Of a DNA stretch of 64,000 nt, positions 1-64,000 are shown piece by piece. The stretch is taken from contig WFMF01000565.1 of assembly GCA_011033025.1 (NCBI GenBank), positions 1 to 64,000 of the forward strand, in the 5' to 3' direction. The position numbers and the translations under genes were made by a program. A model generated the notes under the pieces. The model had not been told where the DNA came from. It was given only the letters and a program-made list of their open reading frames with translations, and did not search any database. The first letter of the stretch is position 1. Each line of letters starts with the position of its first letter. This DNA comes from Beroe forskalii. Taxonomy: Eukaryota; Ctenophora; Nuda; Beroida; Beroidae.

Positions 1-314
1 AACAACATGTACCACGCTCGCCCCGAAACCCCTCGAGTTATAGGTTCACCACGGAAAACCTTTCCCTGCCTTTTCCTTTTTCCCTACGTTGAGGTGTTTC
101 GCCGCCCCACCAGTTCCATGGGGCCATTTGATTTTTAAAAATTTTTTGCAAAAGGTATGGGTTAAAATTTTTCAAATTTAATGAAAAATTTAAAACAAAC
201 AAACCACACTACTCCTCCCATCATCTTACAATTTATACCCCCACAACCCCCACCTATCTCCCCCCTATCTCCCCCCTTCCACCTCTTGTGTCCCAAAAAA
301 GATGGGGTTTTAAA
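1..314. other. Non-coding stretch at window edge
   Basis: I see no gene here. There is a pyrimidine-rich patch around 230-300 and a short palindrome around 'ccatgg' near 118. It could be the tail of a repeat that starts outside the window. Confidence 0.4.
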
Positions 315-3300
315 ATTTATTATCACAAATAAAGTATATGGATTATAGCTGTATGCTCGTAGGGCCGGGGGTTCTGACTAACAAAATTCGCCACTATGCT
401 ATCCCCTTGACATAAAAATAAACTCATATAGGGTATTCTTTGCCCTCGGGATCGGTCTATATTTTACTTAAATTAAATTCATTAAAATTTTAAGCATGAG
501 AGAATACAGACTGTCGCGCGATTCCTGCATCACACTTCAACTCCCAATTTCAATAGGATATGCCGCGCTGCAGCTGTATTGTAATTGTATTTGCATTTGT
601 ATTCATTTGTCAATAAAAGAATAAACTAAGAGAAACTCGGGTATAAAAAGGTGGAAATGCCTGATTGGCTTTTGAGTTTAACTTGGCTATTTTGCAAAAT
701 GCATGTTTTGAATTTGACAAAATCGAATATGAAAGTATGAACGATCACAGTCGCAATATTCTTACAAATAGTAATACAATGGATGCTTTACGCCTTATAG
801 GCCGGCACCACTTCAATCACTATAAATTGTCGCCCATACTCAAACTGTGCTATTGCGTGATTTTCACCACGACTTCAATCATGGGGCGAAAATCACAATA
901 TCAATCATCAATAACCTGATTAATAACGAAAACAAGTGTAATCGTTAAAAGTACAAATAACACAGATACGTATATAAATAATCAATATACGTACAAATAT
1001 ACGTATAACTTCTATTAAAGCTATCATTTCGACATTGGCCGGGAGACGTAATACCTACTTGAAGCTCCGCCTAAGACGGGACACTTTTTATAAAACTATG
1101 TTGACCAATGTTAATCCTGTAGAATATCAATATGGACTGGACTTATAAAATAGGACTATAAGAGCTCCACCTTATAGCCGGTGGGACACTCTAAAGAACC
1201 CTACAAATGTTTATAAAATAGGACTTTAAGAGCTCCACCTTATAGCCGGTGGGACACTCTAAAGAACCCTACAATTACTTACTAAATAGGACTATAAACC
1301 TATAAGAGCTCCACCTTAAAGCCGGTGGGACACTCTAAAGAAACCTACAAATACGTGCGGCCCTAACCTATTCCTAAGACGTACATCAGCCACATATCAA
1401 CAAAACATTCAGACAGCCACCAGCTACTGCGAATTACGCATTGTTAAGGTGCTGGGTCACGTGATCACTGACACAGCGCGTTACTCCGCAACGCACTGTA
1501 ACCTTACTGTCCTACGTTCTACTGCAGCTGTGTTATGTGACGTATACTAAAGCCTATCGTATTACCTAGTGATGACGTTTGTATGGCAGTTTCCTAAGAC
1601 CTATGCTGTTATCTGCAGCTGCAGCTTCTATACCTACTTATCTACCGCTTCTATCTCTATAAGAGTATAAGTGCCAATGATTTTCTATAACTTATCAGAC
1701 CTAAAAGACGCCCTATCTATACTTATCTACCTTACAGCTCTAAAAGACGCCCTATCTATTACTCTATTATACTGCCTACCTATAAGCCCTAAAACACACT
1801 ACAGGGGGACCATGGGTCTCCCACATCTCCCTCCTGTTTGTATGATTCTGTCCCAGAATCCTAAATGACCCGTTCTATACTTAAATTTAGGAGTTTGATA
1901 GCTTTAATTTTGAATTGTCAAATATTCCAAAATATAATCAATATCATTATGAAAATATATCAAAATTTCCTTTGATATAAAATGTCTGATAATATGAGAT
2001 AAAGATTTTAGTCACTTCAACATAATACCTTGATTAAGACACTCCCTATAAGCCGTAGATGTCCCTATTTTGGACTTATGGTTCTGTAAATTTTACTTTT
2101 AGTCCTGAATTTTGAGGTAGAATGTTCAAATTTACAAAGTTTTTGATTTCATTGACCATCATTATGGTCAATTCATTGTTTTTATGACGGCATTTTTTTT
2201 CGCAACTGTCCGTAGCAGGACCATTTTGTAGTTGAAGTTAGGACGATGTTGAAGCGTTGAAGGTAGATCATTCTGTGCGGTATTCCATCAGCCCATTCTA
2301 CAATTCCTCTTTCTTTTCTTTTCTTTTCATCTTTGGTGTGAAATAGATTTCTTTCTAGGATATTGAGTTGTGTGGAATCTTTATAGAGGCCGACGAGGAA
2401 CTCTAAACACGCTCGTCAATGAGGCATCTTGGCATCTTTAATTTGAGGGATCCTTTCTCATTCACGGGGAACTCTAAACACGCCCGTATTTTGCGAAAAA
2501 AGAATGAGATTTTGTAGGATCATCAGGGATGTATTGGTGTTGAGAAACACACTTTGTATGTATCTTGAGAATCAAGGGATCTTGTATGGGGAACTCTAAA
2601 CACGCCCATATTTTGAATTTACAAGATCTTGGAAACTGGCGTGTTTATAAACACGCCAGTTAGGGATTCTTTATCATCTAGGTGATTTGTTTGGGTCTTG
2701 TCATTCCTTCCGTCCACATTGTTGGATAGTGCATTGGGGACAATGCACATTCAAGACTTCCGGTTTAACAGGGTTGGTAGCACTTTCCTTTCCTTCGGTC
2801 CACATTGTATGATAGTGCTCTGGAGCACATTCAAGACTTCAGTCGGGTAGTCCTTTATTGAGTAGCCATCTGTAGAATTTGTCCTTCCTTTTGTCCACAT
2901 TGTATGATAGTGCCTAGGGCACATTCAAGACATCCGGTTGGGTAATCCTGTATTTGACTGTTTTTATAGTTGAGTAACAGGAGATTCGAAGTTTCATCTG
3001 TTCTCTGATTTTCTTTGTTTAATTGTAGGAATGGATTTGGATAGAATGGTGCACAGAATGATGAGACTAGGAATCTTTAGCGTCTCCTCCGCTCCTATCG
3101 CTGTCTCGGCAGCTGAATCCTCGCGTTGAGCCGCGAAACATTCACAATACTCCAAAATTTAACACATGCACAAGTTTGACATTTCAACATATAATTAACA
3201 ATCAAAATATAAAAGAAATTTAATAACTACTTTACTTCTTAACGACTTAACTACTTAATTTAACTACTTAACTAGCATCTTAAATTCAAATTTTAACCAA

Positions 3301-3965
3301 AAAATTTGTCGGATAGACCGTGCTTTATGTCCTGAAAATCATTTTCAAAAATATTAGAGTTGCCTCTCCATCCTTGGATTATGGAGTTATTTCAGGACAG
3401 CTGAAATGTTTAGGTAAGTTAGTCTTTTCTCTGCCGTTTCAGGCCTAAGTGATCTGCAAATAAATTGTTAGGATTGCATGATGCTTCATCATGTTGACAA
3501 TTAAAATTTAATTTCAAATGACGAATATCATGATCATAACATTAACTTTGATCAAATTCTTGATCAATTTAAAGATCAAACGAGCTTGAGTGTGTGCTAA
3601 ATGCTAAATAGATAAAATAATGCAGACGCAGTACCGTATCTGTACTGTGTTTAGCAGATGGAAATAATACATGAAGCCACACTAATGAGAAATAAATGCA
3701 GTTAAATGAGCAAATTAATTAATGTAACTTGGGTAAGTATGGTCTCATGATTACGTCATTTTAAATAAGAAATTTACTTTCAAATTCGAGACACAAAATT
3801 TTGGTAAGACAAACGCAAGAAATTTTATTTGGCCTAATTTTAGAAATCATCAAATTGAGAAATTTTCGGAAGGAATGATTTCCAGAAGACTTTTATAGCT
3901 GGCTATAACTTTTATAAGTTATTGCCTTTAACAATTTATTGAAATCCATGCGTAACATAATTTTA
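315..3965. repeat. Dispersed ~3.7-kb repeat, copy 1
   Basis: This is non-coding DNA that recurs, in the same orientation, at about 26346-30005 and, shortened, at about 37900-39470. Shared landmarks in order are 'agctgtatgctcgtaggg' (about 348), a short tandem block of a ~58-bp unit with 'gagctccaccttatagccgg' (about 1150-1345), 'gggggaccatgggtctccc' (about 1803), 'ggaactctaaacacgcccg' blocks (2400-2610), three spaced copies of a 'gtccacattgt' unit (2710-2930), and an AT-rich tail. Only short chance ORFs occur. There is no reverse transcriptase or transposase, so the class is unknown: a non-autonomous LTR-like, Helitron-like or other element. The boundaries are approximate. Confidence 0.75.
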
Positions 3966-4080
3966 TACGTAACATAATTTCATACGTAACGTAACTTCAT
4001 ACGTAACATAGTTTCATCACTTCTGGTCTTCGATCTCCCGCCTGCCCTAATTCCTACTTATTTAATTCCTAAATCCCTGG

Positions 4081-4440
4081 CAGTCTTGAACTATTCCGAC
4101 ACGACCGGCTGGCCGGCCGGCTAGCCGACCGGCCAGCCGGCCGGCCGGTTAGCCGGTCGGCTGGTTGGTCCAGCTGGCCGGCGAATCAATCAGCCGGTCG
4201 GCTAGCCGCCCGGCTTGCCAGTTAGCCGGCGGGCTAGCCAACCGGCCGGCCTGTTGGTTGGCCGGTTAGCCGGCCGTATGGCTGGCCAAATCAATCAGCC
4301 GGTCGGCTAGCCGCCCGGCTAGCCTCCCGGCTTGCCAGTTAGCCGGTCGGCTAACCGGTCGGTTAGCCGGTCGGCTAGCCGACCGGCTAGCTGATGAGCC
4401 AACCGGCCAGCCGACCGGCCAGCCGGTTAGCCGGTTTCAC
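4081..4440. repeat. GC-rich palindromic tandem repeat (agccggtcggct)
   Basis: About 360 bases are built from variants of the self-complementary 12-mer 'agccggtcggct' and of 'ggccggcc'. Both strands look alike, so it can fold in many registers. It is far richer in GC than its surroundings and lies just beyond the tail of dispersed-repeat copy 1. Reading frames through it are chance. Confidence 0.85.
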
Positions 4441-4935
4441 CTCCAACAATTTTGCCTTCCTTCTCCAAACCGTTTGCCTTCACTGGCGAAATATCCGGAA
4501 ATCAGCGTATCCAAATTTTCAGGAACGCCTCAATCATATAAGTGGGTTAACGTATTCTCGCGGTATACCTACGTATCTCGCATTCTCGCGTCATGTAATG
4601 CTTTATCAAGATGAGAACATCGCTCTGACCCTACTTGGGATCGCATTCACTCACGTGTCTTACGTGAAGATGCCTCATCACATGATCTGAACCGAATAGT
4701 AGCCAACTGAACGTGTGCAAGGTCTCATATCCCATCGCATCTCGTTAAGGATCCCATATCTCGCCATATGAATGGTCTCGTATTCACATCACCTCTCGTG
4801 ATCACCACCCTCACTGTATAAATAGCTTGGCGGAGGGTTCTGTTTATCCAGTTTCTCTATGACAAGACCACATCAAAGACGAACACAGTTCCAGAAAAAG
4901 ATGATGAATCTACCACTGGAATTGCCCCTCGAATG

Positions 4936-5300
4936 TTGTAGTATATCGGGGGAAATAAGTGAATGTTGTAGTATATCAAGGAAATAAGTGAGTGTTGTAG
5001 TATATCAGGGAATTAGTGAATGTTGTAGTATATCAAGGAAATAAGTGAATGTTGTAGTATATCAAGGAAATAAGTGAATGTTGTAGTATATCAAGGAAAT
5101 AAGTGAATGTTGTAGTATATCAAGAAAATAAGTGAATGTTGTAGTATATCAAGGAAATAAGTGAATGTTGTAGTATATCAAGGAAATAAGTGAATGTTGT
5201 AGTATATCAAGGAAATAAGTGAATGTTGTAGTATATCAAGGAAATAAGTGAATGTTGAAGTATATCAAGGAAATAAGTGAATGTTGTAGTATATCAAGAT
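4936..5300. repeat. 29-bp minisatellite, block 1
   Basis: This is a tandem array of about 29 bp. Its unit contains 'gaatgttgtagtatatcaa' followed by 'ggaaataagt'. About twelve units are nearly identical, which suggests recent amplification. It is separated from block 2 by about 210 bases with only scattered fragments of the unit. Confidence 0.95.
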
Positions 5301-5512
5301 TGATTTGAAACCCTAAGGGAAATCAGAAAAGGGCTTCAAATATATATAAAAATTAATATCAATCTTCACTTTGTACATCAACGAAGTGAAATTATATATC
5401 CTGTCAAAGTCGATGTTGTATATCAAGCAGTGAAAAGTGTCTGTAGGCCACATCAAAATAAAACCAAATGAAATTAAAACCATGAAAACTAATCAGTTTT
5501 GTCAAGGAAATA

Positions 5513-5972
5513 TGAATGTTGTATATCAAGGAAATAAGGAATGTTGTAGTATATCAAGGAAATAAGTGAATGTTGTAGTATATCAAGGAAATAAGAACGT
5601 TGTAGTATATCAAGAAATAAGTGAATGTTGTAGTATATCAAGGAAATATGAATGTTGTAGTATATCACAAAATAAGTGAATGTTGTAGTATATCAAGGAA
5701 ATAAGTGAATGTTGTAGTATATCAAGGAAATATGAATGTTGTAGTATATCAAGGAAATAAGGAATGTAGTATATCAAGGAAAAAGTGAATGTTGTAGTAT
5801 ATCATGAAATAAGTGAACAAGTAGTATATCAATAAATATGAATGTTGTAGTATCATGAAATAAGTGAATGTTGTAGTATATCAAGGAAATAAGTGAATGT
5901 TGTAGTATATCAAGGAAATAAGTAATGTTGTAGTATATCATGAAATAAGTGAATGTTGTAGTATATCATTTT
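5513..5972. repeat. 29-bp minisatellite, block 2
   Basis: The same unit as block 1 (4936-5300), but more degraded: several units lack 4-10 bases ('ggaaatatgaatg', 'catgaaataag'). It is therefore likely the older part of one original array. Confidence 0.93.
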
Positions 5973-6009
5973 GGCAAACTCAAAAAAATTGAGCGTTTGC
6001 CAAAAAGTT

Positions 6010-6655
6010 TCCTTACCCCCTAATAACAACAGTACCTTGTTAACAACGGTACCTCGTAACAACAGTACCTTATTAACAGCGGTACCATATTAACAACGGT
6101 ACCTTGTTAACAACGGTACCTTATTGTACAACAGTACCGTGTAACAACGTACCTTGTTAACAACAGTACCTGTTGTTAGCAAAATAGGTACCTTGTTTTA
6201 CAACGGTACCTTGTTTACAACGGTACCTTGTTAACTAACGTACCTTGTTAACAACGGTACCTTGATAACTAACGGTACCTTGTTTACAAAGTGCCTTGTT
6301 TAACAGTACCTTGTTAACAACGGTACCTTGTTAACAACGGTACCTTGTTAACAACGGTACCTTGTTAACAACGGTACCTTGTTAACAACGGTACCTTGTT
6401 AACAACGGTACCTTGTTTACAAGGTACCTTGTTTACAACGGTACCTTGTTAACAACGGTACCTTGTTAACAACGGTACCTTGTTAACAACGGTTCCTTGT
6501 TAACAACGGTGCCTTATTAACAACGGTACCTTGTTAACAACGGTACCTTATTAACAACGGCACCTTATTAACAACGATACCTTAACAACAACGGTACCTT
6601 AACAACGGTACTTTTACAACGGTACCTTAACAACAACGGTACTTTATTAACAACA
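6010..6655. repeat. 17-bp minisatellite with KpnI sites
   Basis: A tandem array with unit 'ttaacaacggtaccttg', so GGTACC recurs about every 16-17 bases. The central part (6300-6560) is almost perfect, while both edges are degenerate. It directly follows the 29-bp array. There is no coding capacity. Confidence 0.95.
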
Positions 6656-6724
6656 CGTTAAGCAAGACAAGTTAAACACCAAAAAAAAACAAATCGAAAT
6701 AATGGCGAGAGGAGCAGCACACGT

Positions 6725-7010
6725 CCTTATATATGATGGCTGACACCACTCTGTCATCAATGACGAACGACGACGTATGCACATTCCACATACCAACGCA
6801 ATGACGTTGACACCACTCAGTACCCAATCAAGCGTGACGAATAGCGTTACGTGCACATACCAACTCTATGACGTTGACACCACTCTGCACCATATCAAGC
6901 GTGACGAAAAGCTACGTTTGCACATTCCACATACCAACCCTATGAGGTTGACACTACTTAGCACCCAATCCAGCATGACGAAAAATGTTACGTGCACATA
7001 CCAAATCGAT
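6725..7010. repeat. ~67-bp tandem repeat
   Basis: Three to four degenerate units carry 'atgacgttgacaccactc', 'atcaagcgtgacgaa' and 'cacataccaa' in fixed order. Open frames on both strands arise from the repeat and show no protein family. Confidence 0.8.
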
Positions 7011-8109
7011 CACATTGAAAGCAAACACCTTTATTACGATAAAAAGAGCCCCTTATCTTTCTCTCTCATTTCATGCATCTATCATTCATTCATAATGTGT
7101 AATTTATGAATGAATATCACAAGGGTATGTACTTCGTACGGTATGTTGAATCGCAACATACCCTTAAGCGAGGCGCGATCGATCGACGCGAATCGCGAAT
7201 TGTCCATGCGCCGCGCAATTGAGTATAGCTTTGTATAACAAAATATTGTTTTTCCGCGCGTTCCAAACATCAAATAGAAGACCCTTCTATTTTATAAACA
7301 CAATAGTTGACCCATGAATGTCAATGGATGAATGTGAATTATTCTCCCATATCAAATCCTTATTAATTATTATCAAATGAGGAAAGCACCAGTCAAAGAA
7401 TTGCACGATTCTCTAAATGGCCACTATATTCTCTATGATAGTGTGAGCTGATGATGTGTTGTTGATCAGATGATAGAGGTCTAGATAACAAACCTCAGAG
7501 AAACTGATGTTGCTAGGTGCTGATTCTAAGATATGATTTGACCAGTGTGCTGACGGGAAGGAGGACAGGGAAAGAAGCAAGTCACGGAGTGGAAAAGGGG
7601 CAGGGGAGCTAAACTAAAAGGTAAAACAGGCGAAAGGTAATAGGGTGGAGCAGGGAAGGTCATGGGTGGTGTAAGCAACATGGGAATCAGTGTCCTGTTG
7701 ACAGGACTCAGGAGACCCCGTTCTGCACTGGCGACTGAAAAGGGGTGAAGAGGTCCTGATGAGACAGATACTGATGGGGGTGCTGTAGGGTGCTTCAGAT
7801 TTTGGTGATTTTCCAAATACCTGTTGGCGGAATGTTTTTTTTTTGCTTCATCTGGTCCTAAAAATGATTGTGATATAAATTTTTGAGGATCAAATTGAAA
7901 TTTCACGGTCGCACCTAAAAGGGCTTTTGACACACGTTTTTGCCTGTAATTTTTGGCAAAAGACACGTGACCATCTGCATTTCTGTCCCCTCAGCGCAAA
8001 TAATAGGCGATTTGTACATCTTTTCAATCACAGGTGCTTTCGATGGTATATTTCCACCCTTCGGACCGGAATGTGTACTGGAGGTGGCGTTATCGGGCTT
8101 TTAATAGCC
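7011..8109. other. Intergenic stretch, no gene recognised
   Basis: It holds a small hairpin at about 7112-7165 ('aagggtatgt' against 'acataccctt') followed by a CG-rich patch at 7165-7260. A 146-codon minus-strand frame at 7526-7966 is proline/serine-rich at its end, lacks recognisable domains and lies in purine-rich DNA. I treat it as chance. Confidence 0.4.
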
Positions 8110-8312
8110 TACCTTAGGAGGTGTATTTATGGAGGTTGTAATTTGGGGATTTTTCGGAAAAATCCTCATATTTTTACCCACCATGACAGTTCAAAATGAC
8201 GTCATTATCATATGTTAACTAGAGTAATGACTTGAGAAAGATCCCCAAATTACAACCTACCAAATTTTTAAACACCAAAATTTTACTCCACATAAATACA
8301 CCTCCTAAGGTA
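8110..8312. mobile_element. MITE-like inverted-repeat element (~200 bp)
   Basis: The ends 'taccttaggaggtgtattta' (8110) and its reverse complement (ending at 8312) pair. The pairing continues inward through 'ggttgtaatttgggga' after a bulge of about 28 bases in the right arm. This is a foldback structure typical of a small non-autonomous DNA transposon. There is no coding potential. Confidence 0.75.
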
Positions 8313-8734
8313 TTTACTGAATTTTGTGATCACGTGACATGTCACGTGAACAAAATCTTAAATTTGAACTTTACACCCTAAACTGAGTCCAAACAATATT
8401 TTCTGATCCCCATTAGGGTTTTCTGGGCCGTAGAACACGCTGGCGTGAAGGAAAAGCCGCTGACTTGAAAGGTTGTGGCGGTATAGCTTCACCTCGAATT
8501 TCACAGGCAAAAACATGTGAAACTTCAATTTTATCTGGAAAAATTCATACCACTGTCTCTTTTAGGAAAAGATGAGGCAAAAACATACCACCATCATGTT
8601 TATCTCAAAAAAACCTAAAATCGGCCAAATCTGAGGGGCAAGTGTTGAGGGGCTCTTTTAGGCCCCACTTTCCAGGGACCTTTTCGCTTTATCGGATTTT
8701 CAATATTGTCGGCCTAAAACTGCGTTTCTCAATG

Positions 8735-9150
8735 CTCCCCCAGTGTTACGTCATAGTGTCAGAGACACGTAGTATGACGTACTGGTGTCAGAGACTCAAA
8801 ATGTGACGTACTGGTATCAGAGACTCAAAATGTGTCATGTGAAGTAATGTTTTCAGAGACTCAAAATGTGACGTAATGTTGTCGGAGACACGTGGTGTGA
8901 CTTACTGATGTCAGAGAGTAGAGACACGTAGTATGACGTACTGATGTCAGAGACACGAAGTGTGACGTACTGGTGTCAGAAACACGTAGTGTGACGTACC
9001 GGTGTCAGAGACACGTTGTGTGACGTATTGGTGTCAGAGACACGTAGTCTGACGTACTTCTGTCTATCAAAGACACGTTGTCCCAAATAATGGTATCAAA
9101 GTCACGCTGTGTAACGTACTGGCTTCAAAGACACGTAGTGGTGTCAGAAA
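8735..9150. repeat. 28-bp minisatellite (gtgtcagagacacgtag)
   Basis: Tandem units of about 28 bp contain 'gtcagagacacgtagtgtg' and 'acgtactg', about 14 copies, more diverged toward the right end. The array lies just 3' of the last visible AP-endonuclease exon, inside what should be that gene's next intron. Confidence 0.92.
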
Positions 9151-9471
9151 CACATAGAATGAAAAGAACAAATGAACTATACCTGTTTACACATGTTTTC
9201 AAGCAGCACTGTCACACTCGCTGTAGCTGCATGTGCTCTGTTGATATATTGCCCTATTTGCCTCAGACACTCTTGCCTGTCAGACCCGTGCGTAGCACTG
9301 CCAGGGTGAATGTTCAGCTGAAATAGGTACCATTCTTTAGATCTTACTTAATCGACGTGTTCAAGACACGGTTATATATTACATTCATACACAGCCGTTA
9401 AGATGTAACAGTAGTATTATTCTTCATCGTATGCCATAGGTATACCTCAAATTCCTAACTTTCTCACTTAC

Positions 9472-10130
9472 CCACGGTATTTGTAGTTGTTCACAAAGCT
9501 TCATTTCAGTGAGGAAGGCGGAGTAACTCTTAGCAGCGACTGCAGGGTCAGCTGCACCCAGGTTGACTAAGTAGTTACCATGGGGCACCATGTTCCTGCG
9601 ATGGTAACCAAGGATATCAACACCGGCATTGAATAGGGACACTTGCTCTTCAGTGAATTCTGAAGAAGGTAACAATAAAAAGTCGATTTCATAATGCCCT
9701 TTCAGAAATTGTGGGTAACTCAACTCTAAATAAAACACAAACCAAACTGATCTGGGTGATCTGTACAGTTATTTATATTGTGAAATATCGTTTAACCTTT
9801 ATGAAGAGTCCACTTTCTGGGCTGAGTAAGGAAGAAAGCTAATGAAGTAGCTCCAATCTTGTAAGCGTTGGTAAGAGCATTGTGTATACCGCCAGCAGTT
9901 GACACATGAGCTCCAATTCTTAGCTCATCTCTTTCAATCAGTACATGGGTGTCTGGGTGTTCGGCCACTAAAGCCTCAAACTCTGCAGTGCACTTGAGCA
10001 ATGAATTGAAATATTTTTGTTGAGAGTCACTTTTTACAGACTTAGTGACATCGGTTTTTGCATTCTTAATCCCCGATTCTTCATTGGATTTGGCCGTCAA
10101 TTTACGTTTTTTATTTTTAGCCTTCGCCAT
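9472..10130 (-). CDS. APN1: AP endonuclease, endonuclease IV family (5' part, two exons)
   Basis: This would be a DNA-repair enzyme that cuts the backbone at abasic sites. Exon 1 is 10130-9797, with the ATG at 10130; it encodes a lysine-rich, NLS-like start (about residues 2-20) and then the family's opening motif 'IGAHVSTAGGIHNA' near residue 75 and 'RKW' near residue 105. The donor is GTTAAA at 9796. Exon 2 is 9659-9472: an acceptor at 'cttcttcag' joins in phase 1 to give 'WTLHKEFTEEQVSLF', then 'VPHGNYLVNLG', whose His matches the first zinc ligand of the family (E. coli His69), and 'CEQL'. It ends with a phase-0 donor, GTAAGT. The remaining ~170-200 residues, with the other zinc ligands, are not found toward position 1. 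They may lie beyond the edge after an intron of more than 9 kb, or the gene may be broken. Confidence 0.85.
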
Positions 10131-11183
10131 TCTGCTTTGTTACTTTGGAATGGCTTTTAATAGAAAAGTATCATATACGTACCATGATTATTCTAGAATT
10201 AGTCAGGATTGTAGGTATTGTATCACAAGATTGATAAACTAATAAACCGTTTTGACTGGGTATCTATTTTGTTTTCATAATTGAAATACGACCAACTAAG
10301 TACTTACCCAACTAGCTAGTTAGGTAACTAAGAAATCATATATAATTTTAACTTCAAACAAGTAAATTCAAGCACACGAGAAAGCATGAAGAAAATCGTA
10401 AATTGCTATAAATTATCAGTGCTACGTTTTGTACAGATCTATCCATAATAGTTGCTTGAAATGAGTTTCAAAATCTTAAGTACTATGTAAAGTTTTTATA
10501 ATTATTAAGCAGTTGTGTTACAATGATATTTAAGTATGGGAAACTGAGAATTGATGAGAGCCTAAATTTGTAATTTTGTCATCATAACTTTATGGATGGT
10601 CGACACATTGTGACAGACTTTTAACTTTCTATATAGTAAAACAATTATTTAAAAATAAATGATAATAAGTTATACATTATACAATAAACTATCAATTATT
10701 AAAACATACAACAGAGAAAGTTGTTCAAGCATGCTTCATATTTGAAACAAAAATATAACATATACAAAATATGGAAGATAAAACAGCTGTTATCTTTTGG
10801 CGTGAAAAACAAACAAAATTATTCAATGATTAATAAGGACTTTTACCATGAAATATTCCTTATTAGAAGCAACAAATACCCATATAGGTACTGTAATAAT
10901 CGTTTAATTTATCTGATTACCAACAGACACAGACCTTCTGACTATAGTAATTTCTGTGGATCATTTTCACGATTCAATTATGATAAAAAATTATTTGAAT
11001 ATAACGATCATATATTGAAATAAACGAACTTCATGTTTACTATAATAGCTCAAGTTACATGACTTATATATAAAATTATATGCCTTTGAGAAGAGTTACT
11101 TATTAGTTAATGAGTAACTGAATAATCAATTGATACGCACATTGGTCACATGGGCATATTATATAGAATTTTAATAAACAAGG
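10131..11183. other. AT-rich intergenic region
   Basis: This separates the start of the AP-endonuclease gene from the stop codon of the FAM120-like gene. It is very AT-rich. A 100-codon plus-strand frame (10721-11023) is rich in K, N, Y and I, as expected from base composition, and is not called. The promoter of the AP endonuclease should lie just right of 10130, but I see no clear core element. Confidence 0.5.
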
Positions 11184-14100
11184 TCAACTTCCCTCACTGC
11201 TCCTGTGTCTTTTGACAGGGTGCCATGGCATGGGTGGAGGAAACCTCATGCATGGGTTGAATGTAGGGGGGATTGGGTGGGGGCCATGTGGGATACTTCT
11301 GCCTCGTGGCATATTCCTAAACCACCCCCTCCCTCTACCACTCTGTCCATGATTCTCTTTATTGGAGTACCTCCTGTTAGGGTAGTAAGGCTGCTGTATT
11401 GGTAGCTCATTCTTGCTGTCCATTTGAGGAAATGAGGGGAATGCTTCTTGGGAAGACACTGGAGTGGGGAGTGGTGGTAAAGGTATTGTGGGCTTTGCAT
11501 CTGATGCTTCCACTTCCTCTGGGGTGTTGCTATCAGTTTCGGGACTATTGTGGGCTGGTTGGACCGTTTCCAATCCAGGGGGAAGTGGCTCTGGAATTCT
11601 ACTCTGATTGTTACCATTCAATTTTGCATGTTCATTACAGATTGCTTGAACTGTATTACAAGATTTAGGAGTGACAATATCAGTCGTTTTTGTTTTTGAA
11701 CTATTATCAGTGACTTTTGGCACATCAGTCCCTTTGATTGGAAATAAACATTTTACAGAAGGGGATGACAAGTCAGAAGATGATTCTTTTTGAACTGCAA
11801 TAAGAGGTAGAGGATTTTTGGGAGGCTCTGGAAAACTTGGGAATCTTAGATGAGGATCAGACACAGGACTAACCATTTGTAATTGCATCAAGTCTTCAAT
11901 TGTGCTGCCAGTGGAATCCTTCCTTTCAAGTAGATTTGGCTGATCTGGCTTGCAAATATGCTCAGTATTGATTGTGGGAGCCTTACTTAAGTTAGAAGCC
12001 ATGACTGGTGAAGTTGAATCTTCAGCACTTTGCTTTTGGACAACTTTGGGATCAGCATCAACTTGTGCGGAATTTATATCAGGAAGCTTACCTCCATTGT
12101 CTTCTTTTATGTCCCCAGTGGAATTTTCTTCATCACCTGGTATTTCATCATCACTTACTGGTTCAAAATCATTATCTTCTTCATCACTTATTGCTTCATA
12201 TTCAGGAACTATGGAAAGAAGTTTTGTTTCAGGGCTTCTTTTTTCAGAATTTTTCTCAACAATTTCATCCTTGTCCTCGATGACTAATCTGTCTGACTGG
12301 ATGACCATCATCAGAAATTTGAACATTTCAATTCTTTCAGGTATATCATCACATAGCTTCTCTATAGTTGCACCTCTGTCAGATAAGTAGTAATAGAAAC
12401 TAAAGAGTTTACCATCAAAATAATTATTTGGGAAGAAGGGTTCTAAGGGTAATGATGCAATAGAAGCTATTTGCAAGAGGGTTTCAGCACCTCGAGCTAA
12501 CATTGATGCTAGAGTTATAGCATTTGAATTGACAACTGTAACAAGAACCCGTTTCAGAGATGAAACATCTTCTGCATATTGGGAAACGGCCTGGGCAAGA
12601 AAGGCATTAAGTTCCCATTGAACAAGATGGATCAGTGGACTGTGCCACCAATAATTAAGAATCGAACATAGTCCAAGAAACTGAATAGGCAACTCTCTTG
12701 CAACATTTTCATTGAAAGTTACATTGGCGCACTTGACAAAAACAGACCAACGGAGTCCCCAGTCCTCACTTTTGCTCAGGTTTTCTAGTTTAATGATGTC
12801 CTCTTTGATTTTCACTTCTTCACATTTGACAATGTCAATTTTTTGTCTGTCTGAAATACATTTTTCAGAAACTGAAGCGCCTTGACCCAATATGATACCA
12901 TAGCAAACTTTTCGTAATGGTCTGTATAATTCAAATGCACAAGTTAGTGGTTTGTCTTCAAGTGTGACACCCTGTTCATATGAATAATTTGTTAATACCC
13001 CATGGAGGAAAGGAATGACATCAGAGCTTATCTGCCTATGTACAGCTTCTTCATGAATCTGAAATATAAGAAACAGTGTTTGATGATGATTCAGATGATG
13101 TACCCCATTAAAGCATTAATAATATCATGAAATCACTAAGTAGGTAATAAGTTATAAGTATATATATTTTATTTCCTATATACCGGGCAAACTTAATTAA
13201 TAAGTTAGGAGTTAACAGAAAGTTGTTATAGGAATAAATTGGAAATTAACATGTATAACGTGTATACAGTATATCTAATAAATATTTGAGTGAGAATCTT
13301 AGTAAGCCTAGAAAGCTAGAAGAACTGAACGATATCTTTTTGGCATCACCAAAAAACCCTGAAATTCTTAACCCCTATTCGGCTTTTTTAAATCCACTTT
13401 GGGGTTTTTGGGGGTTTAAATTTGTAGATACAGGGTACCATTACAAAATAAGGCCAAAAATCCACAACTAAAATGGTACAATTTCAGGAAAGAGTCGAAA
13501 ATCCTCAACAAAAATGTGCGGAGATGTGCCTGAGATGTGCAAAGGGTGCCCAAAGTGTGCACTGTGCCATAAATGTGTCCAGGCAGGTTGTGCCCCAGGT
13601 TGACATTGGAAGATCATTGAGTTACCCCACAGTTTCATGTTAAAACAATCCATCTGTAATATCCTCAGTTATTCAAGTTATGTCCGCTCTTCATCTTGAG
13701 ATCTTTAATTTGAAGTTAAGTTAGCGTAACATTTTCAAAAACTATAGCACAGCATTTAACCCGTCCTATTTCTGATAAAAAAAGCATTTAACAGTAGTAG
13801 CGTAATAATAGAAAGGACTCCCAAAGAACTGAAAATAATCTGCATGTGCACAAAAAAAATTTCCACAGGAACAGCACCACTATGCACCTCTTAGCCTTCG
13901 TTTTTAATTTCTTGGTAAGCTCAAATTTAATTGTGTGTGGAATCACAGACAAACATAATTCATGAGCACTTACGAAATTATAATTAACATTCAAGGATCA
14001 AAAGAATTCATTTATGTTGTCTATTACTACATTACTATCTTATTTGCCCCATCATCACGTAAAATGAGCTGAGTGAAGTGATAGAATTAGAAGGACCATG

Positions 14101-15234
14101 CATTTTTAATACAAATACTGCAGTTATGATAGGATACATGAGAAATTGACAAGAGGGAATAAAACTAAAATTTACAATGTGCAACATGTATAAGATCTGA
14201 AATAATTTGTATTTCATTATCATGAAACTATCAGTTGATAGAAAGATATACAAGAATGGATTTTTGTTATGCTTATTAGGCAAAACTTTATAACATTTTA
14301 TCAGAGCTACCTGTAAGTTGTTATAAGTCGCAAGACTTTCATCAACTGGTTGATATGGCTTCCAATCTTCTGAAACCGATGACAATTGGTACCTACCCAT
14401 GACTGCTTCAAGAAAGTCTCTTTTTGACTCATCTGAAAGAGCTGTTCTGGCAAGCATGTTATACTGGATAGTCTGTGGCCGAGCATACATACATAGTCGA
14501 GGCATGATGTCAAGTATTGCATTCCTCCCAGACAACTGCATTCCAGATTGAAGTTTCTTGTGAAATGTCTTCAGCATTTCGGGTGGAACCAATGCATTTC
14601 CCATCAAACATGACAACAAGGATACATTCTCAACTTTGAGACCAAGATTTTTCATCAAGACAGATCTGTCCACAGTCTCAATTGTATGATTTGCAGTATC
14701 CAGGGTACTGAGTCTAAAATATGGAACACCATTTAAAGCAATAAATTCATTATTATCTGATATGATACCTGTGCAATTTTTCTGTTTAGCCCAAGCAGCA
14801 ACTTCAAATTCGAAGTCACTCAATGTACAGATGACTTCAACTCTGCAAGATTTTAGCACATGTGAAACAAAGAAATATGCACATGGAGGATGCTGATAAA
14901 AGTCAACTGCAGGCAACTTTTGATTCATTGACACAAAGTCAAGTCCCATTTTGATGTTTTTAAGCTCTGTTGGATTCAAAGCGTCTGGCCAGTGTGGCAT
15001 CACAAATATAGCATCACAACCTTCACCTAAAAGGGAAATAACAAACTTTTCTACAGTATCTTTAATTTCTTTCCACTGACCACCAAATATCCAACTCGTT
15101 TTTTTGATGATGTGTGTAAGGAATGAACACCCATCAATGATATAACTGCAGCCTGGTTTTGAGCAAATGGGAACTGTTTTGACACACTGGTTACACTTCT
15201 CGGAGATATAATCATCAAGACCATTCACCACCAT
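11184..15234 (-). CDS. FAM120: FAM120-like (constitutive coactivator of PPAR-gamma-like) protein, two exons
   Basis: Exon 1 is 15234-14311 (308 codons) and exon 2 is 13058-11184 (624 codons plus stop). The 1252-bp phase-0 intron runs from donor GTAGCT to an acceptor at 'tatatttcag'. The predicted protein of about 932 residues starts 'MVVNGLDDYI', the FAM120 form of the XPG/FEN N-terminal domain. The 'IIDG' near residue 32 and 'GGQW' near 52 match the family, and 'SDNNEF..NGVPYF' lies near 180-195. Exon 2 opens with the conserved central block ('ELYRPLRKVCYG', about 350), then 'WELNAFLAQA' (about 455) and 'YFDGKLF' (about 522). An acidic linker follows (about 585-620), with a proline-rich tail and an RG-rich patch (about 890-905) suited to RNA binding. 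FAM120 proteins are RNA-associated and lack convincing nuclease chemistry. The order of conserved blocks supports a complete gene; extra small exons inside the intron cannot be excluded. Confidence 0.85.
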
Positions 15235-18085
15235 AGATATATCATATATTTTTCCTCAAATTAAGAGCATTAGTAGTTTTAAACTGCCTAATTGAATACC
15301 AATCATGTTTTTGTAATATTTGATTATATGAATAATATAAGAAGTACAATGATTACAAAATTAGATAATAAACTAGAGTGTGTTATTGATAATTATATCA
15401 GAAGGAGTCAGCAACATTCACATCCTCAAGTCCCTTCCCTCCAGCTCCCACCTTCACCTTAAAGAACAAGCGGCCATCACTACTAGAAATTAGAAAACCC
15501 TCCATGAACAGACAGTGCTCCAAAGTGCAGTTAAATCCAGTGGAACCCATTCCTCCCTAGGATCTCATCCACTTTCAAGACTATGGACTCAGGAATCTTC
15601 TTACCCAACTAATGACCCCCTCCCATCCTGAAAAATGCAGGTGTTGCTCGAGGTATTACTGGATTATCCACTACTTTACCATGTGGGAATAGCTCAAGAG
15701 TCTATTGATGTGCAATTAACCTCTCAACATGGACTAAAACCTGCATATCTGACTAGCTAGTTAGCTAAAAATGCAGGATTGACCTATTTCTCCTGCTTAT
15801 CTCCATCCAGCTAGATATCCTCTCCTGATCTTCTTCTCCTCTCCTCTCTTTCCCACCCTGTAGGGCAGTCAGCTTGTCTGACCAAAAATTAGATTGCATG
15901 CCTCCCCCAACTCATCTGCTCAGCCTCTGCTGCACAAAGGATCCACCATTTCCAAGACTTTAAGATCAAACTGGAAGAAATCATCATAGCGACCAACCAC
16001 TTCCCACAACACTCCATAATATTAGAAGCTTATCATCAAACTTAACTGATTAAAGTTTTAACAAAGTCCCACGAATTATCTCACCAAGAAGATAAAACCT
16101 AAAAATATTACCAAAATAACGAGTTCCTCCTCTGCTGTACCAGGCAGTATCCTGGAACTAGGCTTTACCCATTGAACCAAATGTTGAACCAGCATCATTT
16201 CCATAATATCGATTTGAAATATCGATAAATATTCCATGACTCACAAAGCAACGATATTATAATACTACAGTCCAGAAATTCCACGCCTAATTATTCTCAA
16301 TCCTCATCTTTAAAATAATGGAAAAGCAAGTATATATATACATTATACAGTTTATAATTCTATTTGAATTTCTACATAGCTAAATAATGTTCCAAGCATT
16401 CTCTTGTAGCTGGGCTTTGCCCATTGAGCCTAGCCTGACTAAATCACACAGTTATGCAGTAATCAATGGGAATATATTTTTACAGTTCAGAAGGGTTATA
16501 GTACAGAAAAAGTTATAAAAGATCAATTTTCTCCTATTTACAGCTTCCTCATTCTGATCTCTGCCATAAATTATAATTCAAATAAATCTGATAAGTTGAC
16601 ATTGCACCTGAAAAGTAGAGCAGAAGGTATATTTACATTGGAATAACATCAATAATTGTAATGATTATAATCATTTAATTCAATGGTCAACATCAAGCTC
16701 AATAAAAAAGGCCTGAAAATAAGATTTGAAATTGAATCAAACATGTTGTCAGCATACTTTGTAGAAATATTTTTTTGCATATATCCTGAGTTTGAAAACC
16801 CAAAACTGCATGTTTTTGCTCAGGCAATTTCTGATTTCATAAACAACAATAATTATTCAGAGGTTCACAACATCAAATTTAAAAATTTCCCCTCAGCGGC
16901 ATCAAAAGCTTAATAAAGGCTCCCGGTAAATTTGAGTTGATTTCTAACAAGTGAATCAGGGGTCTGGGGGCTGCCCCCAGAAGCCAGACGTTTAATATAA
17001 ATAAGATTGTCATCTCAATAGGATTTTATGAGGTTGATTATGTGCCTAACTTGGCAAACATGGTGGATATTTTTGCTGTACAGACTAATGGAATCGAAAT
17101 TGTGACAGATGTTCTGATTTAATAGATATCTCAAAGATTAAGATAAATTCGAAACGCAAAATATCTACAGAAATGAGAATGAAATAGAGTAGGGCATAGT
17201 GGGGGTTTTGGGGGCAGCAGCCCCCAAAGCCGAAAGTTTTAATTAAATTGAAGTGTTGGCTCGATATGATTTCAAGATTTAAATCTTATTTCAGTCTAAT
17301 TCTGTAAAAGCATTTGAAATGCCAAGTATTTGAAATGCAAAATGTCAACAGCAAGGAAATTCTGTAGGCAGGGGAATGGGGCGGCAGCCCCAGAAGCCAG
17401 AGGTTTTCAATAAACAAGTTTGTCGCCTCAATAAGGATTATAACTCTAATTTCTTTTTTCAGCATAATTCTAACTTACTATTAATAAATTTTATGCAGTT
17501 ACAGAGATGAAGATTAAATATATGCAGTTTTATATGCTTAAAAGCGAAATTGTGTTACATTAGTAATTACTATGAATACAAATTACTATTTTATTTTTTT
17601 GTTAATACAAATGAGGTTGAAACATGCATAATTAAAACATGCATGATTTTCATTTCAAAGCTTAAAACATGCATTTTGGCAGCTACTGACAAGAATCCCT
17701 TGATATGGAAAAACACAAAATAATGCACAAATTTATTGTAAAAACATGCACATTCCTTTCTAAAATAAAGATAGAACTCAAGTAATTTTATGCTTTTTGT
17801 CTAGGGAGTTGGAAAAATCTTATATATATATATATATTACTCTAAATGCCTTGATCGAAGGCTCCGCCTAAACGTGCGGTGATGAAAACACTTAAAGAAA
17901 TCTAGTCAAAAGGATACCCTTCAGTGCTCAAACACTCATCCTCAAAACACAGCCAAATAGTTCATGGGAAGTATGTCTTTCATGCTGATCACTCATGAAT
18001 TGACATCATCAGGTAACATTTTTACTGATTCCATTTTAAAAGCTTTAGATAAAAACCTTTAAGATAAAAATAAATAAATAAACTT
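15235..18085. other. Intergenic region between FAM120-like gene and ORF1-like pseudogene
   Basis: No gene is recognised. Short patches of similar wording ('ctttacccattgaacc' near 16165 and 'ctttgcccattgagcc' near 16415) suggest an old repeat. Three hairpins of the type 'tgggggctgcccccag' with related flanks occur at about 16960, 17205 and 17375. A (TA)n run is at about 17820. A 76-codon plus-strand frame at 16683-16913 has no recognisable motif. Confidence 0.45.
16945..17435. repeat. Three related blocks with G/C hairpin
   Basis: Blocks at about 16950, 17200 and 17370 share 'ggggg..gccccc' hairpins, then 'agaagcca', a run of T/A and 'caataagg/caatagga' segments. The spacing is uneven (about 240 and 170 bases), so this looks like a decayed tandem duplication. 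Confidence 0.5.
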
Positions 18086-18975
18086 TCAATTGTCCGAACT
18101 TTCTATTGAAGACTCAGATTCAAGAGGCTTTCTAGCAGGTGGTTTCTTGAAGTGAGGGGGCCTCCACTGGGGTTTCACTTCTGTCCCTGCTGCCTGTTTG
18201 TTTGGTTTCCCCTGCTCAGCTGACACTACTTCATTTTCCTCTGCACAACAAATTTCACCCCGTCTTATAACGAATTTCTTCCTTGGGTGTTCAGCAATCT
18301 TCTTCTTCAACTCCTCCACCAACTTCCTCCTCTCAGCACGTTCTTCTGGGCTTTTGTCCAGGCTGATGAAAACAGTTCTATAACCTCAAATACAGTTTCA
18401 GTATTGGTCTCTTCCTTCAACTCTACCAAAACGAGCAGCATCAAACCTGGGCTTGACATCTATACTACTGAATATTTTATTAACCTTATCCTTCACATCT
18501 TCACCTTCTTCCTCAGGAACACCAAACAGTATCAAGTTTTTGTCCCTCTCCTCAGACCCTTTCTTGACAATATCTTTTACAGCTGTTTTTATGTTCCTAA
18601 TGGTTAATGTCTGCCCAGCATCTTTCTTCACTGCATCACTGTAGCTCTTCATCTCTGTTTTGATAGTGTTTTTGACTTATCAACCATGTGGAACTTATTG
18701 ATCTGGTCTGTTTTAGTGGACAATAACTCCTCTTGTAACTGGATGATTTTGTTTCCAGCAGCCTTACTTCTGATTTGATTCACGAAGCTTTTTCAATATC
18801 TCTACACAACACTCTGTCCTTTCATGGATTCTAATATTAAATTTGCCATTTCGTCCTTATCTAACATGGCTGTGCAACATTCACATTTTTGTTCTTAAAC
18901 AGTCCGATAATTTTTTCAATGTGATTTGAAGAAAGAGCTATCTCAGTTTGAATTGATTCAAAGAAAGAACCCATG
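18086..18975 (-). pseudogene. Broken ORF1-like gene (retrotransposon ORF1p type)
   Basis: This is related to the intact gene at 44223-45170. A start at 18975 (MGSFFESIQ) opens a frame soon closed by a stop and shifts. Then come the coiled-coil part ('LQEELLSTKTDQ' against 'LQDELLKSKTEQ'), 'SYSDAVKK' (against 'SFSDAVKQ') and an RRM-like piece 'NLILFGVPEEE'. After 'VEGRDQY' the frame stops near 18397. About 35 residues are missing relative to the intact relative, and the sequence resumes as 'DKSPEERAERRKLVEELKKK' and 'FVIRRGEICC' in another frame, ending at 18086. Several frameshifts and one deletion make it non-functional. No reverse transcriptase lies next to it. Confidence 0.75.
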
Positions 18976-19514
18976 CTAAATATATCCACAAACTAGAACC
19001 AAATTCAAAGACAACCAACAGTAGAACTGAGAGATGAGTAATCCTTGATTCGAGCTGTCTTGGCTGCAGATCACTTCGTCATTTCCTCCCCTTAGGGGGC
19101 ATCATTGGACATACGTCTACCTGCTCAAATTTGATTGTATAAAAATCTTAAAACTGCATACTTTGAAAAGCTTTTTGCATGTATCTACGATGGCCAGGAT
19201 TAAGATTTTTTGTGCCATGAATGTTGTGTTTCATCATTTGATTAACTCTTAGTAGGTATAAGCAATAGGTTAACTGATAAACAAATTTAACACATACATA
19301 TGCATTATGCAGATGGATTGATTATAAGATGGCTCAAAAAAGATGTGCATATTTCCTGGTTGCATGTCAACTTTATACATAGATTCTATCAAAAGCACAA
19401 ATTTTTTCTGCCGTTATTTATTTATTCTGTCAATTGAGTTATCTATATACCTATGCATTAATACACCAAGATCAATAATATTAGGACAATTACATATGAC
19501 TAACATTATTCAAA
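18976..19514. other. Intergenic stretch, nothing recognised
   Basis: AT-rich DNA between the ORF1-like pseudogene and a small inverted-repeat element. I see no coding signal, RNA gene or tandem repeat. Confidence 0.4.
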
Positions 19515-19662
19515 ACCACCAAAACCATTGGACAGTAGGTCTAGTAACCCCAGCCTCTGCAAGTTTGGATGTGGTCAGTCCATTTTGCCTCTTTTCAGGC
19601 TCTGTAGTCGCATCCAAACCCGAGGGGGGTTACTAGACCAACTGTCCAACGGTTTTGGTGGT
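19515..19662. mobile_element. MITE-like inverted-repeat element (~150 bp)
   Basis: The left end 'accaccaaaacc' (19515) through 'ctagtaacccc' is mirrored by 'ggggttactaga' through 'ggttttggtggt' (ending 19662). A second inner pair is 'gtttggatg' against 'catccaaac'. The structure is an interrupted hairpin with no coding capacity. Confidence 0.8.
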
Positions 19663-19754
19663 GATATCTTGACAAATATATTATGTAACTTGAACCCACA
19701 CAACTAGCCTAAAGGCAGTTTGAACCCATGATCTTGCCACGTTACTTACCCACA

Positions 19755-20735
19755 CACATATATCTTGATGAAAGATTGAGATAGCCCAATGACCCATATG
19801 ATTTTCTAAAAGCTCTTTAAAAGGCCAACTGAACATTTCAATTTTTCTACGAATGCTTGGATTAACATCGTTCATATGAACTATAAAGATTCCACATATT
19901 TTTAGTTTGCAAATCTGGACAGAATTGCTGAAAATGGCTCATTTAAGAATATGTTGTGATGTAGCAGGTGGGAGTTTATAGCTTGAAATTACAGGTGAAA
20001 ATAATTTAGCTATTAAATGTCAGCTTAATAAGTATTGAAAAAATGATAGCAATTAGAAATGGTAATATTTATGTTTATTGATCTAAAAATTTGTTTGGAT
20101 AAGGGATTGAATTAATGTATTGCATCATCAGAAATCAATTACGACTTAACATGCACCAGCTACAGGCACTGGAATGCGGCCCTATTTACAGTAGTTTGTA
20201 TTGTGATATCCCATGGATTCCCACATAATACGTAAGCAGTGATATTTCAGCTTCCTATACTGAGCGCTGTGAATCATATATAATGCCCGGACTTTGATAC
20301 ATTAGTATTTATATAGTGTCGGGCTTGCTTTGGCATAATTATCTCAAAAATTTTTGTAATGATCAGTTTGCCTTTAAATATGCAACCAAACATTTTTTCA
20401 ACATTTTTGGTGAAAAATGCACACAAAGATGACCTATTTTTGCAAAAAATGCAAGAAAATTTTGCTAAGTTGATGATGTCATAGATACGTGATAATGACT
20501 TCACCAGAACTTCTCTTATGGCCTATAACACTTTCCTACCTTACATTAACTTGACCTTGATCATGACTCTACCATTTCCTGTTCTTGAGATCTTGGTGTT
20601 TCAAATTTGCTCTCAATTATCATGATTTAATATTATATAGTTTATCACCCTGTGACACTTGTTTGTCTAATATCTACCCTGGCCAGTCTTTTTTATTACT
20701 GCGTAGGGTTACCACCCTGGCCAGAGCGGGATGAT
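19755..20735. repeat. Dispersed repeat (related to 58800-59625) reaching into the K2P gene
   Basis: Blocks at about 19765-19830 ('catatgattttct', 'aaagctcttta') and 20390-20735 ('ggtgaaaaatg', 'attttgctaagttgatga', 'ccagaacttctctta', 'ctctaccattt', 'ccctggccag') match, in the same order and strand, a longer copy at 58800-59625. The last ~40 bases overlap the final codons of the potassium channel on the opposite strand. Confidence 0.75.
20691..20698 (-). terminator. Possible polyadenylation signal overlapping the K2P stop
   Basis: On the minus strand the end reads 'cagtaataaaaaag'. The TAA stop shares bases with AATAAA, so the 3' UTR would be extremely short, or another signal further left is used. 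Confidence 0.4.
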
Positions 20736-21691
20736 GTGGCAGCCCTGTGCTTGAATTGGCTTAAAATTGTTTTAACCAGTACTAAAAACAAACAAATGGG
20801 TATAAAGACAAAGAAAAACTGACATGCTCCAAAGGTCAGGTCATATGCTCTATGATGAAAATCTCCAAATCCAACTGTACACAAAGATATCACTTGATAA
20901 TAAAAAGCATCCCAAAAAATCCAGTTTTGTTGCCCCCCATCAGCCCACCCTGGAACATAATCAGCTCCAGAAATGTCCCATTTGTGTTCTCTCCTCATAG
21001 ATATCCCAGAACACAACATAATAATTGACACTAGCATTCCACATAAGATTCCACATACCGAATACAAGGCCCATCTATCAGGATCTGATTCATAATTCTT
21101 AACTCTTTCACTTATTTTGGTCCTCAGAAATGTAAAAAGAGTATTGACAATGTTCAAAAGGGAATAAAGGAATGCAAGCATTAAAGGAATTCCACCAAAG
21201 AAGTAAATCACAGCAAGGAATTTCCCAGCTGCTGATGAAGGGATAACAACTCCCCAACCAGCAGTAGTGAGGAGAGATATAACAAAATCAAGAGCGCCAC
21301 CAAAATGCCACATAAAATCATGTGCATCTCTTTTGAGATAGCACATATTTGTCAAAAGAAATCTGAAAGCAGCTTTTTCTGACAGGTTACCATTAACTGA
21401 TTCATCTATAGAGTCATAAATTCGTTTTAAGTCTTTAAATTTCTGTGTGGAAATGTAAGCTCTATCCCATTCCCCTTCACCTATCTGGGAGTTAAGAATA
21501 TCCCATTTTCTTTCAGTATATGTGAATATCAAAGCAGATACACAAAGGCATATGACAACAACCCCCAATGTCCATAAAAGCTTTTTCAGAAGTCTGTATG
21601 TTGGTCCTAGGAAAAAAGATGCAAACTTGCTTTCATCAGCTGCCTGTCCTTCATTGTTCAGTAACTCAAGGTCATCATCAGGAGCTAACAT
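20696..21691 (-). CDS. KCNK: Two-pore-domain potassium channel (K2P/TWIK type), single exon
   Basis: 331 residues, close to the usual K2P length. The order is: TM1 about 36-58; extracellular cap helix region 60-120 with an N-glycosylation site at N102; pore helix and filter 1 about 130-148; TM2 about 157-180 with the family motif 'FFGGIPL'; TM3 about 208-230; pore and filter 2 about 258-278; TM4 about 287-312. Filter 2 is canonical (TVGFG, residues 272-276). Filter 1 reads TAGWG (143-147) instead of T-I/V-G-Y/F-G, which is unusual. The family sets background K+ leak at the plasma membrane. There is no intron, the start at 21691 has no upstream rival, and the stop codon overlaps an AATAAA. The last ~10 residues come from a dispersed repeat. 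A retrogene origin is possible. Confidence 0.88.
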   Translation of the reverse strand: MLAPDDDLELLNNEGQAADESKFASFFLGPTYRLLKKLLWTLGVVVICLCVSALIFTYTERKWDILNSQIGEGEWDRAYISTQKFKDLKRIYDSIDESVNGNLSEKAAFRFLLTNMCYLKRDAHDFMWHFGGALDFVISLLTTAGWGVVIPSSAAGKFLAVIYFFGGIPLMLAFLYSLLNIVNTLFTFLRTKISERVKNYESDPDRWALYSVCGILCGMLVSIIMLCSGISMRREHKWDISGADYVPGWADGGQQNWIFWDAFYYQVISLCTVGFGDFHHRAYDLTFGACQFFFVFIPICLFLVLVKTILSQFKHRAATSSRSGQGGNPTQ

Positions 21692-23514
21692 GGTTTTCTT
21701 CTACTCCAACAGGCCCAAAAACCTCAATCAGAATTCTTTTGTTATTAATAAACACTCATCAGTCGTTATCATAAATAAGCACCATGCTATTGAAACGAAT
21801 ATTATTACATTTTCAAGCATTCTAAATACATATACAATATAATATAATATAATATAACATTTTTGACATGATATCAACTCGAATATTCAACCCAGTCTCG
21901 AGAAAATTTTGTCAATAATTTAAAGTACCCTTAGGTCTAGGCACCCACATTTGTTGCTTTGTGCCGGTTTCACTTGCCCGTCCCCCCTCTTGATCACTCA
22001 TGATCTGCTCATGCCATGCTGCTCTTTGGTGCTGTGTGAGCAGGCGGGTAACTGATGCCGTGCACGGGGTGTGCAGTCCCGGCTGAGCACTGTCTGAAAA
22101 TTCCTACTGATAACATAGCCTCTGACCAATGTTCATCCCATTTTTAATCCAAATTTTGAAAATAACCTGGAAAGGGAGGTTCGGTAGGTCAACCATTACA
22201 CAGAGAAATCAATTTGTTATGGATTTAAAATTTTGAAAAGGGTTTATAATCAAGTGATAAAGAATTTTCTATTTTACATAGACTTGCACGTTAACTACTC
22301 TCGAATATTCGTTATTAAAATACACTGCATATTGAAGTATGCTGTTGTTATAGTTTGAAAGAAAAGACAAAACTCAAACCAACTAAACATTGCCCAGTGG
22401 GCACGTGCTATAAAAGCAAGAAGGTATACAGGTATAGCACATTTTCATTGGACAATGTTGCACACTTGGAAATCAAGATGTGCAACAACTTTCATGTTGT
22501 AATGAGAGTTGTGAATTATGTGAGCAGTACATGAAAGTCGTACTTGATGAGTTGTATGTGATAAGGCTCTATTTCTGTACTATAGACTATGATGTCTATT
22601 AAATTTAAATGCACTCTTATGAAGATAAAGTTATTACTGAATAAAGATATAAAAATGGGCCCTGATCGGTGTGGCAGGTGGTCCCCAGGGGCACTCTTAA
22701 GCATATAGCAACAGTGTCCTTTCTCCAGCCACAAATACTGCTACACTGGTCAAATGGTCCTCTGAAACAAAATTGGTCAACACAACCATGAATAATAGTC
22801 AATTTTATTGGACCAGTTTTTAAAAAAGCCTTGTTAATAACTTCATGTAAATGACATTAAGTAGACCTCTCTATACGCTTGGTGTGCCCCAAGATGCGTG
22901 CTTTACTGCCATGTCATGAAGTACGTGCTTTGCAAAGGGGTCTGATATCACTCTCCTTTGTGTAGCAGACCAGGCCGTAGAGTTTTCTAAACCATGGCAT
23001 TTCGCCACTAACATGTCAAGTGTGCTTCATTTAAATAGGCCTTAATTGGTCTGATGAACTATAATGGTACCTATTGACACAATACAGATAATACAATATA
23101 CATCCAGACATGAATTAAATAATACTTATTAAAAATGATATGACTTATAATTATTATAGGCTACAAATCGTACTATCATGAACCATTCTTAAATTATTTG
23201 ATTGTCTGTACCTATCTAAGGAATTCAAAACGAGAATCTTAATAACAATATTTAGTGTATCCGAAATAAATTATCTACCTAAGATACTAATATAATTGGT
23301 GAAATTTGGTAGCATTATATCTTCATCCTTCTTTTGTGTGTTGTTTGATTGTAAATTGTGGAGATCAATAAAAAAAAAACTTTGTTTACTTAAAACTTTG
23401 TTTACTTGAAGAAAATTTACTCTATGATTTGAAAATGCAGATAGACTAGAATGGAAATTAATTTAGAATCGAAGAGTATTTACCCATTACTGCTCGCAAA
23501 GACAATATATCAAT
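21692..23514. other. Intergenic region right of the K2P gene
   Basis: The channel's promoter should lie here. A run of 'aatat' units is at about 21836-21860. The rest is AT-rich DNA. Short minus-strand frames at 22516-22802 have no family signature and overlap each other. Confidence 0.4.
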
Positions 23515-23576
23515 CATGTTTGTTTACATGTTTGTTTACATGTTTGTTTACATGTTTGTTTACATGTTTGTTTACA
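23515..23576. repeat. 12-bp tandem repeat (tttgtttacatg)n
   Basis: About five perfect copies of 'tttgtttacatg'. The unit contains TGTTTAC, a forkhead-type binding word, but regulatory use is only a guess. Confidence 0.9.
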
Positions 23577-23754
23577 TTCTTTACACACCTTTAAACATGG
23601 GTGATGATTTAACATCATTATTGAAAACACATCCAGTAAAAATACAATTGAATAAATTAAAAACATGTGAATAAATTAAGAACATGTGAATAATTAAACT
23701 GAAAATGTCTCACCATTTGATAGAAATAGAAATAGAAATATAACAACAAGGCAA

Positions 23755-24105
23755 AATTTTTAGTATCCATGGAAACTGGGTGGATACTAAATGGTAACTG
23801 ATGGTAACTAATGAGAAAGAAATTTTTTTTTAGAGAAAGAAATTTATTTTTTATCAACATTACAATACATTTAAAATACAAAACAAAATAATTCCTTTCC
23901 TTTCCTATAATTTCCCAATTTAACAATTAAACTTAACTAGTGGATACTAATTTAGTATCCACGGTGGATACTATTTATTAAAAAATAGACTACTGTATCC
24001 ATTAGTATCCGTGGATACTAAATCTGACATTTAGTATCCACCATAGTATCCACCCAGTTACCACGGATACTAAATGGTAACTAATGGATACTAATTTTCG
24101 CTATG
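23755..24105. repeat. Foldback region of 'tagtatccacggatacta' palindromes
   Basis: 'agtatccatgg...ctgggtggatact' at about 23762-23790 is mirrored by 'agtatccacccagtta...ggatacta' at about 24042-24075. Several further copies of the palindrome stand between (23940-24030). It looks like an old inverted-repeat element that has multiplied its own end. Confidence 0.75.
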
Positions 24106-24340
24106 TTCCTTTGCTATTATTTTGCCAACAACAATACACTAACTAAATAATGATGACAATATAAAAGTTAAAAACTAATTGTTTTTTAAAACCTCAATAA
24201 ACTATCCTGAATAAATCTTCTTTTTCTTTGCTTCAAATAGATTATTTATTACTAAGTTATTACTCAGATATTGGTTGAACTTTGTCTTGCTATGTAAATA
24301 GGTATCACCCTCTATTTTCTCAAGAACAACTGTAGATATG

Positions 24341-25587
24341 TACCAGGGGGTGACTGCTGGGGGGCCTACCTAATAAAAAGCTCTCGCAATTTAAACACCC
24401 CGAAAGCTGAGGTAGGTATTGGACTGAAGATGCCTGCACACCACTCATCTTGGTGTGACTCATTAAGATCCTACTGCTCTCCACATTGCATTATCTAAAG
24501 GAATCATGTTGGTGTTCAAGTATGGAGTTGGAGAAAAGTCTTGCAGATTGATGTCTTGAAGAAAGATTTCTTTTTAATTCAAACATGTTTTAACCCTGAT
24601 TTTCAGGAGAAGCATCTCTCAAGATGAAGTATTGGATCAGGATGCATGCCACTCGCATTAATTTTATTAACGTGCAACGTAAAAGGACACAAATGACCCG
24701 GATCCATCCACCGGTCCTCTACTTCTCTTCACTTAGTGTGTTGCTTAATTTCTTGGTGCTTGGAGTAAAGACAAAGACCATAGAGCACGTTTCAGATTCA
24801 TTCAGGCAGGTGGTCACTGCACTTGACGGTGCTATACCCTGGTACCAGGGGGTGACTGCTGGGGGCCTACCTCATAAAAAGCTCTCGCAATTTAAACACC
24901 CCGAAAGCTGAGGTAGGTATTGGACTGAAGATGCCTGCACACCACTCATCTTGGTGTGACTCATTAAGATCCTACTGCTCTCCACATTGCATTACCTTAA
25001 GGAATCATGTTGGTGTTCAAGTATGGAGTTGGAGAAAAGTCTTGCAGATTGATGTCTTGAAGAAAGATTTCTTTTTAATTCAAACATGTTTTAACCCTGA
25101 TTTTCAGGAGAAGCATCTCTCAAGATGAAGTATTGGATCAGGATGCATGCCACTCGCATTAATTTTATTAATGTGCAACGTAAAAGGACACAAATGACCC
25201 GGAGACATCCACCGGTCCTCTACTTCTCTTCACTTAGTGTGTTGCTTAATTTCTTGGTGCTTGGAGTAAAGACAAAGACCAAAGAGCAAGTTTCAGATTC
25301 ATTCAGGCAGGTGGTCAATGAACTTGACGGTGCTATACCCTGGTACCAGGGGGTGACTGCTGGGGGGCCTACCTCATAAAAAGCTCTCGCAATTTAAACA
25401 CCCCGAAAGCTGAGGTAGGTATTGGACTGAAGATGCCTGCACACCACTCATCTTGGTGTGACTCATTAAGATCCTACTGCTCTCCACATTGCATTACCTA
25501 AAGGAATCATGTTGGTGTTCAAGTATGGAGTTGGAGAAAAGTCTTGCAGATTGATGTCTTGAAGAAAGATTTCTTTTTAATTCAAAC
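24341..25587. repeat. ~502-bp tandem repeat, 2.5 copies
   Basis: Units start at 24341, 24843 and 25344 ('taccagggggtgactgctgg') and are over 95% alike by eye; the third is cut at about 25587. Each full unit carries a frame of 84-95 codons (24624-24911 and 25125-25379; 'MKYWIRMHATRINFINVQRK'). Each full unit also has a splice-acceptor-like 'cctgattttcag' before it and 'ctgaggtaggt', a donor-like word, after it. The protein is not recognised. This may be a duplicated exon of an unknown gene, or a satellite with a chance frame. Confidence 0.85.
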
Positions 25588-25715
25588 AAGTTATAAAGAA
25601 AAATACTTATTCAATAGTCTTGTAATGCTGCTGAGGATGGACCACAGCCTTCATAGCCTTGGCAAAAGGGCTCTGTAGGAGATTGACTGACAGTATCTAC
25701 AAATCATTTATTTTT

Positions 25716-25806
25716 CCATTTTAATATTATTATTAATCCATTGAAATTATTTGAAGCAATAATTGCTTCAAACAATTTCAATGGATCAATAATAATATTA
25801 AAATGG
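25716..25806. mobile_element. Near-perfect 91-bp hairpin (MITE-like)
   Basis: 'ccattttaatattattatta' at 25716 is the reverse complement of the right end (25787-25806). The arms continue through 'atccattgaaatt' to a small loop centred near 25762 ('gaagcaataattgcttc'). An almost uninterrupted stem this long is typical of a young snap-back MITE or palindromic insertion. Confidence 0.85.
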
Positions 25807-26345
25807 AATACCCTATTAGATAGAGTTCAGTGAAAAATTTGAACACATCAACAAGTTAAATGTGAAAAATATTGTTAAGTTATATACTAAAGTTATACAT
25901 AGTTTTCTTAACACCTAAGCCCACATTGATGTGCGTACACGAGCAGTGCTTCGCTAACCAACAAGGTTATGCATGTGTGTGTTTAGCAACCGAGGATGGG
26001 ACACTGAAATTTCGCGACTTCGCGTAGTGAAGGGTAACTGGTTCGTCTGATGTCTAACATTTGCTAAACACGTATATCCCTGTGTGGCTCGCGCGCTTCC
26101 CCAGCGTAGGGAAGCGCGTGGCGCGTACACACACCTATGCGGGTTTAGGAAGTCTAACTTCTCCTACGGATACGTTCACATGAGCCAATTGATCCGGAAG
26201 GATCAACCACCACGGCAATTTAAAGTAAAAATTAAATTTTTTACTTAGTCGGAGCCGCGCACTCCGTGAATCATCATGTGTCTGAGAATCGAGCGCTGAA
26301 TATCTCAACATCTCGATTGTCACCAAGGTGATAAGCCTGGAGTAT
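25807..26345. other. Intergenic stretch with inverted GC-rich block
   Basis: It holds CG-rich words mirrored around 26030 ('gtgtttagcaac' near 25978 and 'ttgctaaacac' near 26061) and the hairpin 'ttgatccggaaggatcaa' at about 26188. The word 'ctcctacggatacgttcac' at about 26160 recurs inverted in the element at 49030-49126. Remains of an inverted-repeat element are likely; I see no gene. Confidence 0.45.
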
Positions 26346-29300
26346 GAATGGTAGTGGGGGTAAGGTTGGTTATCACTTAAGGAGTAAAGTAGTATGGTTC
26401 ATCTATAGCTGTATGCTCGTAGGGCTCAGGGGTTCTGACGTAACAAAATTCGCTCACTATGCTATCCCTATGACGTATCAAAATAAACTCTATATGGCGT
26501 ATTCATTGCCCTCAGGAGCTCAGGGTCTATATTGTATCGTTATGGTTAAATTCATTGTTATTGTAAAGCATGAGACTTAGTAATCAGCAGGGTTGCGTTG
26601 AGGTTCGTGCCACGTGTCCTTTTTAATGACCCGGGAATACAGACTGTCGCGCGATTCGCTACGTCACATTTCGACTCCCAATTTCAATAGAAGATGCTGT
26701 GCTGCAGCTGTAATTTAAATTGTCATCATTTGTCAATATGAATAACCAAAAGGAACAAAGAGAAACTCGGTTATAAAAAGTAGAAATGCCCGAGTGGCTT
26801 TTGAGTTTGTTAGTTTGCAATTGCATGTTTTGAAGTTCTCACAAAAATGAATATGAAAATAATGATCGCATCACATTCACAATATTCCTACAATAACTAC
26901 AAATACAATTAATGTGGATGCTTTTCGCCTTAGCGCCGGCACCACTTAAATCACTATATAATGTCAGAATGTCGCCCATACTCAACGTGCTACTGCGTGA
27001 TTTTCACCACGACTTCAATCATGAGGCGAAAATCACAAAATCAATCATTGATTAATAACGAAGACGTGTGTATCCGTTACATGTATAATAACAACAAAGA
27101 CAAATATAAATACAAAAATACGTACATAAATACGTATTATTGATTAAAGCTATCTTGTTCCCTATTTGGTACCTATTTGAAGCTCCGCCTAAGGCGGGAC
27201 ACTTATAAAACTATGGACTGGACGGCTTAGAATATCAAATATGGACTTATAACTTATAAAATAGGACTTTAAGAGCTCCACCTTATAGCCGGTGGGACAC
27301 TCTAAAGAACCCTACAATTACTCATAAAATAACTATAAGAGCTCCACCTTATAGCCGGTGGGACACTCTCAAGAAAACCTACGAATACGTGGCCCTAACC
27401 TATTCCTAAGACGTGAATCAGCCACGTATCAACAAAACATTTCGCCAGCCAACCTCTACTGAGAGTTACGCATTGTTAAAGTGCTGGGTCACGTGACTGA
27501 CACAGCGCGTTACTCCGCAACGCACTGTTACCTTACTGCCCTAGGTTCTACTGCAGCTGTGTTATGTGACGTATATAAATGATGACGTTTGTATGCAAGT
27601 TTCCTAAGACCTATGCTGTTATCTGCAGCTGCAGCTTCTATACCTACTTAATCTACCGCTTCGACATCTATAAGTGCCTATGATTTCCTAAGACCTAAAA
27701 GACGCCCTATCTTATCTCTATTATACTTGCCTTAAAGCCTAAAGACGCCCTATCTATTACTCTATGATACTACCTTATCCTATAAGCCCCCTAATACACC
27801 ATACAGGGGGACCATGGGTCTCCCACATCTCCCTCCTGTTTGTATGATTCTGTCCCAGAATCCTAAATGATCCCTTCTATACTTAAATTTTAGGAGTTTG
27901 ATAGCTTTAATTATTGTTAATTATCAAATATTACAAAATATAATCAATTCATAATATCAATTTCAAGAACATTATGAAAATATATCACAATTTTCTTCAA
28001 TATCAAGTTTGTGATAGTATAAGATAAAGATATTAGTCACTTCAACATAATACAGGGGACTGAGTCACTCCATATAAAGCCGTAGATGTCCCAATTTTAG
28101 ACGTACTGTCCTGTAAATTTTAGTCCAAAATTCTGAGGTCGAAAGTTCAAATTTACAAAGTTTTTGATTATATTGACCATAATTATGGTCAATTTATTGT
28201 TTTTACGACTGCAGTTTTTGTAAATGTAACAGCAATTGTCTGTGGCTGCAGGACCATATTGAAGTTGAAGTTAGGACGATGTTGAAGCGTTGAAGGTAGA
28301 TCATTCTGTGCGGTATTCCATCAGCCCATTCTACAATTCCTCTTTTCTTTTCTTTGTGGTAAAATAGACTTCTTTCTAGGATACTGAGTTGTGGTGAATC
28401 TTTATAGCTTTATAGAGGCCGACGAGGAACTCTAAACACGCTCGTCAATTAGGCATCTTGGCATCTTTACTTTGAGGGATCCTCTCTCATTCACGGGGAA
28501 CTCTAAACACGCCCGTATTTTGCGAAAAAGAATGAGATTTTCTTTAGGATCATCATGGATGTAGATTTGTGTTGAGAAACACATTTTGTATGTATTTTGA
28601 GAATCTAGAGATCTTGTATGGGGAACTCTAAACACGCCCATATTTTGAATTTACAAGATCTTGGAAACTGTCGTGTTTATAAACACGCCAGTTAGGGTCT
28701 TTTTCATCTAGGTGACTTCTTTGGGGTCTTGTCATTCCTTCCGTCCACATTGTTGGATAGTGCATTGGGGACAATGCACATTCAAGACTTCCGGTTTAAC
28801 AAAGTAGGTAGAAGTAGAACTTTCCTTTCATCCGTCCACATTATATGATAGTGCTCTGGAGCACATTCAAGACTTCAGTCGGTTGGTCCTTTATTGTTTA
28901 GCCATCTGTAGAATTTATCCTTCCTTTTGTCCACATTGTATGATAGTGCCTAGGGCACATTCAAGACATCCAGTTGGGTAATCCTGTATTTGACTGCTTT
29001 TATAGTTGAGTAACAGGAGATTCGAAGTGTCATCTTTGAAACTGAACCAGTATCTGTTCTCTGATTTTCTTTGTTGAATTGTAGGAATGGATTTGGATAG
29101 AATGGTGCACAGAATGATGAGATTAGGAATTTGTAGCATTCCTCCGCTCTTATCTGTCTCCAGCAGAACTCTCGCGTTGAGCCGCGAAACATCCCCAATA
29201 CTCCAAAAATTTACACATGCCCAAATTTTGACAAATCAACATATATTAATCAAAAGATAAAGAAAGAAATTTAACTACTTAACTACGGAACTACTGAACT

Positions 29301-30005
29301 ACTTAACTGGCATCATATGTCTTAGTACCTAAAAGTCAAATCTTAACCAAACATTGTCGGATTAACCGTGCTCTATGCCCTGAAAATCATTTTCAAAAAT
29401 ATTAAAACTGCCCCTCCATCCTTGTATTATGGAGTTATTTCAGGCCCTTCTGAAATTTTGAGTTAAGTTAATCTTTTCACTGCTGTTTCAGGACTGTGTG
29501 ATCTGCAAATAGATTGTTAATATTGCATGATGCTCATCATGTCGCCAATTAAAATTTAATTTAAATCGATCATAACCTTGATCACAATCTTGATCAATTT
29601 AAAAATCAAACGACATGGAATGTGTGTATAATAGATTAAACAATGTAGACAGTACCGTATCTGTACTGTGTTTTGCAGATAAAAATGAAAATAGAAACAA
29701 TAATGAGAAATAAATGCAGTTAAATAGCAAATTACATCGAAGGGTAAGTATAGTCTCATGATTACGTCAATTTAAATAAGAACTTTACTTTCAAATTTGA
29801 GGAACAAAATTTTGGTATGACAAACGCAAGAAAATTTTGTGCGTACGTTTATTTGGCCTAATTTCTAGAAATTATGAAATTGAGAAATTTACGGAACTTT
29901 TTATAGCTGGCTAGCCGTATTAGCTGCGTATTGCCTTTCAATTATTGAAATCCAACTATAAATTTTACGTAAGGTAATTTCAACAATTTATTGAACTTTA
30001 TTCCG
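26346..30005. repeat. Dispersed ~3.7-kb repeat, copy 2
   Basis: Full-length direct copy of 315-3965, with the same order of landmarks: 'agctgtatgctcgtaggg' (26406), 'gagctccaccttatagccgg' blocks (27270-27370), 'gggggaccatgggtctccc' (about 27806), 'ggaactctaaacacgcccg' blocks (28430-28650) and 'gtccacattgt' units (28740-28945). No protein-coding region spans it. The copies differ by many small indels, so they are not recent duplicates. Confidence 0.8.
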
Positions 30006-30738
30006 TAACATAACTTAAAAATTTTGGATAATGTTCTTCCTCTAACCAGATGTGTCACAAGGAGCTACGCCGCGCGCGCGTAAAACCAAGGATCTGGATT
30101 AGAGCAATAATTTTCCTAGCACACATAATCAGAGCCTTTCCTCCCTTGAGAGTTTAGCAGGAACTCAGACACTGCGCATATTCGCACCCATGGGAGGAAA
30201 TGAACCTTAGTACTTTACAGCAGTAATTTTGGAATTAGGTATTAGAATGGACAAAGAGTAAAGTTTTGAATTTAATAAATGAAATTTTATAAATGAAATT
30301 TAATAAATGAAATTAAATAGTTGGGCCTGTGTACGTGCAGTTGTAAATTTTGATGACGAAATCTTGAAACTATTGTCATGACGAATTGAAACTATTATAA
30401 TGACTTACTATTTCTACTTGCTTACTACTTCTGTGAGTACTTACTTAATTACTTAATTACTTAGTTACTTACCTAGTTACTAACTTAATTACTTACTTAT
30501 TTACTACTTACTTACTATTTCTATAATTTGGAAACAATCAAAACATAATTGAAATATTGAATTAGCGTCAATTCACGGTTATAAATCAAAGCCCGTGATC
30601 TTAAAGTTTCACAACCTTTGGAGTGTACATTACATTATGATATCTAGAATACATTAATTATACGATTCAAATCTACGATTATCAGGTAAACTATTATCAT
30701 AATTTTTCACTCTTCTTCCCGGGCAACCGCGTGACAAC

Positions 30739-30810
30739 CACGTGGTAGCCACGTGGTGCTCACGTGACATACCTTGTGTGAGCTGATTTGCACGTGACCG
30801 GCATCACGTG
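30739..30810. promoter_or_regulatory. Cluster of five CACGTG boxes
   Basis: Five CACGTG palindromes occur within 72 bases (30739, about 30750, about 30761, 30791, 30805), followed by 'gttataag'. CACGTG is the E-box bound by bHLH-zip factors (Myc/USF type). No gene start is visible nearby, so a regulatory role is unproven. Confidence 0.3.
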
Positions 30811-32202
30811 GTTATAAGCAGGCCCATCGCAGCACTTAACCTACGATACATTGATAGAAAATAACATGCGGTTAGACGTCACCAACTCACTGTCTATGAT
30901 AGCTTACCGACGCCATTCTAACTGCCAATAGATAAGACAACGACGCAGACTGCTCTGAACTTACTATGTTCAGCTCAACTTGCGGTTAGGTGTTATCAAC
31001 TTTTCAATTTAAGATAGCATACTGGCGTCATTCCAACCGGCGATTGATGAGAAAACATTTGTGATAATGATACGCCCAGAGAGTTACAAATTGTAATATC
31101 CAGCATAGCTTAAGGTATGTTGTCGACATCGTAATCGTATCGCTCACATAATTTCATTAAAATCTTTGTGTGAAAAATAGGCACATAAAATTCCTCGGCT
31201 GGAACACATTATTACGCTTTGATAAAAAATCATCAAAACGGCATAGCTTTTCAAAACATTTAACATCTTCATGGGGTGCACCGTGCAATTAAAAATAGAA
31301 ACTATGCCTGAAAAAGCAGAGAATTATTCTGATTTGATTATGAACTAAGGAACTAAAACTATTTGGACGCCGGACGGGCGTTAACTTTTTGTATTGTTCC
31401 ATTACCAACTTTTATGACGGATTGACGGAATTACGTATTGCGAATAAATTGTTTCAATATCAATCTTATGTGATGAATTGTTAATTGGATGCATAATGCA
31501 ATAGATAAAATCGAGGGAATCGTGGTCAGCCTCTTATTATAATCTATAATTCAATTCTCTTTAATTCCTAACTTGGGGACTGAAAAATTGAATTCCTTTT
31601 TAAAGTTCAAATTTGTAAAGGTTCCTAATCTTCGGATTAACGGCAATAAACATGATGTAAAGTCAAGAGACATAACTGAGCTGTATTAGAGCTTAATAAT
31701 GAGATAAATCATAAATCAATGACTGTAAACTAACGATTTGATTATGAAGGAGGAAACAAGCTGGGAGTTTAAATGTTCTGGAATTCTGGATAAGTATCAA
31801 TGAGCTACAAATCTGATAGAACGAGAAGAAACAATTCAACTTCCCTCAACTGTAATTCAATGCTCTTTCTGGTAGACCGTTCAATTATTTATTAATTTCT
31901 ACGACAGAGCGTGTTATTATGAAACATCGATCCGTTATTTAACGGCATCTTTACGTGACCTTGTCACGTGGAATAGGGATCAGTATGAGAGTCACGGGGC
32001 GTATCATAATAACCAATAGCGCTTAGGCATTACAGTCACGTTGCCCTGCGTAAGAGCCATGGGACACAGTCACGCGGGGCTGATAGCGTGTTGCTATTGG
32101 CTCCGAGAGTCACGTGGGTGGAAGTGCACGAAATTGCATGCCTGTGTCAACTTTTTTGACGCCATCCGATGCGTATTTTGATTTTGGTGAAAAATTAGAG
32201 CG

Positions 32203-32263
32203 TTATTGGTTGATTGACAAAATCTCGCGCCTTCGGCGCTCGATTTTGTCAATCAACCAATAA
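32203..32263. mobile_element. Perfect 61-bp hairpin
   Basis: 'ttattggttgattgacaaaa' is followed by a CG-rich loop around 'gcgccttcggcgc' and then the exact reverse complement ending at 32263. This is a complete snap-back structure, either a minimal MITE or the core of an inverted-repeat element. Confidence 0.85.
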
Positions 32264-33927
32264 CTACTATTATGATTATGTCAGCTTGGACGTATTCTGA
32301 CCGTGGCAGCGTCCCATGTTCTTATCTACTCTCTCGCACTTTTTGATACACAAAACACAGGGTTCTTTTTATCAGAATACGGTACCTGTTCCCTGATCCA
32401 CTGGCACTGTCTAGCCACCGTATTGCAAATTTTCAGGGCTTTCTTCTCTCTGATCACGCAGTACCACACTTGTCAATATCTCACTCAATACTCACCGGAC
32501 TTGTCACTTAAACTCACTCCTAACATAATCAGTTCCCGGTATCTCACCACGTCACACTGTCACAGCTTTACAATTTCCCATTTCACTCATTGCTAAATTA
32601 TTCTAATTCACCGGATTCGTCATTTCACCCCTAGTGCGCACTATCTCCGCACTGCACTGCACTGCCCTGTGCCACTGTTCTGCACCGCACTGCACCGTCA
32701 CATCACGTAATTTCGCACTCCGTAATCCGTATTCTATGCTTTCTCACTCACTCTTCACCTTATCATACGCTCAATCAGGTGTCGCCCCCTAAACTAGCAT
32801 AATTTCCGAATTTTCGTTCATCATAACTTCCCCTTTCCTATGCCCGATTCACCCGTACCTACCAGCACCGGAGCTCTGGTAGGGCCAGGTGTTAAAATTT
32901 TAAAAATTAAAGCTCTTATCTCTCCCGCTTCATTTTGCAACTTTCCTTCTACCTAGTGACTGGAGGGAGAATCACCCTCACTAATTTTCTTTGGTTCCCA
33001 GGACAAATGAATTTACCCTACAAATTTAGCAGACCATTTACCAACCAAATTTACACCATGGTAACCAACAAATTCCTAAGTTTTAAGAGGTGTTAAAAGT
33101 TTCGAATCACCAAATTTTATTAGCAAAATCCCTATGTAACAAATTTTTATGAGAAAGAATATTCGGGCGATATTGAAATAAATTATAATGACGAAAGATA
33201 AGGGCCTCTGGGCCCTTCAGGCGAGGGCCGGGCCCTCAGCCGGCCAAAAATTTGTATCTAAAACATAACCTAAAAATTAAAATTGCTTGATACCCTTCGA
33301 AAGCTTTATAAAATAACGACACCTGAATTCTCTCAACACTTCACTCATTCGAATTCTCTCACCACTTTAACAACTACTCGCACTACTATAACACTCAATC
33401 AACCCATCTCACTTCTGACATTAACAATTTCATCTCTTCACTCTAACGCCGTATTACCCGCACTCGTGCCTGCATATATTCTCAAAAATAAAAACTTACT
33501 CGTCCCATAACGTCGCAAATTTCACAATACTTCACACTCCGTCACAAAACTTCACAAAACTTCAAAAATCGTACCAAAACTTCCTACTACACTATAAATA
33601 CGTCACAAAACTTCACTAAACGTCACAAAACTTCATACACAAAAAGCTAAAACGTCACAACGCTTCGTGCCTCGTATTTCATAATTTATCATTCATAATT
33701 TCCGTTCAACGTCAAATATAAAATAGGTTTACCAAATAAACTTCTTCAAAACGGACTTTCCGTTCATAATTTTCTTTCAATTTCTTCATCATTGGAAATG
33801 GTTGCGCAACCTTAATTTCTGTAACACAATCTTGTAATGATCATATGATCAGTATGATCATGATCCGACAGACCCGTGTCGACACCATATTTACTTGATC
33901 CATAACAGACTTCCAAGAGTCATTCTC

Positions 33928-33985
33928 TTCATTCCACTTCACTTCACTTCACTTCACTTCACTTCACTTCACTTCACTTCACCTC
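33928..33985. repeat. (acttc)n microsatellite
   Basis: About ten pentanucleotide 'acttc' units in a row. The wider region up to 34290 is full of looser 'acttc' words. Confidence 0.9.
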
Positions 33986-34500
33986 ACTCTATTCTACTTC
34001 ACTCTCAGTCTTACTTCACTCTCTCAATTCTGGTCTGGATCTACTCTGGTGAGTCTGCCGGAAGAAAAGAATGTCTCACAAAAATTAATTTTCCTTATTT
34101 CTTATCATTTCCGATCCATTTCACCCGTATCATCATTTTTAGGCCCTGGACTTAATTCAAAATCTCCATCACTTCATCATATCATAACTCCCCCATAACT
34201 TCATCGTAACTTCTTCAACTTCAACTTTCATAACTTCATCGTATCAAAACTTCATCGTATCAAAACTTCTTCATAATATCATAACATGTCCGTACCCTTT
34301 AAATGTAGGTCGGCAGATCTTGTAACGTGCTGCGCCGGCAAGTTTCGCATCATAACAACAGTGGTAGTCTGCGTCAATGGTGACCCGTGACTCGATCTCA
34401 CGGAGAACACCAATCTTAGGTCCAAAATTTAAATTTCCCTTCTCGTTCAACGTGACCCAATAGCCGCATCACAAATATACATAACTGACGTTGACATAAA

Positions 34501-37148
34501 GCCCTTTTTATATCTATATGCTATGTCGTTTTTCATAACTCGGCTTAGGAAAGTCGTAGAGACTTCATTTTGGGCTCAAAAGAATCGCAATAAACGTGTT
34601 TTTATACAATTGTTGACACCAATATGCCGTAGAACCCTTCAGGGAAGAAGTTATGGGCCAAAAACCATTTTCGGAGTAGTCCGCAAACCATTATTTGGGC
34701 TATATTGGTATCTTGGCTCAGGAAGGTCGTAGAGGCTTTATCTTGGGCTCAAACGAATTGCAATGACCACGTTTTTTATACAATTGTTGACACCAATATG
34801 CCGTAGAACCCTCAGGGAAGAAGTTATGGGCCAAAACCATTTTCAGGTAGTCCCAAAACCATTATTTGGGCTATATTGGTAGCTTGACTCAGGAAGGTCG
34901 TAGAGGCTTCATCTTGGGCTCAAACGAATCGCAATAAACGTGTTTTTATACAATTGTTGACACCAATATGCCGTAGAACCTTCAGGGAAGAAGTTATGGG
35001 CCAAAAACCATTTTCGGAGTAGTCCACAAACCATTATTTGGGCTATATTGGTATCTTGGCTCAGGAAGGTCGTAGAGGCTTTATCTTGGGCTCAAACGAA
35101 TCGCAATGACCACGTTTTTATACAATTGTTGACACCAATATGCCGTAGAACCCTCAGGGAAGAAGTTATGGGCCAAAAACCATTTTTGGAGTAGTCCATG
35201 AACCATTATTTGGGCTATATTGGTAGCTTGACTCAGGAAGGTCGTAGAGGCTTCATCTTGGGCGCAAACGAATCGCAATGACCACGTTTTTATACAATTG
35301 TTGACACCAATATGCCGTAGAACCCTCAGGGAAGAAGTTATGGGCCAAAAACCATTTTCAGAGTAGTCCGTGAGCCATTATTTGGGCTATATTGGTATCT
35401 TGGCTCAGGAAGGTCGTAGAGGCTTCATCTTGGGCGCAAAAGAATCGCAACAGCCGTCTTTTTATACAATTGTTGACTCCAATATGCCGTAGAACTCTCA
35501 GGGAAGAAGTTATGGGCCAAAAATCATTTTTCAGAGTACTCGCAACCCATTCTTTGGGTTATAGTGGTATCCCATTGCTCGGGATTTTAAATTGGTATTT
35601 CGACTCATGAACTCAGGCGGGCTCAAGCAGTTCCTATAGACAAAAAAACGCGATTTTATTTCATAGCGGCCACAAACCATTTTTCAGGGTACCCGCAACC
35701 CATTCTTGATGTGAAGTATTCATATATTCTGTTGGTGCTTATTTGCCTAGTGCTGCTAGGCCTGCTGACTCAGCTGTGAAGCAGCTGGTGTCGGCAACTG
35801 GATGAACAAGACGTGTCAGCTTGTCAGTGACAGGCAAGTGCATCTATTTTCTTTCATAGAGACACCAAATGTCTTGATTATAAGGTGACTACAAATTTCA
35901 ACCATTTAAGCTCAAAAGCTTAAAGTATTAATAGATACCTAAGTATGCTAAAATTTATGTCTGTGTAAAACTTTGTTAGTTGTTGAGGAATGAACAGAAT
36001 CTGAAGTGAAGGGAAAAGAGTGCAGATGCTTATATCATGGTACACCAAGTTCTGGATTTCTACCATGTCAAACAAGAACATGATTGGTCAGAAGCTGTAG
36101 GATTATGTCCTAGCTGTAGGATAATGTCCTAGACTCAAAGCTGTAGGACAGTGAGTGAATACCTACTTACCTACATACAAAACTACAAAAGCTCCATAAA
36201 ATCATGGGTTTTGGGTCTCTAGGAGCTGCCTGAGCCCGCCTGAGGTCATGAGTCGAAATACCAATATATCCCGAGCAATGGGTCATGGGTAGCTAGAATC
36301 ATGGTTTTGATCCATAACTTCTTTCCTGAGGGTTTTCAAGCATATTTGTGGCAGCAGTCAAATAAAAACATTGCCATTGTGATTCACTTCAGTTCAAAAT
36401 GAAGCTTCTTGAGTCCGCCAAGATTCCACTATAGCCCAAAGAATGGGTTGCAAGTACCCTGAAAAGTGGTTTTTGGCCCATAACTTCTCTTCTGAGAGTT
36501 TTCGAGTATATTTGTGACGACAATCGAATAAAACATGGTCCTTTCGATTCATTCGCGCCAAAGATAAAGCCTCTACGACCTTTCTGAGCCAAGATACCAA
36601 TATAGCCCAAATTATGGTTCGCAGACTACTCCAAAAATGGTTTTTGGCCCATAACTTCTTCCCTGAGAGTTCTGCGGCATATTGGAGTCAACAATTGTAT
36701 GGAAACGTGGTCATTGCGATTCGTTTGCGCCCAAGATGAAGCCTCTACGACCTTTCTGAGCCAAGATGCCAATATAGCCCAAATTATGGTTCGCGGACTA
36801 CTCCGAAAATGGTTTTTGGCCCATAACTTCTTCCCTGAGGGCTCCACAGCATATTGGTGTCAACAATTGCATAAAAACGTGGTCATCGCGACTCGTTTGA
36901 GCCCAAGATAAAGCCTCCACGACCCTCCTGAGCCAAGATACCAATATAGCCCAAATAATGGTTTGCGGACTACTCCGAAAATGGTTTTGGCCCATAACTT
37001 CTTCCTGAAGGTTCTACGGCATATTGGTGTCAACAATTGTATAAAAACACGTTTATTGCGACTCGCTTGAGCCCAAAATGAAGTCTCTACGACTTTCCTA
37101 AGCCGAGTTATGAAAAAACGACATAGCATATAGATATAAAAAAAGGGC
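34501..37148. mobile_element. Foldback element with 171-bp tandem units in both arms
   Basis: The ends 'gcccttttt' + 'atatctatatgctatgtcg' (34501) and its mirror (ending 37148) form terminal inverted repeats. The left arm (34501 to about 35640) is a head-to-tail array of a ~171-bp unit. 'tttgggctatattggta' recurs at about 34694, 34865, 35036, 35209 and 35380. The right arm (about 36210-37148) holds the same units inverted. A central ~570 bp is unique. I see no target-site duplication and no transposase. The frames in the arms are the same repeat read in different registers. The design matches Foldback-type elements. Confidence 0.85.
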
Positions 37149-37882
37149 GTGGCCCAAAAAACCACCGCCCCCATGGGGTAGGTTGGTAAACTTTTTTTTC
37201 TGGGCTCCCGGGACCCAGCACCAGCCCCCGAAACAGTAAATGAATTGTTATAAAAAATTTCCAGGTAAGCTGGAATTTTTGCAAAAATTGGGTGGATTAT
37301 GAGGAATCACGCGTATCATTACTCACACTTATCTCATTATCTTAACGAACTAAGGTGTCGTCCCCCATACATTATAACTTAAAACCCGCACGAACTTGTC
37401 GGCCCCAATACCTTACCTACCCGCAACGAACTAATTCGGCCCCACTTAAAAAACTCTCGAACTTCTCAACTCACCCTCGTACGCATGCTTCTCTCTAAAT
37501 ACCTGACTTTTTCTTCACACTGATCACTCTTATACCGGGAACTGTGACTGTGAACGCTGCCAGGCGTCTCTGCTTATCTTAAGCTGCAAAATAAGAAATT
37601 ATGAAATTGTAAATATAATTACAGTACCGTACTATATTATATTTATACTACTATTATAGTCTAAAAGCAGTGTAAACATGTCAAAACTTGTAATTAAAGT
37701 TACACGCTACTTATAAGTATAACAACTTGAAAATCATAAAACAGCACTTAATGAAATAATAATAACAGGCAAAAATAAGGTGCCGGAAAAAATAATAAGG
37801 AGTTCGATTTTCTGTAAGTGTAACGCAGCAAATCGCACGACTGCCTCCCCCGATCAAAAAGAACCAGCAGCAGGGCTCCACA
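37149..37882. other. Non-coding spacer
   Basis: Between the foldback element and dispersed-repeat copy 3. It is pyrimidine/AT-rich with overlapping 60-codon minus-strand frames at 37711-37933 that carry no recognisable motif. Confidence 0.4.
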
Positions 37883-39470
37883 TGTGATAACATAAGAAAG
37901 ACGAATGGTAGTGGGGGTAAGGGGGTTTATCACTTAAGTCGTAAAGTAGTATGGTTCATCTATAGCTGTATGCTCGTAGGGCTCAGGGGTTCTGACGTAA
38001 CAAAATTCGCTCACTATGCTATCCCTATGACGTATCAAAATAAACTCTATATATGGCGTATTCATTGCCCTCAGGAGCTCAGGGTCTATATTGTATCGTT
38101 ATGGTTAAATTCATTGTAATTGTAAAGCATGAGACTTAATAATCAGCAGGGTTGCGTTAAGGTTCGTGCCACGTGTCCTTTTAATGACCCGGGAATACAG
38201 ACTGTCGTGCGATTCGATACGTCACATTTCAACTCCCAATTTCAATAGAAGGTGCTGTGCTGCAGCTGTAAATTAAATTGTCATCATTTGTCAATATGAA
38301 TAACCAAAAGGAACAAAGAGAAACTCGGTTATAAAAAGTAGAAATGCCCGGGTGGCTTTTTGAGGTTGTTAGTTTGCAATTGCATGTTTTGAAGTTCTGA
38401 CAAAAATGAATATGAAAATAATGATCGCATCACATTCACAATATTCCTACAATAACTACAATAAAATAAAATGTGGATGCTTTTCGCCTTAGCGCCGGCA
38501 CCACTTAAATCACTATATAATCATAATGTCGCCCATACTCAACGTTCTACTGCGTGGTTTGCACCACGACTTCAATCATGGGGCGAAAAATCACAAAATC
38601 AATCATTGATTAATAACGAAAACGTGTGTATCCGTTACCATTACACTTATAATAACAACAAATATACGTACAAAAATACGTACATAAATACGTATTATTG
38701 ATTAAAGCTATCATGTTCCCTATTTAGTATTTGAAGTTCCGCCTAAGGCGGGACACTTATAAAACTATAGCATATCAATATGGACTGGACGGCTTTGACT
38801 ATAGTAAATACGGACTTATAACTTTATAAAATAGCACTATAAGAGCTCCACCATATAGCCGGTGGGACACTCTAAAGAACCCTACAAATACTTATAAAAT
38901 AGGACTACAAGAGCTCCACCTTATAGCCGGTGGGACACTCTTAAGAACCCTAGTACAAATACGTGGCCCTAACCTATTCCTAAGACGTGAATCAGCCACG
39001 TATCAACAAAACATTCAAACAGCCACCACCTACTGCGAATTACGCATTGTTAAAGTGCTGGGTCACGTGACTGACACAGCGCGTTACTCCGCAACGCACT
39101 GTTACCTTACTGCCCTGCGTTCTACCGCAGCTGTATTATGTGACGTATACTAAGGTGTATCGTGTTACCTAATGATGACGTTTTGTATGACAGTTTCCTA
39201 GGACCTATGCTGTTATCTGCAGCTGCAGCTTCTATACCTACTTATCTACCACTTCTATATCTATAAGAGTATAACTATAAGTGCCTATGATTTCCTAAAC
39301 CCTAAAAGACGCCCTATCTAGATTATATCTACCCTACGGCTTTAACAGACGCCCTATCTCTATTATACTTGCCCTAAAACCTAAAAGACGCCCTATATAT
39401 TACTCTATGATACTACCTTAACCTATAAGCCCTCTAATACACAGTACAGGGGGACCATGGGTCTCCCACA
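37883..39470. repeat. Dispersed repeat, copy 3 (truncated or solo unit)
   Basis: Matches copies 1 and 2 from 'gaatggtagtgggggtaag' (37903) to 'gggggaccatgggtctccca' (about 39446), then stops abruptly at 'caca', where the other copies continue for ~2.2 kb. The interval could be bounded by 'tg' (37883) and 'ca' (39470), as a solo LTR would be, but I find no matching flanking duplication. Three direct copies in 39 kb is notable. Confidence 0.75.
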
Positions 39471-39639
39471 ACCAAGAACAGGTCAGTTTTTTTCCGCCGA
39501 AGGATTCAATCACCACGGTTTTTGTAATCATTCTTTAACATCTTCAATACATCATTGTCGACTTTTATTTTTATTTGTTGACTTCTTTTTATGGAAATAT
39601 ACATTCTAACTTTCTAAAAACAGTTTATAAGACTAATAA

Positions 39640-40853
39640 GGGATCGTTCACATATTACGTAATCAGCCGAGGGGGGGAGGGGGTTTCCAAATGATTACGT
39701 TTGATAACGAGGGGGGAGGGGGGTTTGGCCAATGATTACGTAATCAAAATATCTAAATTTTCATGAAAATTTCAAGGATTTTTAAGAAAATTTCACAAAT
39801 TTTCATGAAAATTTCAAGAATTTTCATAAAAATTTGAAGAAATTTCATGAAAATTTTTATGAAAATTTAAAGGATTTTCGAATTTTTATGAATTTTTATG
39901 AAAATTTTTATGAAAATTTGAAGGATTTCCGAATTTTTATTACCAAAAATTAACCATTTGCAGAAAAAATGTCAAAATTTCATAAGTATGATTAAACATG
40001 ATCTACTCTAACTCAATATGGTTCAGAATGTATAGTGCTGCCCATATAGGAGGGATGTACTCCATTCATTGAACTCTTCCAAACCACTTCAGTGCCCCTT
40101 TGTATATAAGGTTTGCTGCTCTGTGCTTGATCAGAGGTTCGGAGGCCTTTCTTTCCCTAGAGCTCTAGAGTTGATGCCAGAGCAGGTCTTGGCGTACATC
40201 CGCAGCTCCATTATCCAGGAATCAATCTTTTTGATGAAGGTGTAGGAAGCTGCAGTTGTCTGTGAAGTTGCCAGACTCTGATCTGGCACTTAGAGGCTAG
40301 GGATGATCTGAATCTTGGGTTCTGTCGGCTTTGGTGGCAGATGAGCAGGACAGAGATACTGAACTTTGGTTCCATCGGTTTTGAAGGAGGTTGAGGTGGG
40401 ACCAAGACGTTGATTTCTGGCTCTTTAGTGGAACCGGGGGCCTCAGGTGTAGAGGAGGAGGAGGAGGATGATCTGTTGGAGGTAAAGGAGGATGATGAGC
40501 AGATGAGGATGAGTTGGAGGAAGAGAAAGAGGAGGAGGTGTCCATCTCATTGTCAGAGGAGTTGTCGTAGGCAAGATTTCCGTAGGAAAAACTAAAAGAA
40601 GCTTTGAATGTCATCTTCAGGTCGATGATGTTGATGATTGAATTCAAACACACGATACTGTTCTAATTTTTTGTCAGTTAATATAGTTTTTTGGTGACGT
40701 CAAAAAAACTGAGGGGGGGGGGTTTGGCCATGATTACGTAATATTTTCCGAAAAAGAGGGGGGGGGGTTTGGCCATGATTACGTTTGATTACGGAGGGGG
40801 GGAGGGGGGTAAAAAATGCCCAAAAATTGATTACGTAATATGTGAACGATCCC
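39640..40853. mobile_element. 1.2-kb inverted-repeat element (gggatcgttcacatattacg)
   Basis: The left end 'gggatcgttcacatattacg' followed by 'taatca' and a G-run is mirrored by the right end (finishing 'gaacgatccc' at 40853). The subterminal DNA on both sides has matching 'gggggg..tttggcc.atgattacg' words. The inside has a block of 'aaaatttcatgaa' repeats (39760-39960) and a minus-strand open frame. Short relatives lie at 51878-52060 and, partly, at about 57205-57270. It is probably a non-autonomous DNA transposon; the target duplication is unclear. Confidence 0.85.
40297..40653 (-). CDS. Hypothetical serine/proline-rich ORF inside the 1.2-kb element
   Basis: A 118-codon frame with an inner Met at about codon 14 ('MTFKASFSFSYGNLAYDN'), then a serine run, proline-rich segments, and a stop at 40297. 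An overlapping frame (40211-40405) continues with similar composition, so a frameshift is possible. It may be an accessory or decayed protein of the element, or host DNA carried inside it. No family is recognised and the composition is low-complexity. Confidence 0.25.
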   Translation of the reverse strand: MCLNSIINIIDLKMTFKASFSFSYGNLAYDNSSDNEMDTSSSFSSSNSSSSAHHPPLPPTDHPPPPPLHLRPPVPLKSQKSTSWSHLNLLQNRWNQSSVSLSCSSATKADRTQDSDHP

Positions 40854-41757
40854 ATATGTTGATTTTCAGACATAGGAGCTCCAGTTGAACAGTTGAAGTG
40901 TGTGATGTTATCTGAACAGTTGCCACTTGTCATGTACATGTGTTTGTTGCAACTCTGAAAGGTTTCGGTATTTGGTTATTCTATATTTCATTCCATACTC
41001 AGATAACAGATGACTTGAGACTTCCAAACCTCAGTTAAGCAACCTATTAGTATAGTTAGCAAACTATAAATCAATCTCAATTTTTGAACAAATATAAACT
41101 TCTGTTTAAGTTTCAATTATTGTTACCAAATAAGACCTATTGGATTAAAAATACCATGAAGCAATACTCAGGAATACAATAGTCCAATAGTGAAATAAAG
41201 ATGCTATGTTTATACAGGATGCATCTCTCACCTGAATCAACCATATCTGAGAAAATGGTAAGTTCTATTACCTTTGCTTATTTTGACCCTGTTGTTAAGC
41301 AAGTGTGGGTGTAAGACCCCTAAAGCTATAATGGAAATAACAACCAAACTATTATCTTTTGTAGGGTGTCTCTATTTAAGTATTAAATCTAAGTAGTATT
41401 TACATAGTTACACCACAATGATTCTCACTTAAGCAAGTTATTATGAGTGAGGTGTTGGCCCACCTATCACCCATGAGTGATGAGGTATCAAGTGTAACCA
41501 ACAAAGCAACAGTTAGAAGTGCACTCTCAAACGAACCCTTGGAAGTGTCTATTAGTCTTTAGTGGTTCAGATCTGTCTGAGCGGTGGCTCAGGTGTTTCA
41601 AACTGGATAGACCTTTCAATGGTCTAGTTGCATTCAGTGAATAGCATAGTTGAGCAGTTGAGGTCAGATCTTTGTCTATAAGCATATAGGACATCAACAG
41701 ACCTGATTGAATATCAGAAGGTCTATAACAGGCCCATCTTGAAGTGCCTAGTCATAT
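40854..41757. other. Non-coding stretch before the 4.2-kb element
   Basis: No gene is recognised. From about 41520 it shares loose words ('acagacct', 'gaggtc', 'tgtctat') with the tandem repeat at 46012-46320. This region and that one were one repeat field before the 4.2-kb insertion. Confidence 0.45.
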
Positions 41758-41776
41758 GACAGACCGGCTAAAAAAT

Positions 41777-42240
41777 GGGTGGACTTAACTCCGCCGCGGA
41801 CCCGCTGCGGACCCGGTGGACCCGCTGCGGGTCCGCCGCGGACTCCACTAAAGTCCACCATAAAATTTTTTTGGTGGACTTTGGTGGACCCGCAGCGGAC
41901 TTTTCGAAACTCCGCCGCGGAGTGGTGGACAGTCCACCGAAAAAGTCCACCAAAAAAGTCCACCGTGGACTAAATTAATTGTGGAGGTAAGTCCGCCGCG
42001 GAGTCAGTGGACTCCACCGGCGGAGTCCACTGGCGGAGTCGAGTCCACTGGCGGACTCCACCAGTGGAGTCCACTGGTGGACTCGAACCACCAGTGGACT
42101 CAACTCCGCCAGTGGACTCGAATCTGCCAGTGGACTCGACTTCGCCAGTTGACTCCGCCGGTGGAGTCCACCAGTAAACTCCACTGGTGGAATCATATCC
42201 GCCAGTGGACTCCGCCAGTGGACTCCGCCATTAGGGCTGT
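41777..42240. repeat. Left arm minisatellite (gtggactccgcc)
   Basis: Tandem 12-18-bp units on the theme 'agtccaccggcggagtccac', partly self-complementary. They read on either strand as long Trp/Ser/Pro frames, which are not genes. The same units appear inverted at 45490-45990. Confidence 0.9.
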
Positions 42241-43049
42241 ATGGTTTTTGGAAAGGAGTGCCATGTGTACACATAGCTTTCTCCGATTCGGTCGATATTT
42301 CAAAGGGACCATCCATAAAGGGCGTCGCAATGAGCGGGGAGGGGTGAGTAGACCCTCTCAGATATGATCGATATTTCAAAATCAACTTGGGGGCCATCCA
42401 TAAAGGACGTCCGCAAAATTTTGGCCATTTCAGACCCCTCCCTCCCCCTTGTCCGCAAGCGTCCGCAATCCAGAAACCCCTAATTTCAATGCTTTTTCCA
42501 GCTGGAATTGGAAAAAGGGTGTGTCCGGTGCGAACGTGAAATTAAGGATTTGACCAAAAATAAACATGTCACACCTCTTTTTAAGACAAATGGGGGATAA
42601 TTAGATTACCACCAAAAAGTTGATATTAGCCCAAATCTGAGAGGGTCCTGGGGGATTCTGGCCAATACGTCTCCCATGTAAACGAGAGCCTTCATTTTCC
42701 ATGACAATATGACGTCACTCAGAAAAATATAATCAAGCGCATCTAGCGCTTTGAAGGTTATGGTCGGGATTAGGGTCAGGATTTGTTAGGTTTAGGGTCA
42801 GGATTAAGGTAAGGGTTTTGGTAAGAGTCTCGGTAAGGTTTAGGATAGAGAAAAATTGACCTTCGGATCTGTGACGTCACTCAGCCCCGTTTACCTTATC
42901 GGACATAATTATCACGGACATTAAATTCACGCTGAGCACCTCAGCGTGAATATTAATGTCCGTTAAAATTTTGTCCGTGATACTAATGTCCGTAATATTC
43001 AGCCTTCAGGTCCGTGAAAATTAAGTCCGGCATTTCGTCCTAAAATTTG

Positions 43050-43145
43050 GTAATCCGACGGAAGTTCGAACGACGGAAGTTCGAACAATTCGAACTTCCG
43101 TCGTTTCGAACTTCCGTCATGTTTGGCGACGGAAGTTCGAACTAT
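43050..43145. repeat. Palindromic 'cgacggaagttcgaac' cluster, left
   Basis: Alternating 'cgacggaagttcgaac' and its reverse complement, able to form hairpins. A second cluster is at 43755-43875. They bracket the 43150-43750 segment. Confidence 0.85.
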
Positions 43146-43336
43146 AGACTTGCTTTTCCTGCCTTTACTTATAGAGATCTGTTTAAGCGCTAGTGTTAGC
43201 CATAGTACCATTGTTTCACATATGATATCCGGGGGTAGCCGTGGATCAGATGATGGTCCCAGTGGGACGTTACATCATGCGAGTACCTTCTCGAGTAGCT
43301 TCTGATTCCAATCATTGTGCTGATCAGGTGATGTAA

Positions 43337-43573
43337 ATGATCCTGATTGTGTGTACATGGCAACATACGAGATGTCTACTCGCATATCGCACTGAAAGGG
43401 AAATTGCGATTGTGATATCAGCTATCGTCATTACGCAATGGGACCCCCATAATGTTTTCCTGTTCATCTCCCCCAATTCCAGTTCATCTCCCCCTGCAAA
43501 GCTAGTTGTTGGGCTCATTCGTGGACGCCAGAACCTCCCATACCACTCCTTCCGCTACACTCTCAACAAGTAG
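43337..43573 (+). CDS. Hypothetical short ORF between palindromic clusters
   Basis: 78 codons. The C-terminal half ('AKLVVGLIRGRQNLPYHSFRYTLNK') looks protein-like rather than repeat-like, and its end loosely resembles that of the 56499-56687 frame ('ADVVRGRFQLNTVFHVVLTK'). A stop codon lies directly before the ATG. It may be the last exon of something captured, or chance. It is not recognised. Confidence 0.2.
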   Translation: MILIVCTWQHTRCLLAYRTEREIAIVISAIVITQWDPHNVFLFISPNSSSSPPAKLVVGLIRGRQNLPYHSFRYTLNK

Positions 43574-43754
43574 AAAGGCGACGTGTGCTAGTATCGGCGA
43601 ATGGACAAACCCTACAAAGGCAAGCTCAACGTCTCCCACGAAACCAACGTCACCGACAGCTTTCTCTTGTAAAGCTTTAGCTAAAGGTAAAAGCTGATGA
43701 GCTTTCCTTGATAAAGCAGTAGCTATAAGTAAAACCTAAATGTATAAGGAGCAA

Positions 43755-43875
43755 TGAGCAATTCGAACTTCCGTCGTTCGAACTTCTGTCATGTTTGGCG
43801 ACGGAAGTCAGAACTGCTCATTTTGTTCGAACTTCCGTCGTTTCTGACTTCCGTCGTTCGAACTTCCGTCGTACA
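43755..43875. repeat. Palindromic 'cgacggaagttcgaac' cluster, right
   Basis: The same unit as at 43050-43145, in both orientations. The two clusters act as inverted repeats about 600 bp apart and may be the ends of a small element. Confidence 0.85.
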
Positions 43876-44222
43876 ATCCTAAAATTTATAGGGTAGAGAC
43901 GCACAATTTCTGACCTCCTCTCTTGAAATGCACAAATAATAGAATTTGTAAGGAAATTATGCTTCTTTTTTTTTGTTGAAAACCCACGGTGGGGTACCCA
44001 TAAGGGTTTTGAAACAATATAATATATATTTACAGTATTCATATCAATAAAAACCACATGCACAAAGAGATGCCAATTAAGGCAAGTGTCCTCAGCACGA
44101 GTGGCCGGATTGCCATGCTGTTACGCCACACATAATACCCAAAAACAACTCTCAAAACATATAAATACACAAAATGCAGACACTTAGAGTTTTGAGAAGG
44201 CACATGTGAGGTATGTGTTCAT

Positions 44223-45170
44223 TCAGCGCGGATTAGGACGCAAACTACGCGCAGGTGTTGAAGTCCGGCCTGGTGGTGCAATCCCCGGGATGACCGATGA
44301 CGAGGCAGACCTCATGGCAGATGATGATGAGGAAGAGTTGGTTGACAGTTTGGAGGGTTCCTGGTCCTTCGTCCTGCTGCAGACAGCACCGTTCCTGATG
44401 AAGTAATACTGTCGAGGATCACTGCTCATTTTCTCCTTGATCTGCGCTACAAGATTCTTCCTCTCTTGTCTCTCTTCACGGCTCCTGTCGGGGGCGACGT
44501 ACACCTTCCTGAAACGCGTCGACTCTCGCAACACCTTACCATTCCTCAATACTGTAGCCGCTGCCTCAATGCTGCCGAGAATCACCTTAACGGGTCGCTC
44601 TGCTCCTTCCTTCACCGTTCCGACACGGTAGCAGTCTCTGACAGAGGGATTCGAAGTCGAACAGCTCACACTCATCAAGTCTGCTACCTTGACCCCGAGG
44701 TGTTCATCAGGGCCTTCTCCGAGTCCAAACACCATCACTGTTCGCTTCTTGGCATCCTCCATTTTAGCAGACTTAACAGCAGCCTTTACTTGAGTTGACG
44801 TCAATCTCCCCTCACATCCCTGCTTTACAGCGTCACTGAAACTCCGGATTTCAGTCTCCACAGTTTTCTGCACCACCTCTACCTGCTCTGTTTTACTCTT
44901 CAGTAGTTCGTCCTGGAGGTTCAGCAACGTCTTCTGGTTTCCAATCTGTTCCTGATTCAGCTTCTCAACACAAATAGCAGCTGATCGCAACATTTCCTTG
45001 CTCTTTCCTAGGACACTCACAGCTGATAGAACAAGATTGGTAAGAGCCGTCTTGTCACATTTCATCACCGAAGCCTTGTTGACACCAGTCCAGTTGACTC
45101 CGAAAACAGCACCGAAAACGGAATCCATGTCCTTTTCCACGCTGTATAGTTTTTCCAAAGAAAAGTCCAT
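44223..45170 (-). CDS. Intact ORF1-like protein (coiled coil + RRM-like, retrotransposon ORF1p type)
   Basis: 315 residues, uninterrupted, with the start at 45170. The layout is an N-terminal region; a predicted coiled coil at about 65-115; 'FSDAVKQ' at 111-117; an RRM-like domain at about 142-225 ('RTVMVFGLGEG', 'RPVKVILGS', 'FRKVYVAPD'); a basic C-terminal domain at about 226-262 ('DRSREERQERKNLVAQIKEK', 'YYFIRNGAVC'); and a Ser-rich tail ending in RPNPR. This arrangement is typical of the first protein of L1/CR1-like non-LTR retrotransposons, which binds RNA as a trimer. No endonuclease or reverse-transcriptase frame lies downstream. The gene sits in the middle of an inverted-repeat DNA element, so it may be transposon cargo or a domesticated stand-alone copy. 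A decayed relative is at 18086-18975. Confidence 0.7.
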   Translation of the reverse strand: MDFSLEKLYSVEKDMDSVFGAVFGVNWTGVNKASVMKCDKTALTNLVLSAVSVLGKSKEMLRSAAICVEKLNQEQIGNQKTLLNLQDELLKSKTEQVEVVQKTVETEIRSFSDAVKQGCEGRLTSTQVKAAVKSAKMEDAKKRTVMVFGLGEGPDEHLGVKVADLMSVSCSTSNPSVRDCYRVGTVKEGAERPVKVILGSIEAAATVLRNGKVLRESTRFRKVYVAPDRSREERQERKNLVAQIKEKMSSDPRQYYFIRNGAVCSRTKDQEPSKLSTNSSSSSSAMRSASSSVIPGIAPPGRTSTPARSLRPNPR

Positions 45171-45489
45171 ATTGTAGCACCATGAAATTGTACACAGCTG
45201 TGTACAAAAGGTAAAGGTTGTAGCTGAGTGCGAACAAGTTGCAGTTTGCTGATAAGAGAGCTGCTAATTTAACACGCACAATAAAACTGATAAGTAGCAA
45301 TGCTTAGTTGAAGTGGCTGGATCGAGCGTGAATACTAATGTCCGTGAAGTTTTATGTCCGTGATAATTATGTCCGATAAGGTATATCGGACATAATGCGG
45401 ACGTCCGCAATTCATGGAAATTTTGAGCGATTTGACGGCTATTTCACCAGAAAATCATGGAATTTCGGGCCAAAAATGTTATCCGCAAG

Positions 45490-45995
45490 AGGACTCCGCT
45501 GGTGGAGTTGGACTCCACCTGTGGACTCCACTTGTGGACTCCGCTGGTGGACTCCACCTGTGGACTCCGCTGGTGGACTCCACCTGTGGACTCCGCTGGT
45601 GGAATCCACCTGTGGACTCCGCTGGTGGAATCCACCTGTGGACTCCGCTGGTGGACTCCACCTGTGGACTCCACCGGTGGACCAAAGTCCGCTGGTGGAG
45701 TCCACCTGGGGAGTCTACCGGTGGACAAAAACTCCGCGGTGGACTCCAATCCACGGCGGACTTTTTTCACTGGTGGACTTTTTTGGTGGACTTTTTCGGT
45801 CGACTGTCCACCAGTGCGCGGCGGAGCCCGAGCGGACCCGCAGCGGACCCACCACTCCGCGGCGGAGTTTTGAAAAGTCCGCTGCGGATCCACCAAAGTC
45901 CACCAAAACATTTTTATGGTGGACTTTAGTGGAGTCCGCGGCGGACCCGCAGCGGGTCCACCGGGTCCGCAGCGGGTCCGCGGCGGAGTTAAGTC
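45490..45995. repeat. Right arm minisatellite (gtggactccgctg)
   Basis: Very regular 24-27-bp units ('actccgctggtggactccac', 'ctgtgg') up to about 45690. Then come larger palindromic words with 'cgcagcggaccc', which mirror 41777-41930. The array is younger and more uniform than the left arm. Confidence 0.92.
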
Positions 45996-46011
45996 CACTC
46001 ATTTTTTAGCC

Positions 46012-46330
46012 GACAGACCTATTGAGGACTGGGACCATTCACTCTTATAGACCCTTTTGAGGTGTCAGTCATGTATGTGACAGAGTGATCATATGACAGA
46101 GTGACAGACCTACTGAGGTCGGCTCTTATGAAAGACCCTTTTGAGGTGTCTAGTTATGTGACAGAGTGACAGACCTTTTGAGGACGACTCTGTAAGACCC
46201 CTTAATGGTGTCTAGCAATGGTCAGAGTGACAGACCTATTGAGGTCGACTCTGTAAGACCCCTTTGAGGTCTTTAGAGCTTTAGCAATGTGACAGACCAG
46301 CAGACCTATTGAGGTCTTGAAGTGTTCATT
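46012..46330. repeat. ~63-bp tandem repeat (gacagacctattgaggtcg)
   Basis: Five loose units with 'gtgacagacct.ttgagg' and 'ctctgtaagacccctttgagg'. The 4.2-kb element inserted into this array, so its 8-bp target duplication lies within one unit. Confidence 0.8.
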
Positions 46331-47099
46331 CAATTCGTCAGAATACAGGCAAGATTGAATGCCATGACTTGAGGAGTAATTTCTTTATATATAATTGAAT
46401 TGAATTGAATTATACTGAATGGCACACCAGAAGCCAATGTTCTGTCAGTCATGCTTAGAAAATGGATCCAAGAGACATCATGGTTGTTCATGGACAATGG
46501 AAGTCCAATCACCATCGCAAGTGTAACCATGAGACCACCATGTACAAACAACCATCTGAGTTGAACATTCCATTGAAATGCCTATGTAGGTATAGACTAC
46601 AACAGGCCAGAAGATCTCTGCCATGTTTTGGACAGGAGATTCAGGAGTATTATATTGCTAATTGAGCTTACTAGTAACTTAATAATAAATATCAAATTCA
46701 TCAGCTCAGAAATTTTGAAATTTAGTAAAGAGAAAAAGTTTTGCAATCAGTTGGATCGGAAGAGTCAGTTGGATCAAGACACTGCCATAACCAATGACAT
46801 GATCTCTTAGAATAAACTCTGAATGGCAGGGTTTCTATCATCCACTCATGTTGTCGGATGAAAACAGGGAATTCAAGTGAAAATTGATTTTAAAATAGGT
46901 ACCCACATACCGTAACTCTGTAATATGCATTACAGAGTTACATCAATCCACTGTATTGGCGGCTGTACAGCTGCCAATGCAGTGGATTGATTGGTCCCTG
47001 TGGGTCCTAAGACTCCCACTAATCTTGAATAAATCTAGTGACCATTCTTATAATGGTAGAGTGAATGGGAATTGGGAAGTATACCCTGCAGTCATGGAA
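46331..47099. other. Non-coding stretch
   Basis: No gene is recognised. It includes an inverted pair around 46910-46990 ('taactctgtaatatgcattacagagtta' type palindrome and 'atcaatccactgtattgg' against 'caatgcagtggattgat'), a small hairpin element of about 80 bp. Confidence 0.45.
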
Positions 47100-47480
47100 A
47101 GGATAATTTAAGCGTCCCAGGGAAAGGTTCTCACCTCATTTCTATAAGTTGAAAAGCTGCATATAGAGCTTCCCTGCTTCTGAGAGGGAAAGTTTCTTAC
47201 TCAAGTCAGTCCTAATTCTGACCAAGCAGCATAGCGCCTCCTTGCTTCCGAGAGGGAGAGTTATAAATCAGTTATGAAAGTATAAACTGATCAAGCAACA
47301 TGAAACCTCCCTGCTTCTAAAAAGAAAGGTTTATAATTCAGTTCTATAAACTGACCAAGCAGCATATGGAGCCTCTGCTCCCGAGAGGGTTACTATCTAA
47401 CTCAGTTCTAAAAAACTGATCAAACAACATACAGCCTCCCTGATATGACAAGAAGGAAGGTTTTCAATTTATCAAGCAGC
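47100..47480. repeat. ~68-bp tandem repeat
   Basis: Five diverged units carrying 'ctgaccaagcagcat', 'cctccctgcttc' and 'gagagggaaagtt', followed by 'ctcagttct'. No coding meaning is seen. Confidence 0.75.
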
Positions 47481-48280
47481 ATAAGAGCATGGATTTTGTT
47501 TCATAGGTTCATCATAGGAACCAGAAGGAACCTTGACATTGCAGCTGAACTGCTACTGCTGGATTTTTAGCCCACAGACTAGTAATTTATAGCTTCTACC
47601 TCCCAGGAGAACTATCCATCAGGGTAGCTAATGCTGAAGGAAATACTTATTGATGTACCTAGTTCCACAATTCCTTGGTCTCTTAACTAAGAGAATAAGG
47701 GAGTGATATAAAGATATAAGGACTGTGACACAGGATCCAAAGTGATGTAAAGGTGTAAAGCAGTCCCAAGCTTCCTGATATGTTTCGCTAGCAATAAGTG
47801 ACAGATAGCGAGGATAGAATTGTGAAGCAAGTACAATTCTGTAGTATGACACTAGGAGATGGTTGCTTGTGGTTATGCACCACTGTTCATCAATAACAAG
47901 ATGATGAGCAAGCCCTTCCCAGTCACTTTTCTCTCAATGGTAAAACGCAAGCAGGGACAGCAGGACGTCAGGACACCATGGTGTCCCTTGATGAACCAAG
48001 ACAGGAGATCAAGCTGTGTGCATCAGGCTAATGTAAGTCCTTAAAAAAACCAACAATCCTCGTCCTCACTCTGTCATGAGGAAACAATCCTAGTAGTCGT
48101 GAAGTATCACCACCCATTGTACAGAGCACAGAGATCATGCATAGCTGCTTACATAGATTTAGAGGGATACGCCCTCTGAACTTCTGGCCATTGAGCTGTT
48201 CGCTAGTATTTTTCTCCATTCGGAGTTATTACAACTTTAATATCACTACTAATACTATAACAGTATAAGTCTCTAAAGGC
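47481..48280. other. Non-coding stretch
   Basis: Only short chance frames, on both strands (47628-47852, 47859-48044 and 48028-48219). No RNA gene or repeat is recognised. Confidence 0.35.
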
Positions 48281-48281
48281 T

Positions 48282-48427
48282 TTAGACCCCAACTAATCGT
48301 GACATGACGCGTCACGTCACGCGTCACGTCATGCGTCCCCTGTTCGGAAGAAAATCCTAACTAATCGTGACGTGACGCGTCACGTCACGATCTCGCGCGC
48401 ATCATGTCACGATTAGTTGGGGTCTAA
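48282..48427. mobile_element. MITE-like element with CACGTCACGCGT core
   Basis: The ends 'ttagaccccaactaatcgtg' (48282) and its mirror (ending 'ggggtctaa' at 48427) pair. The inside holds repeated palindromic words 'gtgacgcgtcac'. The flanking duplication cannot be fixed, because the end itself starts with TTA. Confidence 0.8.
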
Positions 48428-49029
48428 GATTTCGTTATATTCACTAAACTATAATGTGCGAGACCCCGGGTAAGTCCTCAATGAGTTGTTATACCTTGTA
48501 TCCTTCCCTTGAAGGTTCAGTGTAGCTATAGGTTTTCAACCCACGTGGGGTTAGAAAGAGAGTCTACATCGCAGTAGAAACGATCATTATATGATGACTT
48601 ATTGCTCATTGCTCAACGTGACTAGCATGGTATTGTACTTGCACTTACAGTTACAGGCATACACATTACACAATTCAATAATTGAACAGTCTAGATGTAT
48701 ACAATATACCTTTTCCACACCGAGTAACGGTTGTTTCATTTTTCTTCCCAACAACAAGTTGACGCAGTTCGAGAGCTTTGGGGGACTCCAATAAGTGTAG
48801 TAAAGGTCTCAAAACCATCATAAATAGTGTTAAATCTTCTGAATTCTTTAAGACTTCTCGTATCATTGAAACTATAAGTGAAAATTTGTCGTATTGCCTT
48901 TCCCATCATTTGTTAGATGACGATGGACGAGGGGTTATAATTACAAGCTGCCTATTTCATTCTGGAATCTGGTTTGAGTCATCTTACCGGCTCAGTTCTC
49001 TCTCCTCTTACTATAAGTATGCTTCAAAC
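48428..49029. other. Non-coding stretch
   Basis: Two overlapping frames on opposite strands (48591-48866 region) without recognisable motifs. Nothing else is seen. Confidence 0.35.
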
Positions 49030-49126
49030 AGGCTCATGTGAACGTATCCGTAGGAGAAATGCCCCTCACCCAAGCCCCCGAAGGGGGCGTTAAGGGTGAG
49101 GGGTTTCTCCGAGGAGAAGAGAACAT
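49030..49126. mobile_element. Hairpin element, about 97 bp
   Basis: 'ggctcatgtgaacg' and 'ggagaaatgcccctcaccc' are mirrored by 'gggtgaggggtttctcc' and 'acatgagcc'. At the tip is a second perfect hairpin, 'gcccccgaagggggc'. Part of the stem ('gaacgtatccgtaggag') recurs inverted near 26158-26177, so this is a dispersed family. Confidence 0.8.
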
Positions 49127-49254
49127 GAGCCAATTGATTCCCTCCTCTCCTCCCTATTACCTACTGTTTATTTTCCAGTAACATGTGATGATAGAGGATC
49201 CGGTTACCCGTTTTCATGAAAAGAAAGTGGTAAAAGTGTCACAAGAGTTGTGAT

Positions 49255-49815
49255 TTTTGTCCAATGGATCCATTGGATCCATCATGTCCAGTGGACATGT
49301 CCAATGGACGTCCATTGGACATCCAATGGACATCCATTGAACATGATGTCCATCGGTAAAAATGTCCAATGGTGTTCAATGGATCCAATGGATCCATTGG
49401 ATCCATTTTTGATGTTCAATGGACATGTTTAATGGATCCAATGGATGTTCAATGGATCCATCTGAGTGGATCCAATGGACACAATCACCAAACATGGTTT
49501 GGTAGATGGACATCAGTCTGGTATTTTTGTTCAGTGGATCCATTGTGTTCATTGGATCCAATGGATCCATTGTGTCCATTGAACACCATTGAACATGTCC
49601 ATTGGATCCATTGGATCCGTTGAACATTGTGTCCATTGGATCCATTTTGTCCAATGGATCCATTGTGTCCAATGGATCCATTGTGTCCAATGGACAAAAT
49701 GGATCCATTGGATCCAATGGAAACAGTGTGCAATGGATCCAATGGATCCGGTGGACATGTCCAATGGTGTTCAATGGACACATGGATCCATTGGATCCAA
49801 TGGACACAATGGATC
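49255..49815. repeat. BamHI-type array (tggatccaatggatccattgg), left arm
   Basis: A dense array of 9-10-bp half-palindromic words 'tggatccat/tggacatgt/tggacacaa'. It produces long artificial frames (MDPLDPMDTM) on both strands, which are not genes. Confidence 0.93.
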
Positions 49816-49884
49816 CACGAACAAAATACGAGTTCGATGTCCATCTACCAAAACCATGGTGGGCAGATGTTGACTTTTGTAATC

Positions 49885-50210
49885 GGCGCCGATCAGCGCT
49901 GATCAGCGCCGATCCACCGCCGATCGGCGCTGATCGGCGCTGATCAGCGCGATCGGCGTTGATCAGCGCTGATCAGCGCCGATCGGGCCCGATCAGCGCT
50001 GATCAGCGACACCGCCCGATCAGCGCTGATCAGCGCGATCAGCGCCGATCAGAAATTTCAAAATTCTCATCGGCGGTCGTCGGCGCTGATCGGCGCCGAT
50101 CAGCGCTGATGGCCTAAAATCAGCGCTGATCAGCGCCGACCAAAACACCCGCATAAGAGCCTTTGTAAACGCCATTTTTCCTCGAGTCGGGCGCCGATCA
50201 AGCGCTGATC
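49885..50210. repeat. Decamer array (gatcagcgct/gatcggcgcc), left arm
   Basis: A 10-bp repeat alternating between 'gatcagcgct' and 'gatcggcgcc'. Because AGCGCT and GATC are palindromes, both strands read the same. It is much richer in CG than its flanks. Confidence 0.93.
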
Positions 50211-50389
50211 GGTTGATCGCTAACTTGTTAAATTTGAACTGATATGGGACATTTGGGCGTGTTTGCCTCAAAATATAATTCCTGCTGACCGTGCAGGTGA
50301 CATTTTACGGCAACTCCTCGCACAGGGCTGTGACATTAATATCAACAATCACATCAACAACAACATAAACCAGTTTTACGATACAGTTA

Positions 50390-51427
50390 TGCATTGACGT
50401 GACAGTAGAACCGCAAGTACAACACAGTTTCATTTCCACGACACAGTAACACCGTTACGACACAGTAACATCGTTATGGCACAGTAACACCGTAACACTA
50501 ACACCTTAACAGCACAGTAAATTAATGTCGTTACGACACAAAAGCACCGTTACGACACAGTAACACAGTTACTACACAGTAACGCAGTTACGACGAAGTC
50601 ACGCAGTTACGATACAATAACGCCGTTACGACAAAGTAACATCGTGACGACACAGTTTCATTGTAAATGTAACCGCACAGTAGCTCACTTACAACTCAGT
50701 AAGGACGTTACGACACAGCTGTAACACCATTACGACGCAGTTACGACACAGTCTGTACGCACTACGCAGTTCCAACACAGTAAAACAGTTACGAAAAAGT
50801 CACGCAGTTACGGCACAGTCAAGCAGTTACGACACAGTAACACCGTTACAACACAGTAACGCAGTAACACCATTACGACACAGTAGCACCCTTACGATTG
50901 TCTCACGTTGACAGACCCTCTCGAGAATCAGCGCTGTGGCTGGGTCATACATCGTACGACAACCTTACGACGCAGTTACGACACAGTAACACCGCTAGGA
51001 CGCAGTTTCACGCAGTTAAGACAAAGTCACATTGTTACGACATAGCAATACCGTTACGACACAGTTTCATTGTTAAGTCACAGTAAAACCTTCACAGCAC
51101 AGTAAGGACGTTACGACACACCACGGCTGTTAAACGACACATTCAGGCCGTAATTAAGTGCTAAAGAAGCGCTGTTAAGACACCGTAAGTGTAATGCCGT
51201 TACGACAAAGTAACACTGTTGTACGGCAGAGTAACGTTGCTACCCCAGAGTAACGCAGTTACGATAGTACGATACAATAACACTACATTACGACATAGTA
51301 ACACCGTTACAACACATTTATTGTAAGGACGTTATTACATTGTTACACCATGCAGTTACGACACATTTAACGTTGATGCCCCAGAGTAACGCAGTTACAA
51401 TATAAATATACAATAACACTGTTACGA
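50390..51427. repeat. ~20-bp minisatellite (gttacgacacagtaacacc), left arm
   Basis: About fifty degenerate units of 18-21 bp. The same array appears as its reverse complement ('gtgtcgtaacggtgttac') at 51830-52422 and 54811-55230. Confidence 0.92.
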
Positions 51428-51663
51428 CTAGCGAACCACCGGTTTAACCGTATCTCAATAAATCCGGTCACGGAATTTCGGTTGGCTGAAAACGCCCAGT
51501 CAACCGATATTTCTTTTCTAGTTCTGTTAACCGACTGTTAACCGACTGTTTTAATCTGAAATGGTTGATTGCGAGATCAAAATATTCGGTTACGGTTTCG
51601 GTTAGCCAAAACACCTGGTTAACCCTTATTCGGTTTCCGTTCGGTTAACCGGTCCTATCCTAG
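51428..51663. mobile_element. Small nested element (accggtttaaccg / cggttaaccggt)
   Basis: 'actagcgaaccaccggttta' at the left and 'cggttaaccggtcctatcct' near the right form an imperfect inverted pair. The inside carries more copies of 'cggttaaccga'. It interrupts the 20-bp minisatellite. Confidence 0.6.
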
Positions 51664-51877
51664 TCACGCTGTCATGACAGTAACACCGATACGACACAGT
51701 AACACCGTAATAACAGCCTTACGTCGTTGTATGATATCCTACCCTCGTGCGCTCGCCGCAACGTTTCACAGCTGGACCTCAGAATTGCTGATAGAGTGAT
51801 AGGGTCGGACATCGCCCGTCGACTGTGAGTGTGTCGTAACGGTGTAACTGTGTCGTAACTGCGTAACTGTGTCGTTA

Positions 51878-52060
51878 AGAATCGTTCAAATATTACGTTA
51901 TCACCTATATGAGGAGGGGGTTTCCAACTGATTACGTTACACGCGACGATAACAGGGGTATACGTGTTTAGCAACAGGTAAACCACTGTAAACTTGATTA
52001 ACAGGGGGAGAGGGGGTTAAAATCGGCCAAAAATTGATCACGTAATATGTGAACGATCCC
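51878..52060. mobile_element. 183-bp MITE, relative of the 39640 element
   Basis: Ends 'agaatcgttcaaatattacg' and '...acgtaatatgtgaacgatccc' match the 1.2-kb element at 39640-40853. It is flanked by TA on both sides (51876-51877 and 52061-52062), a plausible 2-bp target duplication. It sits inside the right-arm minisatellite. Confidence 0.8.
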
Positions 52061-52425
52061 TAACTTCGTAACGGTGTCGTAACACTAACTGCGTCGTAGC
52101 GGTGTTACTGTGTCGTCACTGCGTGACTGTGTCGTAAGGGTGTTACTGTGTCGTGATGGTGTTACTCATACTGCGTGTTGTAATAGTGTTACTGTGTCGT
52201 AATAGTGAAACTGTGTTGTAACGGTATTAGTGTTACTGTGTCATAACGATGTGACTGTGTCGTAGCTGCTTTACTGTGTCGTAACGGTGTTATTGTGTTG
52301 TAACGACGTTACTGTGCTGTAAAGGTGTAACTGTGTCGTAACGGCGTTACAATGTCGTTACGGTGTTACTGTGTCGTAACGGTGTTACTGTATTGTAACG
52401 GTTCTACTGTGTCGTAACGGTGTTA

Positions 52426-54807
52426 GGGCCAAATCGCACGGGGACAAAAATCGTGGAAACTTTCATGTCTCACCAAAATTCGGATTTTACCTATCGTGCG
52501 ATTTCATTTTTTTAAGGCCACTTTTCGTGAGATCTGAAAACGTGGTGAGAAAAGTGGTGAAAAGTATCACCGGCCTCAGGAGAGGTGACAGTTTTCACCA
52601 CAATCGGTGAAATCTTTGTGGTGAAATCAAAACTCCGTCCGTTTTCAATATCGGTGAGATTTGTCACCACTGATCGCGTGCAGTGACGAAATGATCACGC
52701 GCATGGTCACGTGATAGTGGTGGAAAGTTTCACGATGGTACAAAAAACCAAAACGCACGGTAGCGGTGAGATGTAGCGTTACAACGCACGCAGTCATTGA
52801 CCAATCAGCGCGCTGCATTCCAAGAGTGCGGGAAACATAGTAATTAGTGGGAAATACAAATAGCACCAATCTTTTTAAATGTATTGTTCATATCTTGCTG
52901 TTCCTTCTCATTTCTGTAGTGTTGCCACTCTGTATTTTGTTTCTTCTCCTGTATTTTCTACCCTTTACAATTATGGCATTCCATTGAAGCATTGAAGGTT
53001 GTGTTAATTCCGACTGATTGATGTAGGAACTTTACTGTAACCAGAAACAAACATCCAGCAAAAATATGTGGCCAAGAATAGACAAAAGTCGAATCAAATA
53101 GCAGAGAAAAACAGTGAACTGCAGTGAAAGCAGTGATAGCAGCAGCCCAAACTCTGTAAAAGCAATCATTTCGAGAAAGTTAAAATCATAATATGCAAGA
53201 AAGATATTTAAAAAGATACCAAACCAAAAACGAGAGAATGAAATACAACATCTTGAAATAAAGTGTGGAATTTGCATTTGATTTGTGTTGATCAGTTGCA
53301 TTGCCATGTTGCCATGGTAACAAATTCTTCGGAAATAGCAATAACTGAGAGTGAGTGAGAGCAATACGTCATTATCATTAGTAACAATGGTGTATTACTT
53401 TTTCTCACACACGGAGGAGCGGACGATAAATGTCGCCTAATTACCGGTTTGCAGTTTGGTACATTGTGCAATTACTGTCCCGTGAGAAATGTAAAATAGG
53501 CACTTTAAGTCATTGACATACCATATTCAACCATAGTAATTACGTCATTCTCATTTGTCTCATTAACAGAGTTTTGCAAAAACAGAGTTTCACCAAATGT
53601 AAATTGCTCATTTTTAGCCATTTCCTTTCATCATTTCGTATCTCTTTCCAAGTTCTGTTGTAACTGAGGCGTTTTACAAAGTAACATGCTACCAAGATTA
53701 ATTCATTTTCTCATTTGTTTGTTTTCCATAATTATCGTTTTTACTTCCAAAATTGCTAGTGTTTCATCTCAACACATTTTCAGCCAATAATCTTTCGATT
53801 GCAAGACCTTTGAGATTGATCCATGCTTTGATTCAATTCGTTAAAAATTTTCGTCCTCTACATAGGCTTTGCCAGCCCCTTCGAGCCCTGTGTGCTACAC
53901 GATTTATACTGTTTTGCAGTTGCAGTACACTTTGCTTTTTAATTCTGCGTATCGAATGATTGTATTGCTGTGTATAGCCATGATGATGATGTATGATTCA
54001 TAGTCACATTTTAAGATCGGACATTTTAAGATTGGACGGGAACTACCATGACCCTGCGTTGTTTTGCAAGCCAGCACTGACTTAGTGTTTCCATTTTGCG
54101 ATGGTATTAGAAATTTGTTTCGAGCTTGGCTGTTCACTGGCATGATGTATTGCAGTTTTAAATTGACAGCTTGACTGAAAATGCTCACTGGGCACTGTTT
54201 CGTACCATACTGCTGACTGGTCATCGATCGATACATTTTTATGCTCATGCCAGGCTGCTGACTGGTCACTGACTCCTACCAGACTGCTGACTGTACACTG
54301 GGTGCGTTCAGGGTGCTTGGGGTGTACACTGATTTGAAGGGTTTATTCAGGGTGCTTCGCCTATTTCAGTAATACAGCGGCCTGCAGTCATAAACTCAGA
54401 TGAGCTGTTCAATATTGGACCTCAGCGGGATTGGAACCCACAACCTCCTGAAGCTGAAGACGTTTCGGATGCTCTGCCATTGAGCTATCAAACATGCCAT
54501 TTTATCCGCCGTGCGTTTTGGCGAAAAATAATAATTCCGTGATTCCGAGATCTAGGACGTGACAAATTACACGGATATTTTGTTACGCCGTGCGTTTTCG
54601 CGAAATATATCAATTTTGGTGACAAATTACGTCGTGCGATTTGGTGCAATTTTGTTTCCGCGAAATGCATTGAAAAGCTGTCGCCGTACGTTTTGATCAT
54701 TTTTATACCGGCGTGAAATATTCCGCCGTGCGATCTCACGAAATTTGGACGTGACAACTGACCTGGGCACATTTTTTCACGATTTTTGTCTCCGTGCGAT
54801 TTGGCCC
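52426..54807. mobile_element. 2.4-kb nested DNA transposon with TTA target duplication
   Basis: The ends 'gggccaaatcgcacgg' and 'ccgtgcgatttggccc' continue as mirror images over about 30 bases ('gacaaaaatcgtg'). Flanking bases are TTA at 52423-52425 and 54808-54810, and the interrupted 20-bp minisatellite rejoins cleanly across it. A 3-bp TWA duplication is the habit of PIF/Harbinger elements. The subterminal DNA repeats 'gtggtgaaa/tttcaccac' words. A minus-strand frame at 53032-53364 is hydrophobic and resembles no transposase, so the copy is non-autonomous. Confidence 0.82.
54418..54490 (-). ncRNA. tRNA-like sequence (SINE head or tRNA pseudogene)
   Basis: On the minus strand, 'tagctcaatggcagagc' forms a D-arm with a polymerase III A box and 'gtgggttccaatcccgc' forms a T-arm with a B box ('ggttccaatcc'). 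The anticodon arm is disrupted and the acceptor ends do not pair, so it is not a working tRNA. It lies near the right end of the nested 2.4-kb element. A tRNA-derived SINE fragment is most likely. Confidence 0.55.
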
Positions 54808-54810
54808 TTA

Positions 54811-55230
54811 CTGCGGTTACTGTGTCGTAACGGTGTAACTGTGTCGTAACGATGTTACTGTGTCGTTATAACGGTGTTACTGTGTCGTACTGTTGTAACG
54901 GTGTGTGTCGTAACGTCCTTACTGTGTTGTAAGTGAGCTACTGTGTGGTTACAATGAAACTGTGTCGTCACGATGTTACTTTGTCGTAACGGCTTTATTG
55001 TATCGTAACTGCGTGACTTCGTCGTAACTGCGTTACTGTGTAGTAACTGCGTAACTGTGTCGTAACGGTGCTATTGTGTCGTAACGACATTGATTTATTG
55101 TGCTGTTAAGGTGTTACGGTGTTACTGTGCCATAACGATGTTACTGTGTCGTAACGGTGTTACTGTGTCGTGGAAATGAAACTGTGTTGTACTTGTAACG
55201 GTTCTACTGTCACGTCAATGCATAACTGTA
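54811..55230. repeat. ~20-bp minisatellite, right arm distal part
   Basis: Continuation of the reversed array 'gtgtcgtaacggtgttactg' after the nested transposon. It mirrors 50390-50900. Confidence 0.9.
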
Positions 55231-55394
55231 TCGTAAAACTGGTTTATGTTGTTGTTGATGTGATTGTTGATGTTAATGTCACAGCCCTGTGCGAGGAGTT
55301 GCCGTAAAATGTCACCTGCACGGTCAGCAGGAATTATATTTTTGAGGCAAACACGCCCAAATGTCCATATCAGTTCAAATTTAACAAGTTAGCG

Positions 55395-55800
55395 ATCAGC
55401 GCTGATCAGCGCTGATCAGCGCCGATCAGCGCTGATCGGCGCCTATGAGGAAAAATGGCGTTTACAAAGGCTCTTATGCAGGTGTTTTGGTCGGCGCTGA
55501 TCAGCGCTGATCAGCGCTGATTTTAGGCCATCAGCGCTGATCGGCGCTGATCAGCGCTGATTGATCGCCGATCAGCGCTGATCAGTGCTGATCGGCGCTG
55601 ATCAGCGCCGATCAGCGCCGACGACCGCCGATGAGAATTTTGAAATTTCTGATCGGCGCTGATCAGCGCTGATCAGCGCTGATCGGCGGTGTCGCTGATC
55701 AGCGCTGATCGGGCCCGATCAGCGCTGATCAGCGCTGATCAGCGCCGATCAGCGCCGATCGGCGGTGGATCGGCGCTGATCAGCGCTGATCGGCGCCGAT
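55395..55800. repeat. Decamer array (gatcagcgct), right arm
   Basis: Mirror copy of 49885-50210, about 80 bp longer. The two arms share embedded landmark words such as 'aaaatggcgtttacaaaggc' (about 55453), which appear reversed at about 50157-50177. Confidence 0.93.
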
Positions 55801-55859
55801 TGCAAAGTCAACATCTGCCCACCAAACATGGTTTGGTAGATGGACATCAGACTCGTATT

Positions 55860-56395
55860 TTTGTTCATTGGATCCATTGTGTCCATTGGATCCAATAGAT
55901 CCATTGTGTCCATTGAACACCATTGGACATGTCCATTGGATCCATTGGATCCATTGCACATTGTGTCCATTGGATCCAATGGATCCATTTTGTCCATTGG
56001 ACACAATGGACCCAATGGACACAATGTACAATGGAACCAATGGATCCAATGGACATGTTCAATGGTGTTCAATGGACACAATGGATCCATTGGATCCAAT
56101 GGACACAATGGATCCAGTGAACAGAAATACCAGACTGATGTCCATCTACCAAACCGTGTTTGGTGATTGTGTCCATTGGATCCACTCAGATGGATCCATT
56201 GAACATCCATTGGATCCATTGAACATGTCCATTGAACATCAAAAATGGATCCAATGGATCCATTGGATCCATTGAACACCATTGGAAATTTTTACCGATG
56301 GACATCATGTTCAATGGATGTCCATTGGATGTCCAATGGACGTCCATTGGACATGTCCACTGGACATGATGGATCCAATGGATCCATTGGACAAA
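55860..56395. repeat. BamHI-type array (tggatccaatgg), right arm
   Basis: Mirror of 49255-49815. The internal single-copy words 'accaaacatggtttggtaga' and 'ccagactgatgtccatctac' keep their order in both arms, showing that the arms are copies of each other rather than independent arrays. Confidence 0.92.
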
Positions 56396-56498
56396 AATCA
56401 CAACTCTTGTGACACTTTTACCCAACTTGAAACACGAGCAACATTTCAAACACCATACCATTAGATTTACGTAAGGTGGACCAAATGACCTGAATTTA

Positions 56499-56687
56499 AT
56501 GTATGAATTTGATAAACATGCAGATATTAACCTTGATATCCGTGTACTGGTAGGGCATGACCACGGGACCTGGATTCTCCTCCACGTCTCCACACAAGAG
56601 GAGGAGGCTCTGGAGTATCAGGCGGCTGATGTAGTCCGCGGTAGGTTCCAGTTAAACACAGTGTTCCATGTTGTGCTGACGAAATGA
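56499..56687 (+). CDS. Hypothetical 62-codon ORF between two foldback ends
   Basis: The frame ('MYEFDKHADINLDIRVLVGH') has balanced composition, charged and hydrophobic alternation, and a normal stop, unlike the repeat frames around it. It lies in a ~290-bp single-copy island between the true right end (56422) and a second, deleted copy of that end (56711-57057). It may be a 3' exon fragment of a host gene. No family is recognised. Confidence 0.25.
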   Translation: MYEFDKHADINLDIRVLVGHDHGTWILLHVSTQEEEALEYQAADVVRGRFQLNTVFHVVLTK

Positions 56688-56710
56688 TGCATCCCTGCAG
56701 TATAGAGTAC

Positions 56711-57057
56711 TGCAGCGCTGATCAGCGCCGATCGGCGGTGGATCGGCGCTGATCAGCGCTGATCGGCGCCGATTGCAAAGTCAACATCTGCCGTTTGGTG
56801 ATTGTGTCCATTGGATCCACTCAGATGGATCCATTGAACATCCATTGGATCCATTGAACATGTCCATTGAACATCAAAAATGGATCCAATGGATCCATTG
56901 GATCCATTGAACACCATTGGACATTTTTACCGATAGACATCATGTTCAATGGATGTCCATTGGATGCCCAATGGACGTCCATTGGACATGTCCATTGGAC
57001 ATGATGGATCCAATGGATCCATTGGACAAAAATCACAACTCTTGTGACACTTTTACC
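56711..57057. repeat. Second, shortened copy of the foldback right end
   Basis: Repeats 55740-55813 (decamer array and 'tgcaaagtcaacatctgcc') joined directly to about 56157-56422 (BamHI-type array to 'cttttacc'), with the ~340 bp between them deleted. It is nearly identical to the first copy, so the duplication is recent. Confidence 0.88.
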
Positions 57058-57639
57058 TCAAGTTGTGTTACATGCGATATATTAGTATTACAAGACGTCT
57101 GTCACCCTCACAATTTTTCGATGAGACCTTCATAATTACATGTTTTAAGCTCTCATCATCGGAGACAGCATGCTGAAGCACCTGTGCAGCCCTCTGAGTG
57201 GGTTGGGCTAATATGATCATGTTTGATTACGAGGGGGGTTGAAAATGGCCAAAAATTGATAACACGATCCGCCAAAGCAATGCGAGCAAAAACCGAATGA
57301 AAAATATGATTCGATAAAAATTCTCTCGGGTGTACCAAAGGATGTGCCCTCAGTGTGCAGCCCAACGTGTGTCCCAGTTTTGCCCAATGTATTTTTTGCC
57401 TGACATGTGACCCAGTGTGCTCTGTGTATGAGTGTGCCTGAGGAAAAGTCTTCAATTTATCCTCAGTCTGACCACAGTGTGCCCTCAATAGCTCAACGTG
57501 CCCAGAGTTTTGCCCTCAGTATGCCTTCAGTGTGCTGTGTGCACTGTGCCCCCAGTGTGTTTTATGCCCTCATTTTGCATCGGTGTTTTACCAACAATTT
57601 TTTATTCGATCCTAAGGTGGCTGGCATGAAAAATACCAA
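57058..57639. other. Non-coding stretch with a partial 'gattacg' element
   Basis: 57205-57270 has fragments of the 39640-type element ('gtttgattacgagggggg', 'ggccaaaaattga'). 57330-57560 contains loose repeats of 'cagtgtgccctcag'. No gene is seen. Confidence 0.45.
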
Positions 57640-57815
57640 TCGGGCCATCCATAAAGGGTATCCGCAATGGAAGGGGAGTCTGGCGAATGCGGACGTTGCC
57701 GGACATAGGGGGAGAAGGGTGTTTAAGCAAATGCGGACGTACGCAGTTTATGGAAATATTAATCGATGTGACGGTTATTTTACTAGAAAATCGTGAAATT
57801 TCGGGACCAAAAATG
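57640..57815. repeat. 'gggccatccataaaggg' repeat
   Basis: Matches pieces at about 42310-42420 (left side) and 45390-45480 (right side: 'gcggacgt.cgcaattcatgg', 'accagaaaatcatggaattt') of the 4.2-kb element. Here both halves are contiguous, so this may be the intact form of a small element that was split within 41766-46011. Confidence 0.65.
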
Positions 57816-58799
57816 ATGACCCAATAAATTTTGACAACTTTCATTATTCTACAGGCGTACGATACAACGAAGGAGAAGACATAGGGTGACAAATAAAGGA
57901 CATTAAGTGTGCTGCAGGTGGCAGCTGTTCTACTGCTTGACGGCTTCATTTTGGATCTCCAATCAAGATTTGTACCAGAACGTATAACTTCATCTTTTAT
58001 CATCGGCTTCTAGTGTACCAATCCCAAATCCACTAACACGCCAAATTATGCACATTAAATTGCCTTGCATATAACCATGACAGCATGACGTTACGCTGTT
58101 GGGAAGTAAATTCCTATCGCTGATCTTATAATAATATTCATCTCTTACTTCAAACCATAATCTCATAATTGGGACAATCCCCAGCTTTTGAACTTTTGGT
58201 TATATAGATATTAATCTCCAAAACCGAGACGGTTGTCGTAGTAACCCCCTGCTGATTGGGTGACGTCAGTCCATTTCTTTCCGTTGGAACCAACGTAACT
58301 AAACCTCACGCAGTCCGAAACAACGTTATTCTAACTTGGAATTACTAGAATTGACCAATTTCTAATTTCTATAAATCGTCCACGTGAACTCACGTGCTGA
58401 AATGTAGCACCCAGATCTAATTTCAAGTGTATTAGTCGTATTTGAACTCATTTCAACGTAATCAAGTCGAAATACGCGTGTAAATATCATTTTCTTGAAA
58501 TCCCTAATTTCTACAAAACGTCCACGTGAACTCACGTGATTCACTATTTCATCGTATATTTCCCATATTTAGTAACTGCGAGACATGAAGAAACAATTAT
58601 TAGTTCACCATCGTATCACAGAATAGGGCTACAGTAAAATTTTTCGTCATAAACATAATTACAACCATTCTGCAGCTCAATTTTAAGGGCTTCAGATGAC
58701 GACATATTTCAGCCGATCGCTGTGAAACTCGTTTTATAGCTAAATCTCGAGATCTTAAAGCAAAATATCGAAGTAAAACATATTCCGATGAAAACTTTC
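57816..58799. other. Non-coding stretch
   Basis: No gene is recognised. A 133-codon minus frame (57602-58003) overlaps the repeat just described and is likely chance. 'cgtccacgtgaactcacgtg' occurs twice (58378 and 58519) with related flanks, an old ~140-bp direct duplication. Confidence 0.4.
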
Positions 58800-59625
58800 T
58801 GAGTTAGAGATGTTCAAAGTAGCGCAAAATAGCGTTTTTATCGCAAAATACGCTATTTTAGTGGTTTTACGCGATTTTGATGACGTCATCACAGCACCTA
58901 AATAGGCTCAAACCAACTTTCCATATAGCCTATAAGACAATTCCGCCTTAGTACAACATACTTTGACCGGTCTCATCTCAAGATAAGTCGCAGTTCTTGA
59001 CATCTCTTTCGTTTAAGTTTTGTCCTAAATTTTCGACATCGATTGTTTACCGCACCTTAGAAAATCGCGTATATCTCGATGAAAAAATCGAGATAGACCA
59101 ATAATCCATATGATTTTCTGAAAGCTCTTTAAATTTGCTAACTCCTACTTGGAAAAATCAAGAAGCTATCTCCTTTCCTTCTTGGTGAAAAATGCGCTCG
59201 AAAACGACCTATTTTCGCTAAAAAAGCAGTAAAATTTTGCTAAGTTGATGACGTCATAATGACGTCATAATGACGTCACCAGAACTTCTCTTATAGCCTA
59301 TTACATTTTCCTATCTTACATCTACAAAACCTGACCTCGATCATGTCTCTACCATTTGTGGAACTTGAGATCTCATCGATTTAAATTGGGTCCCAAATTA
59401 TCTTATATATTATTATTAAACTCCTGTGACACCGAATTCTCTCATATATAGCCCTGGCCAGTTACGTTACTGTAGCGCCCGATCTAAGTATACGCGTATC
59501 GATAAGAACGGTTGTTCTAGACCTAAAATTTTACGACGAATCGTTCTAGATAGGTCCTGACTCTCTATTTCTTTTTATTTTTCTGATATGCAGGGGGTTA
59601 CCGCCCTGGCCAGGGCGGGAATCGC
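58800..59625. repeat. Dispersed repeat, long copy (shared with the K2P 3' end)
   Basis: Contains 'gttgatgacgtcataatga', 'ccagaacttctcttatagcc', 'tctctaccattt', 'cctgtgacac' and two 'ccctggccag' words near 59453 and 59602. The same order is found at 19755-20735. 'gacgtcat', a CRE-like palindrome, is repeated three times in a row at about 59250-59275. It is non-coding. Confidence 0.75.
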
Positions 59626-61210
59626 AAAAAGTTAATATGATAACTAATTTATAAAAGGGTAGGGGGTAGTGGGTACTTAAGTTAAGGCGTTTTGAAGGGA
59701 TATAAATTTTAGATTTCGGCCTTAATTGGCTGAATCAATGTCCTCCAATTTAATATTTTGATCGAAATATTCATTATTCAGTTCGACACGGTATAATGTG
59801 CGAGAAGCAAAGTTCTAATCAACTGCGTTTGTTTGTCAAAATTTATGTTCGTCAAAATTCATTCAAAATCTACTAGTCAAATTTACTTGTCAAAATTTGA
59901 ACAACTAGGTAACGTCCAAAACTCGGCTTAGAATTGACGAAGAACGTGTTTGAAAACCGTATGTGATTGCTCGCAACCGCCCACGTGCATTGCAACACTG
60001 CGCGCAAGAATTCATTCCGCGCACGTGCCATAATCATTCATTTTGTGTCTATATTGTGTTTAATTTCGTACGATCGCGAGTCGCAGTGAAGTTTGATACT
60101 GTACCGTTCAGATCTCTGCGGTTTTTCAATGAATTTGACTGAAAATTTCAGGATAATCGGAACTACACAAAACATAAATTTGTACAGGCCAGCGCTTTAG
60201 ATTTTCGAGGAAGAGAAATTCACAATTTTGTAGTGCCTCTTTTAGGCATGTTCTCCGTTTGGAACAAAATTTTCGAAATTCCTGTTTTGTCATTTTTGTG
60301 TTTTAGGTACAGCATATAACATCCAAATTTAAGATCAATCCGATTTAAACATCCAGATAGTTACAGAGTATGTGACAAAACTCTCAAAACTGGAACTGTC
60401 TCCCCGTCTATTCGGGCCTGAACAGTAGTAGTATTATAAGTACCTACATGCAATATGCATTATTTACTGAGTAGGTACCTATGGTACTAACTGTTTATAA
60501 ATTTTAATTTATTCACGGGTATTCCAGAGCATCAATTCCTCAATCTGGCGATCGCTCAAAAAGTTTTGTCCAGTAGGGCCGACTTAAAAGAGTTGTGGTT
60601 GAAAGGCCGACTGAAACAGAATAAAATTGGCCAATAAGGTACATCATTTGGCTAGATTTTTGAAAGGGAGGTTAAAAACCTGTTGAATTTCATATTTTCC
60701 TTGATCCAAAGCTCTCATCTTAACAAAATTTTCACGTATGTCCAGAAACGGGGAAGCAGCCGCCTGTGTCGCCTTCCTCTTGAATTCATTAGATAAGTGA
60801 GTATAGGTTGGGAGGTACCGAAATTTTCTTTATTTTGGTTAGTGGTTAGTAAATAGGACTTTCAACTTGATGATACAAGTACCTACGTACATTGCATGTC
60901 TTTTGACCTGAATTATCCTTCATTTAACCTAGATTTACTTACGGAGCTAGGCCCAATTAAAAAAACCTCTCGTATTCTTGCTACCATGAAGGGCATTTTG
61001 TCCCTACGGCCAAGGGCTGGTTTTATATTTAATCCGCCGATAAGGTATATCCAAAGGAAGGTGACATGCTTTTCAATTTATTTAATTTCAAACGTGCAAT
61101 TGAGATTTCTTAGATCGTAACAAATGCAAATATTTATTGTTTAACTTGTTAATTGCAATTGAAATGTGTTGGACGCCGATTTGTCACCCGGAGTGTGACA
61201 CTCGAAGTGT
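59626..61210. other. Non-coding stretch
   Basis: No gene, RNA or clear repeat is recognised. A 74-codon plus frame at 60896-61120 ('MSFDLNYPSFNLDLLTELG') has no motif I can assign. Confidence 0.4.
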
Positions 61211-61450
61211 TATTGATATACCTCGTGCTCTTACTTCATGTATCCGACAGACGACTAATTTGATTGTCTATATATGACTCAACTTCAGGGTTAGAGTCAA
61301 GGCTTTGGGTAAGGTTAGGGTCAGGGCAGAGAGATAGTAGATACAGTGCTATGCTGTGCGGTGAAATGTCGGGCTCCCAATCAAATAAGTCGTCGCATCT
61401 GTCGGATACATGATGATGAAGTAAGACTAAGAACACGAGGTATATCAATA
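61211..61450. mobile_element. 240-bp MITE-like element
   Basis: 'tattgatatacctcgtg' at 61211 mirrors 'cacgaggtatatcaata' ending at 61450. Inward, 'tcttacttcat', 'gtatccgacaga' and 'aatttgattg' each have mirrored partners with small insertions. The middle carries 'gggttagagtcaaggc' and 'ggttagggtcaggg' words, like those at 42770-42830. Confidence 0.8.
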
Positions 61451-61730
61451 AGTATAACAATTCGAGTGATAAATCGGTACGGTATGGTCAAGCTTTGCAA
61501 AAAATTAAGCTTGACTGTCATCTTTGCTTTGCTTTGGTGCTTCGCTTTAATATCTGCCACGTGATCTGAAGTTGTCTCGGTTTTGTGTGACGTCGTTAGA
61601 CAACGCCAGACAAGTCTCGGTCTAAAGAATTTAACAAACATGATCAAAACATGTTGTCATGCTGGTCATACCATAATCTTTCGAGTTTGAGAAGCTACAG
61701 GTCACGTGACTAGGATTGGAGGTGAGTTCA
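61451..61730. other. Non-coding spacer
   Basis: Between the MITE and the terminal satellite. Only overlapping chance frames on both strands. Confidence 0.4.
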
Positions 61731-64000
61731 TGAATCCCCCAAATTACTGGCAAATCACTGGCATGTGCCAAAAACGTGCCAAAAATGTGCCGAACTAAAA
61801 TAGCGAGTGTAGAGGTTCATTGGACTGTTTAAATGGTCAGATAGGATGGAATAAGGTTACTAGAAGTTGTTTGAATCATTTAGCGGTCGATTTTCAAGAA
61901 ATGGTGACAAGGTGACACCAAAATGTCACCGTGACACCAATTTCAGAAATGCTCCAAATTTGTGCGGAGTCGCATGTAAACCGTTCAGATAGTCAAAATA
62001 AGTCACTAAAACATCATTCTGATTCAAAGTAATCGGTTTAGTCGACCAAAATTTCGATCCAGACATAGCCTGAAAATACAGTGTCACATGGCCTTAATGG
62101 CAAAAAATGTGTCAAAACCGACCAAAAACCGTGAGTTTGGCCTGAATGGTGATTGATATCTTCTAGTTATGACCCAACTGAGATGCCTGCAAATTTTGGT
62201 GCGTCTATCTAGTCCAGAAGTCTAGATATGGCTCTTGCCACCATTTTCATGACCTCAGAGTATCCCCCAAATTACTGGCACATGTGCCAAAATGTGCCAG
62301 AATTAGAAATCAAATTTTCGGGTTTCTCAACTTGTTCTGATGGTTCTAAATGGTCAGATAGGATAGTACAAGGTCAATAGACATTGTTTGAATCATTTCG
62401 CGGTCGATTTTGAAGAAATGGTGACAAGGTGACACCAAAATATCACCGTGACACCAATTTCAAAAATGCTCCAAATTTGTGCGGAATCGCATGTAAACCG
62501 TTCAGATAGTCAAAATAAGTCACTAAAACATCATTCTGATTCAAAGTAATCGGTTTAGTCGACCAAAATTTCGATCAGACATAGCCTGAAAATACAGTGT
62601 CACATGGCCTTAATGGCAAAAAATGTGTCAAAACCGACCAAAAACCGTGAGTTTGGCCTGAATGGTGATTGATATCTTCTAGTTATGACCCAACTGAGAT
62701 GCCTGCAAATTTTGGTGCGTCTATCTAGTCCAGAAGTCTGAGATATGGCTCTTGCCACCATTTTCATGACCTCAGAGTATCCCCCAAATTACTGGCACAT
62801 GTGCCAAAATGTGCCAGAATTAGAAATCAAATTTTCGGGTTTCTCAACTTGTTCTGATGGTTCTAAATGGTCAGATAGGATAGTACAAGGTCAATAGACA
62901 TTGTTTGAATCATTTCGCGGTCGATTTTGAAGAAATGGTGACAAGGTGACACCAAAATATCACCGTGACACCAATTTCAAAAATGCTCCAAATTTGTGCG
63001 GAATCGCATGTAAACCGTTCAGATAGTCAAAATAAGTCACTAAAACATCATTCTGATTCAAAGTAATCGGTTTAGTCGACCAAAATTTCGATCCAGACAT
63101 AGCCTGAAAATACAGTGTCACATGGCCTTAATGGCAAAAAATGTGTCAAAACCGACCAAAAACCGTGAGTTTGGCCTGAATGGTGATTGATATCTTCTAG
63201 TTATGACCCAACTGAGATGCCTGCAAATTTTGGTGCGTCTATCTAGTCCAGAAGTCTAGATATGGCTCTTGCCACCATTTTCATGACCTCAGAGTATCCC
63301 CCAAATTACTGGCACATGTGCCAAAATGTGCCAGAATTAGAAATCAAATTTTCGGGTTTCTCAACTTGTTCTGATGGTTCTAAATGGTCAGATAGGATAG
63401 TACAAGGTCAATAGACATTGTTTGAATCATTTCGCGGTCGATTTTCAAGAAATGGTGACAAGGTGACACCAAAAATGTCACCGTGACACCAATTTCAAAA
63501 ATGCTCCAAATTTGTTCGGAATCGCATGTAAACCGTTCAGATAGTCAAAGTAAGTCACTAAAACATCATTCTGATTCAAAGTAATCGGTTTAGTCGACCA
63601 AAATTTCGATCCTGACATAGCCTGAAAATACAGTGTCACATGGCCTCAATGGCAAAAAAAATGTGTCAAAACCGACCAAAAACCGTGAGTTTGGCCTGAA
63701 TGGTGATTGATATCTTCTAGTTATGACCCTACTGAGATGCCTGCAAATTTTGGTGCGTCTATCTAGTCCAGAAGTCTAGATATGGCTCTTGCCACCATTT
63801 TCATGACCTCAGAGTATCCCCAAATTACTGGCACATGTGCCAAAATGTGCCAGAATTAGAAATCAAATTTTCGGGTTTCTCAACTTGTTCTGATGGTTCT
63901 AAATGGTCAGATAGGATAGTACAAGGTCAATAGACATTGTTTGAATCATTTCGCGGTCGATTTTGAAGAAATGGTGACAAGGTGACACCAAAATGTCACC
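61731..64000. repeat. ~520-bp satellite, running off the window
   Basis: 'cccccaaattactggca' recurs at about 61735, 62264, 62781, 63298 and (one base shorter) 63818, giving units of about 529, 517, 517 and 520 bp. Inner units are nearly identical. The first differs most ('ggcaaatcactggcatgtgc'), as expected at an array edge. Each unit carries 'ggtgacaaggtgacaccaaa' and ends with several 'tgtgcca' words. It has no coding capacity. Confidence 0.93.

Follow-up and report, generated by a model that had tools for sequence, protein, structure and literature searches.

Foldback transposon families with tandem-repeat arms in the ctenophore Beroe forskalii, three of them probably moved by Merlin transposases

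In a 64,000-bp stretch of the Beroe forskalii genome (contig WFMF01000565.1, positions 1 to 64,000, hereafter the window), we identified members of four genuine families of multi-copy cut-and-paste transposons with a foldback design, E1–E4 (Table 1). Each family has fixed outer termini, inward-facing terminus pairs throughout the genome, and target duplications (3 bp for E1; 8–9 bp for E2, E3, and E4). The families are new; the foldback architecture itself was already known. We consider it probable that all four are non-autonomous, with E2–E4 moved in trans by Merlin transposases, E1 moved by another transposase, and a composite at 49229–57057 produced by nesting and exchange.

Table 1. Coordinates of E1–E4 and associated features in the window.
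Feature	Position	Strand	Details
E1 foldback element, copy truncated at left	34504..37299	.	outer left ~150 bp and left duplication lost
E1 left arm	34542..35571	+	~6 units of 172 bp each
E1 right arm	36417..37104	-	inverted 172-bp units; 4.0 or 4.8 by two counts
E1 right terminus	37279..37299	-	- strand reading TAATCCACCCAATTTTTGCAA
E2 left target duplication	41758..41765	+	GACAGACC
E2 foldback element	41766..46011	.	termini GGCTAAAAAATG...CATTTTTTAGCC; arms of near-palindromic GTGGACTCCAC units
Inverted-repeat element in E2 core	42894..45397	.	ACCTTATCGGACATAATTATCAC...; bounds by eye
Insert in E2 core ending in A-run on - strand	43970..45270	-	approximate bounds, by eye
E2 right target duplication	46012..46019	+	GACAGACC
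E3 left section	49229..49861	-	49229-49858 = E3 positions 876-265 inverted, 92.7%
E4 foldback element	49862..55819	.	terminus GGCAGATGTTGACTTTGC; arms of GCGCTGATCA arrays, then 19-bp ACGACACAGTAACACCGTT arrays
Inner element within E4	52426..54807	.	GGGCCAAATCGCACGG...CCGTGCGATTTGGCCC; TTA flanks both sides
E4 target duplication	55820..55827	+	CACCAAAC; partner 56793-56800, inverted
E3 right section	55820..56422	+	E3 positions 258-876
E3 duplication	56423..56430	+	CAACTTGA
Second E3 end fragment	56713..57057	-	E4 80 bp (56713-56792) + E3 265-1 (56793-57057)
E3 duplication	57058..57065	-	TCAAGTTG on + strand = CAACTTGA inverted

Pattern searches located the termini of E1, E2, E3, and E4 at 57, 178, 293, and 189 places in the genome, respectively, while the reversed-pattern controls gave none for any family. 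The pairing test included all 57 E1 termini and 100 listed termini of each other family; adjacent couples less than 12 kb apart faced inward in 21 (E1), 26 (E2), 33 (E3), and 23 (E4) cases, with other arrangements in 0, 2, 1, and 7. The paired copies include long ones of E1 at C55:358390-366264, of E2 at C422:12045-18858 and C779:60000-66150, of E3 at C214:556547-561786, and of E4 at C172:405057-410693. Mobility was judged by dispersed copies, fixed termini, and target duplications, and foldback design by a variable centre between long inverted arms that consist mostly of tandem repeats; both sets of features were found. In the genome DNA and family searches the best candidates were scored, and a de novo scan for duplications returned mostly array artefacts. 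An earlier sequence-only reading had described three places where long inverted arms are packed with tandem arrays and had proposed several families of foldback-type transposons. The arms are present at all three places, and the termini, inward pairs, and duplications support the proposal. Second copies with the same termini exist for E1, E2, and E3, contradicting one of the two outcomes that this reading had named as refutations. Its statement that the elements share no sequence also holds, since blastn between the arms of E1, E2, E3, E4, and the Merlin-associated array described below gave no match at E 1e-3.

The true end of E1, TAATCCACCC(A/G)ATTTTTGC, lies ~150 bp outside the end previously given for an element at 34501–37148; a foldback with satellite arms is indeed there, but its bounds had to be revised to those of a left-truncated copy with its right end at 37299. 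Four of five testable E1 copies carry a 3-bp duplication (TAA, TAA, TAC, and TGA), whereas 2 of 20 non-partner flank pairs share 3 bp, and TTA or TAA makes up 12 of the 29 trinucleotides at the ends. A duplication of TA alone was ruled out because partner flanks match over 3 bp beside TAATCC in four of the five copies. PIF/Harbinger elements create a 3-bp TWA duplication and have termini beginning with GG or GC, a start that is absent from E1, which begins TAATCCACCC. The 7-bp duplication of the Galileo/P type is not matched by E1 (3 bp) or by E3 (8–9 bp). E1 is probably mobilised by a different transposase than E2–E4.

The E2 terminus begins 5'-GG, and the 8-bp duplication previously noted at 41766–46011 was found; it was read in the window copy only and falls within a local ~60-bp repeat. 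A shorter form of the inverted-repeat element in the E2 core occurs in two other copies, L007 and L008, which lack the A-run insert at the same core spot. This insert, which we take to be a retro-inserted ORF1-like sequence, holds an open frame of 346 aa (44223–45263) and has 129 matches to relatives in the genome. The frame has no Pfam match, and this result, the 129 genome matches, and the absence from L007 and L008 ruled it out as the E2 transposase.

E3, whose commonest form is ~878 bp, also begins 5'-GG. Flanks on both sides were read for 18 distinct copies shorter than 2.5 kb: 14 of these have exact 8-bp duplications and one an exact 9-bp duplication; one further copy agrees at 7 of 8 positions and two have no duplication. 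None of 306 non-partner flank pairs shows a duplication. The E3 sequence is palindromic, and short copies are mostly palindrome. Long frames at E3 loci are mostly array read-through, with one exception (L086). Separately, one open reading frame was read as an ion channel, in keeping with an animal genome.

The layered arrays at 49229–56422 had been taken for one element. The layered arms are confirmed, but the region is E4 inserted into an E3 copy, with a further element, presumably PIF/Harbinger-like, inserted into E4. Nor is 56422 the outer limit, as the composite includes a third E3 end, at 57057. The stretch 49229–49858 also aligns as E3 1–614 at 91.6% because E3 is palindromic. The E4 insertion splits E3 at positions 258–265 with the duplication CACCAAAC, known for E4 from this one copy, and the E4 terminus begins 5'-GG. 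The occurrence of E4 termini at 189 places and the splitting of E3 with a duplication led us to reject a single inward-growing element. No E4 terminus lies less than 3 kb from an E3 terminus among the 100 listed of each, a comparison that is informative as far as the E3 listing extends, to contig C358, a range that takes in 51 of the E4 termini.

The ends at 56422 and 57057 are flanked by an identical 8-mer in opposite orientations and the end at 49229 by a different 8-mer; the duplications at the two outer ends of the window copy, 49229 and 56422, thus disagree. We infer that these mixed ends arose when two such composites later underwent an exchange, which would have inverted a ~290-bp flank and lost one arm. 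It counts against this model that it calls for a further deletion and for two composites separated by ~300 bp. A less probable origin is aberrant transposition involving ends from a pair of adjacent E3 copies, or fold-back template switching: one end fragment of the composite is truncated within E4, and hybrid ends with swapped duplications are compatible with these events as well as with recombination. Against it, the published description of Galileo attributes chimeric copies with unequal duplications to recombination (PMC3573991).

GG termini and 8–9-bp duplications are given as Merlin hallmarks in PMC8101967, and this combination was found in E3 (15 of 18 copies) and in one copy each of E2 and E4. 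Because these features are common to them, it is doubtful whether the earlier description of the elements as unrelated applies to E2, E3, and E4. The Merlin domain (DDE_Tnp_IS1595) occurs at 35 places in the genome, and an array of the palindrome TAGTGGAATTCCACTA, starting with GG, lies no more than 2.5 kb from at least six of them, compared with an expectation of 0.035; 29 have no such array nearby among the best 40 of 65 array candidates. On C263 at 69513-71458 and on C171 at 120466-123218, judging by coordinates, inverted arrays lie on both sides of the Merlin gene, as arms. Given arrays near six Merlin places, two of them as inverted arms, Merlin-coding elements have the same arm design. 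On C188, an array-armed element combines the DDE_Tnp_IS1595 domain with a GG terminus at the one end read. At L089, an open frame of 306 aa matches PF12762 at 9e-20, and the array upstream of it starts GGCAGTATCC, with the same start base in 16 of the 19 next-best copies. A foldback-type Merlin appears to be new. Since the genome's Merlin-coding elements carry like arms of palindromic tandem units, Merlin (IS1595-type) transposases may well act in trans to move E2, E3, and E4.

At their tips, E2 and E3 have GG alone in common with the Merlin array, and E4 has GGCAG. None of the Merlin (35) or hAT (23) places lies inside the listed pairs (21 E1, 26 E2, 33 E3, and 23 E4), so Merlin mobilisation of E2–E4 is something we infer; the listed E3 termini reach contigs up to C358, which hold 14 of the 35 Merlin places. 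Likewise, no Merlin place was found less than 10 kb from 93 exact E2 termini. An autonomous copy with a transposase, which the sequence-only reading had suggested looking for, was not found among the listed E1–E4 pairs, as judged by Merlin and hAT domains. We regard it as unlikely that E2–E4 owe their movement to a different superfamily making 8-bp duplications (P, hAT, KDZ, or Mutator-like). The lack of a Merlin domain in their listed pairs would fit such a mover, and the foldback Galileo is P-type (PMC3573991) and the foldback Tetris, with 8–9-bp duplications, is unassigned (PMC4079207). However, GG tips with 8–9-bp duplications are the Merlin signature in the literature (PMC8101967), and the hAT dimer domain occurs at just 23 places, none inside listed pairs. 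The search covered Merlin and the hAT dimer domain.

Array length varies between copies, as had been anticipated: E1 arms contain about 1 to 8 units, and the two arms differ by ~1 unit or more in five of seven copies with both arms read. In 16 E3 copies, compared over their first 240 bases, arm identity was 0.947 within one copy and 0.945 between left and right arms of different copies (left-left 0.926, right-right 0.965), and concerted growth or homogenisation within single copies was not seen in this sample. E1 units resemble those of the same index in other copies (0.895) more than neighbours within their own arm (0.853), which suggests that much of the growth of the arrays is older than the dispersal of copies. 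Arrays may grow and shrink through ordinary unequal exchange or slippage that affects a single arm in each event. Of the overlapping TRF rows in E2, E3, and E4, 59 in all, 19 had units with self-complementarity beyond that of shuffles, versus 3 of 51 elsewhere; the E4 19-bp array and the E2-alpha units showed none, and the single-unit shuffle test, which is weak for short units, gave p values of 0.11 (E3), 0.06 (E4), and 0.11 (E2). The palindromic units are plausibly repeated putative transposase-binding sites, and longer arms would then bind or pair better. We tentatively suggest, with rather less than even confidence, that diversified Merlins repeatedly evolved tandem-palindrome arms because the palindrome is such a putative binding unit. 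If so, selection would have produced E2, E3, E4, and the array-armed Merlin in parallel, each with its own palindrome, and such Merlins would nest mutually, recombine to hybrids, and seed minisatellites of the genome.

It is very improbable that a single transposase, or a single arm-building process, accounts for all three elements, as the earlier reading had offered. Adjacent elements do have identical architecture with variable arm lengths, but E1 duplicates 3 bp and E2–E4 8 (8–9 in E3), which already contradicts the single-transposase form; moreover, the termini differ, E3 arms show no within-copy homogenisation, and E1 units retain some positional identity between copies. In a weaker common process, Merlin-type elements may repeatedly gain arrays of palindromic units. 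Ordinary satellites or an assembly artefact mimicking elements are scarcely credible. Repetitive palindromic DNA does assemble poorly and the E2 duplication sits in a local repeat, but hundreds of defined termini, many inward-paired and with target duplications, contradict this idea.

The movers of foldback elements are frequently unknown: Galileo was classified only once its transposase surfaced (PMC3573991), and for Tetris, with three structurally complete copies, no transposase was found (PMC4079207). One genome here combines several foldback families, whose termini number from tens to hundreds and whose ends are nearly identical, with an open-frame Merlin gene next to an arm of like design, making the reason for the tandem-repeat filling of foldback arms testable. 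Nested foldbacks yield layered satellites and rearrangements.

FB/NOF of Drosophila and TU of sea urchin follow the foldback plan with short tandem units in the arms, and the termini of Galileo differ from those described here. E3, together with single copies of E2 and E4, resembles Merlin in its GG tips and 8–9-bp duplications. Tandem repeats within Merlin copies and TIRs of 24–462 bp are reported in PMC8101967, whereas the arms here are arrays of palindromic units and, unlike in Merlin, no transposase was found in listed E2–E4 pairs by Merlin and hAT domains. Galileo (P superfamily, Drosophila) is similar in that one subfamily has long arms holding tandem repeats, arm length changes independently on each side, and chimeras have unequal duplications; its chimeric copies are bounded by 7-bp sequences (PMC3573991), in contrast to 8–9 or 3 bp here. 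Tetris/DAIBAM of D. virilis is likewise a non-autonomous foldback with arm tandem units of ~220 bp and 8–9-bp duplications that seeds satellite arrays (PMC4079207), whereas B. forskalii has several such families and an open Merlin frame of matching design.

Inverted-repeat and tandem-repeat scans recovered long inverted arms filled with arrays at all three regions singled out by the sequence-only reading, and the ends recur across the 216-Mb assembly, in which the window lies within contig C653. The E1 terminus, TAATCCACCC(A/G)ATTTTTGC, was found at 30+27 places, that of E2, GGCTAAAAAATG, at 87+91 and that of E3, GGTAAAAGTGTCACAAGAGTTGTGA, at 146+147, with 0 in the reversed control for each family. 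Inward-facing couples of termini within 12 kb, hereafter listed pairs, numbered 21 for E1 (span 2575-7875 bp, median 2801), 26 among 100 listed termini for E2 (median 2202 bp) and 33 among 100 for E3 (median 878 bp). The arms show no shared sequence: blastn gave no common match among those of E1-E4 and the palindromic array found near Merlin transposases.

Foldback elements and other repeats or frames in the window
Feature	Position	Remarks
E1 copy	34504-37299	right end kept; left cut at about 34504
E2 copy	41766-46011	GACAGACC on both flanks
Dispersed repeat in E2 core	42300-42460	GGCCATCCATAAAGGACGTCCGC...
E3+E4 composite	49229-57057	
E3 end	49229	AAGAAAGT immediately before
Element inside E4	52426-54807	bounded by GGGCCAAATCGCACGG; TTA on each side
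E3 right of E4	from 55820	begins CACCAAACATGG
E3 end	56422	CAACTTGA next
E3 fragment, inverted reading	56793-57057	ATCACCAAAC at its end, then GGCAGATG
E3 end	57057	next TCAAGTTG, reverse complement of CAACTTGA
68-bp unit arrays	1141-1354; 38824-38952	GAGCTCCACC..TATAGCCGGTGGGACACTC
Palindromic array	4105-4425	AGCCGGCCGGCT-type units; two rows at 4297-4391 self-complementary beyond shuffles
Minisatellites	4931-5968; 6024-6654; 8756-9058	29-, 17- and 29-bp units
Open frame	20696-21700 (-)	ion-channel matches (PF07885)

The outer bases first taken as the end of E1 proved to be internal: in the E1 end loci the common sequence runs about 150 bp further outward to the terminus, beyond which the flanks are unique, with early break-off in three loci (L026, L034 and L038) and at the window's left end. 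An exact 3-bp duplication (TAA, TAA, TAC, TGA) flanks four of the five copies with both flanks, against 2/20 non-partner pairs; it is absent from the copy on C171, and a sixth copy, on C14, lacks the terminus and was left out. Array length differs between copies: across 30 end loci, the 172-bp units of an arm number from about 1 (L023) up to 8 (L030). The two arms of a copy are often unequal (left/right units 5.8/4.7 on C605, 4.8/3.8 on C337, 5.8/7.4 on C171, 3.9/2.0 on C203 and 5.9/4.8 in the window), while those on C825 (3.7/3.7) and C14 (4.7/4.8) do not differ. We compared 72 units from 26 of 28 loci tried, with an index that is approximate because the anchor missed some units. Likeness to units of other copies was 0.895 at the same index and 0.838 at a different index; within a copy it was 0.853 for adjacent units of an arm, 0.861 for units two apart and 0.866 for the other arm. 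The closest relative was the same-index unit of another copy alone for 26 units, a different-index unit of another copy for 25, the copy's own other arm for 7 and the same arm for 5, the remainder being ties. The position signal is moderate. Since same-index units across copies are most alike, the arrays would for the most part have been passed on as part of the element and then have gained and lost units.

The 8-bp duplication claimed for E2 stands in the window, the sole copy with both flanks read, where it lies within a local repeat. Including seven other copies, E2 has two core types: one with inner ~30-bp arrays, termed alpha and beginning GGTAAGTGTCCCATATAAC (L002, L003, L004, L006), and a second type (L005, L007, L008 and the window). 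The window copy carries an extra insert, missing from L007 and L008, with a 346-aa frame that has no Pfam match, 129 matches in the genome and 31 relatives in the protein collection. From its A-run we take it to be an ORF1-like retro-insert; it was rejected as a transposase on the Pfam result, the number of genomic matches and its absence from L007 and L008. The E2 copy L003 (C200:258226-258566) has a small inverted-repeat insert, GGGATCATTCACATATTACG..., in its core with TAA on either side; by eye, related sequence seems present at window ~51880-52065. The dispersed repeat of the E2 core also occurs at the right end of the Merlin locus L089.

For E3, both flanks were compared in 18 distinct copies shorter than 2.5 kb: an exact 8-bp duplication is present in 14 and an exact 9-bp one in a single copy (0/306 non-partner pairs), L048 agrees at 7 of 8 bases, and L046 and L054 have none. 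Short E3 copies are for the most part palindromic, with TGGATCCAT-like units. Long minisatellite-like open frames lie near some E3 ends (263 codons in L079, 483 in L081, 310 in L072), and L086 3943-6500, near an E3 copy, has frames of 315 and 537 codons, presumably of a retroelement polyprotein.

The third region does contain layered arrays, but 49229-56422 is not a single element: its inner layers belong to a separate family, E4, which interrupts E3 at E3 positions 258-265. A 186-base inner-layer marker gave 40 matches from 40 candidates scored (119 at first look), several as inverted pairs, and the tip GGCAGATGTTGACTTTGC, for which the query was extended by another G and the bases that follow, is present at 90+99 places. 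Among 100 listed termini, 23 E4 pairs comprise 15 of 3.3-6.7 kb and eight mini-copies of 72-331 bp (C182, C198, C227, C326, C348, C358, C377, C472). The bases at 55820 and at the end of the inverted fragment together give an 8-bp E4 duplication, seen in this one copy. The left section of the composite matches E3 876-265 at 92.7%, which is the part present in the right section, here in inverted orientation; because E3 is palindromic, it also matches 1-614 at 91.6%. The simplest reading of this one assembled haplotype is that a pair of E3+E4 composites, separated by a few hundred bases, recombined within their inverted arms, which would have flipped ~290 bp at 56423-56712, and that a deletion then removed most of one hybrid.

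Elsewhere in the window, the palindromic array may represent arms of a further foldback family. The two 68-bp-unit arrays, whose units closely resemble each other, lie 37 kb apart, the three minisatellites fall within about 4 kb, and the minus-strand frame is, we presume, a two-pore potassium channel, which would fit an animal host.

The Merlin transposase domain DDE_Tnp_IS1595 occurs at 35 places in the genome. The one read, L089, has a 306-aa open frame (PF12762, 9e-20) with an upstream array of TAGTGGAATTCCACTA-type palindromes; this array has 91 matches, and, leaving aside the query itself, 16 of the best 19 begin at the same base, GGCAGTATCC. With overlapping and adjacent matches removed (41 array places), an array lies within 2.5 kb of 6/35 Merlin places against 0.035 expected, with inverted arrays on both flanks on C263 and C171 and an array observed on one side at the other four; thus, Merlin-coding elements possess foldback arms built of palindromic arrays. 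Counting against a Merlin link to E2-E4, no listed pair (21 E1, 26 E2, 33 E3, 23 E4) encloses a Merlin or hAT (23 places) domain, the E3 listing, which ends at C358, covering 14/35 Merlin and 11/23 hAT places. No Merlin place lies within 10 kb of the 93 exact E2 termini, and the lack of a blastn match between the family arms and the Merlin array likewise speaks against the link.

Units self-complementary beyond shuffles (p 0.05) make up 19/59 tandem-repeat (TRF) rows of unit length 8-70 inside E2/E3/E4 against 3/51 elsewhere in the window, rows that overlap and so are not independent; the single E1 row of that length does not exceed shuffles. Named units taken singly are weak evidence (Merlin 0.003, E4 0.06, E3 0.11, E2 0.11, E4 19-bp 0.45, alpha 0.8). 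As a favoured mechanism, the arm repeats would act as extra putative transposase-binding sites, a role raised by the Galileo and Tetris authors in passages of PMC3573991 and PMC4079207, respectively.

A literature search for a foldback-type Merlin with tandem-repeat TIRs gave nothing beyond a plant review. Novelty lies in the E1-E4 families and in a Merlin of foldback type; elements of this general kind are already known, and PMC8101967 describes tandem repeats within Merlin, together with GG tips and 8-9-bp duplications as its hallmarks. E3 shows both hallmarks in many copies, and E2 and E4 show them with the duplication in one copy of each.
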